Part shown: in pieces, positions 1 to 43,751 of the stretch | Layout of the letters: every line of letters starts with the position of its first letter | Numbering within the stretch: the stretch's first letter is position 1 | Assembly (NCBI GenBank): GCA_020247545.1 | Contig: JADCIX010000037.1 | Coordinates: 1 to 43,751, forward strand | Length of the DNA stretch: 43,751 nt | DNA from: Rhodocyclaceae bacterium | GTDB lineage: Bacteria; Pseudomonadota; Gammaproteobacteria; Burkholderiales; Usitatibacteraceae | Direction: 5' to 3' | Program-made: the position numbers and the translations under genes | The notes under the pieces: model-generated | The model's database searches: none | Seen by the model: the letters and a program-made list of their open reading frames with translations, nothing else | What the model was told of the DNA's origin: nothing

Positions 1-92
1 GACGTCTGGGCATAGGTGACTGCGTTCATGAGGCAGGTAACCATTAGCGTGGCCAAAAGTGCAGCGCTGCGATTGATGCTGAATCTGTTCAT
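1..92 (-). CDS. N-terminus of an exported protein (partial, runs off the left edge)
   Basis: Reading leftward from an ATG at 92-90, the 30 visible codons begin MNRFSINRSAALLATLMV and continue TCLMNAVTYAQT. This is a classic Sec signal peptide: a short basic n-region, a hydrophobic core, and an AxA-like cleavage region near TYA-QT. A good ribosome-binding site (AGAGGA) lies 5-6 nt upstream on the minus strand. The mature protein lies outside the window, so its function cannot be called. The signal and the ribosome-binding site are seen; export to the periplasm or beyond is inferred. Confidence 0.7.
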   Translation of the reverse strand, partial: MNRFSINRSAALLATLMVTCLMNAVTYAQT

Positions 93-587
93 GACATTCC
101 TCTTCTGACAAAAACCGAGCGGTCGGCAAAGCGTCTGCGGCGGGTGCATCGCAGTACGTCTATCGGTGCCGCTGTGCTCTATTCCGAATCATTGGCGATG
201 CTACTGTGGCAATGATATAATTCATTGAATTGAAAGAGTAATTTTTGATAAGCGCGCTTGCTATTGTAACAAGAATGCCACCAAGAATGCGAATAATGAC
301 GCCCTCGCCAGTTTTTTTCGTCGCTGTGAGATCTCAAATCTGGTGTCTGACCTGTTATGCGGCGTTCGGTTGTCTGTTGGTCAAACCTGAACTGGCGCGT
401 CACACGCATTGTTGTCCGCCACCTGCCCCGTGGCACTGTTAGTGCCCCGCAAGATATCGACCGGTAGCCGGTAGCAAGGGTTCGCTGGCGCTTAGAGCGT
501 TTCGCAGCAAGTATTTGCTTCCGCCTGCTTCGCAGTGCGCCGGTTCCCCCGTAGCATGCCGTATGTCCCAATCATTGAGCAGCACAT
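93..587. other. Intergenic stretch with no supported gene
   Basis: This stretch separates the leftward exported-protein gene from cysS. Open frames on both strands are low-complexity or arginine-rich, and none has a convincing start, ribosome-binding site or family resemblance. It probably holds the promoters of both flanking genes, but I see no -35/-10 pair strong enough to annotate. No tRNA or rRNA was recognised. Confidence 0.5.
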
Positions 588-1997
588 ATGCAGACTCTAT
601 ACAACACACTTTCACGACACAAAGAAGTCCTCAACACGATTGAGCCCGGCAAGGTGCGTATGTATTCCTGCGGCCCGACGGTTTACGATTTCTATCACAT
701 CGGTAACGCGCGCACCTTCACCACATTCGACATGGTGTATCGCTGGTTGACGGCGACTGGCTACGAGGTCAACTATGTGCGCAACATCACCGACATTGAT
801 GACAAGATCATCGAACGTGCGATTGAAAACGGCGAGCCGATGGAAGCGCTCACCGAGCGCATGACGGCGGCGATGTTTGAGGACTCGGACCGACTCAAAT
901 TGCTGCGCCCGACACACAGTCCACGTGCAACGCAATATGTGGATGCCATGCTCGATATTATTCGCATGCTCGAAGCCAAGGGCATTGCCTATCGTGCCGA
1001 TCCCGTTAACAACAGCGGTGACGTCTATTATTCGGTGCGGGCTTTTCCGGACTACGGCAAGTTGTCGCGCAAGAATCTGGAAGACCTGCAAGCCGGCGAG
1101 CGCGTCGCCGTTGTGAGCGCCAAGCGCGACCCATTGGACTTTGTGTTGTGGAAAGCGGCAAAACCAAATGAACCGAAGTGGCCGTCGATTTTTGGTGATG
1201 GACGGCCCGGCTGGCACATCGAATGTTCCGCCATGTGCCGCGAAGTGTTGGGTGACGAGATCGACATTCACGGCGGCGGCTGGGATTTGCAGTTTCCACA
1301 TCACGAAAACGAAATCGCGCAGAGCGAGGGAGTGTTTGAGAAAGGCTCGGGCAAAAAATTTGCGCGTTACTGGATGCACGCCGCGTTCCTCAATGTTGAC
1401 CAAGAAAAGATGTCGAAGTCGCTGGGGAATTTTTTCACGCTGCGCGATGTACTCGACAAACTCGATGCGGTGCAGGGCGGGGAGACGGTGCGCTTCTTTC
1501 TGATGCGCGGCCACTATCGCAGCGAGATCAACTACTCGTGGGATACGCTCGAAGATGCGCGGCAAACACTGCTCGGTTTCTACATTGCGCTGAAGGATGT
1601 ACCTCCTGCCGCTGCTACCACAACGACGCTCGATTGGTCGAACCCATACGCGGCACGTTTTCGTGCGGCGCTGGAGGACGACTTCGACACACCCGCGGCT
1701 TTTGCTGTCTTGCACGAACTGCGTCGCGAGATTAATCGCGGCGCGTCGGCGGAAATGGCAGGATTACTCAAGGCGTTGGGCGGAACCATCGGCTTGTTGC
1801 AAGACACACCGGAAGAGTTTGTCCAAGGGGCCGCCGCGTCGGGAGGGTTGGACGTTGATGCGCTGGTGGCAGAGCGCAATGTATCGAAAGCGGCAAAGAA
1901 CTTCGCACGTGCAGACGAAATTCGCAAGCAACTCGATGCGGCGGGTATTGTGCTCGAAGACAAACCCGGCGGCATTACGCAGTGGCGGCGCAAGTAG
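588..1997 (+). CDS. cysS: Cysteinyl-tRNA synthetase
   Basis: Cytoplasmic class I aminoacyl-tRNA synthetase that charges tRNA-Cys with cysteine. The 469 residues match the family's usual length (about 460). The HIGH-type motif is HIGN at residues 37-40 and KMSKS is at 274-278. The zinc ligands are recognisable as Cys28, Cys213 (IECSAMC), His238 and Glu242 (FPHHENE). The C-terminal anticodon-binding part ends in GGITQWRRK. The ATG at 588 is chosen because [10 protein letters not shown] is the normal family start; the upstream ribosome-binding site is weak. A short inverted repeat (CAGCTCA/TGAGCTG, 1999-2021) follows the stop without a T-run. It is a single-gene housekeeping unit, unrelated to the catabolic genes beyond it. 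Confidence 0.97.
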
Positions 1998-2080
1998 CCA
2001 GCTCAGGTACCATGTGAGCTGATAGCCGCGCCGACATGTTGAACGCGAATCTACCAATAGCCTGGAAATGCCCACCTAGC

Positions 2081-3058
2081 CTAGGCGTTGATGTTTGCGT
2101 CATCTGTCTGCTGCCCCCGCCACGCCGCGCATATCTCGCCGGCAGAGGCATTCCACACGCCGGGCTTCGACATTACATACGCTAACGCTGCTTCCACGTG
2201 TTTGATGCGATGCGGTTGTCCCATGACCCAAGCGTGCAACGGGATTGAGAGAATACGTCCACCTTGTTCGTTTGCCTCGGCTAGCAGTAAGTCGCAGGCA
2301 TCCATGACTTGTTCGGCCCAAGATTGCTCTGACTGAAAATTATCGACGACCACGAAACGATCTTCAAATTCAGTGGAGAGCGGCATCGCGGTAAGATCGC
2401 CATGTTTGGTCTGAAACACGTACGGCATATCGTCATTCACCCAGTCGCAGAAGTACTCAATGCCCGCAGCCTTGATGAGATCAGGCGTGTTGGGCGACTC
2501 AAGTTTGCCGGGAGACAACCAGCCGCTTGGCGTCTTACCGAACGCCTTTGTTAATGTGTCGATACTGCGTTTGATCAGTTCTGCCTCCGCCACTTCATCG
2601 AGGCCGCCCGCATGTGCGGTATCCATGCTCCACGAATGTGCAATGACATCATTACTGCGCTCACGAATCAGACCGGCGAGCTGCGGATAACGCTCCACCA
2701 GCAGCGCGTTGATTGCGAGGGTGGGCCTCACGCCCGCTTTATCAAACGCTTCTAGCAGACGATAGACACCAACCCGATTGCCGTAGTCCCGCAGCGTGTA
2801 GTGTCGAAGATCCGGGTAGGGCATGCTCATGCCGCCGGGCAACTTCACCGGCTTGCCGGAGGGGTTGAGCGGAAAGTGTTCCAAGCTCAAGTTCACCCAC
2901 ACCGCTAATTTTTTCCCGTCGGGCCAGACCACGGGCTTCCGATCCGTTAGCATCGACCACGCGTAGCGATCGTGATCCATGCCATACCGACGCGCTGGAT
3001 AATCAAGGTAACCATCGTCAACCGGTGGATGGGGCGATGTCACACTTTGCGTGCTCAT
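2081..3058 (-). CDS. Polysaccharide deacetylase / PuuE-like amidohydrolase (copy 1)
   Basis: A 325-residue NodB-fold (polysaccharide deacetylase superfamily) protein. The motif RDYGNRVGVYRLLEAFDKAG (residues 90-109) and the segment VIAHSWSMDTAH (138-149) resemble the allantoinase-type PuuE branch, which opens cyclic ureides or amides, more than chitin or peptidoglycan deacetylases. Candidate metal or catalytic residues are Glu60, His141, His149 and His275. There is no signal peptide, so it is probably cytoplasmic. The start at 3058 (MSTQSV) is preferred over an upstream in-frame ATG at 3154 because it lies 2 nt after the preceding gene's stop. It is the last gene of a leftward operon with gcdH, an isochorismatase-family amidase and a paralogue. 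The true substrate is unknown; a C-N bond in a ring or amide is inferred. Confidence 0.85.
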   Translation of the reverse strand: MSTQSVTSPHPPVDDGYLDYPARRYGMDHDRYAWSMLTDRKPVVWPDGKKLAVWVNLSLEHFPLNPSGKPVKLPGGMSMPYPDLRHYTLRDYGNRVGVYRLLEAFDKAGVRPTLAINALLVERYPQLAGLIRERSNDVIAHSWSMDTAHAGGLDEVAEAELIKRSIDTLTKAFGKTPSGWLSPGKLESPNTPDLIKAAGIEYFCDWVNDDMPYVFQTKHGDLTAMPLSTEFEDRFVVVDNFQSEQSWAEQVMDACDLLLAEANEQGGRILSIPLHAWVMGQPHRIKHVEAALAYVMSKPGVWNASAGEICAAWRGQQTDDANINA

Positions 3059-3060
3059 AC

Positions 3061-3975
3061 TTATGCCTTCCGCCCACTCTTGATGTCCGCGAGTGCAGCG
3101 TCGTAATGATGCGCCAGATAGTAGTCGGCGATTTCGCGGCCGGTGGTCACCCACACATCAGGATGCCCTGTGATGTATTCGAGCGCCTCTTCAAAAGCGC
3201 TTAAACGATGCGGGCAACTGACTTGATAGTTGTGGGTGGGAATACACATCACCGTGCCGGAAGTCGAGCCTTCCGCATACAAACGATCAAAACTGTCCTT
3301 GATCATCCGCCCGTATCGACGCGGTTCGATTTTGTTGACCACATAAACAATCGTGTCATTGAGCTCCAGCGAGTAGGGTACCGAGACAAAACGTCTGCCG
3401 CTACGTACGTGAACCGGCGTCGGCTGATCATCATGGAAAAGATCACAGGTGTAAGTGCCACCGAGTTCGGCGAATAGATCAATGGTGACTTCGGAGTGTG
3501 ACAGTGCCGGCGCGAGATATCCTGCCGGCAGTTTGCCGACCGCTCGCTCGATCGTTTCCATGGACTCCAGAATCATCGCGCGCTCTTGGGCTTCCGTCAT
3601 TCCGTAGGTATAGCGCGTGTTGTAAATACCGTGGGTAAAAAACTCCCAGTCGCGTTCACGACACATTTCGATGATCTCTGGGTGGTGTGTACACAGCGCT
3701 GTGGAGAGTGAAATCGAGCCGCGGATAGCGTATTTGTCGAGCAGCTTCATTTGCCGCATATGTCCGACCCGATTGCCATAGTCGCGAATGCTGTATCCCG
3801 GTACTGCCGGGTAAGGATGTGGCCAAGCTGCACGTGATGGATTCTTCGGCGGATTTAGCTCGTAGAACTCGATGTTGGGTGCAACCCAGAAGGCGAGTTT
3901 TGCGCCGTTCGGCCAAGTGATCTTGGGCCGATTGGAGTACGGCCAGTAATCGTAATAGCCGGGATCGTCTTTCAC
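3061..3975 (-). CDS. Polysaccharide deacetylase / PuuE-like amidohydrolase (copy 2)
   Basis: A 304-residue paralogue of the next gene downstream, in the same operon (10 nt after the isochorismatase-family gene, 2 nt before copy 1). Shared family marks are a N34-I-E-F-Y segment near residue 34, IRDYGNRVGHMRQMKLLDKY (63-82), a THG motif with His115, DLFHDDQP with Asp182-Asp183, and IPTHNY with His248 followed by PHR at 255-257. No export signal is seen, which argues against a cell-wall deacetylase. Adjacent paralogues may act on successive or stereochemically different amide substrates, or form a hetero-oligomer. The family assignment is firm; the reaction is not. Confidence 0.86.
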   Translation of the reverse strand: MKDDPGYYDYWPYSNRPKITWPNGAKLAFWVAPNIEFYELNPPKNPSRAAWPHPYPAVPGYSIRDYGNRVGHMRQMKLLDKYAIRGSISLSTALCTHHPEIIEMCRERDWEFFTHGIYNTRYTYGMTEAQERAMILESMETIERAVGKLPAGYLAPALSHSEVTIDLFAELGGTYTCDLFHDDQPTPVHVRSGRRFVSVPYSLELNDTIVYVVNKIEPRRYGRMIKDSFDRLYAEGSTSGTVMCIPTHNYQVSCPHRLSAFEEALEYITGHPDVWVTTGREIADYYLAHHYDAALADIKSGRKA

Positions 3976-3985
3976 GTGTCGCCGA

Positions 3986-4648
3986 TTATTGGTTGTCTAA
4001 CCAGTGGATGACGTCCTGCACGTTCATCACGTCTGCGTACTTCAGCATCATGTCGGTAAGGTTGGCGAAGTGATAACTCTCGTGTTTATCCGCGACACAC
4101 TCTTCGGGCACGATGGTTCGGTAACCATGTGCTAATGAATCTACAACCGTTGCGCGCACACAACCAGAGGTTGATCCACCAGTGACAATAAGGGTATCAA
4201 CCTGATGCCACACCAACAAAGACTGCAGTTGCGTCTCAAAAAAAACTGATGGCATTTTTTTGCAATAAATCACGTCACGCTGGCGGTCGATTTCAATACG
4301 ATCATCGAACTCCGCGCGTCGTGAGCCGTGCTTGATGTTCTGCAATGAATCGGGCGTGTTGGTGCGGGTTCCCCAAACGCCGGCGTCTTCGCCTGAATCC
4401 ATGTAGGCGACGTATGTGAACACCACCGGCCATTTCAAATTGCGGAAGCGTTTCGAAAGTTCGTTGATGTATTCAATCTGCCGAGGGTCGGTCTCGTATG
4501 CAGTCTTGAACTCATCGACCTTGGTATAGGCTTTTTGTGGGTCGATGTTAATCAGCGCGGCTTTTTTGCCGAAGCCGAATTTCGCGCGGTTGGGATTAGC
4601 CTTGATGTCCGCCCAAATCTGGCGTGCGGTTTTGTCAGACAGTTCCAT
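3986..4648 (-). CDS. Isochorismatase-family cysteine amidohydrolase (N-carbamoylsarcosine/maleamate amidase-like)
   Basis: A 220-residue cysteine hydrolase. The family triad is visible as Asp36 (INIDPQKAYT), Lys131 (KKMPSVFF) and Cys163 (GGSTSGCVRA). The spacing between these residues is close to that of N-carbamoylsarcosine amidase. The Cys segment continues ATVVDSLAHGYR..VPEECVADKHESYHFANL, typical of amidases acting on half-amides or N-carbamoyl compounds (maleamate amidase belongs here). Such enzymes release ammonia from a linear amide, which fits a place after ring opening by the PuuE-like neighbours. Its gene lies 34 nt after gcdH in a leftward operon. The exact substrate is not determinable; biuret- or ureidoacrylate-type substrates are alternatives. 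Confidence 0.88.
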   Translation of the reverse strand: MELSDKTARQIWADIKANPNRAKFGFGKKAALINIDPQKAYTKVDEFKTAYETDPRQIEYINELSKRFRNLKWPVVFTYVAYMDSGEDAGVWGTRTNTPDSLQNIKHGSRRAEFDDRIEIDRQRDVIYCKKMPSVFFETQLQSLLVWHQVDTLIVTGGSTSGCVRATVVDSLAHGYRTIVPEECVADKHESYHFANLTDMMLKYADVMNVQDVIHWLDNQ

Positions 4649-4682
4649 TACGAATCCGATAGCCTAAATAGAAGAATGCGCC

Positions 4683-5876
4683 TTAGAAAAATGCGTTGAG
4701 CCCAGTCTGCGCGCGACCCAGAATCAACGCATGCACATCGTGGGTGCCTTCGTAGGTATTCACGGCTTCCAGGTTCATCGCATGGCGAATGACGTGGTAT
4801 TCGTCCGCGATGCCGTTCCCGCCGTGCATGTCACGTGCCATACGTGCGATATCGAGCGCCTTGCCGCAGTTGTTGCGCTTCATCAGCGAAATCATTTCAG
4901 GTGTGGCGCGGCCTTCATCCATCAAACGTCCCAGACGCAACGCGCCCTGCAAACCCAGAGTGATCTCGGTTTGCATATCGGCCAGCTTTTTCTGGATCAA
5001 CTGTGTGGCCGCGAGTGGTTTCCCGAACATCATCCGATCGAGCGTGTATTGCCGGGACTGCATCCAGCAGAACTCCGCAGCGCCCATCGCGCCCCAGCTG
5101 ATGCCATAACGCGCTTTATTCAAACAACCAAACGGACCCTTGAGTCCTTTCACGTTTGGCAACAGATTTACGTCAGGCACAAACACCTGATCCATGACGA
5201 TTTCACCGGTAATTGAAGCGCGCAAGGAAAACTTGCCTTCAATTTTCGGCGCACTCAATCCTTTCATGCCCTTCTCAAGTACGAAGCCGCGGATGGTGTC
5301 GCCGTCGGACGTGTCTTTTGCCCAAACGATAAACACATCCGCTATCGGCGAATTGGTAATCCACATCTTGGCACCATGGACGATGTATCCACCATCGACT
5401 TTGGTGGCGCGGGTGATCATTGACGACGGGTCAGAGCCTGCACCCGGTTCGGTCAGTCCAAAACAACCAACCAACTCACCGGTGGCAAGTTTTGGTAACC
5501 ATTTTTCGCGCTGCGCTTCATTGCCGTAAGCATAAATAGGGTGCATTACGAGTGACGACTGCACACTCATCGCCGAGCGATAGCCCGAGTCAACGCGTTC
5601 GACTTCGCGTGCGACCAATCCATAGCTCACGTAGTTGACACCGGCACAGCCGTAGCCATCGATGGTGGCGCCGAGTAAGCCAAGCGCTCCCATTTCATTC
5701 ATGATTTCCCGGTGAAACACTTCATCGCGGTTCGCATGCAGCACACGCGGCATCAGTTTTTCTTGGCAGTAAGCTTGCGCCTGCTCGCGTACCATCCGTT
5801 CTTCGTCAGACAACTGGTCGTCGAGGAGGAGGGCGTCGTCCCACTTAAATGCTGCCTTGATGTCGTTTGGTTTCAT
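4683..5876 (-). CDS. gcdH: Glutaryl-CoA dehydrogenase-type acyl-CoA dehydrogenase
   Basis: A 397-residue flavoprotein. It matches the glutaryl-CoA dehydrogenase subgroup through [19 protein letters not shown] (the substrate-carboxylate-binding region), [33 protein letters not shown], and catalytic Glu376 in [17 protein letters not shown]. This enzyme class oxidises and decarboxylates glutaryl-CoA to crotonyl-CoA, passing electrons to ETF. It is the first gene of the leftward operon, with GGAG about 6 nt before the ATG. Its place with amidases suggests glutaryl-CoA or a related dicarboxyl-CoA arises in the pathway, but a plain lysine- or tryptophan-type catabolic role is equally possible. The promoter is not obvious; an operator at 6058 lies about 180 bp upstream. 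Confidence 0.92.
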
Positions 5877-6028
5877 ACTCTGCTCCGATAAAGCTGCTGT
5901 GCGACTGCATTGCGGTGTTGCGCGGTGCTCGAAATCCTCATGGATATCAAATCCATTCCGGTTTCTGTGCTCCGGGCGCCTAGCACTGCCGCCGCTCGCG
6001 ACGCTTTCTAGTCCGTTGAATTGTGAGA

Positions 6029-6069
6029 TTGTGCAAGTCTACCAAATACGCGATAATTTGTCCGGACAA
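6029..6069 (+). promoter_or_regulatory. Promoter and palindromic operator 1 (TTGTCCGGACAA) for the LeuC-type gene
   Basis: A -35 TTGTGC (6029-6034), a 17-bp spacer and a -10 GATAAT (6052-6057) are followed directly by the perfect palindrome TTGTCCGGACAA at 6058-6069. The operator would cover the transcription start, a classic repressor position. The same abutting arrangement recurs at other copies of the palindrome in this window. It may also affect the divergent gcdH operon, at a longer distance. Confidence 0.8.
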
Positions 6070-6088
6070 CTTTGCGACCCCCCGACTC

Positions 6089-7357
6089 ATGATGCCTCAA
6101 ACGATTAGCCAGAAGATTATCGCCCGCGCGGCGGGTCGGGCGTCGGTTGCGGTTGGTGAGATTGTCACCTGCAAAGTGGATCTGGCGATGATGCACGACT
6201 CCGGCGGCCCGCGGCGGGTCGAGTCAAAGCTCAAAGAGCTCGGCGTCGGCATTTGGGATCCGGCAAAAGTCGTGTTGGTATCGGACCACTACACCCCTGC
6301 GATTGATGTCGATTCGGCTGGAATCTTGTCGCTCACACGCAAGTTCGCCGTGCTGCACCAAATAAACAACTTCTACGATGGCGAGGGTATTTGCCACGTC
6401 ATCCTGCCCGAGCGCGGGCACATGAAGCCGGGCCTGTTTGCGGTTGGTGGTGATTCACATTCACCATCAGGTGGTGCATACGGTGCCTTTATGGTGGGTA
6501 TTGGCGCGACCGAAATGGCGGGTGTATTAGCCACCGGTGAAGTCTGGGTGCGGGTGCCTGCCACCATTCGTGCGGAGTGGAGTGGCGCGCTAGGCAGGGG
6601 ACTCGCCGCAAAAGATATTCTGCTGAAACTTTGCGCCACACTCGGCATGAACAACGATTACAAAGTCATCGAATATGCCGGCTCGACCGTCGCTGGAATG
6701 TCGATGAACGAGCGGCTGACCATGAGCAACATGTCTGCCGAACTCGGCGCCAAGACCGGCATCATCGCGCCGGACGCCACAACCATCGCCGACCTGGCGG
6801 CCAAGGGCGTGCAGGTGGAAGACTGGCGGCGCAACTTAGCAAGTGATGCTGACTGCGCCTATGAAGCCGTGCATCGGTTTGATGCCACAACACTTGCGCC
6901 ACAAGTTGCCGCGCCACACACGCCGGCTAACAGCCATTCAGTCGTGGATACCGACAAACGCAAACTCGACCAAGCTTATCTGGGTGCTTGCACCGGTGCT
7001 AAAGAGAACGATTTACGTATGGCGGCCGAAATATTGAAAGGCCGCAAAGTAGCGAAGGGTACACGGTTATTGATTGCCCCGGCATCAACACAAACGACCG
7101 CCAAACTCGCGGCAGATGGCACGCTTGCCATTTTGTTGGAAGCCGGCGCGCAGATGTTGCCAACCGGCTGTGGCGCATGTGCGGGGTACGGTGCCGGCGT
7201 GTTGGCTGATGGTGAGGTCGGTATTGCGTCCACCGCGCGTAACTTCAAAGGCCGTATGGGTTCTGCCAAAGCAGATGTGTATCTCGCATCGCCCTACACA
7301 GTTGCTGCCTCGGCGGTTAAAGGTGAGATTGCCGATCCGCGGGAGTTTTTGTCGTGA
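6089..7357 (+). CDS. LeuC/aconitase-family dehydratase large subunit
   Basis: A 422-residue [4Fe-4S] hydro-lyase subunit of the short 3-isopropylmalate dehydratase/homoaconitase type. The cluster ligands are Cys301 (GACTGAKEND), Cys361 and Cys364 (TGCGACAGYG). Other marks are GGDSHSPSGGAYGAF and STARNFKGRMGS. It pairs with the small subunit at 7594. These enzymes hydrate or isomerise 2- and 3-hydroxy dicarboxylates. Outside leucine synthesis, relatives act on citraconate/citramalate, maleate or dimethylmalate, which fits the catabolic surroundings better than leucine synthesis (no leuA or leuB is present). Two ATGs (6089, 6092) are possible, with no clear ribosome-binding site; an in-frame ATG at 6023 would lie upstream of the promoter and is rejected. 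Confidence 0.88.
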   Translation: MMPQTISQKIIARAAGRASVAVGEIVTCKVDLAMMHDSGGPRRVESKLKELGVGIWDPAKVVLVSDHYTPAIDVDSAGILSLTRKFAVLHQINNFYDGEGICHVILPERGHMKPGLFAVGGDSHSPSGGAYGAFMVGIGATEMAGVLATGEVWVRVPATIRAEWSGALGRGLAAKDILLKLCATLGMNNDYKVIEYAGSTVAGMSMNERLTMSNMSAELGAKTGIIAPDATTIADLAAKGVQVEDWRRNLASDADCAYEAVHRFDATTLAPQVAAPHTPANSHSVVDTDKRKLDQAYLGACTGAKENDLRMAAEILKGRKVAKGTRLLIAPASTQTTAKLAADGTLAILLEAGAQMLPTGCGACAGYGAGVLADGEVGIASTARNFKGRMGSAKADVYLASPYTVAASAVKGEIADPREFLS

Positions 7358-7434
7358 GGCAACACCAACTACGCTTTCAATTGGCCTCAGTTCTGGCGCT
7401 GCAAACGCGTTATTGTCAGTGGCAATCTTCGCAC

Positions 7435-7573
7435 GTCGTCCCGGCCCCGTATCGGTGTACAGAACAAGCTCCGACCGGGACCAAAGTTGGTCTGCGCATG
7501 ATTTGCCAAGAAAATTGGGCACCACCCCACGCATGTCGTCCCGGCGCAGTTACGCGACTCGGCCGGGATGACA
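7435..7573. repeat. MITE-like element with GTCGTCCCGG termini, between the two dehydratase subunit genes
   Basis: About 139 bp bounded by inverted ends: GTCGTCCCGGCC at the left (7435-7446) and GGCCGGGATGAC at the right (7561-7572). An internal repeat of the left end (TGTCGTCCCGGC, 7534-7545) pairs with GCCGGGATGACA (7562-7573) as a hairpin at 11 of 12 positions. It fills the 236-bp gap between genes that are usually almost adjacent. Similar termini bound the element at 13871-13982, so both appear to belong to one dispersed family. No coding content. Confidence 0.6.
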
Positions 7574-7593
7574 GTCTTCGGGGTATGCGATAA

Positions 7594-8109
7594 ATGAGCA
7601 GCGAGAGCCCACTCGTCCGTATCTGGAAATTCGGCGATCAAATCGATACCGACGTATTGGCCCCCGGCCGCTACATGAAGGGCACGATTGATGAACTCGC
7701 CGCACACTGTCTGGAAGCCGTTCGCCCCGAATTCGCCGCACAAGTGAAGCTTGGCGATCTCGTTGTTGGTGGCGTGGGATTTGGTATCGGCTCTTCGCGT
7801 GAACAAGCGGCGCAAGCGCTAAAACACCTTGGCGTCGGTGCAGTGATTGCCACCGGTGCCGCGCGTATCTTCTATCGCAACGCGATCAACTTGGGGCTAC
7901 CGGTGCTCGTCTCAGCTGATGCGGACAAACTTATCGACGGCGCGATGGTGCGGTTTGATCTTGCATTAGGAAAAATTTATGACGCCGACGGCAACTTGCT
8001 CGCGCAATGCGAGCCACTACCGGATTTCCTACTGGAGATCGTCCGCGATGGTGGACTAATTCCAAATCTAAAGAAGCGAGTCTCCGAAAAGTCAGCGCTG
8101 ACAGGTTGA
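7594..8109 (+). CDS. LeuD-family dehydratase small subunit
   Basis: A 171-residue swivelling-domain subunit of an aconitase-family hydro-lyase. Typical marks are VRIWKFGDQIDTDVLAPGRY near the start, FGIGSSREQAAQALKHLGVG in the middle (substrate-binding loop with the Ser-Ser-Arg), and ATGAARIFYRNAINLGLPVL after it. It partners the large subunit ending at 7357. The unusual spacing is due to an intervening repeat element, which may uncouple translation of the two subunits. The ATG at 7594 begins MSSESPLVRIW; no strong ribosome-binding site is visible. Function as for the large subunit: reversible (de)hydration of a branched or unsaturated dicarboxylate (inferred). Confidence 0.88.
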   Translation: MSSESPLVRIWKFGDQIDTDVLAPGRYMKGTIDELAAHCLEAVRPEFAAQVKLGDLVVGGVGFGIGSSREQAAQALKHLGVGAVIATGAARIFYRNAINLGLPVLVSADADKLIDGAMVRFDLALGKIYDADGNLLAQCEPLPDFLLEIVRDGGLIPNLKKRVSEKSALTG

Positions 8110-8179
8110 ACTCATTGAGGGTATCCCCGCCCGCGCTGGTAGGTGCACTGGGATTGCGAGGCGAGCAATAAACTTTTCG

Positions 8180-8218
8180 TTGACTCAACGGTTTAAGATC
8201 GGTAACGTTATCCGACAA
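8180..8218 (+). promoter_or_regulatory. Possible promoter with degenerate operator upstream of the FG-GAP/DUF1800 gene
   Basis: A -35 TTGACT (8180-8185), a 17-bp spacer and a weak -10 TAACGT (8203-8208) are followed by TTATCCGACAA (8208-8218). That sequence resembles the regulon palindrome TTGTCCGGACAA with one substitution and one deleted base. Its position, 32 nt before the ATG and touching the -10, matches the intact copies. The geometry makes it worth recording; the sequence match alone is modest. Confidence 0.35.
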
Positions 8219-8249
8219 AAAAATTTAACACATCATCTGGGGTGCGTGA

Positions 8250-11066
8250 ATGACGTCGTCGTTCCAAACAAGAAAATGGGTGTTGCTGACTTGTGCAGCG
8301 ATAACTGGACTGATGGCGGTGACGATACCTGCAGATGCGGAGACACCAAAGCCACTTTCACTGCGAGGCGAAATTGACCTCGACGGTAATGGAAAGAGTG
8401 TTTTGCTGCTCCGTTCGAACAAAGCACAGATGCAAGTCGGTCGACTTGTTGGTAATAAATTGCAGTTCTCCACACTCGCCGACCCCGGGCTCAATTTCAA
8501 ACTAGCCGGCGTTTCGGATTTTGATGGCGACGGCAAATCAGACTTGGTGCTGGTCAACACCACAACGCCCGAACGCGGCGACGTCAGAGCCTGGACTAAT
8601 TTTTCGCCTTCTGGCGACAAGCTGCTCCGGCCAGTCAAACACGTTTGGGAGGTGCAAGCAGTCGGCGACTTGGACGGCGACGGCAAGGGTGACCTCGTGT
8701 GGCGCTACGTAGTTAGTGACTCGCCGGATACGGGAGTTTCGTATATCTGGTTTTCGGATGGTGCAGGGGTTGGTCAGGTTCGCAAGCGTGGTGGTGCACC
8801 ATTAGACTGGACATTACTCGGTGCGCGAGATTTGAACGGTGATGGTGCAGCTGACATGGTCTACGTCAGCCCCGACGGTGCCATTCGCGTACTGATGGCT
8901 ACAGCCAATCGTACCTGTGCGAACTATGGTGCTGGCAGCGTTCCCGCAGGATTCACAGCGATGGCGTTGGCGGATTTCACCGGCGGCAAGCGTGGCGACA
9001 TTCTGCTGCAAAACTTGGCGACAGGTGCGGTCCAGGTATTGGCGTTGGATGCAACCGGCATCCAATTGCCGCCACCGAGTGCGAATCCCGATAATCCAAA
9101 CGCCTCGTGTACCGGTACAGCGGGTGCCACTATTGGCACGCGAATTTTGCCGATGCCCGGCTTAAATCCAACCTCCACTAACAATCCGCAGTTTTTTGCT
9201 GCTGGCGATTTCGATGGTGACGGCATTTCGGATATTTTGTGGGCGCAAGACTGGGGTGAGTTGGTCATGTGGTCGATGCGACCCAATGGCGGCATCCCGG
9301 CAATTAACTACCAAGCAGGCATCCCACCGGTCGGCTTCGCGCCATTTAATGCAGTGTCAAAACAATCGCCGTATCCGATGAAAATCGTGTCCCCGGCGAC
9401 GAGAGCAGCCGCACGGCTACTGACCCAGGCGACGTTTGGTGCCACCAGCGCTGAGATCGACCGTGTCGCGGCGATTGGTGCCCAATCGTACTTGAACGAA
9501 CAGTTTGCGCTGCCGCAAAAATTGTATGTGCCGATGGTTCGCAACGACCCCGATTATCGCGTCGAGTATTGGAACATCGTCAGCGGCGCGATGTGGAAGC
9601 AGATTTTTGAAGGCAATGATCAGCTTCGGCAGCGTGTTGCGTATGCGTTGTCCCAGATTCTCGTGATCTCACTCGAAAACAACCGCATACAAGACTTTAC
9701 ATGTGGGGCGGCGGCCTACCTCGACATTCTGGGGAAACATGCGTTCGGCAATTTCCGCGACCTTCTGAAGGATGTCACGCTCTCCACGGCGATGGGTGAG
9801 TATCTGGACATGAAGCAGAACGCGAAAATCGACAACGTAGGCGGATCACGTCCGAATGAAAACTACGCACGTGAAATGCTGCAGTTGTTCTCAATCGGCA
9901 CGGTCATGTTGAACCAAGATGGGTCGGTCCAGTTCGCGAACGGTAAACCGATTGATACCTATGACGAGGTGATCGTGCAGGAGTTAGCGCGTGCGCTTAC
10001 CGGTTGGACATATAGTAAACAAGACCAAACCAAGTCATGGAGATGGTTGTTCCCCGACACGCCATTTCCCGGTGACGCGGCGCTGACGCCAGAGCAACTC
10101 ACGATGTCGTGCGACGTATGGGCGTCGCCGATGGAGCCGTGGCGCACTAACTATCGTGCAAATGACAATAAGCGCGATATCGTTGGGACGCCTCACGATA
10201 CCTTTCCAAAATCCTTGTTGAAGTATCCGGGCTCAACGAATCGCAAGCAGGAGCTGCCGGCAGGTCAAACGCCGGAAAAGGATCTTGATGACGCGATAGA
10301 AAACATCTTTTATCACCCCAATGTCGGGCCGTTTATTGGTGAGTTGCTCATCCAGCGTTTAGTGACCAGTAATCCAAGCGGCGCATATGTGTCGCGCGTC
10401 GCGGCTGCATTTAACGACAACGGTGCCGGTGTGCGTGGTGATATGAAGTCGGTCATCCGGGCAATCCTGCTTGACTCGGAAGCCACAGCCTCTATCGGAA
10501 ATCAGTCGAGTTCATTCGGCAAGTTACGCGAGCCAGTCCTGCGTTTCACGCAGGCGCACCGCGCGTTTTCTGCGAAGACCGGTAACGGCAGTTACTCCAA
10601 CATTGGTAACCTATCTGGTTCGCAACAACTAGGCCAAAGTTTGTTGCGCGCGCCGAGTGTCTTCAACTTCTATTCCCCAGAGTTCGCGCCTTCCGGGCTT
10701 GTCGCAAAGAGCGGCTTGGTTGGACCCGAGTTCGAAATCACCAGCAGCGCCACACTTGCCGGATTTGCAGAGTTCAGCCGGTGGAACATGACCAACGGGT
10801 TTGGCAACTGGGAAACCGATAAATCCAAGTGGCTTAAACCGCACTACGACCCGTACTTGGCGCTGGCGTCAAATCCGGGCGCGCTAGTAGATGCACTCAA
10901 TGTCGTCATGCTGTCAGGCGCGATGAGTTATTCCTTTAGAACCGCCGTTGTTGATGCAGTTTCCAAAGTTTGGTATATGGGCGGTAACGAGGACCGCAAC
11001 CTAGAGCGCGTGCGAATGGCGCTGTGGTTAGTCCTCAATTCACCCGAATATTCCATTCAGCGCTAG
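8250..11066 (+). CDS. Exported FG-GAP/VCBS-repeat protein with DUF1800 domain
   Basis: A 938-residue protein. Residues 1-30 form a signal peptide (RKWVLLTCAAITGLMAV, cleavage near ADA-ET). Residues about 35-375 hold FG-GAP/VCBS repeats with calcium-loop motifs such as DFDGDGKSD, DLDGDGKGD, DLNGDGAAD and DFDGDGISD, predicting an extracytoplasmic beta-propeller. From about 385 the DUF1800 domain starts (ARLLTQATFGAT) and continues through YAREMLQLFSIGT, GWTY, IGELLIQRLV and SLLRAPSVFNFYSPEF. DUF1800 has no settled function and usually sits next to DUF1501, as here (8 nt downstream). The N-terminal repeat region is clearly paralogous to that of the protein at 18598-21006. A surface or periplasmic role in processing the island's substrate is inferred. 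Confidence 0.9.
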   Translation: MTSSFQTRKWVLLTCAAITGLMAVTIPADAETPKPLSLRGEIDLDGNGKSVLLLRSNKAQMQVGRLVGNKLQFSTLADPGLNFKLAGVSDFDGDGKSDLVLVNTTTPERGDVRAWTNFSPSGDKLLRPVKHVWEVQAVGDLDGDGKGDLVWRYVVSDSPDTGVSYIWFSDGAGVGQVRKRGGAPLDWTLLGARDLNGDGAADMVYVSPDGAIRVLMATANRTCANYGAGSVPAGFTAMALADFTGGKRGDILLQNLATGAVQVLALDATGIQLPPPSANPDNPNASCTGTAGATIGTRILPMPGLNPTSTNNPQFFAAGDFDGDGISDILWAQDWGELVMWSMRPNGGIPAINYQAGIPPVGFAPFNAVSKQSPYPMKIVSPATRAAARLLTQATFGATSAEIDRVAAIGAQSYLNEQFALPQKLYVPMVRNDPDYRVEYWNIVSGAMWKQIFEGNDQLRQRVAYALSQILVISLENNRIQDFTCGAAAYLDILGKHAFGNFRDLLKDVTLSTAMGEYLDMKQNAKIDNVGGSRPNENYAREMLQLFSIGTVMLNQDGSVQFANGKPIDTYDEVIVQELARALTGWTYSKQDQTKSWRWLFPDTPFPGDAALTPEQLTMSCDVWASPMEPWRTNYRANDNKRDIVGTPHDTFPKSLLKYPGSTNRKQELPAGQTPEKDLDDAIENIFYHPNVGPFIGELLIQRLVTSNPSGAYVSRVAAAFNDNGAGVRGDMKSVIRAILLDSEATASIGNQSSSFGKLREPVLRFTQAHRAFSAKTGNGSYSNIGNLSGSQQLGQSLLRAPSVFNFYSPEFAPSGLVAKSGLVGPEFEITSSATLAGFAEFSRWNMTNGFGNWETDKSKWLKPHYDPYLALASNPGALVDALNVVMLSGAMSYSFRTAVVDAVSKVWYMGGNEDRNLERVRMALWLVLNSPEYSIQR

Positions 11067-11074
11067 GAGCCGAC

Positions 11075-12592
11075 ATGAGCCAAATTGATCTACATCGTGA
11101 CCGGCGTGCCTTCATTAAGTCAGTCTCCGCCATGGCTTCGCTGCCATTGATCGGTAACGTAATGCAGGCAGCAAATGCTGCCGGACCGTTTGATGATTAC
11201 CGCGCCTTAGTGGTGCTCTTTCTATACGGCGGTACGGATAACAACAATATGGTCATCCCGTTGGGTGCTGAGTACGCCGCCTACGCCACCCCTCGCGGTA
11301 ATCTTGCCATCCCACAAGCCAACGTCATTCCAATCGCGGCCGGTGTGTCGGGCCGTTCATTTGGTATGCATCCCAATTTAAAGTCGTTGGCGGCGATATT
11401 TAACAACGAGCGAAAGCTTGCTGTTGCGAGCAATGTGGGTGTGTTGGTTGAACCCACAACGCTGGCGGCTTTTCAGCAAAAAAGCAAATTACCGCCGCAA
11501 TTGTTCTCGCACTCGGACATGGTGGGCCACACCCATACTGGCCGCCCTGATTGGCCTGCAGAAACAGGTTGGGGCGGGCGCCTGGCTGACCTCATCGAGT
11601 CGGCAAACGGCAACTCTCAAGTCTCAACCTCGATCAGTGTTTCTGGGCAAACCGTGTTTCAGAAGGGCAGTAAGGTCACTTCGTATACGCTGAATGAGTG
11701 GAGGGGCGCAGATAGCGTGATCGTAAGCCGGCCGCGCGCGTATCGCGACTGGGACAGCTCGTCGGTTGCCAGAGCCAATCCGCAGATCGCATATGAGGCA
11801 CAGCTCGCCTCGGCGGGGTCCAACTTGCTGGAGCTGCAATACAAAAGCATGGCCCTGCAAGCTGTGAACACCGGCGACTACCTAACGTCGGTCTTGTACA
11901 ACGTTGATGCTAACGGCAATCCTGTTCGTGGAGCAAACAATTCCGTAACGGAAAAATTCCCGGTGGGTACAGCACCACCGTTGAATTTTGTGGATTCGCG
12001 TGGCCGAACCATCACCAACAAGTTAGCTTCACAACTCAAGTCCGTGGCGAGCCTCATCTCCGCGCGCAACGTGCTCGGTGTAAAACGCCAGATATTTTTT
12101 GTGTCATTGAATGGCTTCGATACGCACGGTGATCAGTTCAAAGACTCCAACAATGAAGCAACGCCGATATTGAGTGGCCGTCATGCCGACCTTCTGCAGC
12201 AAATGGACGAAGCCGTTTCTTGGTTCTATAACTGGACAAAGACGACCGGTGTCGCGAATTCTGTGACAACTGCGACACTTTCCGACTTTGGACGCACGCT
12301 CATCTCCAACGGCGCGGGCAGTGACCACGGCTGGGGCGGACACAATTTTGTGTTGGGCGGGGCGGTGAACGGCGGAAAATTCTACGGTGGCCCAAGCGCG
12401 GGACAGGAGTTCCCCATCGTGGCACTCGGTACCACGCTAGATGTCGGGCAAGGTCGTCTGATACCGACAACGTCGATCGACGAGTACGGTGCGACACTAT
12501 CAAAGTGGATGGGAGCGTCCAATAGTGAATTGACCACGGTGTTCCCGAATCTGTCGCGATTCCCGCGGCAGACCGGGTTGGGGTTCGTTTAG
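11075..12592 (+). CDS. Tat-exported DUF1501 family protein
   Basis: A 505-residue protein starting MSQIDLHRDRRAFIKSV. The DRRAFIK twin-arginine motif, a hydrophobic stretch and a QAANA cleavage region predict Tat export, so a folded, perhaps metal-containing protein. The body shows DUF1501 marks: ALVVLFLYGGTDNNNMVIPL, FSHSDMVGHTHTG, FVSLNGFDTHGDQ, LSDFGRTLISNG and SDHGWGGHNFVLGG. From general knowledge the family resembles alkaline phosphatase/sulfatase-fold hydrolases; its reaction is unknown. The start at 11075 is supported by AGGAG 5 nt upstream, overlapping the stop region of the DUF1800 gene; a longer in-frame start inside that gene (11024) is rejected. The two are co-transcribed. Confidence 0.92.
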   Translation: MSQIDLHRDRRAFIKSVSAMASLPLIGNVMQAANAAGPFDDYRALVVLFLYGGTDNNNMVIPLGAEYAAYATPRGNLAIPQANVIPIAAGVSGRSFGMHPNLKSLAAIFNNERKLAVASNVGVLVEPTTLAAFQQKSKLPPQLFSHSDMVGHTHTGRPDWPAETGWGGRLADLIESANGNSQVSTSISVSGQTVFQKGSKVTSYTLNEWRGADSVIVSRPRAYRDWDSSSVARANPQIAYEAQLASAGSNLLELQYKSMALQAVNTGDYLTSVLYNVDANGNPVRGANNSVTEKFPVGTAPPLNFVDSRGRTITNKLASQLKSVASLISARNVLGVKRQIFFVSLNGFDTHGDQFKDSNNEATPILSGRHADLLQQMDEAVSWFYNWTKTTGVANSVTTATLSDFGRTLISNGAGSDHGWGGHNFVLGGAVNGGKFYGGPSAGQEFPIVALGTTLDVGQGRLIPTTSIDEYGATLSKWMGASNSELTTVFPNLSRFPRQTGLGFV

Positions 12593-12604
12593 CGGTTGGA
12601 TGAT

Positions 12605-13834
12605 CTACGGGAGGATCGTCTCTAGCGCGTTGATGAGTTTTGCGATTTCAGCTTCGGTGTTGTAATGCGCAATCGAGACCCGCACCACGCCACCTTGTTG
12701 CCGAATGCCGAGTGCATCAATTAGCCGTTGCGCATAGAAGTCGCCGAACCGAATGCCGATACCAAATTGATCGACATGACGAACGATCGCCTCACTTTGT
12801 TTACCGTCAACGACAAAGCTGATGGTCGGCATACGATCACCATTGGTGACACGATCGCGGCCAATGATGCGAATGTGCTTTTTGCTGCGTAGATAACTGA
12901 GCAGCATTTCAGCGAGGGTGTCTTCGTGGCGCGCGAACACATCAAACGCCGCCTGCATTTTTTCTCGCGGAGTTCCCGGTGCACCCAAGGCTTCGCCCAT
13001 GGCAACCAAGTAGTCGCCGATACCTGCGCAGCCGTACGACAACTCAAAATTCACATTGCCCGGTTGGAGTTTGTACGGCAATACATCCGCACCGATGAAG
13101 TGATGATTGAGACTCGGCAGGGCAAGCAGTAGGTCGCGTTTTCCCCACAACACCGCATAGTGCGGGCCGAACACCTTATAGAAGCTGAACACGTAGACGT
13201 CCGCGCCGCTAGCATGTACATCGACCAATCGGTGCGGCGCATAAGCAACACCGTCGACACATAGTTTGCCGCCGACGGCATGTACACGTTTGGCGATTTC
13301 AGCGACGGGGTTTACCGTTCCGAGCACGTTCGATGCGTGGGTGACGGCGACCCATTTTGTGCGGGAGGTGAGTAGGCCATCCAAGTCGGCAAGATCGAGT
13401 TCGAGCGTATCGCGATTCACTTCCCACACCTTGATGACAGCACCAGCCTCTTGAAGGCGCATCCAACCACCGATATTGCTTTCGTGGTCGGTGTTGCTAA
13501 TGATGATCTCGTCGCCCGGCCGGATGGCGGGCCTGAGTGCTTGCGTGAAGAGAAACATCACTAGGGTGGTGGCACCCGCCATCACCACTTCTTCATCATG
13601 CGCGGCGTTGATCAGTGTGGCCACTGAGCGCCTTGCCGCTGCCACTCGCGCTGACGCGTCAACCGAGGTGGTGTAACTCGCACCGAGCTGTACGCTGACG
13701 GTCGTGAGGTAGTCGTGGATACGATCTGCGACACGCTTTAGTACCTGCGAGCCCCCAGCGTTGTCGAGGAAGACCATATTGGTTGCCAGCGCCGGAAATT
13801 CCGCGCGAACCGCATCTAATTGTGGTGGGGTCAT
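12605..13834 (-). CDS. Class V aminotransferase-fold protein, cysteine desulfurase-like without the catalytic Cys
   Basis: A 409-residue PLP-dependent protein. PLP-binding features are SNTDHESN (His stacking region), VDGVAYAPH (Asp and His) and the Schiff-base lysine in FSFYKVFGPHYAVLWG. It belongs to the cysteine desulfurase-like branch related to SufS. In the region where SufS carries its catalytic cysteine (RxGxxC), this protein has IRFGDFYAQRL with no Cys, so sulfur transfer is unlikely. Alternatives are transamination, beta-lyase or epimerase chemistry on an amino-group intermediate. It is convergent with the DUF1501 gene (12-nt gap) and lies behind a terminator and a repeat element relative to the aldehyde dehydrogenase operon, so it probably has its own promoter. 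Confidence 0.86.
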   Translation of the reverse strand: MTPPQLDAVRAEFPALATNMVFLDNAGGSQVLKRVADRIHDYLTTVSVQLGASYTTSVDASARVAAARRSVATLINAAHDEEVVMAGATTLVMFLFTQALRPAIRPGDEIIISNTDHESNIGGWMRLQEAGAVIKVWEVNRDTLELDLADLDGLLTSRTKWVAVTHASNVLGTVNPVAEIAKRVHAVGGKLCVDGVAYAPHRLVDVHASGADVYVFSFYKVFGPHYAVLWGKRDLLLALPSLNHHFIGADVLPYKLQPGNVNFELSYGCAGIGDYLVAMGEALGAPGTPREKMQAAFDVFARHEDTLAEMLLSYLRSKKHIRIIGRDRVTNGDRMPTISFVVDGKQSEAIVRHVDQFGIGIRFGDFYAQRLIDALGIRQQGGVVRVSIAHYNTEAEIAKLINALETILP

Positions 13835-13870
13835 TGATCAGTCCGAAGAAATAGCGAAGTTCTTAAAACT

Positions 13871-13982
13871 CCGTCGTCCCAGCTCATTTTGGTAACTGAG
13901 CTGGGCCCAAGACCTCCGTAACGCATTGATCTTGCAACGGACTGGATTCCAACGCAGTTACCGAACTAAGCTGGAATGACGG
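13871..13982. repeat. MITE-like 112-bp element with 26-bp terminal inverted repeats
   Basis: The left end (13871-13896, CCGTCGTCCCAGCT...) and the right end (13957-13982) are inverted repeats matching at 21 of 26 positions. The left half also folds as a hairpin (CCCAGCTCA/TGAGCTGGG, 13878-13905). No coding content. Its termini resemble those of the element at 7435-7573, suggesting a non-autonomous dispersed repeat family in this genome. Confidence 0.65.
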
Positions 13983-14070
13983 ACATTTTGAGGTTTTTGT
14001 TGCCGGATCGATAGACATTCACAATATGGAAACTCTATGAATGGCGGACATCTTCACGCGAAAACGGCTG

Positions 14071-14092
14071 AAAACGCCCGCCAAATGGCGAG
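14071..14092 (-). terminator. Intrinsic terminator after the aldehyde dehydrogenase operon
   Basis: On the minus strand CTCGCC, a 4-nt loop (ATTT) and GGCGGG form a 6-bp stem with one G-U pair, followed by CGTTTT. It begins 8 nt beyond the stop codon at 14100. A near-identical arrangement follows the S9 peptidase gene at 39353-39380, which supports the call. Confidence 0.6.
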
Positions 14093-14099
14093 TTTGCAA

Positions 14100-15533
14100 C
14101 TACATGCGTGGTTCGGTGATGGGCGGGAACCACCACGGGTTATGTTGTTCGGTCACGTTTTCAATCAACATCCGTTTACGCCGAAAGCGGGTGATGGAGG
14201 TGTCCCCCATGCGTGATGGGCCAAGGCCGGAATTCTTGAAGGCTTGTTTCTCACCATCGTGAACAATCGCTGTCAGCGCCGCATCGTTAATGCTGATGGC
14301 ACCGCCATCCATCTTTTTCGCAACCTCGATGGCGCGTTCACGCGGGCCGAACACCGCACCGGACAATCCAAACTCGGTGCCGTTGGCGAGAGCGATACCT
14401 TCTTCTGCGTTGGCGACCGACATCACCGGCAACACGGGGCCGAACGTTTCCTCGGTCATGATTTTCATGTCGGCCTTGACGTCAACCAACACCACCGGTT
14501 TGCACCAGAGGCCACCGCCATGTGATTCAACATTGCCACCCGCCAGCGCCTTGGCGCCGCGCGTATAGGCGTCGTCGAGCTGCGCACGGATAGTTTCGGC
14601 CTGGCGCTCAGCGATCAGCGGGCCAACGACACCGTCGTCGATATTCGGATAGGCGAGCTTGAGCGCATTACACTCGGTTGCGAGTGCAGCCACGAATTCT
14701 TGGTACACCGGTGCCTCAACAAATACCCGCTCGACTGACAGACAAGACTGGCCGGCGTTGGCGTTGCCGCCCCATGCCACCGACCGTGCCGCGCGTGGAA
14801 TGTCAGCGCCTTCTAGCACGATCACGGCATCCTTGCCGCCGAGCTCCAAGAAACACGCAATCAAACGCTCTGCGCAGTGGCGCGCGATGATGCGACCCGT
14901 CGCAACACTGCCGGTAAAACATACCGCGTCAGCGTTGTCGATCATCGCCGCACCCGTTGCCGGGCCACCCTGCACAAAGCTGAGCACGTTGGCCAGTTCG
15001 GGCACGCTGTTGATGGCGCGTTGTAACGGCCCAACAAACCGCGGCGTCACTTCAGACGGTTTGACCATCACTGCACATCCTGCGGCAAGCGCGGGAATGG
15101 TATCGATCAATGCCAAGAGCAGTGGAAAGTTCCACGGACTGATGACCGCAACCAACCCCACCGGCACACTCGCCGCGGTGAGCGTCATCGGTTTGACCAC
15201 GCTTTCCCGCGTAGCGGGTTCTTCAAGCAATGCGGGGGCGCGAGTCGCCCAGCGCAGGATGTTGCCGATCGCTGAATCAACTTCCAACTCGGATTCGCGT
15301 TTACGGCCGGTGTCGTTGACCAGTGCATCCATGAGCGCCTGGCGTTCTGCCTTGACGGCTTCGGCAAATCGAAACAATACGGCACAACGGTCAGCCGCCG
15401 GCATCTCGGACCAAACGGGGCTATGGGCCCGAAGTTTGGTTGCGCGCTCGGCGATTTCAGCCGGCGTGACAATCGGAAACTGGTAGTCGTATTGCCCGTT
15501 GCGCGGGTTGCGAACACGAAACATTTCGCTCAT
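14100..15533 (-). CDS. NAD(P)-dependent aldehyde dehydrogenase
   Basis: A 477-residue ALDH-superfamily enzyme, cytoplasmic, oxidising an aldehyde to an acid. Catalytic features: Asn135 (ISPWNFP), Lys158 (VKPSEVTP), Glu230 (LELGGKDAV) and Cys264 (NAGQSCLSVERV), with EETFGPVLPV near residue 370. It is the last gene of the leftward operon enoyl-CoA hydratase / DUF1330 / nitrilase-like / ALDH and overlaps the preceding gene by 4 nt (ATGA), indicating translational coupling. Overall character is that of benzaldehyde- or succinate-semialdehyde-type dehydrogenases; the substrate cannot be read from sequence. The operon starts at operator 17727. Confidence 0.92.
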   Translation of the reverse strand: MSEMFRVRNPRNGQYDYQFPIVTPAEIAERATKLRAHSPVWSEMPAADRCAVLFRFAEAVKAERQALMDALVNDTGRKRESELEVDSAIGNILRWATRAPALLEEPATRESVVKPMTLTAASVPVGLVAVISPWNFPLLLALIDTIPALAAGCAVMVKPSEVTPRFVGPLQRAINSVPELANVLSFVQGGPATGAAMIDNADAVCFTGSVATGRIIARHCAERLIACFLELGGKDAVIVLEGADIPRAARSVAWGGNANAGQSCLSVERVFVEAPVYQEFVAALATECNALKLAYPNIDDGVVGPLIAERQAETIRAQLDDAYTRGAKALAGGNVESHGGGLWCKPVVLVDVKADMKIMTEETFGPVLPVMSVANAEEGIALANGTEFGLSGAVFGPRERAIEVAKKMDGGAISINDAALTAIVHDGEKQAFKNSGLGPSRMGDTSITRFRRKRMLIENVTEQHNPWWFPPITEPRM

Positions 15534-16573
15534 TTTGGTGTGGCCTTGTTTTGAATTGCGGCGATGCCTCGCTCGATGGCCGCGCGGAATCCTGCGCGCG
15601 ATGGCTTTTCATTGGCGAGAACATTGGGTGGGTAGACACTCATCTGGTAGGTGGTCGCAAATGGCTCGAGGCGCAGTCGTGCCAGATAGTTATCCATGCC
15701 GACACGACCGCGCACATGTCGGATGGTGGCGGGGTCAATCTGGGTGAGGGCGACCATCGATTCCCCGTAGCCGGCTTCTGCCAAGATGCGGCCTTCGTAA
15801 TCAATCACCATCGAGCCGCTATCCGTGGATGCCATCGGAATGTCGATGCCCGCGATACCCGCACTGTTGGCAGACACCACGTAGGCCAGGTTCTCGACCG
15901 CACGTGCACGTTTGGCGATACCTTTTTTGGTTGCCTGTGGGCTGCCGGTTTCAGATGACGAATGCAGGAAAATTTCGGCACCGCGTAGCGCCAATGAGCG
16001 TGCCACTTCGGGGAACAAAATTTCTTCGGATGCGATGCAGGCGAGATTGCCAAGTGGCGTGTCCGCGACCGGGAAGGCGGCCTCAGCGCCGTATACATCC
16101 ACAAACTTGTCCCAAACGTCATGTGGTGTCGCGGTGTACATCGAAATGAGACGGCGGTAGCGAAGGATCAATTCGCCTTGATCATTGATGATGAAACTCA
16201 CCTGAAACGAAAGATCCGAAAACTTGGGGTCGATCTCGTAAGCATTGCCGGAGAGATAGACACCGTTCTTCTTGGCGACTTCACCAAGCGCCTTGTACTC
16301 GGGACCGTCTTGCAGCAGGCATGCACGTGCGGCCCATGTTGGGAGGTCAGGGCCGGTTGGAAAACTGGTTAGAAAATACTCAGGCAACACCACCAGCTTC
16401 AAATCGTCGCCGGAAAACATCTTGGAGGCGGCGATCTGCCGGTCGATACGCGCAATGGATCGCATCATCTGTGCGCGACACGCGGCTACGTCGCTGATGC
16501 TGTTGACCGCATCACAACGTATTTGTAGTGCCAGTGCACGGTAGGGTCCGAATAGGTTCGGTTGAGATGACAT
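15530..16573 (-). CDS. Nitrilase-superfamily (C-N hydrolase) protein with altered catalytic residues
   Basis: A 347-residue carbon-nitrogen hydrolase fold. The Glu of the triad is present (LPEYF, Glu65). In the lysine motif the sequence is LRYRRLI, with Arg at about 141. In the nucleophile motif (normally CxDxxFPE) the sequence is SEEILFPE, with Ser182 where the catalytic Cys should be; the nearest Cys (179) is three positions early. It is either a non-hydrolytic partner protein or uses changed chemistry. Start and stop overlap both operon neighbours (1 nt with DUF1330, 4 nt with ALDH). No signal peptide. The fold assignment is firm; amidase activity is doubtful. Confidence 0.85.
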   Translation of the reverse strand: MSSQPNLFGPYRALALQIRCDAVNSISDVAACRAQMMRSIARIDRQIAASKMFSGDDLKLVVLPEYFLTSFPTGPDLPTWAARACLLQDGPEYKALGEVAKKNGVYLSGNAYEIDPKFSDLSFQVSFIINDQGELILRYRRLISMYTATPHDVWDKFVDVYGAEAAFPVADTPLGNLACIASEEILFPEVARSLALRGAEIFLHSSSETGSPQATKKGIAKRARAVENLAYVVSANSAGIAGIDIPMASTDSGSMVIDYEGRILAEAGYGESMVALTQIDPATIRHVRGRVGMDNYLARLRLEPFATTYQMSVYPPNVLANEKPSRAGFRAAIERGIAAIQNKATPK

Positions 16574-16902
16574 CAGTCGGCCTGTGAGGTTGTGTTGGGT
16601 TGAGAGGAGGTGTTAACAAAGCCATCAAGCAGGATCACCTGTGCATCACAGATGCCTTCGCGCAGTTTACGAATCTCGGCATATTCCGCAGAATGCCAGT
16701 AGGCGAGTGCCGCGTCTTTGGTTGGCCATTCGGAAACTACCTTCTTGCCAACCGTAGGCTGCCCTTCGAGAGTATCTCCCTCAGGGCCTAGCACCAGATA
16801 TTTGCCGCCCATCCGTGTAACCAGTGCCGCGTTCGCCGAACCGTAGGCGGCAAATCGCTTGGCGTCATGAATGACCGCGCTGACAAAGATATAGGCTGGC
16901 AT
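16573..16902 (-). CDS. DUF1330 family protein
   Basis: A 109-residue ferredoxin-like (dimeric alpha+beta barrel) protein of the DUF1330 family, with the typical start MPAYIFVSAVIHDAKRFAAY and the motif VVSEWPTKDAALAYWHSAEY. Members are small and often accompany catabolic enzymes; some relatives in the barrel superfamily bind aromatic or small organic ligands, but no general function is established. It lies 20 nt after the enoyl-CoA hydratase gene and shares one base with the nitrilase-like start codon. The 15-residue Ser/Thr/Asn-rich tail is unremarkable. Confidence 0.85.
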   Translation of the reverse strand: MPAYIFVSAVIHDAKRFAAYGSANAALVTRMGGKYLVLGPEGDTLEGQPTVGKKVVSEWPTKDAALAYWHSAEYAEIRKLREGICDAQVILLDGFVNTSSQPNTTSQAD

Positions 16903-16922
16903 GAATGGGGCTGGATGGAGGG

Positions 16923-17699
16923 TCAGAATTTTGGTACGCGTTTTTCAATGAAGGCGGACGCACCTTCGGCAAAGTCAGTACCTTTGAAGGCGTCGGCGAA
17001 GATCTGTCTCGTCTCGGCATCGTCGTTCGTTTGTCCCGCTCGAATCTTGAGCAGGGATTGCTTGATCCCGCGTGCGCTATATGACGATAGGGAGGTAATT
17101 CTCGACAGCATGGCTGCTACTGCCGATGGCAACAACGCGGGATCGACACACTCGGTAACCATGCCCCAATTCACAGCGGTCGCCGCATCGACCTCCTTGG
17201 CGAGTAACAGGATCTCACGTGCACGCGCCGCACCGACCAACTCAACCACCCGCAGACAATCAACCAACCGATATGTCAGGCCGAGCTTTGACGGCGTGAT
17301 GGCGAACTTGGCGTCGGTTGTACACAGGCGAAAGTCGGAGGCCGCCGCGAGTGCGGCACCGCCGCCATAACACGTGCCGCAGATGACGGCGATGGTTGGC
17401 TGCGGTAACGCAGCAAATGCGTCTAACGCCTGCGCAATCGTGTCTTGGTTGTGTGCCATCCAGGCGGTATCGCCGACGTGTTCACGCAACTCGTGGATAT
17501 CGGCACCTGCGCTGAAGTGCGCGCCTTCACCTTGCAACACAACTGCGCGAACATCGCCGTTGGCCGCAATCGCTGTACATGTCTCGGCCAATGCGTGCCA
17601 GGTCGTGGTGTCCAGCGAATTGCGTTTTGCTGGTCGCGCGATGGTGACCATTGCCACAGAATCGACAACTTTAAGCAGAAGGGAAGGGCTGTCTGACAT
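16923..17699 (-). CDS. Enoyl-CoA hydratase/isomerase (crotonase) family protein
   Basis: A 258-residue crotonase-fold protein, first gene of the leftward operon controlled from 17727. Oxyanion-hole motifs are HFSAGADI (61-68) and GTCYGGGAALAAASD (108-122). Of the two catalytic glutamates of classical hydratase, the first position (Glu144 in the rat enzyme) aligns with Ser137 (ITPSKLGLTYR), while the second is kept as Glu162. Simple hydration may therefore not be its reaction; isomerisation, C-C cleavage or thioester hydrolysis are family alternatives. It probably acts on a CoA thioester made by the island's CoA-transferases. Confidence 0.9.
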   Translation of the reverse strand: MSDSPSLLLKVVDSVAMVTIARPAKRNSLDTTTWHALAETCTAIAANGDVRAVVLQGEGAHFSAGADIHELREHVGDTAWMAHNQDTIAQALDAFAALPQPTIAVICGTCYGGGAALAAASDFRLCTTDAKFAITPSKLGLTYRLVDCLRVVELVGAARAREILLLAKEVDAATAVNWGMVTECVDPALLPSAVAAMLSRITSLSSYSARGIKQSLLKIRAGQTNDDAETRQIFADAFKGTDFAEGASAFIEKRVPKF

Positions 17700-17717
17700 G
17701 CCTGATAATTTTCAAGG

Positions 17718-17746
17718 GTGACAAAGTTGTCCGGACAAATTATATT
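17718..17746. promoter_or_regulatory. Divergent promoters sharing palindromic operator 2
   Basis: TTGTCCGGACAA is at 17727-17738. Rightward, GTGACA (17718-17723), 17 bp and TATATT (17741-17746) form a promoter with the operator in its spacer, for the alpha/beta hydrolase at 17783. Leftward, a perfect TATAAT (17744-17739 on the minus strand) is followed directly by the operator, for the enoyl-CoA hydratase operon. A bound repressor would block both. Confidence 0.8.
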
Positions 17747-17782
17747 CGTGATCCAAGTCCTGTGCTTTCCGGAGTAATCAAC

Positions 17783-18601
17783 ATGAAACGACTGTTTATC
17801 GAAACAAGCAAGGGGCAACTTCACGCGCGATCCCACACAGGCGATCCTCCTGCTGCCACCCCTCCGTTGGTGATGTTGCATGCTGCACCGGGAAGCGCGC
17901 TAATGTTGTCTAACTTGCAGGTTCGATTTAAACAACGCTCGCTCGCCATCGATCTCCCCGGTATGGGGGACTCCGACCCGCTGCCGATACGTGCTGACAA
18001 GGCAGAACCGACAATCGGCGATTTCACGGACATGGTCGAACAAGCGATTCTCGACATCTACGACGAGCCGGTAGACGTATACGGCACCTTGTCGGGGGTA
18101 AGGGTTGCGCTGGAACTCGCCAACCGTCACGTGCTGCCAGTACGGCGTGTTGTGCTGGATGGCATTGGCATCCCCAAATCTGAACAACTCGATGAACTGC
18201 TCGCCGACTACGCACCTGATTTCACGCCGGACATCAACGGTAACCACTTGATGAATACGTTCCAGCTTTGTCGTGACCAATATTTGTTCTACCCGTGGTA
18301 TGCGCGCGACGCCGAACATCGGCGTCCAACCGGTTTGCCAAGTGCGGCCGCATTACATACCAAAGTGATGGAAAGTTTGAAATCTGCGGTTGCTTTCCGA
18401 CCGCTGATTCGCGCCGCCTTCCGCTACGATTGTGCGTCCGCGTTGGCAGCGCTTAAACAACCCGCTCTCATCACCGCTGATGGATCAGCGGTACGCGGGG
18501 ATTTACCGCTGCTGGAGTTTCCGCCTGCAGAGCCGTTAACCTGCCCACCGGATCTGCTGGATAAACGTGCGGCGAGGATCGCAGCTTTTTTAGACAGCTA
18601 A
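17783..18601 (+). CDS. Alpha/beta hydrolase-fold protein lacking a canonical nucleophile
   Basis: A 272-residue alpha/beta hydrolase fold. The oxyanion segment HAAPGSA (33-39) and LPGMGDSD (58-65) are recognisable. The nucleophile elbow reads VYGTLSGVRVALELA, where the GxSxG Ser is replaced by Leu103, and no C-terminal GH motif is seen. A cap motif, DINGNHLMNTFQLCRDQ then LFYPW (around 150-172), is shared with both halves of the protein at 24290, defining a local paralogue family. The start at 17783 is supported by GGAG 8 nt upstream (a start at 17762 is rejected). Role unknown: cofactor-free oxygenase/lyase-like chemistry or ligand binding are possibilities for such folds. Confidence 0.82.
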   Translation: MKRLFIETSKGQLHARSHTGDPPAATPPLVMLHAAPGSALMLSNLQVRFKQRSLAIDLPGMGDSDPLPIRADKAEPTIGDFTDMVEQAILDIYDEPVDVYGTLSGVRVALELANRHVLPVRRVVLDGIGIPKSEQLDELLADYAPDFTPDINGNHLMNTFQLCRDQYLFYPWYARDAEHRRPTGLPSAAALHTKVMESLKSAVAFRPLIRAAFRYDCASALAALKQPALITADGSAVRGDLPLLEFPPAEPLTCPPDLLDKRAARIAAFLDS

Positions 18602-21006
18602 TAGTAATAACCGAAGATGATGCCCATCTCATCCTCACTGGTCAAGCCAAAGCTGACGGTCCGATTGGTGGTGTTGTTGTAGGTGATCTCTGACATCAGG
18701 CCTTCACCCGCAGCGAGCACGATTGGCTGATTGAAGGTGAGAATGGCGGGGTGCGCCCAATCGGTATTTTCATAAACGATCTGGCCGTCGCGTGCGCCAC
18801 CGACAATACGAATCACAAACTTCTCACCGAGCGCATGCATATGCGAGGTCAGCATCAGTATTCGTGTGGTCGCTGAAAATGTAAACGTCTTCCGGTGTGT
18901 CGCCCGTTGGCCAGGGGGCAACGGAATGGTGGTATTGCTCAGATTCAGCGTGCGTGCCACTTGAGTGACCTGTGAGGCGTCAACGGTATGAAGATTGGCG
19001 AAGGCTTCGCCAGTGATATTGCTCGTTCCCTTATTGACATAGTGGGCGTTGAGGTCCAGTCGTGCATTCGCTGGTAACAGCAGTGCGATACCGGGCGGGA
19101 AGCTATAGTCGCTCTCCGGTGTCATGGCACCGGCAAAAAAGGTGTGATACCCCATTGGCAGCGTGTTGACGAAATTCAGATTACCGTCTGGATTGCGAAT
19201 ATCACGCACCATATCTACCGGCGGGATGATGGCGCTCGGCGTGTTGCTTTGGAAAGTGTAGAGCAGGAAGTGATGACTGTTCGTGCGCATGCGTGTCTCG
19301 ATGCGCGAGACGTAGATTGGGGCGGAATTTTTGAGGTCGCGCAATACAAACAATTCGCGCTCAAAGTTAGGTTGAACCGAAAACGGCTCAATGGTGAGTT
19401 GATAACCTTTCGCGGGCGGCGACAGCGGTACAAACGGCGCGTATGCCGGCAGTGTGCGGTCATCCAATAGTTTTGCATCGATGTTGTCACCTGTTTCTGG
19501 TGCCCCCGCCTCAATCCATCGTTTGATGAACTCGAGTTGCCCGACGGTGAGTGAGGTCGATCCAAGCGGCATCGGGCTGCCAAAGTGTTGCGGCTTGGCT
19601 GGGTCCCATAACAATAGTTTTTGGTACAACAAGCTATTTTCGAGATCACGCGGAACTACTTGTTTCATACCGTGCACTACCGCCATGCTATTTTTCACCG
19701 AGGCGTTGCGCAGGTTACGGTAGGCGACAGCTTCGTCAAGCACCAGACCGGACTGTGTCGCAAAGGAATTGCCGGCGGTATGGCAACTGTTACAGCCCGG
19801 GGCAAAAACTTTCTGCTGTATGCGTGCAAAACTGGATGGTGCAGGGGCCACCGGTGCGGTCACGCCGTGGAACACACCAAAGTTATTTGCCACCGACGGC
19901 GCGGTTCCGGCATTGCTGATCAGGGTCGGGATGGCGATATTGCGGTTCATTTGCCAAAGACTCAGAACCCCATCAGGGCGAAGCCAAACCACATCAAACA
20001 CCCCATCACCGTTGTAGTCACCAGTGGCATACAGTTGCCAGGTCGTATCACTCGTCGGCAAGGTGGTGGTGGCGCTCGGCAGAGTGGTGTTGGTGGAAGT
20101 ACATGACGCGTTGACGTCGTCCGCGTCGCCGGCGAACTGCGGCAGTGTGATGCCCGCTGCGCTGAGTGAAATGAGCGCGGTCTGCCCGGTGGATGGATTA
20201 CGGATCAAGATATCACCACGACCATTGCCGCTGAAGTCGGCGAAGGCTTGTGCGACGAAGCCAGCCGGGATAGCGCCGGCCGCATAGTTGGCGCACGTTC
20301 TGTTTGAGGTCGCCATCAACACACGGATGGAATTGTCAGGGCTGACGTAGACCATGTCGGCAGCACCATCACCGTTGAGGTCGGCGGCACCAAGTAGCTT
20401 CCATGTTAGCGGCGCGCCGCCGCGTTTGCGAACGGTGGGTTGGCCACTGGCGTTGGTAAACCAGACGTAAGAAACACCGGTATCTCCCGGTCGTGCGGGG
20501 TCAAACCCCAAATAGCGCCAGACGACATCACCGCGGCCGTCACCGTCGAGGTCCCCGACGGCCTGTACGTCCCATACTTGTTTGACGCGCCGTAATGCTG
20601 TCGCGTTGTTGCTTTCAAAGTTCAACCAACTGGTGACGTCACCCGACTCGCCCTGTGCCACATTCTGAAAGAGCAGGTCGGATTTGCCATTGCCATCCAG
20701 ATCCGTTACGCCGACCAAACGGAAATTGCCGCCAGGATCCACCAACGCAAAAAACTGGAATTGGCCGTTCACCAATCGGCCTGCGACCAACTGCGGGGTG
20801 CCTGCAACCGAGGTAGAACGTGCCAACAATACACTTTTGTTGCTGCCGTCGATATCGATGCCGCCACGCTTTGACAGCGGCACACCAACATTTGCGTGCA
20901 GCAGAAGAGGAACCGCCAGTGCGCCGAATAAGAGAATTGCCCGTGCGGCGCGATGTGCGGCGAATGACAGATTGGGTTTAGTGAGAAATGAATGCTGTTG
21001 AAACAT
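18598..21006 (-). CDS. Exported FG-GAP repeat / cytochrome c / copper type II (PHM-like) monooxygenase fusion
   Basis: An 802-residue protein with a signal peptide (hydrophobic AILLFGALAVPLLLHA). Residues about 45-390 carry FG-GAP repeats (DLDGNGKSD, DLDGDGRGD, DLNGDGAAD, DYNGDGVFD). Around 400-500 is a cytochrome-c-like domain with heme motif Cys405-x-x-Cys408-His409. The C-terminal part resembles peptidylglycine/dopamine copper monooxygenases, with His578-His579, His655, His722-x-His724 and Met794. The 722 to 794 interval of 72 residues equals the CuM ligand interval in peptidylglycine monooxygenase. All copper ligands thus seem present. Start 21006 is chosen for its signal peptide. Predicted to hydroxylate or cleave an extracellular substrate, with the heme domain as a possible electron donor (inferred). 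Confidence 0.88.
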   Translation of the reverse strand: MFQQHSFLTKPNLSFAAHRAARAILLFGALAVPLLLHANVGVPLSKRGGIDIDGSNKSVLLARSTSVAGTPQLVAGRLVNGQFQFFALVDPGGNFRLVGVTDLDGNGKSDLLFQNVAQGESGDVTSWLNFESNNATALRRVKQVWDVQAVGDLDGDGRGDVVWRYLGFDPARPGDTGVSYVWFTNASGQPTVRKRGGAPLTWKLLGAADLNGDGAADMVYVSPDNSIRVLMATSNRTCANYAAGAIPAGFVAQAFADFSGNGRGDILIRNPSTGQTALISLSAAGITLPQFAGDADDVNASCTSTNTTLPSATTTLPTSDTTWQLYATGDYNGDGVFDVVWLRPDGVLSLWQMNRNIAIPTLISNAGTAPSVANNFGVFHGVTAPVAPAPSSFARIQQKVFAPGCNSCHTAGNSFATQSGLVLDEAVAYRNLRNASVKNSMAVVHGMKQVVPRDLENSLLYQKLLLWDPAKPQHFGSPMPLGSTSLTVGQLEFIKRWIEAGAPETGDNIDAKLLDDRTLPAYAPFVPLSPPAKGYQLTIEPFSVQPNFERELFVLRDLKNSAPIYVSRIETRMRTNSHHFLLYTFQSNTPSAIIPPVDMVRDIRNPDGNLNFVNTLPMGYHTFFAGAMTPESDYSFPPGIALLLPANARLDLNAHYVNKGTSNITGEAFANLHTVDASQVTQVARTLNLSNTTIPLPPGQRATHRKTFTFSATTRILMLTSHMHALGEKFVIRIVGGARDGQIVYENTDWAHPAILTFNQPIVLAAGEGLMSEITYNNTTNRTVSFGLTSEDEMGIIFGYYY

Positions 21007-21083
21007 AGGAGCCTGATCGACCGTTGATACAAGGTTAGCTGAAATGCCGCTTGCACTCAAATCAGGCCAAAAAAACAAACGCT

Positions 21084-21121
21084 AAAAGAAAAACGCCGTG
21101 CTGGCTTAAGCCAGCACGGCG
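21084..21121 (-). terminator. Strong intrinsic terminator after the TonB receptor gene
   Basis: A perfect 28-bp palindrome (21094-21121; arms CGCCGTGCTGGCTT and its complement) is followed on the minus strand by TTTTTCTTTT. It lies 76 nt past the receptor's stop codon and before the FG-GAP/monooxygenase gene, which must then have its own promoter or rely on read-through. Confidence 0.9.
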
Positions 21122-21196
21122 AGTCCACTCTTCGTACTAGGTGGTCCGTGGCAGGTATTAGAAGGCGCCTAGTTATTTGGGTGTACGCAACTTAGA

Positions 21197-23380
21197 TTAT
21201 TTGAAGCGATAACGCAAATCGATACCATAGGTCCGCGGCACGTTCAGATACGCGTCGGCCATGCCGATACCGGCGATATCGAATGCGCCGGTGTAGTAGA
21301 TTTTGTTACCCAGGTTTTTGCCCCACAGTGCCACCGACCACTTGCCACCTTTGACATCGTAGCCGATCCGCGCATCGACCAATGAGTAGGCTTGTGTCTT
21401 AATGAGTTCGGACACTGCAAGGTTCTGGTAGTGGTCGCCAACGCGTTTCATACCGGCATTCAGGTTGATTGTGCCGTCGGCGGTTTTGATGCGGTAGTTG
21501 GTGCCGAGACCCCACTGTTGTTTCGGCGCTTGTTTGAGTGCTTTGCCGGCAAACGTGGCGGCGTTGGCCGCGCTGAAGTCTTGATACTTGCTATCCAGTG
21601 TTCCCAAGTGTCCGCTGATTTGCCAGTCCGGCGTAATCTGCGCCACCGCCTCCAGTTCGAAACCCTTGATCAGGGCGCTGGCCGCATTGGTCAGGTTCGA
21701 CACACCATTGGCATCAAATGCCGTTAGTTGCAAGTCCTTGTAGTCATTGCGGAAGTAGTTGATGTTGAATCGTACTTTGCCGTCTGCTAACGTGGTCTTG
21801 AAGCCGACCTCGTAGGACTTCACGGTTTCCGGCTTCAGTGTGGTGAATTGGGCAATCGAGCCGGCACGACCATTAAAGCCACCGCTCTTGAAGCCGGTGG
21901 ATGCCGATGCATATGCCAGAATTTCTTTGCTCAACTGCGCATCTAGTCCAAACTTCCAATCGGTGTTGGTCCAAGTGTTTGACTTCGCGACCCGGAACGC
22001 TTCAGTACCGTTGGTACGAATCGATATGATCGAAAAATCTTTTGATTCTCGGCTCGAGCGCATACCTGCGGTGAGTTTCCACACCGGGTTCAAGCGGTAA
22101 TCCGCCTGGCCGTAAAGGGCCGACGCCTTGACGGTTTGTGCCAGCAGATTGGTGGCACCCGGTGCAAAGATGTCTTGCCGGGTCGGCTGGTCGTTTTGCT
22201 CTTTGAATGCAAACAAACCGGCTGTCCAAGACAGTGCGCCTTTTCCGGTCGAGATCAGTTGCGATTCAAGGCTATTCTGACTCTGCCGCTGGTCTTGGAA
22301 CAAATGGAAGCGGGTCTGCGCCGTCCCATCGAGATCGATTGCCAGCGCGTTGTCCATCTTGCGATAGGCATAAATATTGCGCCACTCGACCGATTCAAAG
22401 TCAGTCGACGTCACCACCGACAATCCGCTTTGATCGAGGTCGTTGCGACCGGCACCCGGTGGCAAGTTGGTTTCGATGGTTAGCAAGTTGCCGTCGGCAT
22501 TATTGATTGGCCGATTAAAACGTGCTGCTGCTGCGGCGTCGATGACGCCGCTCGCGTACTGCGGACCGCTACGTTGTCTCAATAAATCTCCCGCCACGGT
22601 CACCCGCGTACTGCCCATGTTGAAACCGATGCTTCCACGGGCACCGTAGATCTGTTCGTCATTTACCTTGCCGCCGTTGGTGATGTCTTTAAGGTATCCG
22701 TCACGCGCTTTGGACATCACGCCGAAAGTGGCATCGACCCCTTCCGACAGCTTGGTGCTAACCGACGCACGCACATCCAATCGATGGAAGTTGCCAACGC
22801 GGCCTTCGACGTCGAACTTCTCAGCGCCGGTGGGCTTCGCTGTTACGTACCGAATTGCACCGCCCGGTGCGTTGCGACCGTACAGCGTGCCCTGCGGCCC
22901 CCGCAGAACTTCGATGCGGGTGACGTCAAACATATCAAGCAGCGCACCCGTCATGCGCGGCATATAGACGTCGTCGATGTATATGGCGACTGACGGGTCG
23001 GCGGAGAACAACGATTCGTCAGTACCAACACCGCGCATAAAGATCTTCGCCGCCGATGAGGTACCGGTGGCGGGTTCGATCACCATGTTTGGCACTTCAA
23101 ACTTCATGTCGTCCAGACGGCGAATCTGCTTTTGCTCCAAGTCTTTTGCCGACAGGGTCGTAATCGCAACTGGAACCTTTTGCAACTCCTCCTCACGCCG
23201 CTGCGCGGTCACAACGATGTTTTCGAGTTTATCGTCCGCTTTCGCCTCCGGCTTGGCGGCGGTGCCTTGTGCCGTAGCGGAGTCGATCGCCAGCGCGGAA
23301 ACCGCCAGTGCCACTGCAATGTGCATCACGCTAAATTTGCCAAGGCTTGCTTGGCCTGGTTGATTCAATGATTGGTTCAT
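21197..23380 (-). CDS. TonB-dependent outer-membrane receptor
   Basis: A 727-residue receptor. The signal peptide ends near DSATAQ. A TonB-box-like ENIVVTAQRREE follows, then the plug domain (VPVAITTLSAKDLEQKQ, RGVGTDESLFSADPSVAIYIDD, RIEVLRGPQGTLYGRNAPGG) and a beta-barrel ending in the C-terminal aromatic GIDLRYRFK. Receptors of this length and plug type are common in proteobacteria that import organic substrates as well as siderophores. It is controlled by the double operator at 23545-23588, and GGAG lies about 7 nt before the ATG. A GTGGCTT tandem repeat sits in the 5' leader. It is probably the uptake route for the island's substrate. Confidence 0.95.
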   Translation of the reverse strand: MNQSLNQPGQASLGKFSVMHIAVALAVSALAIDSATAQGTAAKPEAKADDKLENIVVTAQRREEELQKVPVAITTLSAKDLEQKQIRRLDDMKFEVPNMVIEPATGTSSAAKIFMRGVGTDESLFSADPSVAIYIDDVYMPRMTGALLDMFDVTRIEVLRGPQGTLYGRNAPGGAIRYVTAKPTGAEKFDVEGRVGNFHRLDVRASVSTKLSEGVDATFGVMSKARDGYLKDITNGGKVNDEQIYGARGSIGFNMGSTRVTVAGDLLRQRSGPQYASGVIDAAAAARFNRPINNADGNLLTIETNLPPGAGRNDLDQSGLSVVTSTDFESVEWRNIYAYRKMDNALAIDLDGTAQTRFHLFQDQRQSQNSLESQLISTGKGALSWTAGLFAFKEQNDQPTRQDIFAPGATNLLAQTVKASALYGQADYRLNPVWKLTAGMRSSRESKDFSIISIRTNGTEAFRVAKSNTWTNTDWKFGLDAQLSKEILAYASASTGFKSGGFNGRAGSIAQFTTLKPETVKSYEVGFKTTLADGKVRFNINYFRNDYKDLQLTAFDANGVSNLTNAASALIKGFELEAVAQITPDWQISGHLGTLDSKYQDFSAANAATFAGKALKQAPKQQWGLGTNYRIKTADGTINLNAGMKRVGDHYQNLAVSELIKTQAYSLVDARIGYDVKGGKWSVALWGKNLGNKIYYTGAFDIAGIGMADAYLNVPRTYGIDLRYRFK

Positions 23381-23403
23381 CAGGAACTCCGGTTGTCTAG
23401 TTT

Positions 23404-23431
23404 GTGAGTTGTGGCTTGTGGCTTGTGGCTT
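23404..23431. repeat. Heptanucleotide tandem repeat (GTGGCTT x3 plus one imperfect copy)
   Basis: Three perfect copies of GTGGCTT fill 23411-23431, preceded by the imperfect GTGAGTT at 23404-23410. On the receptor's strand this is AAGCCAC repeated, 24-51 nt before the start codon, between the promoter and the ribosome-binding site. Slipped-strand changes would alter the leader length or structure. Confidence 0.85.
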
Positions 23432-23523
23432 GTGTAGAAGTCATGGGCTACAGCGTGACCAAGTCAGGTGAACAAAGTCAGATGTCGCCAAGATATCGTT
23501 CCGAGGGCGCTACTGAAACTTAA

Positions 23524-23608
23524 CTTGTTTTTTGTTGCAGGACAGACTAAATTTGTCCGGACAACTATTTGTCCGGACAAATTTAGTCTCATCGACTGAC
23601 GCTGTCAA
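23524..23608. promoter_or_regulatory. Divergent promoters with a double operator (palindromes 3 and 4)
   Basis: TTGTCCGGACAA occurs at 23553-23564 and 23569-23580, centres 16 bp apart. The whole 44-bp stretch 23545-23588 is itself an inverted repeat, with arms GACTAAATTTGTCCGGACAA identical over 20 bp. Leftward, a consensus TTGACA (23608-23603, minus strand) with 17 bp to TAAATT, or 16 bp to CTAAAT abutting the operator, serves the TonB receptor. Rightward, TTGTTT (23525-23530) with 16 bp to CTAAAT (23547-23552) serves the gene at 23729. This is the strongest site in the window. Confidence 0.85.
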
Positions 23609-23728
23609 GACAATGACGTGAAACAGCCGGGAACCCTCGCAACTCGTTGGATTTCTACAACGCTACTGTGCAAAAAGTAAATGTGGCTGTAATCCGTCTT
23701 GAAGCTGCTGACTAAAACAGGGTATGCA

Positions 23729-24178
23729 ATGAATTCAATCAAACAGTCCATGCCAGATTTGTTCAGGCATAACGGCGTCTGGGAAGGCGTCTACCACTTG
23801 GTAGATGCGAAAGGCAAAACGCTCGACCGGCATCACTCCCGCATTGAAGTGCGATTTCCGGAAACCGGCCCGCACCAATATATGCAGAAGAATCATTTTT
23901 GGTGGGATGATGGACGCGAGACACACGGCGAATATCCCGGCGTGTGCCGCGATGGCATCTTGTTCTGGGATAACGAGTTGATCCGTGGCAAAGCATGGTC
24001 GGTAGATGAATTATCCACCGTACTCACATGGCAGCGCCACGACACGCCAGACGCATACTTGTACGAACTCATTGTCATCAACCAGACCAACGATAAGCGC
24101 AGCCGTACTTGGCATTGGTTTCGCAATGGGGTGATTTATCAGCGGACGCTGATAGATGAGAGAAAAGTTTCGGACTAG
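23729..24178 (+). CDS. DUF3598-like small protein (lipocalin-type fold suspected)
   Basis: A 149-residue soluble protein without a signal peptide. The pattern HNGVWEGVYHLVDAKGKTLDRH, then HFWWDDGRETHGEYPG, then LFWDNELIRGKAW and WHWFRNGVIYQRTLIDE resembles DUF3598-type lipocalin/fatty-acid-binding-like proteins, which form a beta-barrel that binds small hydrophobic ligands. This is recollection of a pattern, not a database match. The ATG at 23729 is preferred over one at 23699 because the family-like start MNSIKQSMPDLFRHNGVW follows it. It is divergent from the TonB receptor and shares the double operator, so it probably handles the imported substrate or an early product. Confidence 0.7.
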   Translation: MNSIKQSMPDLFRHNGVWEGVYHLVDAKGKTLDRHHSRIEVRFPETGPHQYMQKNHFWWDDGRETHGEYPGVCRDGILFWDNELIRGKAWSVDELSTVLTWQRHDTPDAYLYELIVINQTNDKRSRTWHWFRNGVIYQRTLIDERKVSD

Positions 24179-24191
24179 TCGTGATTGGCGA

Positions 24192-24237
24192 TTGTAGTAC
24201 TGACTGTTTGTCGCTAGAATGAAAGTTGTCCGGACAA
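24192..24237 (+). promoter_or_regulatory. Promoter with palindromic operator 5, upstream of the tandem hydrolase operon
   Basis: TTGTAG (24192-24197), 17 bp and TAGAAT (24215-24220) form a plausible promoter. TTGTCCGGACAA follows at 24226-24237, centred about 11 bp after the -10, so it would overlie the transcription start. The leader to the ATG at 24290 is about 60 nt. Confidence 0.72.
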
Positions 24238-24289
24238 ATTACTTTAGGCAGTTTGTTCCTTCCGGGCGCTGCAACCGGACTCTTCGCGC

Positions 24290-25996
24290 ATGTCGATATC
24301 TTCCTCCGCTGTTTCCACGCACCCGATATCAGCCCAGTTCATCGATGTTGCCGGGCGGCGGGTGTTGGTGCGTTTTGCCGGAAGTGGGCCCGCGGTGTTG
24401 TTGCTGCACCAGTCACCGCAAAATTCGCGTGCGTTAATTGCTTGGATTGAGCGCCTGTCGGCGCACTATTCGGTGTTCGCGCCAGATACGCCGGGCTTTG
24501 GCTACTCCGATCCGCTACCGCTCGCTCAGCCGACCATCCCGGACTATGCCGCCGCCCTGAGTGCGTTGCTGGATGCGCTTGGTATCGAGCGCGTGATCGT
24601 AAACGGTGTTCATACCGGCGCGGTGACCGCGCTGCGATTTGCCCTCGACTTTCCGGCGCGTGTAGCGGGATTGATCTGTGATGGTTATGCGCGATTCAAT
24701 GCCGAAGAACGTCAGCTACTGCTGAATGGTTATCTGCCGCCGTTCGAGCCGCAATGGGACGGCAGCCACCTATTGTGGTTGTGGGCGCGCCTGCGCGAGC
24801 AGCATCTGTTTTTCCCGTGGAACACAGCGACAAAATCCGCGCGTATGGCTTATCCGGCACCGTCAACAGAGCGGCTCAGCGGTGATGTGCTCGACATCCT
24901 CGACGCTGGGGACGGTTATCGTGCTGGCTACCGCGCGCCTTTCTTGTACGACGATGCGACGGCCGCATCGCGGCTGACGGTTGAGACGTGCATCTTCTAC
25001 CGTGCCGAGGATGTGCTCGTCACGCATTTGCCGCGTCTACAAGGATTGCCGACAAATGTGGTGGCTGAAATTGTCAACGGCGGGCCAGCGGCGCTGATCG
25101 AACGCACTGATGCATTTATCGCCTCCCACGCCGCCAATGCAAGCCGCCTGAATGCGGGCGCTGCGGTGTTTGGTGCGGTTTCAACTCGGCGGCGAGTGTT
25201 TGACACGACTCATGGGTCGATGTGTGCGCTGATTGCGACTAATGGTGGCGATCTTGCGAGTTCGTTGGTCGTGGTGCATCTGAGCGAGATTGGCACCCCG
25301 GCCAGAATTCCGGTTGAGGTACCACACGGGTCACCAGTGATTGCGCCGGAGTTACCCGGGCACGGCGCGTCGCAAGTTTGGTCGGTGGAGGCCGTTACAG
25401 TGGGCGCGGTCGCACAATCAGTGTTGGAGGTTTTGCAGGCGCTTGGTGTGACACGTTTTTCTGTCACCGCCGATGGCGCGGCCGGCGCAATTGCCGCGGC
25501 GTTGGCCCAGGTGTCGGCGGTAACAGATGCGAAGCCGCGGTGCGAGCAGGTGCGCCTGCACAATCCGATGTTGCTCAACGACGCGGAGCGTGCGCAGTTT
25601 ATTTCTCAGTTGCCAGATCTGACGCCGCACTCAACTGGCGCGCATATGCTCGCCGCATGGAACTGGGCGCGTATGAAGGCGCTGTTCTGGCCATGGCAGC
25701 AGCCAACCATGGCTGCCGCGCGCAAGGTGGATGCGCCGGCACCCGTGCGCCTGCATCCCGAGGTTGTGGAAATTCTTCGCGCTGGCGCTTTGTTCGCGCC
25801 GCTTTGGCGGACGGCATTAGCCGATAGGGTGTACTTGGCCCTGGCCGAACACGATGGTCTCATCACGATCCAGTGTGACGACGAACCAGAGCGGGTACGT
25901 ATCGTCAACACATTGGCAAAAACACTTGGCCTTGTTGAGGCGACATTGTCGATAGGTGAGCAGTCAAACGGAGTCAGATCATGGCAGAAACCCTAA
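24290..25996 (+). CDS. Tandem (two-domain) alpha/beta hydrolase-fold protein
   Basis: 568 residues made of two alpha/beta hydrolase-like halves, about 15-285 and 300-555. In half 1 the oxyanion segment LLLHQSPQNS and DTPGFGYSD are present, and the nucleophile elbow is NGVHTGAVTAL (His108 where Ser is expected). Half 2 is more degenerate: its elbow reads TADGAAGAIAA, with Gly396 at the nucleophile place. Both share the cap pattern of the 17783 protein (DGSHLLWLWARLREQ/LFFPW in half 1; HSTGAHMLAAWNWAR/LFWPW in half 2). It may be a fused duplication with a catalytic and a non-catalytic half, or neither catalytic. No clear ribosome-binding site precedes 24290. It overlaps the next gene by 16 nt. 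Confidence 0.8.
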   Translation: MSISSSAVSTHPISAQFIDVAGRRVLVRFAGSGPAVLLLHQSPQNSRALIAWIERLSAHYSVFAPDTPGFGYSDPLPLAQPTIPDYAAALSALLDALGIERVIVNGVHTGAVTALRFALDFPARVAGLICDGYARFNAEERQLLLNGYLPPFEPQWDGSHLLWLWARLREQHLFFPWNTATKSARMAYPAPSTERLSGDVLDILDAGDGYRAGYRAPFLYDDATAASRLTVETCIFYRAEDVLVTHLPRLQGLPTNVVAEIVNGGPAALIERTDAFIASHAANASRLNAGAAVFGAVSTRRRVFDTTHGSMCALIATNGGDLASSLVVVHLSEIGTPARIPVEVPHGSPVIAPELPGHGASQVWSVEAVTVGAVAQSVLEVLQALGVTRFSVTADGAAGAIAAALAQVSAVTDAKPRCEQVRLHNPMLLNDAERAQFISQLPDLTPHSTGAHMLAAWNWARMKALFWPWQQPTMAAARKVDAPAPVRLHPEVVEILRAGALFAPLWRTALADRVYLALAEHDGLITIQCDDEPERVRIVNTLAKTLGLVEATLSIGEQSNGVRSWQKP

Positions 25997-27576
25997 ATGA
26001 ATACGCGACTCAGGCGACGAGGTCTGCGGCCAAACCAGCCTGGTTCACGACACTACAGGTAGCGCTCGGCGCGGGGGCCGTGTCAGCCGAGGATGCCACG
26101 CTTGATTTTTACGCACAGGATGTTTTCGGCCGAGGCGAGGCGCTTGCGGCGGTGGTGTCGCCGAGTACCATGGATGAGTTGCAGATCACCGTGAAAACGC
26201 TCGCCGCCGCAGATGTGGCAATGGTGCCGCGTGGTGGTGGCTTGAGTTATACCGATGGTTACTTGGCGAGACAAAAGGGCTCGGCGCTAATCGATTTGAC
26301 GCGTATGGATAAGTTGGTCGAGCTCAACACGGCCGATCGTTATGTCACCGTTGAGACCGGTATGTATTGGGCGACGTTAAACGAGTTGCTGGCGCCGCAT
26401 GGCTTGCGTACGCCTTATTGGGGGCCGCTATCCGGGCTGCGTTCAACGATCGGCGGTGCGCTGTCGCAGGGCAGCGTGTTTTTGGGTTCTGGTGAATACG
26501 GCAGTGTTGGTGAAAGCGTGTTGTCGCTTGATGTGGTGTTGGCCGACGGTTCTGTTCTGACCACGGGCAGCGCTGCGGCTGGAGTGAATACGAAGCCGTT
26601 CATTCGTTATTTCGGCCCCGATCTGACCGGGCTGTTTGTCGGGGATGCGGGTGCACTCGGTATCAAGGCAAGGGCGACTTTCAAGCTGATTCCTCGCGAA
26701 GTTGAAATCGATTTTGTCTCGGCTGAATTCGATAATCCGACCGCGATGATTGAAGCGATGTCAGAAATTTCACGCAACGATATTGCCGCGGAGTGTTTTT
26801 CCTTTGATCCCGTGTTGTTGGAGCAACGCAAGAAGCGCATGAGCTTGTTGGCCGACGCAGAAACACTGCTCAAGGTCGTCAAACAGTCCGGCGTCATGGC
26901 TGGTCTGGGTTTGGTGAAGTCGGGGCGCGACTTTGTTGGCGAGGACAAATACTCGGCACACGTTTCCATAGAAGGCAAGACCGCTGGTGAGGTCGCGGCG
27001 AAAGTAGAGGCGGCTAAAAGGATTTTTGCGGCGAAGGGGCGGGCTACCGAGAACTCGTTTCCCAAGGCGTTGCGGGCGATGCCGTTTTCGCCGCCGAATT
27101 CTATGCTGGGTCCTGCTGGTGAACGCTGGGTACCGGTTCACGCCATCTTCCCCCATAGCACCGCGCAACGTGCGTTCACGGAGATTCAGGCGTTTTTTGC
27201 CGCGAAACAAGCGTTGCTCGAGGTGCACCAAATACGGATTGGTTATCTCTGCACAACTGTCGCGCAGCAGGGATACTTGATCGAACCGGTGTTCTACTGG
27301 AATGACTCCCACACGGCTTATCACAAACGTGTCGTGGAAGCCGACTACCTGAAGAAGTGTGGGGAGCCAGCGGCAAACCCCAGCGCTACTGCGGCAGTTG
27401 GCGCATTAAAGGCCGAAACTGCCCGTCTGATGCGGAGTTTGGGTGGCACTCATTTCCAGATCGGCAAGTTCTATACCTATCGCGAAGGCCGCAATCCGGC
27501 TGCGCTGGCGCTGTTTGATGCCATCAAGAAGCAGCTTGACCCCCAAAACATCATGAATCCAGGAGTATTGAAATGA
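25981..27576 (+). CDS. FAD-binding oxidoreductase (FAD-linked oxidase, PCMH type)
   Basis: A 531-residue flavoenzyme. The N-terminal PCMH FAD-binding domain (about 50-235) shows VPRGGGLSYTDGY, YWGPLSGLRSTIGGALSQGS and GDAGALGIKARATFKLIP. The C-terminal FAD-linked oxidase domain ends with HFQIGKFYTYREGRN and LDPQNIMNPGVLK. Relatives include glycolate/lactate oxidases and 4-cresol/vanillyl-alcohol-type oxidases, so it probably oxidises a hydroxyl- or phenol-bearing intermediate. Start 25981 has GGAG 8 nt upstream and overlaps the hydrolase gene by 16 nt; the stop overlaps the VOC gene by 4 nt. It is cytoplasmic (no signal). Confidence 0.9.
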   Translation: MAETLNEYATQATRSAAKPAWFTTLQVALGAGAVSAEDATLDFYAQDVFGRGEALAAVVSPSTMDELQITVKTLAAADVAMVPRGGGLSYTDGYLARQKGSALIDLTRMDKLVELNTADRYVTVETGMYWATLNELLAPHGLRTPYWGPLSGLRSTIGGALSQGSVFLGSGEYGSVGESVLSLDVVLADGSVLTTGSAAAGVNTKPFIRYFGPDLTGLFVGDAGALGIKARATFKLIPREVEIDFVSAEFDNPTAMIEAMSEISRNDIAAECFSFDPVLLEQRKKRMSLLADAETLLKVVKQSGVMAGLGLVKSGRDFVGEDKYSAHVSIEGKTAGEVAAKVEAAKRIFAAKGRATENSFPKALRAMPFSPPNSMLGPAGERWVPVHAIFPHSTAQRAFTEIQAFFAAKQALLEVHQIRIGYLCTTVAQQGYLIEPVFYWNDSHTAYHKRVVEADYLKKCGEPAANPSATAAVGALKAETARLMRSLGGTHFQIGKFYTYREGRNPAALALFDAIKKQLDPQNIMNPGVLK

Positions 27577-28454
27577 GTGGACCCAGGCTCTTGCACGGCA
27601 CTGTCTGCGTGCCGGCTCTTGATCAGGCGTTATTGCTTTACCGCGATCTGTTCGAGCAAACGGTTGTTCATACCGGAACGGTCGGCAAAGCGGAAGCGGA
27701 AGCGTGGGAAGCCCCGGCGCTGGCAGGAGCCAAGAGTGTGGTCATGCAGCCGCCCAGCGGTTCGCCGGTCTACCTGCGGCTAATTGAACAGGCCGACCCG
27801 GCGGGTTATCACCCCGGGACACACTACGGGTGGGCCGCCTTGGAGTTATCAGTGAAGGATGCCGACGCGATGTACGCGCGCTTACTTGCGGCGGGCACAC
27901 CCATCATCGCCGCACCAAAAGCACTTTCGTTTACTGACATGTTGTATCCGATGCAAGCAAGGGGTCCCGGGGGAGAAGCGATCTACCTGAACGAGATTCG
28001 CGGCGATCTACCGTCGAGTGATTTGCCGATGGCCAAGTGCTGGGTTGACCGCCTGTTTATCGCGGTGATGGGCTGCCGCGATATGAAAACCTCGCTTGTT
28101 TTTTATCATGCCCTGCTTGGAACGACCACCGGCGGCGAATGGGAGATGCCCTACAGCGTGATCAACCTTGCGTTTGGTTTGGATGCCTCCACCGCACACA
28201 AACTGGCGACAATTTCCGATCGGCGCACGGTGTTGTTCGAGGTTGATCAATATCCCGTCAAATCCACCCAAAGGCCACAGTCGAATGGCAGCCTGCCGCA
28301 GGGAGTAGCGATGATCGGTGTGAAAGTTGATGTCTTGCCCGTTGGTGCAAGCTGGGTTGTTCCGCCATCGGCGCGCACGCAAGCGCCGTACTTCGGCGCA
28401 ACAGTGGGTGTGGTGCGTGGACCAGATGGGGAGTTGACCGAATTGGTCTGCTGA
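27573..28454 (+). CDS. Two-domain VOC protein (glyoxalase/extradiol dioxygenase fold)
   Basis: 293 residues with two vicinal-oxygen-chelate modules (about 5-145 and 155-293). Module 1 has a His at residue 9 (LHGTVCVPALDQALLLYRDL) and Glu in IYLNEI as likely metal ligands. Module 2 begins DRLFIAVMGCRDMKTSLVFYHALLG and ends VRGPDGELTELVC, with Glu but no matching His at the start. The arrangement is like type I extradiol ring-cleavage dioxygenases, but isomerase or lyase activity is equally possible. It is translationally coupled to the FAD oxidoreductase (ATGA overlap, AGGAG 8 nt upstream) and is the last gene of that operon. Confidence 0.85.
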   Translation: MSGPRLLHGTVCVPALDQALLLYRDLFEQTVVHTGTVGKAEAEAWEAPALAGAKSVVMQPPSGSPVYLRLIEQADPAGYHPGTHYGWAALELSVKDADAMYARLLAAGTPIIAAPKALSFTDMLYPMQARGPGGEAIYLNEIRGDLPSSDLPMAKCWVDRLFIAVMGCRDMKTSLVFYHALLGTTTGGEWEMPYSVINLAFGLDASTAHKLATISDRRTVLFEVDQYPVKSTQRPQSNGSLPQGVAMIGVKVDVLPVGASWVVPPSARTQAPYFGATVGVVRGPDGELTELVC

Positions 28455-28488
28455 CACACCACCAATTGATGTGGGGTGCATGATCCGT

Positions 28489-28529
28489 TTGACGGACACT
28501 GTTTCTGAGCATAAAATTTGTCCGGACAA
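28489..28529 (+). promoter_or_regulatory. Promoter and palindromic operator 6 for the long HapK-to-VOC operon
   Basis: TTGACG (28489-28494), 17 bp and TAAAAT (28512-28517) directly abut TTGTCCGGACAA (28518-28529). The geometry is identical to operator 1 at 6058. The first gene starts at 28557 with GGAG upstream. Confidence 0.85.
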
Positions 28530-28556
28530 CTTTGCAAGTCCAACTTGGAGATCGTT

Positions 28557-28865
28557 ATGGCAACCGTCCTCGTTCTGTTCAATTTGAAACCCGGTACCGA
28601 TATCGCGGCGTATGAAGCGTGGGCCAAGGCCAGCGACATTCCGCTGGTCCGTTCACTTGGCTCCGTAACCGGCTTCGAAGTCCTAAAAACCAAAATGTTG
28701 TTGGGCTCCGATGCCAAGCCGCCATACCAATACGCAGAGGTTATTGAGGTGCCGGACCTTGACGCGTTTTTTAAAGACGTTGGTACGGATGCGGTGCAGG
28801 CGGGCGCTAAACAATTCCAAGCTTTTGCTGACAACCCCATGTTTATCGTTTGCGACAATTTATAG
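28557..28865 (+). CDS. HapK/RedY-like small protein
   Basis: A 102-residue dimeric alpha+beta barrel-type protein: MATVLVLFNLKPGTDIAAYE, AKASDIPLVRSLGSVTGFEV, then YAEVIEVPDLDAFFKDVG and FIVCDNL. The pattern matches the HapK/RedY family, named from prodigiosin gene clusters, whose members also occur beside SDRs and CoA-linked enzymes in catabolic clusters; no reaction is settled. It is the first gene of the long rightward operon, with GGAG 6 nt before the ATG. A longer frame from 28518 would start inside the operator and is rejected. It probably binds or isomerises a small organic intermediate (inference). Confidence 0.8.
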   Translation: MATVLVLFNLKPGTDIAAYEAWAKASDIPLVRSLGSVTGFEVLKTKMLLGSDAKPPYQYAEVIEVPDLDAFFKDVGTDAVQAGAKQFQAFADNPMFIVCDNL

Positions 28866-28924
28866 GCGAAATAGGATTTCGTTCGCTCCCTTTCTAATCA
28901 ATCGCTTCCGATAGAGACATAGAG

Positions 28925-29797
28925 ATGGCACAGTACGCAGAACTCAAAGGTAAGGTCGCGCTGGTCACAGGCGCGGGCCGCCGCAAGGGGCTCGGTGAAG
29001 CGATTGCTCGTCGACTCGCCAGTGAAGGCTGCAAAGTCATTGTGACCGACATCGGTCACGCCAAGGGCAAGGAAATGCCTGAGAGTGCCGTGGGGTCACA
29101 ATCGGAGATGGAACACGTAGCGGCCGATATTCATGCCGCAGCTACTGCAGCCGGCAATGGCGGCGCTTGTAGTGCACTGGCGCTCGATGTGCTCGAAGAG
29201 TCACAGGTTAAGGAAGTGATTGCGACGACGGTGGCGCGCCACAGCAGCCTTGACATCTTGGTGAACAACGCCGGTATCGGTTATTTGATGAAACCGATCG
29301 TTGAGATGTCGATTGAAGAGTGGGATGCAGTGCTTGGCGTCAATTTGCGTGGTGCGTTCCTCTGCACCAAATATGCCGCGATGCAGATGATCAAACAAAA
29401 CGGCGGCGGCAGGGCAGGTGGTCGTATTGTCAACATTGCCTCTCAAGCGGCGAAGTCTGGCTTTCCGTTTGCATCAGCGTATTGCTCTTCTAAACACGGC
29501 CTGACGGGGCTGACGCGTGTCACGGCGATCGAAATGGGCAAGTACGGTATTACCGCCAATGCCATTTGCCCAAACCACGTCACCACAGGATTGGGTGCAT
29601 GGCAGAACGAATATTTTTCAGAGGCACTCGGGCTGACAATGGAGCAGTACATGAATGCGATGAAGTCGCGCATTCCGTTGGGACGTCCGGGATTACCGAC
29701 GGATACCGCGGCGGCGTGTGCGTGGTTGTGTAGTGATGAGGCGCAGTATGTAACCGGAGAATCGATGAATGTGTCCGGCGGTGAGGAATACCATTGA
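28925..29797 (+). CDS. Short-chain dehydrogenase/reductase (SDR)
   Basis: A 290-residue classical SDR. The cofactor loop is TGAGRRKGLG (residues 15-24). NNAG is at 114-117, Asn140 is in GVNLRG, and the catalytic residues are Ser173, Tyr186 and Lys190 (YCSSK). A 20-residue insertion around residues 44-80 is rich in Ala, Gly and Ser. The C-terminus TGESMNVSGGEEYH is typical. It reduces or oxidises a hydroxyl/keto group with NAD(P). It lies 59 nt after the HapK-like gene in the same operon. The substrate is unknown. Confidence 0.93.
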   Translation: MAQYAELKGKVALVTGAGRRKGLGEAIARRLASEGCKVIVTDIGHAKGKEMPESAVGSQSEMEHVAADIHAAATAAGNGGACSALALDVLEESQVKEVIATTVARHSSLDILVNNAGIGYLMKPIVEMSIEEWDAVLGVNLRGAFLCTKYAAMQMIKQNGGGRAGGRIVNIASQAAKSGFPFASAYCSSKHGLTGLTRVTAIEMGKYGITANAICPNHVTTGLGAWQNEYFSEALGLTMEQYMNAMKSRIPLGRPGLPTDTAAACAWLCSDEAQYVTGESMNVSGGEEYH

Positions 29798-29844
29798 AAA
29801 ACTGCTGCGCTTGCCAATACGTTGTTGCAAATCCGCTCGGGCTG

Positions 29845-29870
29845 CTCATGTATCACCACATACACTCCGC
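29845..29870. repeat. Short palindrome-containing dispersed repeat, copy 1
   Basis: Lies in the 151-nt gap between the SDR and deacetylase genes. It begins CTCATGTAT and ends ATACACTCCGC around a short loop. A similar 25-bp stretch (CTCATTTAT...AATAAACTCCGG) occurs at 33589-33613 in another gap of the same operon. It is an extragenic repeat, possibly forming a weak hairpin; the function is unknown. Confidence 0.4.
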
Positions 29871-29948
29871 ACCCTAGCGAATTTGCGCCTAGTCTTGGCT
29901 TCGCTCGCGACGTTTTTCAACCTCTCAAATCAACGCTCTGGAATCTGA

Positions 29949-30851
29949 ATGCCAGTCACCAAGAAAACGCCCCAGGCAAAATCATCAAGCTGGACCTGGC
30001 CCAACAAAGCCAAGGTCGCGTTGTCCGTCGTAGTCAACGTGGAAGAGGGATCAGAATATTCGCTCGGTGATGGAGACAAGATCACTGAGCCATTGGATGA
30101 ACTCGGCGTATCGCTGAAAAAGCCCATCCGCAACTACGGCAACGAATCAAACTATCGCTACGGCATTCTCGAGGGGCATGCACGTGTTGCAGCACTGCTC
30201 GATAAGTACAAGGTAGCAGCGACATACACCGCGGCTGCTGTTGCGCTCGAGCGCGCGCCGGACATCGCCGATTACATCAAAGCACGCAAACACGAGACGT
30301 GCTGCCACGGTTATCGTTGGGTGCACCAGTTTTCGTTTGATGAAGCGCGTGAACGTGAATTCATCAAGAACGGTTTGGATAGTATCGAGAAGTCGACCGG
30401 TTTACGTCCGCAGGGCTGGCTGTCGCGTTATCTGCATACCGAGAATACGCGCCGCCTCTTGCAAGAGGCCGGTTGCCTGTACCACATGGACGACTATTCA
30501 CGCGACACGCCGTTCTGGGGCGATGTCGCCGGTAGCAAAAAAAAGATGATCATCTTGCCCTATCAGCTTGATACCAACGACATGAAGATGTGGTTGGCGC
30601 CCGGTTACCTGCCGTCACATTGGCTGGAGTACGCGGTCGACACGCTCGATCAGATGCATAAAGAGGCGAGTGGCAAAACACGTACGACGCCAATCATGAT
30701 GTCATTTGGCCTGCATCTACGCATCATCGGCCGGCCGGGACGAATTGGTTACTTGGAAAAGTTTCTTAAGTACGCAGCGCAAAAGAGTGGTGTTTGGTTC
30801 GCGCGTCGCGTCGATATCGCAAAGCACTTTCAGGCGAATGTGCGGGCATGA
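29949..30851 (+). CDS. PuuE-like polysaccharide deacetylase-family amidohydrolase (copy 3)
   Basis: A 300-residue protein, the most PuuE-like of the three in this island. VVVNVEEGSEYS (27-38) matches the N-x-E-E-G motif of PuuE-type allantoinase. Other marks are RNYGNESNYRYG, CCHGYRWVHQ with His120, HMDDYSRDTPFW with Asp181-Asp182, and LHLRIIGRPGR (255-265). This branch hydrolyses cyclic amides or ureides without a signal peptide. No urate or allantoin genes are nearby, so another ring amide is likely. Its stop overlaps the CitE-like start by 4 nt. Confidence 0.88.
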   Translation: MPVTKKTPQAKSSSWTWPNKAKVALSVVVNVEEGSEYSLGDGDKITEPLDELGVSLKKPIRNYGNESNYRYGILEGHARVAALLDKYKVAATYTAAAVALERAPDIADYIKARKHETCCHGYRWVHQFSFDEAREREFIKNGLDSIEKSTGLRPQGWLSRYLHTENTRRLLQEAGCLYHMDDYSRDTPFWGDVAGSKKKMIILPYQLDTNDMKMWLAPGYLPSHWLEYAVDTLDQMHKEASGKTRTTPIMMSFGLHLRIIGRPGRIGYLEKFLKYAAQKSGVWFARRVDIAKHFQANVRA

Positions 30852-31723
30852 GTCTCGCTCTCAATCCTCGTCGCTGTCTGCTCTTTGTGCCGGGGTCACG
30901 CCCGGAGCGATTTGAGAAAGCGCTTGCGACAGATGCCGACCAAGTTTGCATCGATTTGGAAGACGCGGTGCCGCTCGCTGATAAGGCAACGGCTCGCCAG
31001 GCGACGCTCGATTTTATTGCCGCCGCGGGCTCGTTACGAAGCGAACTTGGTTTACGCATCAATAACGCAACGTCGGCGCTTGGTCGCGCGGATCTAGTGG
31101 CGATCTCATCTGGCGGTTTTCGGCCAGCATTTGTCATGCTGCCAAAAGTGGAAAGCGCCGATGAAATTCTCCGCGTCCTGGAGGTCCTGAACCACGCGGA
31201 GATTCCGTTGATCGCACAGCTTGAGTCGCCACACGCGGTGTTTGAAGCTCGTGCGATTGCAAACGCGACAAAACAGCTACAGGCCCTGATGTTTGGCGGT
31301 TTTGATTATGCCGTCGCCGCGCGCATCAAGCCCGGTTACGACGGCTGGTTGTGGGCGCGCGGCATGATTGCTGCGGCCGCCGCAGAGGCCGAAACTGGCG
31401 CAATTGATGTGCCCAGTTTAGAGTTTAAGGATGTACCTGAGGTGGCGCTGGATACACAACGTGTGATGGACTTGGGCTTCACTAGCAAGTCAGCGATTCA
31501 TCCCGCGCAAGTTGATGTCATCCAGCGAGCATTTTTGCCGACGTCACACGAATTAGCACATGCTGAAAAAGTCGTGGCCGCGATGAAAGCGGCAAATGGT
31601 GGCGCGATCGCAGTCGATGGCAAGTTGGTTGATCGGCCAATCGAACTCGCCGCAATTCGTGTGATGGATCTTGCAAAACTTGGGTTACGCGATACAGATA
31701 CCAGATTGGCGAACGTCGCCTAG
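30848..31723 (+). CDS. CitE/HpcH-HpaI-family beta-hydroxyacyl-CoA lyase
   Basis: A 291-residue TIM-barrel lyase. Marks: RRCLLFVPGSRPERFEKAL (8-26), DLEDAVP (36-42), Arg70 in LRIN, magnesium ligands Glu125 (AQLESPHAVF) and Asp153 (FGGFDYAV), and the IHPAQVDVIQ motif (217-226). Members cleave malyl-, methylmalyl- or citramalyl-CoA to acetyl- or propionyl-CoA plus glyoxylate or pyruvate. With the following MaoC hydratase and the CoA-transferases it resembles itaconate/mesaconate pathways (CoA transferase, hydratase, citramalyl-CoA lyase). The start ATG overlaps the preceding stop (ATGA). Which CoA ester it uses cannot be read from sequence. Confidence 0.9.
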   Translation: MSLALNPRRCLLFVPGSRPERFEKALATDADQVCIDLEDAVPLADKATARQATLDFIAAAGSLRSELGLRINNATSALGRADLVAISSGGFRPAFVMLPKVESADEILRVLEVLNHAEIPLIAQLESPHAVFEARAIANATKQLQALMFGGFDYAVAARIKPGYDGWLWARGMIAAAAAEAETGAIDVPSLEFKDVPEVALDTQRVMDLGFTSKSAIHPAQVDVIQRAFLPTSHELAHAEKVVAAMKAANGGAIAVDGKLVDRPIELAAIRVMDLAKLGLRDTDTRLANVA

Positions 31724-31740
31724 AAAAACACGGGGAAGTT

Positions 31741-32259
31741 ATGGTACAAAACGTCAAACAAGTCGGACCAAATCGATATCGCGAACACTTCGGGCGGTAT
31801 TTTGAAGATTTCCATGTGGGCGACATTTATGAACATCGACCGGGTCGGACAATTACGGAAACCGACAACGTCTGGTTTACGCTGCTGACGATGAACACCC
31901 ATCCGATGCACTTTGATCCTGAATATGCAAAGGCGTCTGAGTTCGGTAAATGTATCGTTTGCTCACCCCTGACGGTGGCGCTCATGGTTGGCATGAGTGT
32001 GACTGACGTCAGTCAAAAAGCGATCGCCAACCTCGGCTGGACGGATATCAAGATGACGCATCCATTGTTTGCCGGCGACACGTTATATGCCGAGTCTGAG
32101 GTGCTTGACAAACGCGAATCAAAATCCCGCCCAGGAGCGGGTATTGTGAGTGTTCGTACCGATGGCTACAACCAGGACAAGAAGCTGGTTTGCACTTTTA
32201 ATCGTACGATGTTGATTGCGAAGCAAGGGTACAGCGTCGAAGACAAGGTCAACTACTAG
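31741..32259 (+). CDS. MaoC-family enoyl-CoA hydratase (mesaconyl/itaconyl-CoA hydratase-like)
   Basis: A 172-residue single hotdog-domain hydratase. The signature region is RTITETDNVWFTLLTMNTHP then MHFDPEYA (36-63), with His57 and Asp59. The usual Asp of R-specific hydratases aligns with Asn52, a pattern I associate with the itaconyl/mesaconyl-CoA branch, which shows TMNxHPxHFD. LFAGDTLYAESEVLDKRESK and SRPGAGIVSVRT complete the family pattern. It lies 17 nt after the CitE-like gene; this adjacency of hydratase and lyase is characteristic of C5-diacid-CoA breakdown. Predicted to hydrate an unsaturated dicarboxyl-CoA. Confidence 0.9.
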   Translation: MVQNVKQVGPNRYREHFGRYFEDFHVGDIYEHRPGRTITETDNVWFTLLTMNTHPMHFDPEYAKASEFGKCIVCSPLTVALMVGMSVTDVSQKAIANLGWTDIKMTHPLFAGDTLYAESEVLDKRESKSRPGAGIVSVRTDGYNQDKKLVCTFNRTMLIAKQGYSVEDKVNY

Positions 32260-32357
32260 TTTTTTGCTTTGCTAAAGTTGAATAGCGGCGGGCACTTTCA
32301 AGCATTCTTGCCCGAAAAACCGCGCCAATGCTTGTGCTTCAAGTTTGAGATAACGCC

Positions 32358-33530
32358 ATGAACGCAATGACAGAAACCAACAACTTCACATCAGAAGATG
32401 AGCGAATGCTGCTCGATGCCATCGACAGCTGGGTCGAAAAATCGGTCAAGCCGATTGCCAAAGAGCACGACCATGAAGACAAGTATCCACACGCCTTGGT
32501 TGAGGAAATGAAAGAGCTTGGGCTGTTTGGCGCAACAATCGGCCAGCAGTACGGTGGCCTTGGTTTGCCAGCAAGTGTGTATGCCAAGATCGTCACCCGT
32601 GTCTCCTCTGTTTGGATGGCACCGACTGGTATCTTCAATTCACACCTCATCATGGCGGCGGCAATTGAACGCGCGGGCACCGAGGAGCAGAAAAAAAAGT
32701 ACTTACCAAGGATGGCCAGTGGCGAACTGCGTGGCGGACTTGGCTTGACCGAGCCGGATTGCGGAACAGATTTACAGGCGATTCGCACCGTTGCCAGAAA
32801 AGACGGTGATCACTATGTGGTCAACGGCAACAAAATTTGGATCACCAACTCTGGCAACGGTGGCGGTATTTTATTGCTTGTCAAAACGGATCCGACCGCC
32901 GAGCCGCGCCACAAGGGGATGAGTATGCTGATCGCCGAGAAAGGCGACGGCTTCATCGTCTCCAACAAAATGAAAAAGCTTGGTTACCGGTCCATTGATA
33001 GTTGTGAATTGGCGTTTCAGGACTATCGTGTGCATGAGAGTTGTTTGCTTGGCGGGGTTGAAGGCAAAGGCTTCCAGCAAGCGGTTGGCGGGCTTGAACT
33101 AGGACGCATCAATATTGCGGCCCGTGGTGCGGGTATTGCCGAAGGTGCAACGCGGTTGGCGGTGCATTATGCACAAGAGCGCAAAACATTCGGCAAACCA
33201 ATTTGCGAACACCAAGCCATCCAGTTAAAGCTGGGCGAGATGGCTACCCAAGTGGAAGCCGCAAAATTGTTGGTCGAGAGTGCCGCGCGTGCTTACGATG
33301 GCGGCCAGCGCTGTGACATGGAAGCCGGGATGGCGAAATATTTCGCCTCCGAAGCAGGGGTGTTCTGCGCCTCAGAGGCGATGCGCATCTTTGGTGGCGC
33401 GAGTTATTCGGTGGAGTATGAGATCGAGCGTTTTTATCGCGACGCCATGCTGATGTGTATTGGTGAGGGTACCAACGAAATGCAGCGCATTATTATTGCC
33501 AAGCAGTTGGTCGAACGTAACCGGGTGTAG
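32358..33530 (+). CDS. Acyl-CoA dehydrogenase
   Basis: A 390-residue flavoprotein. Marks are GLGLTEPDCGTDLQAIRT (127-144), NKIWITNSGNGGG, a middle/C-terminal segment ERKTFGKPICEHQAIQLKLGEMA, and catalytic Glu370 in CIGEGTNEMQR. It differs from the GcdH copy at 4683 and is more like medium-chain or methylsuccinyl-CoA-type enzymes that oxidise a saturated branched or dicarboxyl-CoA for the MaoC hydratase. The 98-nt gap upstream holds a short inverted repeat (CGGGCA/TGCCCG) but no convincing terminator, so it probably belongs to the same operon. Confidence 0.93.
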   Translation: MNAMTETNNFTSEDERMLLDAIDSWVEKSVKPIAKEHDHEDKYPHALVEEMKELGLFGATIGQQYGGLGLPASVYAKIVTRVSSVWMAPTGIFNSHLIMAAAIERAGTEEQKKKYLPRMASGELRGGLGLTEPDCGTDLQAIRTVARKDGDHYVVNGNKIWITNSGNGGGILLLVKTDPTAEPRHKGMSMLIAEKGDGFIVSNKMKKLGYRSIDSCELAFQDYRVHESCLLGGVEGKGFQQAVGGLELGRINIAARGAGIAEGATRLAVHYAQERKTFGKPICEHQAIQLKLGEMATQVEAAKLLVESAARAYDGGQRCDMEAGMAKYFASEAGVFCASEAMRIFGGASYSVEYEIERFYRDAMLMCIGEGTNEMQRIIIAKQLVERNRV

Positions 33531-33572
33531 CGCCTGCCGATTTTCTACTGCGCTTGGTTTCGCTTCGTTAGA

Positions 33573-33628
33573 AACTGCGCGCGAAATCCTCATTTATGAA
33601 AAATAAACTCCGGTCTTCGCGCGCAGTT
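33573..33628. repeat. 13-bp perfect inverted repeat enclosing a dispersed-repeat copy
   Basis: AACTGCGCGCGAA (33573-33585) and its complement (33616-33628) flank 30 nt containing repeat copy 2 (33589-33613). It lies between the acyl-CoA dehydrogenase and CoA-transferase genes. As RNA it would form a long-looped GC-rich stem that could limit read-through or protect mRNA ends. There is no T-run, so it is not a standard terminator. Confidence 0.6.
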
Positions 33629-33678
33629 CCCGCCTCGCCAAATCTGCGCTCGTCACGAAACTCGGCTGGGCGATTGTC

Positions 33679-34887
33679 ATGACACAAGCGCGAGCGAATC
33701 TGCCTCTCGCGGGCATCCGCATTGTTGCGGTTGAGCAATACGGCGCTGGCCCATACGGCTCGATGTACTTGGCCGATCTAGGTGCTGAGGTCATCAAGAT
33801 TGAAAACCCGACGACGGGCGGTGACGTCTCGCGTGCGAATGGTCCTTTCTTTTTAGGCGAGGGCGACTCTGAGTTTTTCCAAACGTTTAACGCCAACAAG
33901 AAGTCGTTTGCGCTCGATCTCAAGGCACCTGGCGGCCGCGCGGTATTTGAAAAATTGGTAGCCAATAGTGACGCCGTGTTGAACAACCTGCGTGGTGATC
34001 AACCGAAAAAACTCGGGCTCGATTACCCCACCCTCTCGAAAGTGAAACCGTCCATCGTCTGTGCGCATCTTTCGGCATATGGACGCGACAACGATCGTAC
34101 TGATTGGCCGGGCTACGATTATTTGATGCAAGCCGAAGCCGGGTTTTGTATGTTGACAGGTGAACCGGAAGGCCCACCTGCAAGGTTTGGTTTGTCAGTG
34201 GTCGATTTTATGACCGGTATGACCATGTCGATTGCATTACTCGCCGGTGTTGTCGGCGCGTTGAAGAGCGGCAAGGGTCGTGACGTTGATGTGTCACTGT
34301 TTGATGTTGCACTTCATCAGCTCAGTTATCCCGCGACTTGGTATCTGAATAATGCCCACGTTACCCACCGTATGCCGCGTGGCGCGCATCCGGCCACCGT
34401 CCCCGCACAGATGTATCAGGCCAAAGACGGCTGGGTGTTTGTGCTTTGTATGATCGACAAATTCTGGGTGGCGCTTTGTGAGGGTGTCGGAAAACCTGAG
34501 TTGGCGCGTGATCCGCGCTTCGACTCCATTCCCAATCGCCGTGTGAATCGGGAAGCACTCACCCCGATTTTGGATGCCGAGTTTATGAAACACACGCCGG
34601 ACGAATGGATGCAAAAACTCGGTGGCGTGATTCCGATCGCCCCGATCTATGACATGGCGAAGGGGTTGGACAATCCGTACGTTGCGCAGGTCGGCATGAT
34701 TCAGACGCTGAATCATCCGGCCAATCCGGCGCTGCGGCGGTTGGCAAATCCGATAAAGGTGGATGGCCAACGTTTACCCGCACAGGCGGTGAAGGCATTG
34801 GGTGCGGATACCGAAGCGATCATGTTGGAGATTGGTTATTCGCGAGATGAGATCTCTGCGCTGCGTGCGAACAAAGCCGTCCTCTAG
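33679..34887 (+). CDS. Class III (CaiB/BaiF) CoA-transferase, copy 1
   Basis: A 402-residue family III CoA-transferase. Typical segments are LAGIRIVAVEQYGAGPYGSM, LADLGAEVIKIENP, NKKSFALDLKAPGGR and VCAHLSAYG, with the likely catalytic Asp176 in FGLSVVDFMTG (glutaryl-/oxalyl-CoA formation proceeds through an Asp-CoA anhydride in this family). It transfers CoA between carboxylates, e.g. succinyl-CoA to a dicarboxylate such as citramalate, mesaconate or itaconate. It is followed after 10 nt by a second, divergent copy, so the two may act on different acids or as a heteromer. Confidence 0.92.
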   Translation: MTQARANLPLAGIRIVAVEQYGAGPYGSMYLADLGAEVIKIENPTTGGDVSRANGPFFLGEGDSEFFQTFNANKKSFALDLKAPGGRAVFEKLVANSDAVLNNLRGDQPKKLGLDYPTLSKVKPSIVCAHLSAYGRDNDRTDWPGYDYLMQAEAGFCMLTGEPEGPPARFGLSVVDFMTGMTMSIALLAGVVGALKSGKGRDVDVSLFDVALHQLSYPATWYLNNAHVTHRMPRGAHPATVPAQMYQAKDGWVFVLCMIDKFWVALCEGVGKPELARDPRFDSIPNRRVNREALTPILDAEFMKHTPDEWMQKLGGVIPIAPIYDMAKGLDNPYVAQVGMIQTLNHPANPALRRLANPIKVDGQRLPAQAVKALGADTEAIMLEIGYSRDEISALRANKAVL

Positions 34888-34897
34888 CGGCCAAATC

Positions 34898-36016
34898 ATG
34901 AAACTCGAAGGCATTCGCGTCATTGACCTTTCGTTGTTCCTGCCCGGACCGCATCTGACGATGTTAATGGCCGACCATGGCGCCGAGGTCATCAAGCTGG
35001 AGCCACCGGGAGAGGGCGAGCCGGTACGGCATGTCGGGGCATCACAAGCCGGGCACACCGTGTGGTTTCGTAACACCCATCGCGGCAAAAAAAGTATCAG
35101 CCTAGATCTCAAAGACCCTGTACAGAAGGAGGCGTTGCTCAAACTCATCGATACGGCCGATGTGGTGGTGGAAGGTTTTCGGCCCGGTACGGTGGATCGC
35201 CTCGGTATTGATTACGCCACGGTAGCCAAACGGAATCCACGTATTGTCTACTGCAGTATTTCGGCATTTGGCCAGACGGGCCCCAAGCGTTTGAAACCTG
35301 CTCATGATTTGGCGATACAAGCCGATAGCGGCGTGGTGAGTTTGAATCTTGGCCGCGACGGCAAGCCAACACACCCAAACATGCCGGTGGCCGATATGGC
35401 GGGATCGTTGATGGCGTTGTCGGGGATTTTGATGGCGCTGCTGCGCCGCGAAAAGACCGGCCAAGGTGATTACCTCGATATCTCGATGCAGGACTCACTA
35501 TTGAGTTGGACGCCGAATGTGATGGGTATTCCCTTCGCTGAAAACAAAGCGCCGGACGTTCAGCAGCAGCGCAGTTTTGGCGGGGGTAGTTTTTACAATC
35601 TTTATGAGACGGCGGACCACAAGTGGCTGGCACTCGGCGGTAGCGAACACAAGTTTGTGAAGAACCTTCTCACCGCATTGGGTCGCCCGGATCTCATTGC
35701 GCCCGGTTCAACTCCACCCGGCCCCTCTCACCAGCCGGTGAAAGCATTTTTATGCAATACGTTTGCCACCAAGACACTTGCTGACTGGACAGTGTTTCTC
35801 GATGGTGTCGATGTTTGTTGGTCGCCTGTGCGGAATCTTTATGAGGCAACACAAGAGCCTCACCTAGCTGCACGTGGCACCATTCATATCGATGCTGATG
35901 GCGCAAAACATTTGAACAATCCTATTAGGTTCACCAATGAACCCGCCCAGCCGGATTGGCGTTTGCCTGACGTGGGAGAGCACAACAAAGACTACACAGG
36001 TGACAAGTCGTGTTGA
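34898..36016 (+). CDS. Class III (CaiB/BaiF) CoA-transferase, copy 2
   Basis: A 372-residue family III CoA-transferase: MKLEGIRVIDLSLFLPGPHL, DHGAEVIKLEPPGEGEPVRH, KKSISLDLKDP, YCSISAFGQTGP, with catalytic Asp166 in MPVADMAGSLMAL. The start at 34898 gives the standard N-terminus; an in-frame ATG at 34802 inside the preceding gene is rejected. It differs from copy 1 in length and substrate-loop sequence, so it is probably not a recent duplicate. It belongs to the same operon, 25 nt before a periplasmic VOC gene. Confidence 0.92.
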   Translation: MKLEGIRVIDLSLFLPGPHLTMLMADHGAEVIKLEPPGEGEPVRHVGASQAGHTVWFRNTHRGKKSISLDLKDPVQKEALLKLIDTADVVVEGFRPGTVDRLGIDYATVAKRNPRIVYCSISAFGQTGPKRLKPAHDLAIQADSGVVSLNLGRDGKPTHPNMPVADMAGSLMALSGILMALLRREKTGQGDYLDISMQDSLLSWTPNVMGIPFAENKAPDVQQQRSFGGGSFYNLYETADHKWLALGGSEHKFVKNLLTALGRPDLIAPGSTPPGPSHQPVKAFLCNTFATKTLADWTVFLDGVDVCWSPVRNLYEATQEPHLAARGTIHIDADGAKHLNNPIRFTNEPAQPDWRLPDVGEHNKDYTGDKSC

Positions 36017-36041
36017 TGATGTTTTTGACAAAGGAATTTCC

Positions 36042-36641
36042 ATGAAACAATTTTTATTCGCTGCGCTTGTGTTGTTGATCGCGACCACTGGCGTCAGCCA
36101 CGCTCAGCCTGTTCCCGAAAGCGAGAAAATTCCGGTGGACATTCGCCGCACGACGTTGGTGGTGCGTGACATCGAGAAGTCGCTGCCGCTTTATCGGGAT
36201 GCACTGGGACTCAAGGTGGTGTATGACCAACTGATCGGTGGCGGCAAGGATAAAGACGGCAAGGTCACACCGCCAACGATCCGCCTGGTGTTGTTACGTG
36301 CGAACGATCAGTTCATTGGTGCGATTGGACTGATGCAACGCCTCAATCAGCCGATGTTGCCGCCACTGACCGAATTCAAACGACCTATTGCAGGCGGCAT
36401 GATCATGGTAATCAATGCCAAGGATCTCGACACCCGTTGGGAAAAGATCAAAGCGACGCCAAACATCAAGATCGATACCGAACCTTATCGGATCGAGTAT
36501 CCGGGTCCCAACAATACTGTGATCCCGGTGTTGTTCAGCAGTGTGTTTGATAACGATGGCAACTTCATCGAGATCAACAAGTTATTGGGCACGGCGGCTG
36601 GCGCGTCGACAACTACGACACCACCTGCTGAAAAGAAGTAG
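36042..36641 (+). CDS. Periplasmic VOC (glyoxalase-fold) protein
   Basis: 199 residues. Residues 1-21 are a Sec signal peptide (KQFLFAALVLLIATTGVSHA, cleavage SHA-QP). A single VOC module follows (RRTTLVVRDIEKSLPLYRDA, FDNDGNFIEINK), then a Thr/Ala-rich tail. Secreted VOC proteins are uncommon, since most are cytoplasmic. It probably binds or converts a small molecule in the periplasm, perhaps a product of the exported oxidases. AAGGA lies about 6-7 nt before the ATG. It is the last gene of the long operon and convergent with the next gene (2-nt gap). Confidence 0.85.
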   Translation: MKQFLFAALVLLIATTGVSHAQPVPESEKIPVDIRRTTLVVRDIEKSLPLYRDALGLKVVYDQLIGGGKDKDGKVTPPTIRLVLLRANDQFIGAIGLMQRLNQPMLPPLTEFKRPIAGGMIMVINAKDLDTRWEKIKATPNIKIDTEPYRIEYPGPNNTVIPVLFSSVFDNDGNFIEINKLLGTAAGASTTTTPPAEKK

Positions 36642-36643
36642 GG

Positions 36644-37198
36644 TTATGTTTTCTTCGGTGGCCATGTGAGCGGGTCGCCTGCCGCACGTTGTCTGTAGGC
36701 ATCACTGATCGGGCGCTCGATGAGGTTGATCGCCACACCATCGGGGTCGCGCAACACCAGCTCACGCCGTCCATTCAGAATCTGCAGCGGTGTGCCGATT
36801 CTGCCGCCGAGTGCCGCCGACGCGGCGACCGCCCGATCGAGATCACCGACATAGAACACCAGAACCGCCTCGCCGAGGGCAAGCCCGCCTTCGCGAGGGG
36901 TGATAGCCGGCGTCTCCCCCGGCATTTCAAACAACCCGACCATGCCATAGTCCACCCCGGGGGCCTTGAGTACCACCGCGCGAATATGCGAGTCCTCCGG
37001 CACGCCGATGACCGCCGCCGCTGTGGAGCCCTGCATGTCACCCACAAAGTACTCTTGGGTCAGCCCCAGCACCGCCGCGTAGAAGGCGCGGCTGCGCTCG
37101 AGGTTGCGCACCATCAGGGCGGCGCGTACAAGCGGCGACGCCGATTGCAGCACAGGCAGGGGATGATTTAGCGGCGAAACTGACGACGAAACGGACAT
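36644..37198 (-). CDS. VOC family protein (glyoxalase/bleomycin-resistance fold)
   Basis: 184 residues: an N-terminal linker, then a VOC module beginning PLVRAALMVRNLERSRAFYAAVLGL and ending ELVLRDPDGVAINLIERP, with the terminal Glu typical of the metal site. No signal peptide. The start at 37198 is chosen because AAGGAG lies about 8 nt upstream; a start at 37339 would add a low-quality extension. Leftward monocistronic gene, convergent with the long operon, so not clearly part of the regulon. Function unknown beyond the fold. Confidence 0.82.
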   Translation of the reverse strand: MSVSSSVSPLNHPLPVLQSASPLVRAALMVRNLERSRAFYAAVLGLTQEYFVGDMQGSTAAAVIGVPEDSHIRAVVLKAPGVDYGMVGLFEMPGETPAITPREGGLALGEAVLVFYVGDLDRAVAASAALGGRIGTPLQILNGRRELVLRDPDGVAINLIERPISDAYRQRAAGDPLTWPPKKT

Positions 37199-37380
37199 CG
37201 GGAGCACTCCTTTTTTTGGGCGAATGGATGACTGGTGGATTTTCGCAGGATTATTGAATTCAAGCTGGCCGAAGATGCGTCTGACATCAGCGCCCGTCCC
37301 TGTAATAATGCTTGAAGACCGCGCGGGTGAGAATTTCAACCAGTCCGCGACGGCGACTAAATTTTGAAAGGAATTTTGTG

Positions 37381-39318
37381 ATGATTCGTTACGTAACAGC
37401 CGCGAGCCTCGGTTCGTTCCTTATCGCGTTTACATCGGTGCTTCCGTTTGACGCGGTCTCCGCACCTATGGCGGCCGCTACGTCTGCCGCCGCCAAGCCT
37501 GGGGCGACCAAGTCGCTCAAGCGCTATACCATCGAGCAGTTTATGGCGACCACGAGTTATGCCGGTGCTTCGTTCAGTGCTGACGAGAAGAGCATTCTTT
37601 TCAGCAGCAACGAAACGGGAATCTTCAACGCCTACAAAATCTCGACATCGGGTGGCAAGGCTGAAGCCAAAACCAAGTCTGCAACAGACTCGACGTATGC
37701 AGTGAGTTTTTTCCCCGGCGACGATCGCATTCTCTTCACGCGGGATAACGGCGGTGACGAAAACAACCATCTGTTCGTACGTGAACTTGATGGGACGGAG
37801 AAGGATCTGACGCCGGGCGCAAAACTCAAGGCGAACTTTGCTGGCTGGAGTACCAACGACGCGGCGTTTTATGTCACGACGAACGAACGCGATCCGCGCT
37901 ATTTCGACCTGTATCGTTACGACGCAAAAACCTACGCCCGTACGATGTTGTACAAAAACGATCAGGCATTCCAAGTCGCCGCGATCAGCCGCGACGAAAA
38001 GTGGATCGCCTTGGGCAAGACCAACACCACTTCAGACAGTGATATCTACCTCTATGATGTGGCGAAAGCGGAAGCCAAGCTCATTACCGCACACACCGGC
38101 GTTGCATCATTCTCTGCGTCTACATTTGATCCTGCTTCGAAACAGCTCTTCTTCACAAGCAACGCAGACGGCGAATTTACCCAGCTTAAAGCCTATGATC
38201 TCGCGACCGGCGTCGTCAAAGATCATACCAAGGCCGACTGGGATGTTAACGGCACCTATTTCTCAAAAGATGGTCGTTATCGTGTGACGACCATCAACCA
38301 AGACGGTAGCACTGTTATTCGTGTCACCGAGGGCGCTGACGATAAGCCGGTTGCACTGCCGAAGTTACCCGGGGGTGAAATTCGCGGCGTGACCTTCTCC
38401 AAGAGCGGAGCGCGGATGGCGTTCTACCTCAATGGTGACCGTTCACCGAGCAACTTGTTTGTGTACGATTTCAAAACTCGTGCTACCAAACAATTGACAC
38501 AAAGCCTCGCCAAGGACATTAACCCTGCGGATTTGGTGGAGGCACAAGTGGTGCGGTTTAAGTCCTTTGACGGCATGGTAATCCCCAGCATCTACTACAA
38601 GCCGCATGGAGCGAGTGCAACCAACAAAGTGCCTGCAATTGTGTATGTACACGGCGGTCCCGGTGGCCAAACCCGGCGTGGTTACAGCGCACAGATTCAG
38701 TACTTGGTGAACAACGGCTACGCGGTGTTGGGCATAAATAACCGCGGCAGCTCGGGTTATGGCAAGTCCTTCTTTGCCGCCGACGACAGGAAACACGGCC
38801 GTGAGCCGCTGTGGGATTGCACTGAGGCAAAAACGTATCTGGCGAGCTTGGGTTACATCGACCCCGATCGCATTGGCATCATGGGCGGCAGTTATGGTGG
38901 CTACATGACCGTCGCCGCGTTGGCGTTCCGTCCCGAGGTGTTCAAGGTTGGCGTGAATATTTTTGGTGTGACAAATTGGATTCGTACCCTAGAGAGCATC
39001 CCGCCGTATTGGGAAGCGAGCCGCAAGGCGTTGTACCAAGAGATTGGTGACCCGGTTGCCGATCGGGAGTTTTTGCTCGCCACCTCTCCGCTGTTCCATG
39101 CGAAAGAAATTCGTAAGCCGATGATCGTGATTCAAGGTGCCAATGACCCGCGCGTGATCAAGGCGGAGAGTGATGACATCGTCGCTGCGGTGCAGAAGAA
39201 TGGTGTGCCGGTTGAATACGTGGTGTTCCCAGACGAAGGCCACGGCTTTTCGAAGAAGAAAAACTCGATGGAAGCGAATCAGAAAATTCTGGCGTTCCTC
39301 GACAAGTATCTGAAATAG
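37381..39318 (+). CDS. S9 family peptidase (prolyl oligopeptidase / acylaminoacyl-peptidase type), exported
   Basis: 645 residues. Residues 1-28 form a signal peptide ([25 protein letters not shown]). The N-terminal beta-propeller (about 50-380) has WD40-like/TolB-type strands ([40 protein letters not shown]). The C-terminal alpha/beta hydrolase domain carries the triad Ser504 (GGSYGGY), Asp589 (GANDPRV) and His621 (DEGHGF), and [12 protein letters not shown] gives the oxyanion hole. A periplasmic serine peptidase acting on short peptides. GAAAGGA lies upstream, and GTG at 37378 is an alternative start. It is monocistronic, with a terminator 35 nt after the stop. Confidence 0.94.
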
Positions 39319-39352
39319 GGCGGGTTCGACCTCTCGCGTCCTTAGAAACGCT

Positions 39353-39380
39353 TAAAAACTCGCCATGCGGCGGGCATTTT
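39353..39380 (+). terminator. Intrinsic terminator after the S9 peptidase gene
   Basis: AAAAACTCGCC (stem CTCGCC 39359-39364), loop ATGC, GGCGGG (39369-39374), then CATTTT. The stem and flanks match the terminator at 14071-14092 in the same orientation relative to the gene. Confidence 0.65.
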
Positions 39381-39642
39381 GCGGCATTTATGCCTGAAGA
39401 TGCCCGTCGATATTGGTGTTCCTTTATTTCGTGATGATCTGGCTTAGCGCCATGCGCGTTACGCTTTTCCCGGCTGGATGCGCTTACCCAACTGGAAACC
39501 CCGGCGATCAGGGCGAGAGTGTTGCGAAGCGCGTTGGGCATGACGATTCCCGCTTTTTTCCGAGTTTGCGGATTGTACGCTTCAAGCTTCAACGCCGTGC
39601 CATAGACTGCCGATACTGCTTCCGCGCCTTCTCGCGAATGCT
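39381..39642. other. Intergenic stretch with no supported gene
   Basis: Between the S9 peptidase terminator and the GNAT gene. An inverted repeat CGGGCAT/ATGCCCG spans the terminator end and the first bases. On the minus strand a frame from 39541 reads MPNALRNTLALIAGV, like the first helix of a small membrane protein, but degenerates at once; it may be a decayed gene. Nothing else is supported. Confidence 0.4.
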
Positions 39643-40197
39643 CTAGACCAGTGTTATGCGAAACCGCAAACTAGGTTTGCTCCCGTACTGCGGCCCTTTT
39701 GTGAAGTGTTCGACGAGTACACCGCCGTTGGCAACGATGACTTTTTGCGAGGCGATGTTTTCAAGGTCGGTCGTAATCTCAACATACGGCAGGCCAATTG
39801 ATTTAGCCTCGGGCAGTATCTGTGCGAGCGCGAGCGTCGCGTATCCGAGCCGTTGTTTCCATGGCACCACGGCGTAACCAATGTGGCCGAGGCAATGCGG
39901 CGGCAATTCGGGCGTGCCATCCTGCCAGCGTAAGTTGATACTGCCGCAGAATTCACCATCCCAAAGCCAACGCCTAAAGCCGGGCAATCGCTTCACCTTC
40001 GTGCCGTCGGGCAGGGTGATCGGTGACCCTTTGGCTTCTCGATCCTCCGTGCCCGCGAGAAAGCCAGCGGCATCGGTTCGTATGCTGGCTAACTCTTCTT
40101 GCGCGGCTTCGGGGCGCAAGTTATCGGCAGACCAGCCGCGTTCGAGCGCGGCGATGTAGCTTTCGAGATGATCGGTGGTCGGGCGTACGACTTGCAT
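39643..40197 (-). CDS. GNAT family N-acetyltransferase
   Basis: 184 residues of GNAT fold: RPTTDHLESYIAALERGW at the start, GHIGYAVVPWKQRLGYATLAL as the acetyl-CoA-binding strand-loop-helix (about 105-125), and VEITTDLENIASQKVIVANGG near residue 140. It acetylates an amine on an unknown small molecule or protein. It lies just outside the recognisable cassette array. No attC-like box follows its stop, so it is probably resident chromosome or an old cassette that lost its site. Confidence 0.88.
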   Translation of the reverse strand: MQVVRPTTDHLESYIAALERGWSADNLRPEAAQEELASIRTDAAGFLAGTEDREAKGSPITLPDGTKVKRLPGFRRWLWDGEFCGSINLRWQDGTPELPPHCLGHIGYAVVPWKQRLGYATLALAQILPEAKSIGLPYVEITTDLENIASQKVIVANGGVLVEHFTKGPQYGSKPSLRFRITLV

Positions 40198-40227
40198 AAA
40201 CTTGAATGACTGGAATGCTTTCAGGTG

Positions 40228-40620
40228 CTACACGTTGCTCCATGCTGCCCGTTGAACCACAAGTCGGTAGCCGTCGCGGTCTTCAAACGTGCGTCCGTTC
40301 TGCGACCAATAGGGATTAAACGACGGCACTTCCTTGAACCCAGCCGCGAGCAAACACTTGCAGCGATGTTGCCACGCTTCCATCTCTGGGAGGTAGAAGA
40401 CCAATAAATCTTCTGCGGTAGGGGTTGGGGCGACCGGATGTAAACGCGAGAACGTGAACTCAAAGTGAACGTTTTCCCCTCTGATACCAAGCATCGTGCC
40501 GTCGAATCCCTCGTGCTCCTCAAAGCTACCGAGTACGTCAAGGCCGAGACCCTGCGTATACATCGCCACGCTCTCAGCGAGGTTGGTGACGGGACGGGCG
40601 ATTCTTAATTGTGAGGTCAT
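40228..40620 (-). CDS. VOC family protein
   Basis: 130 residues, a single glyoxalase-type module (LRIARPVTNLAESVAMYTQG, FEDRDGYRLVVQ). Small VOC proteins include antibiotic-binding and isomerase members, and function cannot be assigned. It lies 30 nt upstream of the GNAT gene on the same strand, probably co-transcribed. A degenerate attC-like stretch (40653-40724) lies upstream. If that site is real, this gene is where the array meets the chromosome. Confidence 0.85.
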   Translation of the reverse strand: MTSQLRIARPVTNLAESVAMYTQGLGLDVLGSFEEHEGFDGTMLGIRGENVHFEFTFSRLHPVAPTPTAEDLLVFYLPEMEAWQHRCKCLLAAGFKEVPSFNPYWSQNGRTFEDRDGYRLVVQRAAWSNV

Positions 40621-40652
40621 GGGTGGAAGTTTAGTGGATCGCAGGGACGGCT

Positions 40653-40724
40653 GGGCAACCGGTGGGGGCGCACCCTCGGGTTGAGATGTGGCAGAAACCA
40701 GTTCGCCCGAGCCTCGCGTTAGGC
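40653..40724 (-). other. Degenerate attC site at the array's distal end
   Basis: On the minus strand GCCTAAC (40724-40718) includes the TAA stop of the GNAT gene and is a perfect attC end box. The opposite box is best matched by GTTGCCC (40659-40653), a poor fit, giving 72 bp. Internal CTCGGG/CCCGAG and GGGCG/CGCCC arms can pair. It is probably a decayed site marking the array boundary. Confidence 0.42.
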
Positions 40725-41243
40725 TGCGGCATCAGCCCGTGAGAGTGAAAGTGACATATGCACTTTGCCTTTCAGACCCGACTCCGTACGAATGGCCTGG
40801 GGCTGGGTTCCCCACTCAATGAAGCCAGCCGATCGATAGAGGCGAAGCGCTGGAATGTTTCCGTCTGTGAGTGTCAGGTTTAGGGACAGGATTTCTGGTC
40901 TGGCAGAAGCAGCCGCGATGGCGGCGTTCAGAAGTGCAAGACCGATACTCTGGCCACGTTCATGTGGCTGCACGTACATACCCAAGACGAGCGCGGAGTG
41001 ACGTGTCTTGGGCTTGGCTGAGTACTCCAGAGCGACCGTGCCCACGAGGCTGTCGGCTTTCCAAGCGCCGAACGATGTTGTCAAGCCGTCTGTACTACCG
41101 ATGCGCTTGATCCACCATGATTCAGGCTCGGCTTCGCGTTCAGCAGAAGTGGTGGTGAAGGCGTCTGGTGCTTGTTCGTAGGCCTCCAGCATAAGCGCCC
41201 GGTAGGCAACGACATCGGCGGCGGTGAGGGTGGAAACACGCAT
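40719..41243 (-). CDS. GNAT family N-acetyltransferase (integron cassette)
   Basis: 174 residues of GNAT fold: MRVSTLTAADVVAYRALMLE, WWIKRIGSTDGLTTSFGAW, and the acetyl-CoA motif VQPHERGQSIGLALLNAAIA (about 91-110), then LNLTLTDGNIPALRLYRSAG (about 121-140). It is the last clear cassette of the array: its start lies 10 bp past the attC at 41254-41310 and its stop TAA is part of a GCCTAAC box. Substrate unknown; cassette GNATs range from antibiotic to metabolite acetylation. Confidence 0.9.
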   Translation of the reverse strand: MRVSTLTAADVVAYRALMLEAYEQAPDAFTTTSAEREAEPESWWIKRIGSTDGLTTSFGAWKADSLVGTVALEYSAKPKTRHSALVLGMYVQPHERGQSIGLALLNAAIAAASARPEILSLNLTLTDGNIPALRLYRSAGFIEWGTQPQAIRTESGLKGKVHMSLSLSRADAAA

Positions 41244-41253
41244 TGGTTCTGTA

Positions 41254-41310
41254 GCCTAACGTCCGAATTGACGGGCACCGCTAAGCGTCCCGGTAAATGA
41301 AACGTTAGGT
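41254..41310 (-). other. attC recombination site (57 bp)
   Basis: GCCTAAC (41254-41260) and GTTAGGT (41304-41310) bound a 57-bp imperfect palindrome with an internal ACGGGCACC...GCGTCCCGG hairpin. This is near the shortest usual attC length. It lies 1 bp past the GFA gene's stop and 10 bp before the GNAT start, in minus-strand order. Confidence 0.92.
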
Positions 41311-41311
41311 A

Positions 41312-41713
41312 TCAATCGCTCGCTTCAGCATCCGAATGGACGTGCCACCACTTTGGTCTAGGCCCAACATAAGAGTGGGACGTAGATGCAAGTTCTTTTC
41401 GGTTTGCAGAATCGAATGCGCCAAGAAGCAATGCGATAGTCGGATTGTCATCAATGGCACCAATGGAGCTGCCACAAACGCTGCAAAAAGCACGGCTGGA
41501 CCAGTCCGAGGATCGCCAAGTCGTTGGTGCGCCACCGGGCCCGATCCACTCGACACTAGCTCTTGGGAACTCGACCCATGCGACCGTCAATGCACCGGTA
41601 TGGCGCTGGCACATCTTGCAGGAGCAAGTGTGCGGCTTTGATACAGGGGCGGTAGCAACGAAACGGATGTTGCCGCATAGGCAACCACCCTCGTAAATCT
41701 TCTCCCTAGACAT
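41312..41713 (-). CDS. GFA family (glutathione-dependent formaldehyde-activating-like) zinc protein (integron cassette)
   Basis: 133 residues with the GFA zinc pattern: GGCLCGNIRF (C-x-C), CSCKMCQRHTGA (C-x-C-x-x-C) and FCSVCGSSIGAID (C-x-x-C). GFA-fold proteins bind two zincs; a few act on glutathione adducts, but most are uncharacterised. The ATG at 41713 is followed by MSREKIYEGGCLCG. It is a cassette gene with a clear attC after its stop and a GCCCAAC box 30 bp before its start. Confidence 0.9.
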   Translation of the reverse strand: MSREKIYEGGCLCGNIRFVATAPVSKPHTCSCKMCQRHTGALTVAWVEFPRASVEWIGPGGAPTTWRSSDWSSRAFCSVCGSSIGAIDDNPTIALLLGAFDSANRKELASTSHSYVGPRPKWWHVHSDAEASD

Positions 41714-41742
41714 GGTGAATTCTCAACATCCTTTGTATTGAC

Positions 41743-42004
41743 GCCCAACTAAATTCATGCAGACAAGTTAGATCTGCACAACATTTCGGGCTGATACACA
41801 ACATTGTGGGAATCAGTGGCGCAAACCGTTTGCAATCAACCGGTTGTTGAGGGTTGTTGGAGCGAAGTGTCTTCATAACAGAATCGAGTTTTACGTCAGT
41901 TTCGATACGCCACAATACCGCTGAAATCGGCATGTGTCGAGACGCACTTCAGGTTTCAACCCCCAACCAGCCATTGCGAGCCGGCTCGAACGCCCGATTA
42001 GGGC
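41743..42004 (-). other. Unresolved cassette junction (attC-like boxes and hairpins)
   Basis: GCCCAAC (41743-41749; GTTGGGC on the minus strand) fits the attC end consensus and precedes the GFA gene. The other box could be ATTAGGGC (41997-42004), which includes the SRPBCC-like gene's stop but gives an overlong 262 bp, or GTTGGAGC (41856-41863), giving 121 bp. Hairpins occur at 41758-41778 and around 41790-41815. It may be one long attC, or an attC plus a gene-less cassette. No convincing gene lies in this stretch. Confidence 0.35.
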
Positions 42005-42474
42005 TGGCCATACGCGAAACCATTGGCGACGAGGTGCTCCCAGCGGCGCTGCCGATGGCGATAGAAGAACCAAGCGAACGCCCAGACAAGCGGCGTGAGA
42101 AGACCGGCTCGGACTTCCACTCGATCGGAGTAGCTGCAGCCCTGCCCGGAGGCTTGGATGGTAATGAGATGGTCCCACTTGGACATTAGGGTCCCGCGGC
42201 CGTTGTCCCGGAGTTCCATGTAAAAGCGCCCGAATTCGTTTGAACCGTCTCGCCCAGAGATGTTGACCCACTGCCGACCCATTGGCAGGAGGCCGAATAT
42301 CCGAACCGAGACGAGGTACTCCTTCTGTTCCCACCGTTCCGGCAGAACTTTCGGCTCAATGGGTGCGAACCGCACCAGTGGCCTGGCGATGTGCAGCATG
42401 AGGCGCAGAGTCTGGACCTCCGCAAAGCACTTCTGCGGAGAACATGAAAGAAAGACGGTGCGCTCGACGAGCAT
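41998..42474 (-). CDS. SRPBCC/START-like small-ligand-binding protein (integron cassette)
   Basis: 158 residues. The start MLVERTVFLSCSPQKCFAEV, the middle LPMGRQWVNISG and the end SYSDRVEVRAGLLTPLVWAF then FYRHRQRRW fit the SRPBCC (polyketide cyclase/START-like) pattern, in which a long C-terminal helix closes a hydrophobic cavity. The identification rests on pattern only. The start at 42474 lies 3 bp past a GCCCTAAC box, in cassette fashion. No enzymatic residues can be assigned. Confidence 0.75.
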   Translation of the reverse strand: MLVERTVFLSCSPQKCFAEVQTLRLMLHIARPLVRFAPIEPKVLPERWEQKEYLVSVRIFGLLPMGRQWVNISGRDGSNEFGRFYMELRDNGRGTLMSKWDHLITIQASGQGCSYSDRVEVRAGLLTPLVWAFAWFFYRHRQRRWEHLVANGFAYGQP

Positions 42475-42477
42475 AGA

Positions 42478-42557
42478 GCCCTAACGTTTGACATGAGGGG
42501 TGACCGAAGGGCGCAGCCTTTTGGGCTTCCCCTCGATGGAAGGGGTAGCCGTCACGC
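42478..42557 (-). other. Probable attC site (about 80 bp)
   Basis: GCCCTAAC (42478-42485) is a good end box just before the SRPBCC-like start. The partner is the weaker GTCACGC (42551-42557; GCGTGAC on the minus strand), which contains the GNAT gene's TGA stop. Internal arms GGCTTCC and GGGCGCAGCC-type sequences can pair. Position in the array supports it more than the box sequence does. Confidence 0.6.
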
Positions 42558-42950
42558 CCCGACCTTGGCAGTGCGTTCCATGGCTACCTCAGAAACTTTG
42601 AAACCAAGCTTCTCATAGAAACCAAAGATGCCCGGCCTTCCTGCGCGAAGAACCCATGTAACGCGCTCGTCTGAGCCCACAACAGCTTGAACCAGGGCTT
42701 TTCCTATACCCGTGCCACGAAGTGCCTCTTCGACGACGACCATTGAGATGTACCCGTTGGTCATCCCATCCGTGAGCGCGCGTATGAAGCCAACAACCCG
42801 ACCTTCCTCTACGGCAACAAGCGCCAACTGAGAGCGAGAGACAAGCTTTGCGAACTCTTCGGCGTTTGAGACCTTGCGCTCCCATCCGGCAGAAAGCAGC
42901 AGATGCCTTGCGGCTTCGATCTCTTCTGACAGGATTGCGCGGACTTCCAT
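42552..42950 (-). CDS. GNAT family N-acetyltransferase (integron cassette)
   Basis: 132 residues, compact GNAT: MEVRAILSEEIEAARHLLLS, VGFIRALTDGMTNGYISMVV, and the acetyl-CoA loop ALRGTGIGKALVQAVVG (about 75-91), ending FGFYEKLGFKVSEVAMERT. The start lies 6 bp past the attC at 42956-43042. It resembles small acetyltransferases of unknown substrate. Distinct in sequence from the other cassette GNAT at 40719. Confidence 0.92.
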   Translation of the reverse strand: MEVRAILSEEIEAARHLLLSAGWERKVSNAEEFAKLVSRSQLALVAVEEGRVVGFIRALTDGMTNGYISMVVVEEALRGTGIGKALVQAVVGSDERVTWVLRAGRPGIFGFYEKLGFKVSEVAMERTAKVGA

Positions 42951-42955
42951 GTGAC

Positions 42956-43042
42956 GCCTAACGTAGAGGTGACCGGCGCTGCGCGGCTTTATCGCGCAGC
43001 GTCCAGTGAACGAAGGGAACGCTGTCGACCGTCATGTTAGGC
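42956..43042 (-). other. attC recombination site (87 bp)
   Basis: Perfect end boxes GCCTAAC (42956-42962) and GTTAGGC (43036-43042). The internal stem CGCTGCGCG/CGCGCAGCG is perfect over 9 bp around a short loop. It lies after the membrane-protein cassette and 6 bp before the GNAT start in minus-strand order. Confidence 0.93.
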
Positions 43043-43099
43043 CGGTTCATGTTGCCTCGCAGTGCCGCCCATTGTGGGGGTGGATGCACGAATTGGGCC

Positions 43100-43534
43100 C
43101 TATGATTCTCGCGCAATATGAAGCCTGTCTAGGATTGCCACAAAATCATTCACATCGCCGACGCAATATGCGGGAACGAGCCATTCATGTCCGTCCCGCA
43201 CGCGCAGATGGATCCAATCTTGGCTTTCCGACCATGACGTAAGGCGATAGCTTGCCACGTCCAAAATCGGAATGGATTTCTTCCAGTTGCCTGCGAAGAA
43301 AAGTGCGGTCTTTTGATCGACACGACAACCACTGTGCCGACCTAGGACGAAAAACCAAACGCAAAACAGCGTTGTGATTGATATTACGGCAATGAAAGGG
43401 CCCGGTGCCGAGTACCGCCACCCGATAGTAGTCATTAAAGCCCCCAATAGCGCTGCAACGGCAACGATAGGGCGGCGCGTGGATTCTCGATGCTCATAGA
43501 GAACTGTCGACTCGTTGATTACGCTCCTGTGCAC
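43100..43534 (-). CDS. Small membrane protein of unknown function (integron cassette)
   Basis: 144 residues starting from a GTG at 43534, chosen because AAGGAG lies 9 nt upstream. Two membrane helices are predicted, about 23-41 (PIVAVAALLGALMTTIGW) and 46-66 (PFIAVISITTLFCVWFFVLG). A soluble beta-rich C-terminal part of about 75 residues follows (YRLTSWSESQDWIHLRVRDG), like small PH-type domains found after two helices in bacterial membrane proteins. I do not recognise the family with certainty. It is flanked by attC sites on both sides, so it is a genuine cassette. Confidence 0.72.
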   Translation of the reverse strand: MHRSVINESTVLYEHRESTRRPIVAVAALLGALMTTIGWRYSAPGPFIAVISITTLFCVWFFVLGRHSGCRVDQKTALFFAGNWKKSIPILDVASYRLTSWSESQDWIHLRVRDGHEWLVPAYCVGDVNDFVAILDRLHIARES

Positions 43535-43610
43535 GTTCGATAACTCCTTTTTTGCTAGCGGCCATTCGTTGCTTTATCCATACAACCTTCCACAATTTCG
43601 TAGCGACTAA

Positions 43611-43682
43611 GCCTAACGCTTGAATTCAGCCGACCGTCAAAAAGCGCAGCTTTTGACGGTCGGCTGGAATGACTTGTTATGC
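43611..43682 (-). other. attC recombination site (72 bp)
   Basis: GCCTAAC (43611-43617) and GTTATGC (43676-43682, one mismatch to GTTRRRY) bound a perfect 16-bp stem (CAGCCGACCGTCAAAA and complement) with an 8-nt loop. It lies 6 bp past the stop of the partial VOC gene, in minus-strand order. Confidence 0.93.
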
Positions 43683-43688
43683 CGCAAT

Positions 43689-43751
43689 TTAGCCACCAAC
43701 CGGCGAGCAAATTTCAACCAAAGTTCCGTCTGGACATCGGACGTAGGAGAC
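43689..43751 (-). CDS. C-terminus of a VOC-family protein (partial, integron cassette)
   Basis: The last 20 codons before a TAA stop read VSYVRCPDGTLVEICSPVGG. The R-C-P-D-G-T-L-V-E-I segment is the typical last strand of glyoxalase/VOC proteins, including the metal-binding Glu. The rest lies beyond the right edge. An attC begins 6 bp after the stop, so this is the next cassette toward the integrase. Confidence 0.72.
   Translation of the reverse strand, partial: VSYVRCPDGTLVEICSPVGG

Follow-up and report, generated by a model that had tools for sequence, protein, structure and literature searches.

GntR-type regulators of the HutC subfamily recognise palindromic operators, for which the consensus GTMTAKAC, with GT and AC separated by 4 nt in most members, is given in the operator passages of PMC4494728, while FadR-type operators follow the pattern GTM-N0-1-KAC. 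According to the same passages, the TA centre is the published HutC consensus and not universal, other kinds of operator being listed as well. Among structurally solved proteins, the GntR/HutC repressors NagR/YvoA of Bacillus subtilis and DasR of Streptomyces are the best relatives of the regulator considered here (E ~1e-16 and 3e-12). On the metabolic side, PA0878-PA0883 of Pseudomonas aeruginosa is presented in the operon description of PMC9875883 as the operon for branched short-chain dicarboxylates (itaconate).

The window analysed here, i.e. the whole stretch of 43,751 nt, is contig JADCIX010000037.1 of assembly GCA_020247545.1, a genome of 3.54 Mb. The 12-letter palindrome TTGTCCGGACAA (extended operator form AAKTTGTCCGGACAAMTT) occurs in exact copies at positions 6058, 17727, 23553, 23569, 24226 and 28518, and a search of the whole window found no further exact copy; with up to 2 mismatches allowed, the sole additional match was at 1043. 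The genome contains 10 exact copies in total, the remaining four at C15:9425, C41:111980, C45:212064 and C68:37780, and 0 copies of the reversed pattern (read backwards). Assuming independent bases at the observed base composition, 0.0024 copies were expected in the window and 0.20 in the genome, and the probability of at least six in the window is ~3e-19; a chance origin was rejected on these numbers. All six window copies are situated in intergenic or leader DNA. The sequence-only reading had reported just these positions, in divergent or leader regions, and had proposed a single regulon across 22 kb. Common control of the units it named is supported by conserved sites and by co-occurrence with a regulator, but the extent is larger, comprising ten units on five contigs, and at 10 copies in 3.54 Mb the palindrome is neither frequent nor randomly spread.

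By genome comparison, TTGTCCGGACAA is very probably the operator of a regulator whose gene is found not in the window but on contig C15 (L011:1460-2182, minus strand), a prediction in which regulon, regulator-operator pairing and conservation are taken jointly. The candidate has an N-terminal GntR winged helix-turn-helix (PF00392, 68.5 bits, cut-off 27) and a C-terminal UTRA effector domain (PF07702, 55.8 bits, cut-off 23.8), with no FCD domain at E 0.001, and this combination of GntR and UTRA domains makes it HutC-type and not FadR/VanR-type. A search of the genome gave a single GntR with an FCD domain (FadR-type); its contig, C30, carries no operator site, whether exact or with one mismatch. 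Moreover, GT and AC are 4 nt apart in the architecture GT-CCGG-AC, against 2–3 nt in the FadR/VanR operator GTM-N0-1-KAC. Hence, the earlier proposal of a FadR/VanR-type GntR repressor was right about the family, whereas the subtype was rejected on domain, contig and spacing. Two ATGTCCGGACAA sites, which are one-letter variants of the operator, separate the regulator gene from its divergent PrpD operon, and one or two such sites are present in this divergent region in 6/6 genomes with a close ortholog.

The GT/AC spacing and the pair of sites in the divergon holding the regulator gene resemble the HutC operators as outlined in PMC4494728; unlike those, the centre is CG instead of TA, and ten units on five contigs are involved. 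Across genomes the CG centre was found in 57/57 sites, a set preselected as exact copies or variants differing in one outer base, and 40 of these 57 carry G at position −7 in just one of the two half-sites, a feature that resembles the native NagR sites shown in PMC4333415. The C15 regulator also keeps the wing residue Gly69 and Arg48, which reads G-4 in NagR. Nevertheless, the similarity to NagR and DasR is remote, Arg38 (reading G-5 in NagR) is replaced by Leu/Ile where the motif has T-5, the operator centre is CG, and the targets are catabolic here and amino-sugar genes there.

The operator at 6058..6069 precedes the ATG (6089) of an aconitase/LeuC-family hydratase large subunit gene by 19 nt (6089..7357, plus strand; NF001614 505 bits, cut-off 385, frame 6023-7357), with a LeuD/DmdB-family small subunit downstream (7594..8109, plus; TIGR02087 179 bits, cut-off 109). 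It lies at the same time within the divergent region shared with an acyl-CoA dehydrogenase operon (4683..5876, minus; NCBIfam, under equivalog cut-offs). Also on the minus strand are an isochorismatase-family hydrolase (3986..4648; PF00857, relatives including N-carbamoylsarcosine amidohydrolase) and two PuuE-like hydrolases, one at 3061..3975 (PF01522; PDB relative PuuE 3cl6) and one of the polysaccharide-deacetylase family at 2081..3154 (PF01522; 2081-3085 searched). A corresponding site precedes the corresponding gene in the related genomes G010, G013 and G014.

The operator at 17727..17738 is positioned between an alpha/beta hydrolase gene (17762..18601, plus; PF00561) and a minus-strand operon headed by a crotonase of the enoyl-CoA hydratase family (16923..17699; PF00378), beyond which a DUF1330 protein (16573..16902; PF07045), a carbon-nitrogen hydrolase (15530..16573; PF00795) and an aldehyde dehydrogenase (14100..15533; NCBIfam, under equivalog cut-offs) are encoded on the same strand. 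Sites of this type occur in G010, G013, G014 and G015; the adjacent crotonase was confirmed in G010, G013 and G015, while the G014 contig holds the hydrolase side only. An inverted pair of exact operators (23553..23564 and 23569..23580) separates a TonB-dependent receptor (21197..23380, minus; NCBIfam TonB models, under cut-offs) from the gene of a 159-aa protein (23699..24178, plus; no family at E 0.001). The 16-bp offset of the pair is kept in G010, G013, G014 and G017, with a one-letter change in one of the two boxes in G010, G014 and G017; the receptor at the pair is 44% (partial) alike in G014 and 31% in G017.

Two further plus-strand operons follow. The operator at 24226..24237 is separated by 52 nt from the downstream ATG (24290) of a double-length alpha/beta hydrolase (24290..25996; PF00561), read as a tandem from its length and from NCBIfam matches in two stretches, and accompanied by an FAD-binding oxidase (25981..27576; PF01565) and a VOC/glyoxalase-family protein (27573..28454; PF00903); G010, G013, G014, G015 and G017 have such a site before the corresponding gene. 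The operator at 28518..28529 stands 27 nt ahead of the ATG (28557) of a nine-gene operon that starts with a HapK/REDY-like protein (28557..28865; PF11639 36.8 bits, cut-off 25) and continues with a short-chain dehydrogenase (28925..29797; NCBIfam SDR models, under cut-offs), a third PuuE-like hydrolase (29949..30851; PDB 3cl6, E 6e-60), a CitE-type lyase resembling RipC/Ccl (30794..31723; PF03328), a MaoC-type hydratase resembling RipB/Ich (31741..32259; PF01575), an acyl-CoA dehydrogenase (32358..33530; NCBIfam, under equivalog cut-offs), two class III CoA-transferases of the CaiB type (33679..34887, PF02515, and 34802..36016, NCBIfam CaiB-type models, under cut-offs) and, as the last gene, a VOC/glyoxalase-family protein (35937..36641; PF00903). 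Sites of this type precede HapK in G010, G013, G015 and G017.

At the family level, the HapK operon encodes Ict-, Ich- and Ccl-type enzymes together (CaiB, MaoC and CitE); the scores for the itaconate equivalogs RipB (NF038241, 243 bits, cut-off 340) and RipC (NF038242, 190 bits, cut-off 375) stay below their cut-offs. In comparison with the account of PA0878-PA0883 in PMC9875883, the MaoC-type hydratase matches Ich, the acyl-CoA dehydrogenase Mch, the CoA-transferase Ict, the CitE-type enzyme the lyase Ccl and PrpD the MmgE/PrpD protein, and the VOC proteins might perhaps, as a guess, be equivalent to the putative ring-cleaving dioxygenase. In contrast to that operon, the genes are split here over several units, there are two CoA-transferases and two PrpD proteins, and many amide/imide-type hydrolases, TonB receptors and HapK are added. 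The regulon appears to govern a large set of breakdown genes, probably for a branched organic acid, and we infer branched C4–C5 dicarboxylates as substrate class, probably derived from a nitrogen-containing precursor. The three PuuE-like hydrolases and NagR as the closest solved regulator would also suit a regulon for amino-sugar, ureide or allantoin use. We consider this unlikely: the three hydrolases score 110 (2081..3154), 118 (3061..3975) and 223 bits (29949..30851), far under the cut-off of 424.6 for the PuuE allantoinase model TIGR03212, and the neighbours of remote regulator homologs point elsewhere, with at least one CaiB, MaoC, acyl-CoA dehydrogenase or PrpD type within ~1.5 kb at 13/29 loci. 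For the homologs of group f13, the sole such neighbour is a 30–38% match to CaiB, a common family.

The promoter context bears on the mode of action. The operator abuts a −10-like GATAAT at 6058 (plus gene), TATAAT at 17727 (minus gene) and TAAAAT at 28518, which is paired with TTGACG at 17 nt. On the outer side of 23569 (minus strand, toward the TonB gene) it abuts CTAAAT, which has 3 mismatches, with a perfect TTGACA 16 nt upstream; no good promoter was found on the plus side of the pair, and at 24226 a TAGAAT is 5 nt away and does not touch. The abutting −10 hexamer that had been claimed for 6058, 17727, 28518 and the pair accordingly holds at the first three and is weak at 23569. The GntR family includes dual regulators and activators, and the NagR of Bacillus thuringiensis is reportedly a dual one, so that an activator might be considered. 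It seems unlikely, since the operator is located directly behind a −10-like box at 6/10 units, a position in which a protein on the DNA would stand in the way of the polymerase, and the close solved relatives (YvoA/NagR, DasR) are named repressors. We infer repression, and release by an inducer.

The distribution of the palindrome follows that of the regulator. Across 28 genomes of the family, an ortholog (53–100%) is present in 6, which have 3–10 exact sites each, and 22/22 genomes without it have 0 or 1 (Fisher 2.7e-6); the six site-rich genomes are one genus and the counts are not independent events. The lone exact site in G016, inside a 344-aa open frame, is probably due to chance. Conservation before corresponding genes, which the earlier reading had proposed to check in related genomes, was found: in the more distant G014, G015 and G017 the core persists between flanks of 34–54% identity (18 comparisons), and sites precede corresponding genes; some sites there precede TonB receptors just 31–44% alike. 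Beyond the window, sites are conserved before DUF1838, MDR and ETF-QO, and G010 retains the C45-type site although the MDR gene is absent there.

In other groups, some of the remote regulator homologs (31–38%) have the identical operator at their own promoters. In G023 and G024, which share a genus, a single TTGTMCGKACAA exists per genome, placed ~45 and ~70 bp, respectively, ahead of a 33–34% regulator homolog, and a scan of ~36 kb surrounding the regulator showed no other notable operator-like palindrome. The run MaoC-ACAD-CaiB-regulator-PrpD of G262 is preceded by an exact site. Order-wide, 55/386 genomes outside the family have 1–3 exact copies (61 sites); among the 59 sites listed, 10 lie 108–126 bp upstream of a regulator homolog, all in one other genus and hence not independent, and 46 are on contigs without any homolog found. 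Since no fewer than 10 of the listed 59 sit beside homologous regulators, this count cannot serve as a pure null and was dropped as a chance rate in favour of the independent-base estimate. No site within 1 mismatch occurs in the upstream 250 bp of 18/29 remote homologs (G004 at a contig edge), several of which have the same SRHT helix. As a control, 24 other HutC-like genes were inspected and 0/24 had a site within one mismatch. Regulator genes can be targets of other regulators, and a different transcription factor (another GntR, MarR or TetR) might own the motif, with the C15 regulator as merely one target; this is very improbable given the co-occurrence across the 28 genomes, the operator shared at the promoters of remote homologs, as sole genome copy in G023 and G024, its absence at the 24 control genes and the fit of the helix-turn-helix residues to the C15 regulator.

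In the C15 regulator, position 39 of the helix-turn-helix is His where the operator centre is CG. The rule that this His sets the CG centre was kept only in part, in view of the site-less SRHT homologs and of Tyr at position 39 in the f13 homologs with the exact operator, because of which no code based on this single residue can be derived. In G018, from the same family, a HutC-like gene has Met at position 39 and TTGTCTAGACAA upstream, which differs from the C15-type operator in its TA centre alone; a change in the recognition code is thereby directly testable. A match to TTGTACGGACAA was noted in G020, and some PrpD-, CitE- or CaiB-like frames lie near the mycobacterial matches to the regulator (25–29%).

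A repeated DNA element (REP-like, an uptake or a structural signal) in place of an operator, as the identical, intergenic copies of the palindrome might suggest, is hardly credible with just 10 per genome, placed before corresponding genes in relatives, nearly absent in close relatives without the regulator and flanked by DNA that is not conserved.

As the operator of the C15 regulator, the palindrome would be bound by the regulator dimer, which would block transcription until a pathway intermediate binds the UTRA domain and the regulator is released from the DNA. Besides its own gene, the regulator would control ten units that hold ~37 genes by a manual count on the map, including those for two TonB receptors, an MFS transporter, amide/imide-type hydrolases, the LeuCD/DmdAB-type hydratase and a CoA-based pathway for branched dicarboxylates (CaiB, MaoC, acyl-CoA dehydrogenase, CitE, PrpD), with ETF-QO as the presumed electron outlet. 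Gene content might further hint that the regulon encodes the whole aerobic utilisation of cyclic imides with alkyl substituents, e.g. maleimides from the breakdown of cyanobacterial chlorophyll, haem or bilins, which we regard as a speculative and doubtful proposal. The PuuE-like hydrolases would open the imide, the isochorismatase-type or C-N hydrolase would remove ammonia, the LeuCD/DmdAB-type hydratase would hydrate dialkylmaleate, and CoA-transferase and CitE lyase would cut the product into central metabolites, while the HutC regulator, with changed recognition residues, would read the CG-centred operator and sense a branched dicarboxylate. Literature on maleimides, cyclic-imide hydrolases, HapK and bilins yielded no pathway, HapK being named without one in a single table passage of PMC4609964. 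For the operator motif no title on a bacterial regulator was returned; regulon databases and supplementary tables were outside the scope of that search and may hold an earlier description. According to the genome description of PMC5248499, the assembly of Betaproteobacteria bacterium UKL13-2, the complete member of the lineage, derives from a co-culture containing the bloom-forming cyanobacterium Aphanizomenon flos-aquae, and this origin suggests candidate substrates. With the C15 regulator and its predicted operator, a gene cluster of unclear purpose would become a defined regulon for which the regulator, the exact operator and a limited number of target units can be specified, and the HutC operators would gain a class with a CG centre.

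The 12-bp palindrome occurs in the window at 6058, 17727, 23553, 23569, 24226 and 28518, all six being exact copies at the coordinates of the sequence-only reading, and no further exact copy was found there. The own genome (3.54 Mb in 95 contigs, the window being contig C31) contains 10 exact copies, including C15:9425, C41:111980, C45:212064 and C68:37780 outside the window. An independent-base estimate predicts 0.20 copies in the genome and 0.0024 in the window, and the reversed pattern had no exact copy in this genome. With up to two mismatches, 155 matches to the palindrome compare with 83 to the reversed pattern. Contig C15 carries additional one-mismatch sites of the form ATGTCCGGACAA or TTGTCCGGACAT at 2270, 2308 and 12596. 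The TTGTCCGGACAT of the C15 region (L011:12596 and L069:19344) lies at the start of a short minus-strand frame and is common to this genome and its relative G013. The operators at 23553 and 23569 form, together with their flanks (23546-23587), a single near-perfect inverted structure with arms AGACTAAATTTGTCCGGACAA offset by 16 bp.

The sites precede corresponding genes in relatives. A site lies before the LeuCD-type pair (6058) in G010, G013 and G014, between the crotonase operon and the alpha/beta hydrolase (17727) in G010, G013, G015 and G014, whose contig has the hydrolase side only, and ahead of a run of DUF1838 and crotonase genes in G017. The tandem-hydrolase operon (24226) has its site in G010, G013, G014, G015 and G017, and the nine-gene HapK operon (28518) in G010, G013, G015 and G017. 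The pair before the TonB receptor (23553/23569) was found in G010 and G013, and also in G014 and G017 with a receptor only 44% (partial) and 31% alike; its counterpart has a single change in one box of two in G010, G014 and G017. The second TonB receptor, on C15, is preceded by an exact site in G013 and G014 and by a one-mismatch site in G010, while an exact site of G015 stands ahead of a different TonB-like gene. Among the remote targets, DUF1838 has a site in G010, G013, G014 and G017, ETF-QO in G010, G013 and G014, and the MDR oxidoreductase in G013; in G010 the latter site is present and the gene absent.

By gene context, 38 sites of relatives were paired with sites of the own genome. In the 18 pairs with the more distant genomes G014, G015 and G017, identity across the 80-bp flanks is 34-54% and the core TGTCCGGACA is retained, a comparison that tests position and flank decay rather than motif identity, since sites were picked by motif, two pairs share a single G017 site and three pairs are TonB cases with a weakly alike or different receptor. 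Alignment of 57 sites (exact and one-outer-base variants) yielded the extended consensus AAKTTGTCCGGACAAMTT. Both the genome-wide frequency and this footprinting, proposed as checks on the claim of one shared regulon, speak for it, and judged by these comparisons the regulon is real and conserved.

Some sites stand in altered surroundings. At L065:4955 (G010) the operator is still flanked by two genes matching those of L013 (PPIase-like and response-regulator-like), but the MDR and hydrolase genes found at this place in the own genome and G013 are missing. An exact site at L080:2837 (G015) precedes genes without counterpart among the own-genome loci compared and is a possible lineage-specific target. 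The PrpD operon of G017 ends with a different LeuC-like gene (32% to that of the window) and, behind it, a 212-aa frame that may be its small subunit (L073:16690-18769); this gene perhaps replaces the LeuCD-type pair.

The regulator gene lies on C15 (L011:1460-2182, minus strand). Its domains PF00392 and UTRA (PF07702) both score well over cut-off, and PF00392 bears out the proposed GntR family. The FadR/VanR subtype is not supported, because the combination with UTRA places the regulator in the HutC subfamily; only one FCD-type GntR was found in the genome, and its contig, C30, has neither an exact nor a one-mismatch site listed. A methyltransferase-like gene follows the regulator gene, and the divergent operon encodes two MmgE/PrpD proteins, an AMP-binding-type ligase, an amidase and an MFS transporter, followed by the TonB receptor. 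C15 sites 2270 and 2308 lie between regulator and first PrpD gene, and 9425 before the receptor. C31 and C15, separate contigs here, probably belong to one region, because in the complete genome G010 the regulator (1,454,582-1,455,298) is 21-36 kb from the window-equivalent sites (1,418,134-1,433,679), about 8 kb past the last window gene recognised there.

Regulator and sites co-occur. A close ortholog is present in 6 of 28 family genomes, where identities (100, 98, 86, 81, 69 and 53% in the own genome G000, G013, G010, G014, G015 and G017) go with 10, 10, 8, 8, 5 and 3 exact sites, respectively. The 22 family genomes without a close ortholog have no exact site in 21 cases and one in G016, which lies within a 344-aa open frame. 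Fisher's exact test (at least two sites versus ortholog) gave 2.7e-6, with one-genus genomes not being independent and several incomplete (73-90%). A scan of 84,980 species, which detects only loci with one of two conserved peptides and misses remote order-wide homologs, returned five close orthologs (53-98%), including Betaproteobacteria bacterium UKL13-2, and beyond these only 25-29% matches in mycobacteria.

Of the 399 genomes examined in the order, 45 have homologs at E<=1e-22, and 38 of these 45 fall outside the family. Genus g4 contains the next homologs that have a site (G023 34%, G024 33%); they share the helix SRHT, and each genome has exactly one TTGTMCGKACAA, ~45 and ~70 bp upstream of the homolog. 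Exact sites listed from genomes beyond the family number 59: 10 sit 108-126 bp upstream of a homolog (every one from genus g16 of family f13), 3 have one on the same contig 3.0-4.6 kb off, and 46 have none on their contig. Within 250 bp upstream, 11 of 29 homolog loci read have a site with at most one mismatch (seven of f13, G319 of f11, G162 of f4, G023 and G024) and 18 have none; among 24 further HutC-like genes, taken as a negative control from the weaker hits of the regulator search, none has such a site. For 13 of the 29, one or more CaiB-, MaoC-, acyl-CoA-dehydrogenase-, PrpD- or CitE-like frames are found within ~1.5 kb; in G319 two one-mismatch sites flank the regulator beside MaoC and PrpD, and in G262 (f11) an exact site directly precedes the run MaoC, acyl-CoA dehydrogenase, CaiB, regulator, PrpD. 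Comparison identifies the C15 protein as the putative regulator of the operator.

The regulator is of HutC type, and the operator has an unusual CG centre. The best solved relatives of the regulator are B. subtilis NagR/YvoA and DasR. In NagR, Arg38 reads G-5, Arg48 reads G-4 and the wing residue Gly69 contacts G-7, found once per native site (PMC4333415). In an alignment read by hand, Arg48 (R42) and Gly69 (G63) are kept, while Arg38 is replaced by Leu, in G017 by Ile; the motif retains G-4 but has T at -5. G at -7 is found in exactly one half of 40 of the 57 sites (26.5 expected for independent halves, P 0.0003), in both halves of 1 and in neither of 16; the adjoining -10 box could alternatively cause this one-sidedness. 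Outer and central bases of HutC operators correlate with HTH positions 28 and 39 (PMC4494728); here these are Leu/Ile and His. A HutC-like gene of G018 (L025) with helix SRMT (Met at 39) has TTGTCTAGACAA upstream, identical except for a TA centre. Such a rule is suggestive only, since in the f13 homologs Tyr occupies position 39 although the CG operator is unchanged.

The -10 box claimed to abut the operator was seen at 6058 (LeuCD, GATAAT), 17727 (crotonase, TATAAT) and 28518 (HapK, TAAAAT), whereas at 23553/23569, towards the TonB gene, the touching hexamer is poor, with a perfect TTGACA 16 nt upstream of it. Touching hexamers also occur at the C15 TonB receptor (TACAAT), DUF1838 (GAAAAT, two mismatches) and MDR (TAGAAT). 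Shuffles matched the promoter score in 7/5000 cases for HapK and 13/5000 for the C15 receptor; the other four are weaker, with 3 to 11% of 300 shuffles reaching their scores. At 24226 the operator and the -10 are 5 nt apart, and at the regulator and PrpD genes 4 and 6 nt; none was seen for ETF-QO. From these positions we infer repression, in which the bound regulator would block transcription start. Neither the TonB-side promoter nor the weak likeness of some TonB receptors alters the reading.

Amid the regulon genes, 8250-12592 and 18598-21078 encode two proteins that resemble each other in their N-terminal halves and look FG-GAP-like by eye; behind one of them lies another frame (11024-12592). 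Present in G013 but without counterparts seen between the same neighbours in G010, these genes appear to be accessory and not part of the regulon. The regulon comprises three PuuE-like hydrolases (all under the allantoinase cut-off), an isochorismatase-type and a C-N hydrolase, an amidase, a LeuCD/DmdAB-type hydratase meeting subfamily cut-offs, two acyl-CoA dehydrogenases, two class III CoA-transferases, and MaoC (RipB/Ich-like) and CitE (RipC/Ccl-like) proteins, both under itaconate equivalog cut-offs. Further members are two PrpD, VOC proteins, HapK, SDR, crotonase, ALDH, an FAD oxidase, two TonB receptors, MFS and ETF-QO. The core resembles the P. aeruginosa branched-dicarboxylate operon PA0878-PA0883, as matched by the enzyme types named in PMC9875883. 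In the pathway function that we infer, the lower part probably acts on a branched C4-C5 dicarboxylate, which need not be itaconate, and an amide or cyclic imide probably loses ammonia in the upper part. Cyanobacterial pigments or metabolites are reasonable candidate substrates, since the source of UKL13-2 was an Aphanizomenon flos-aquae co-culture (PMC5248499).
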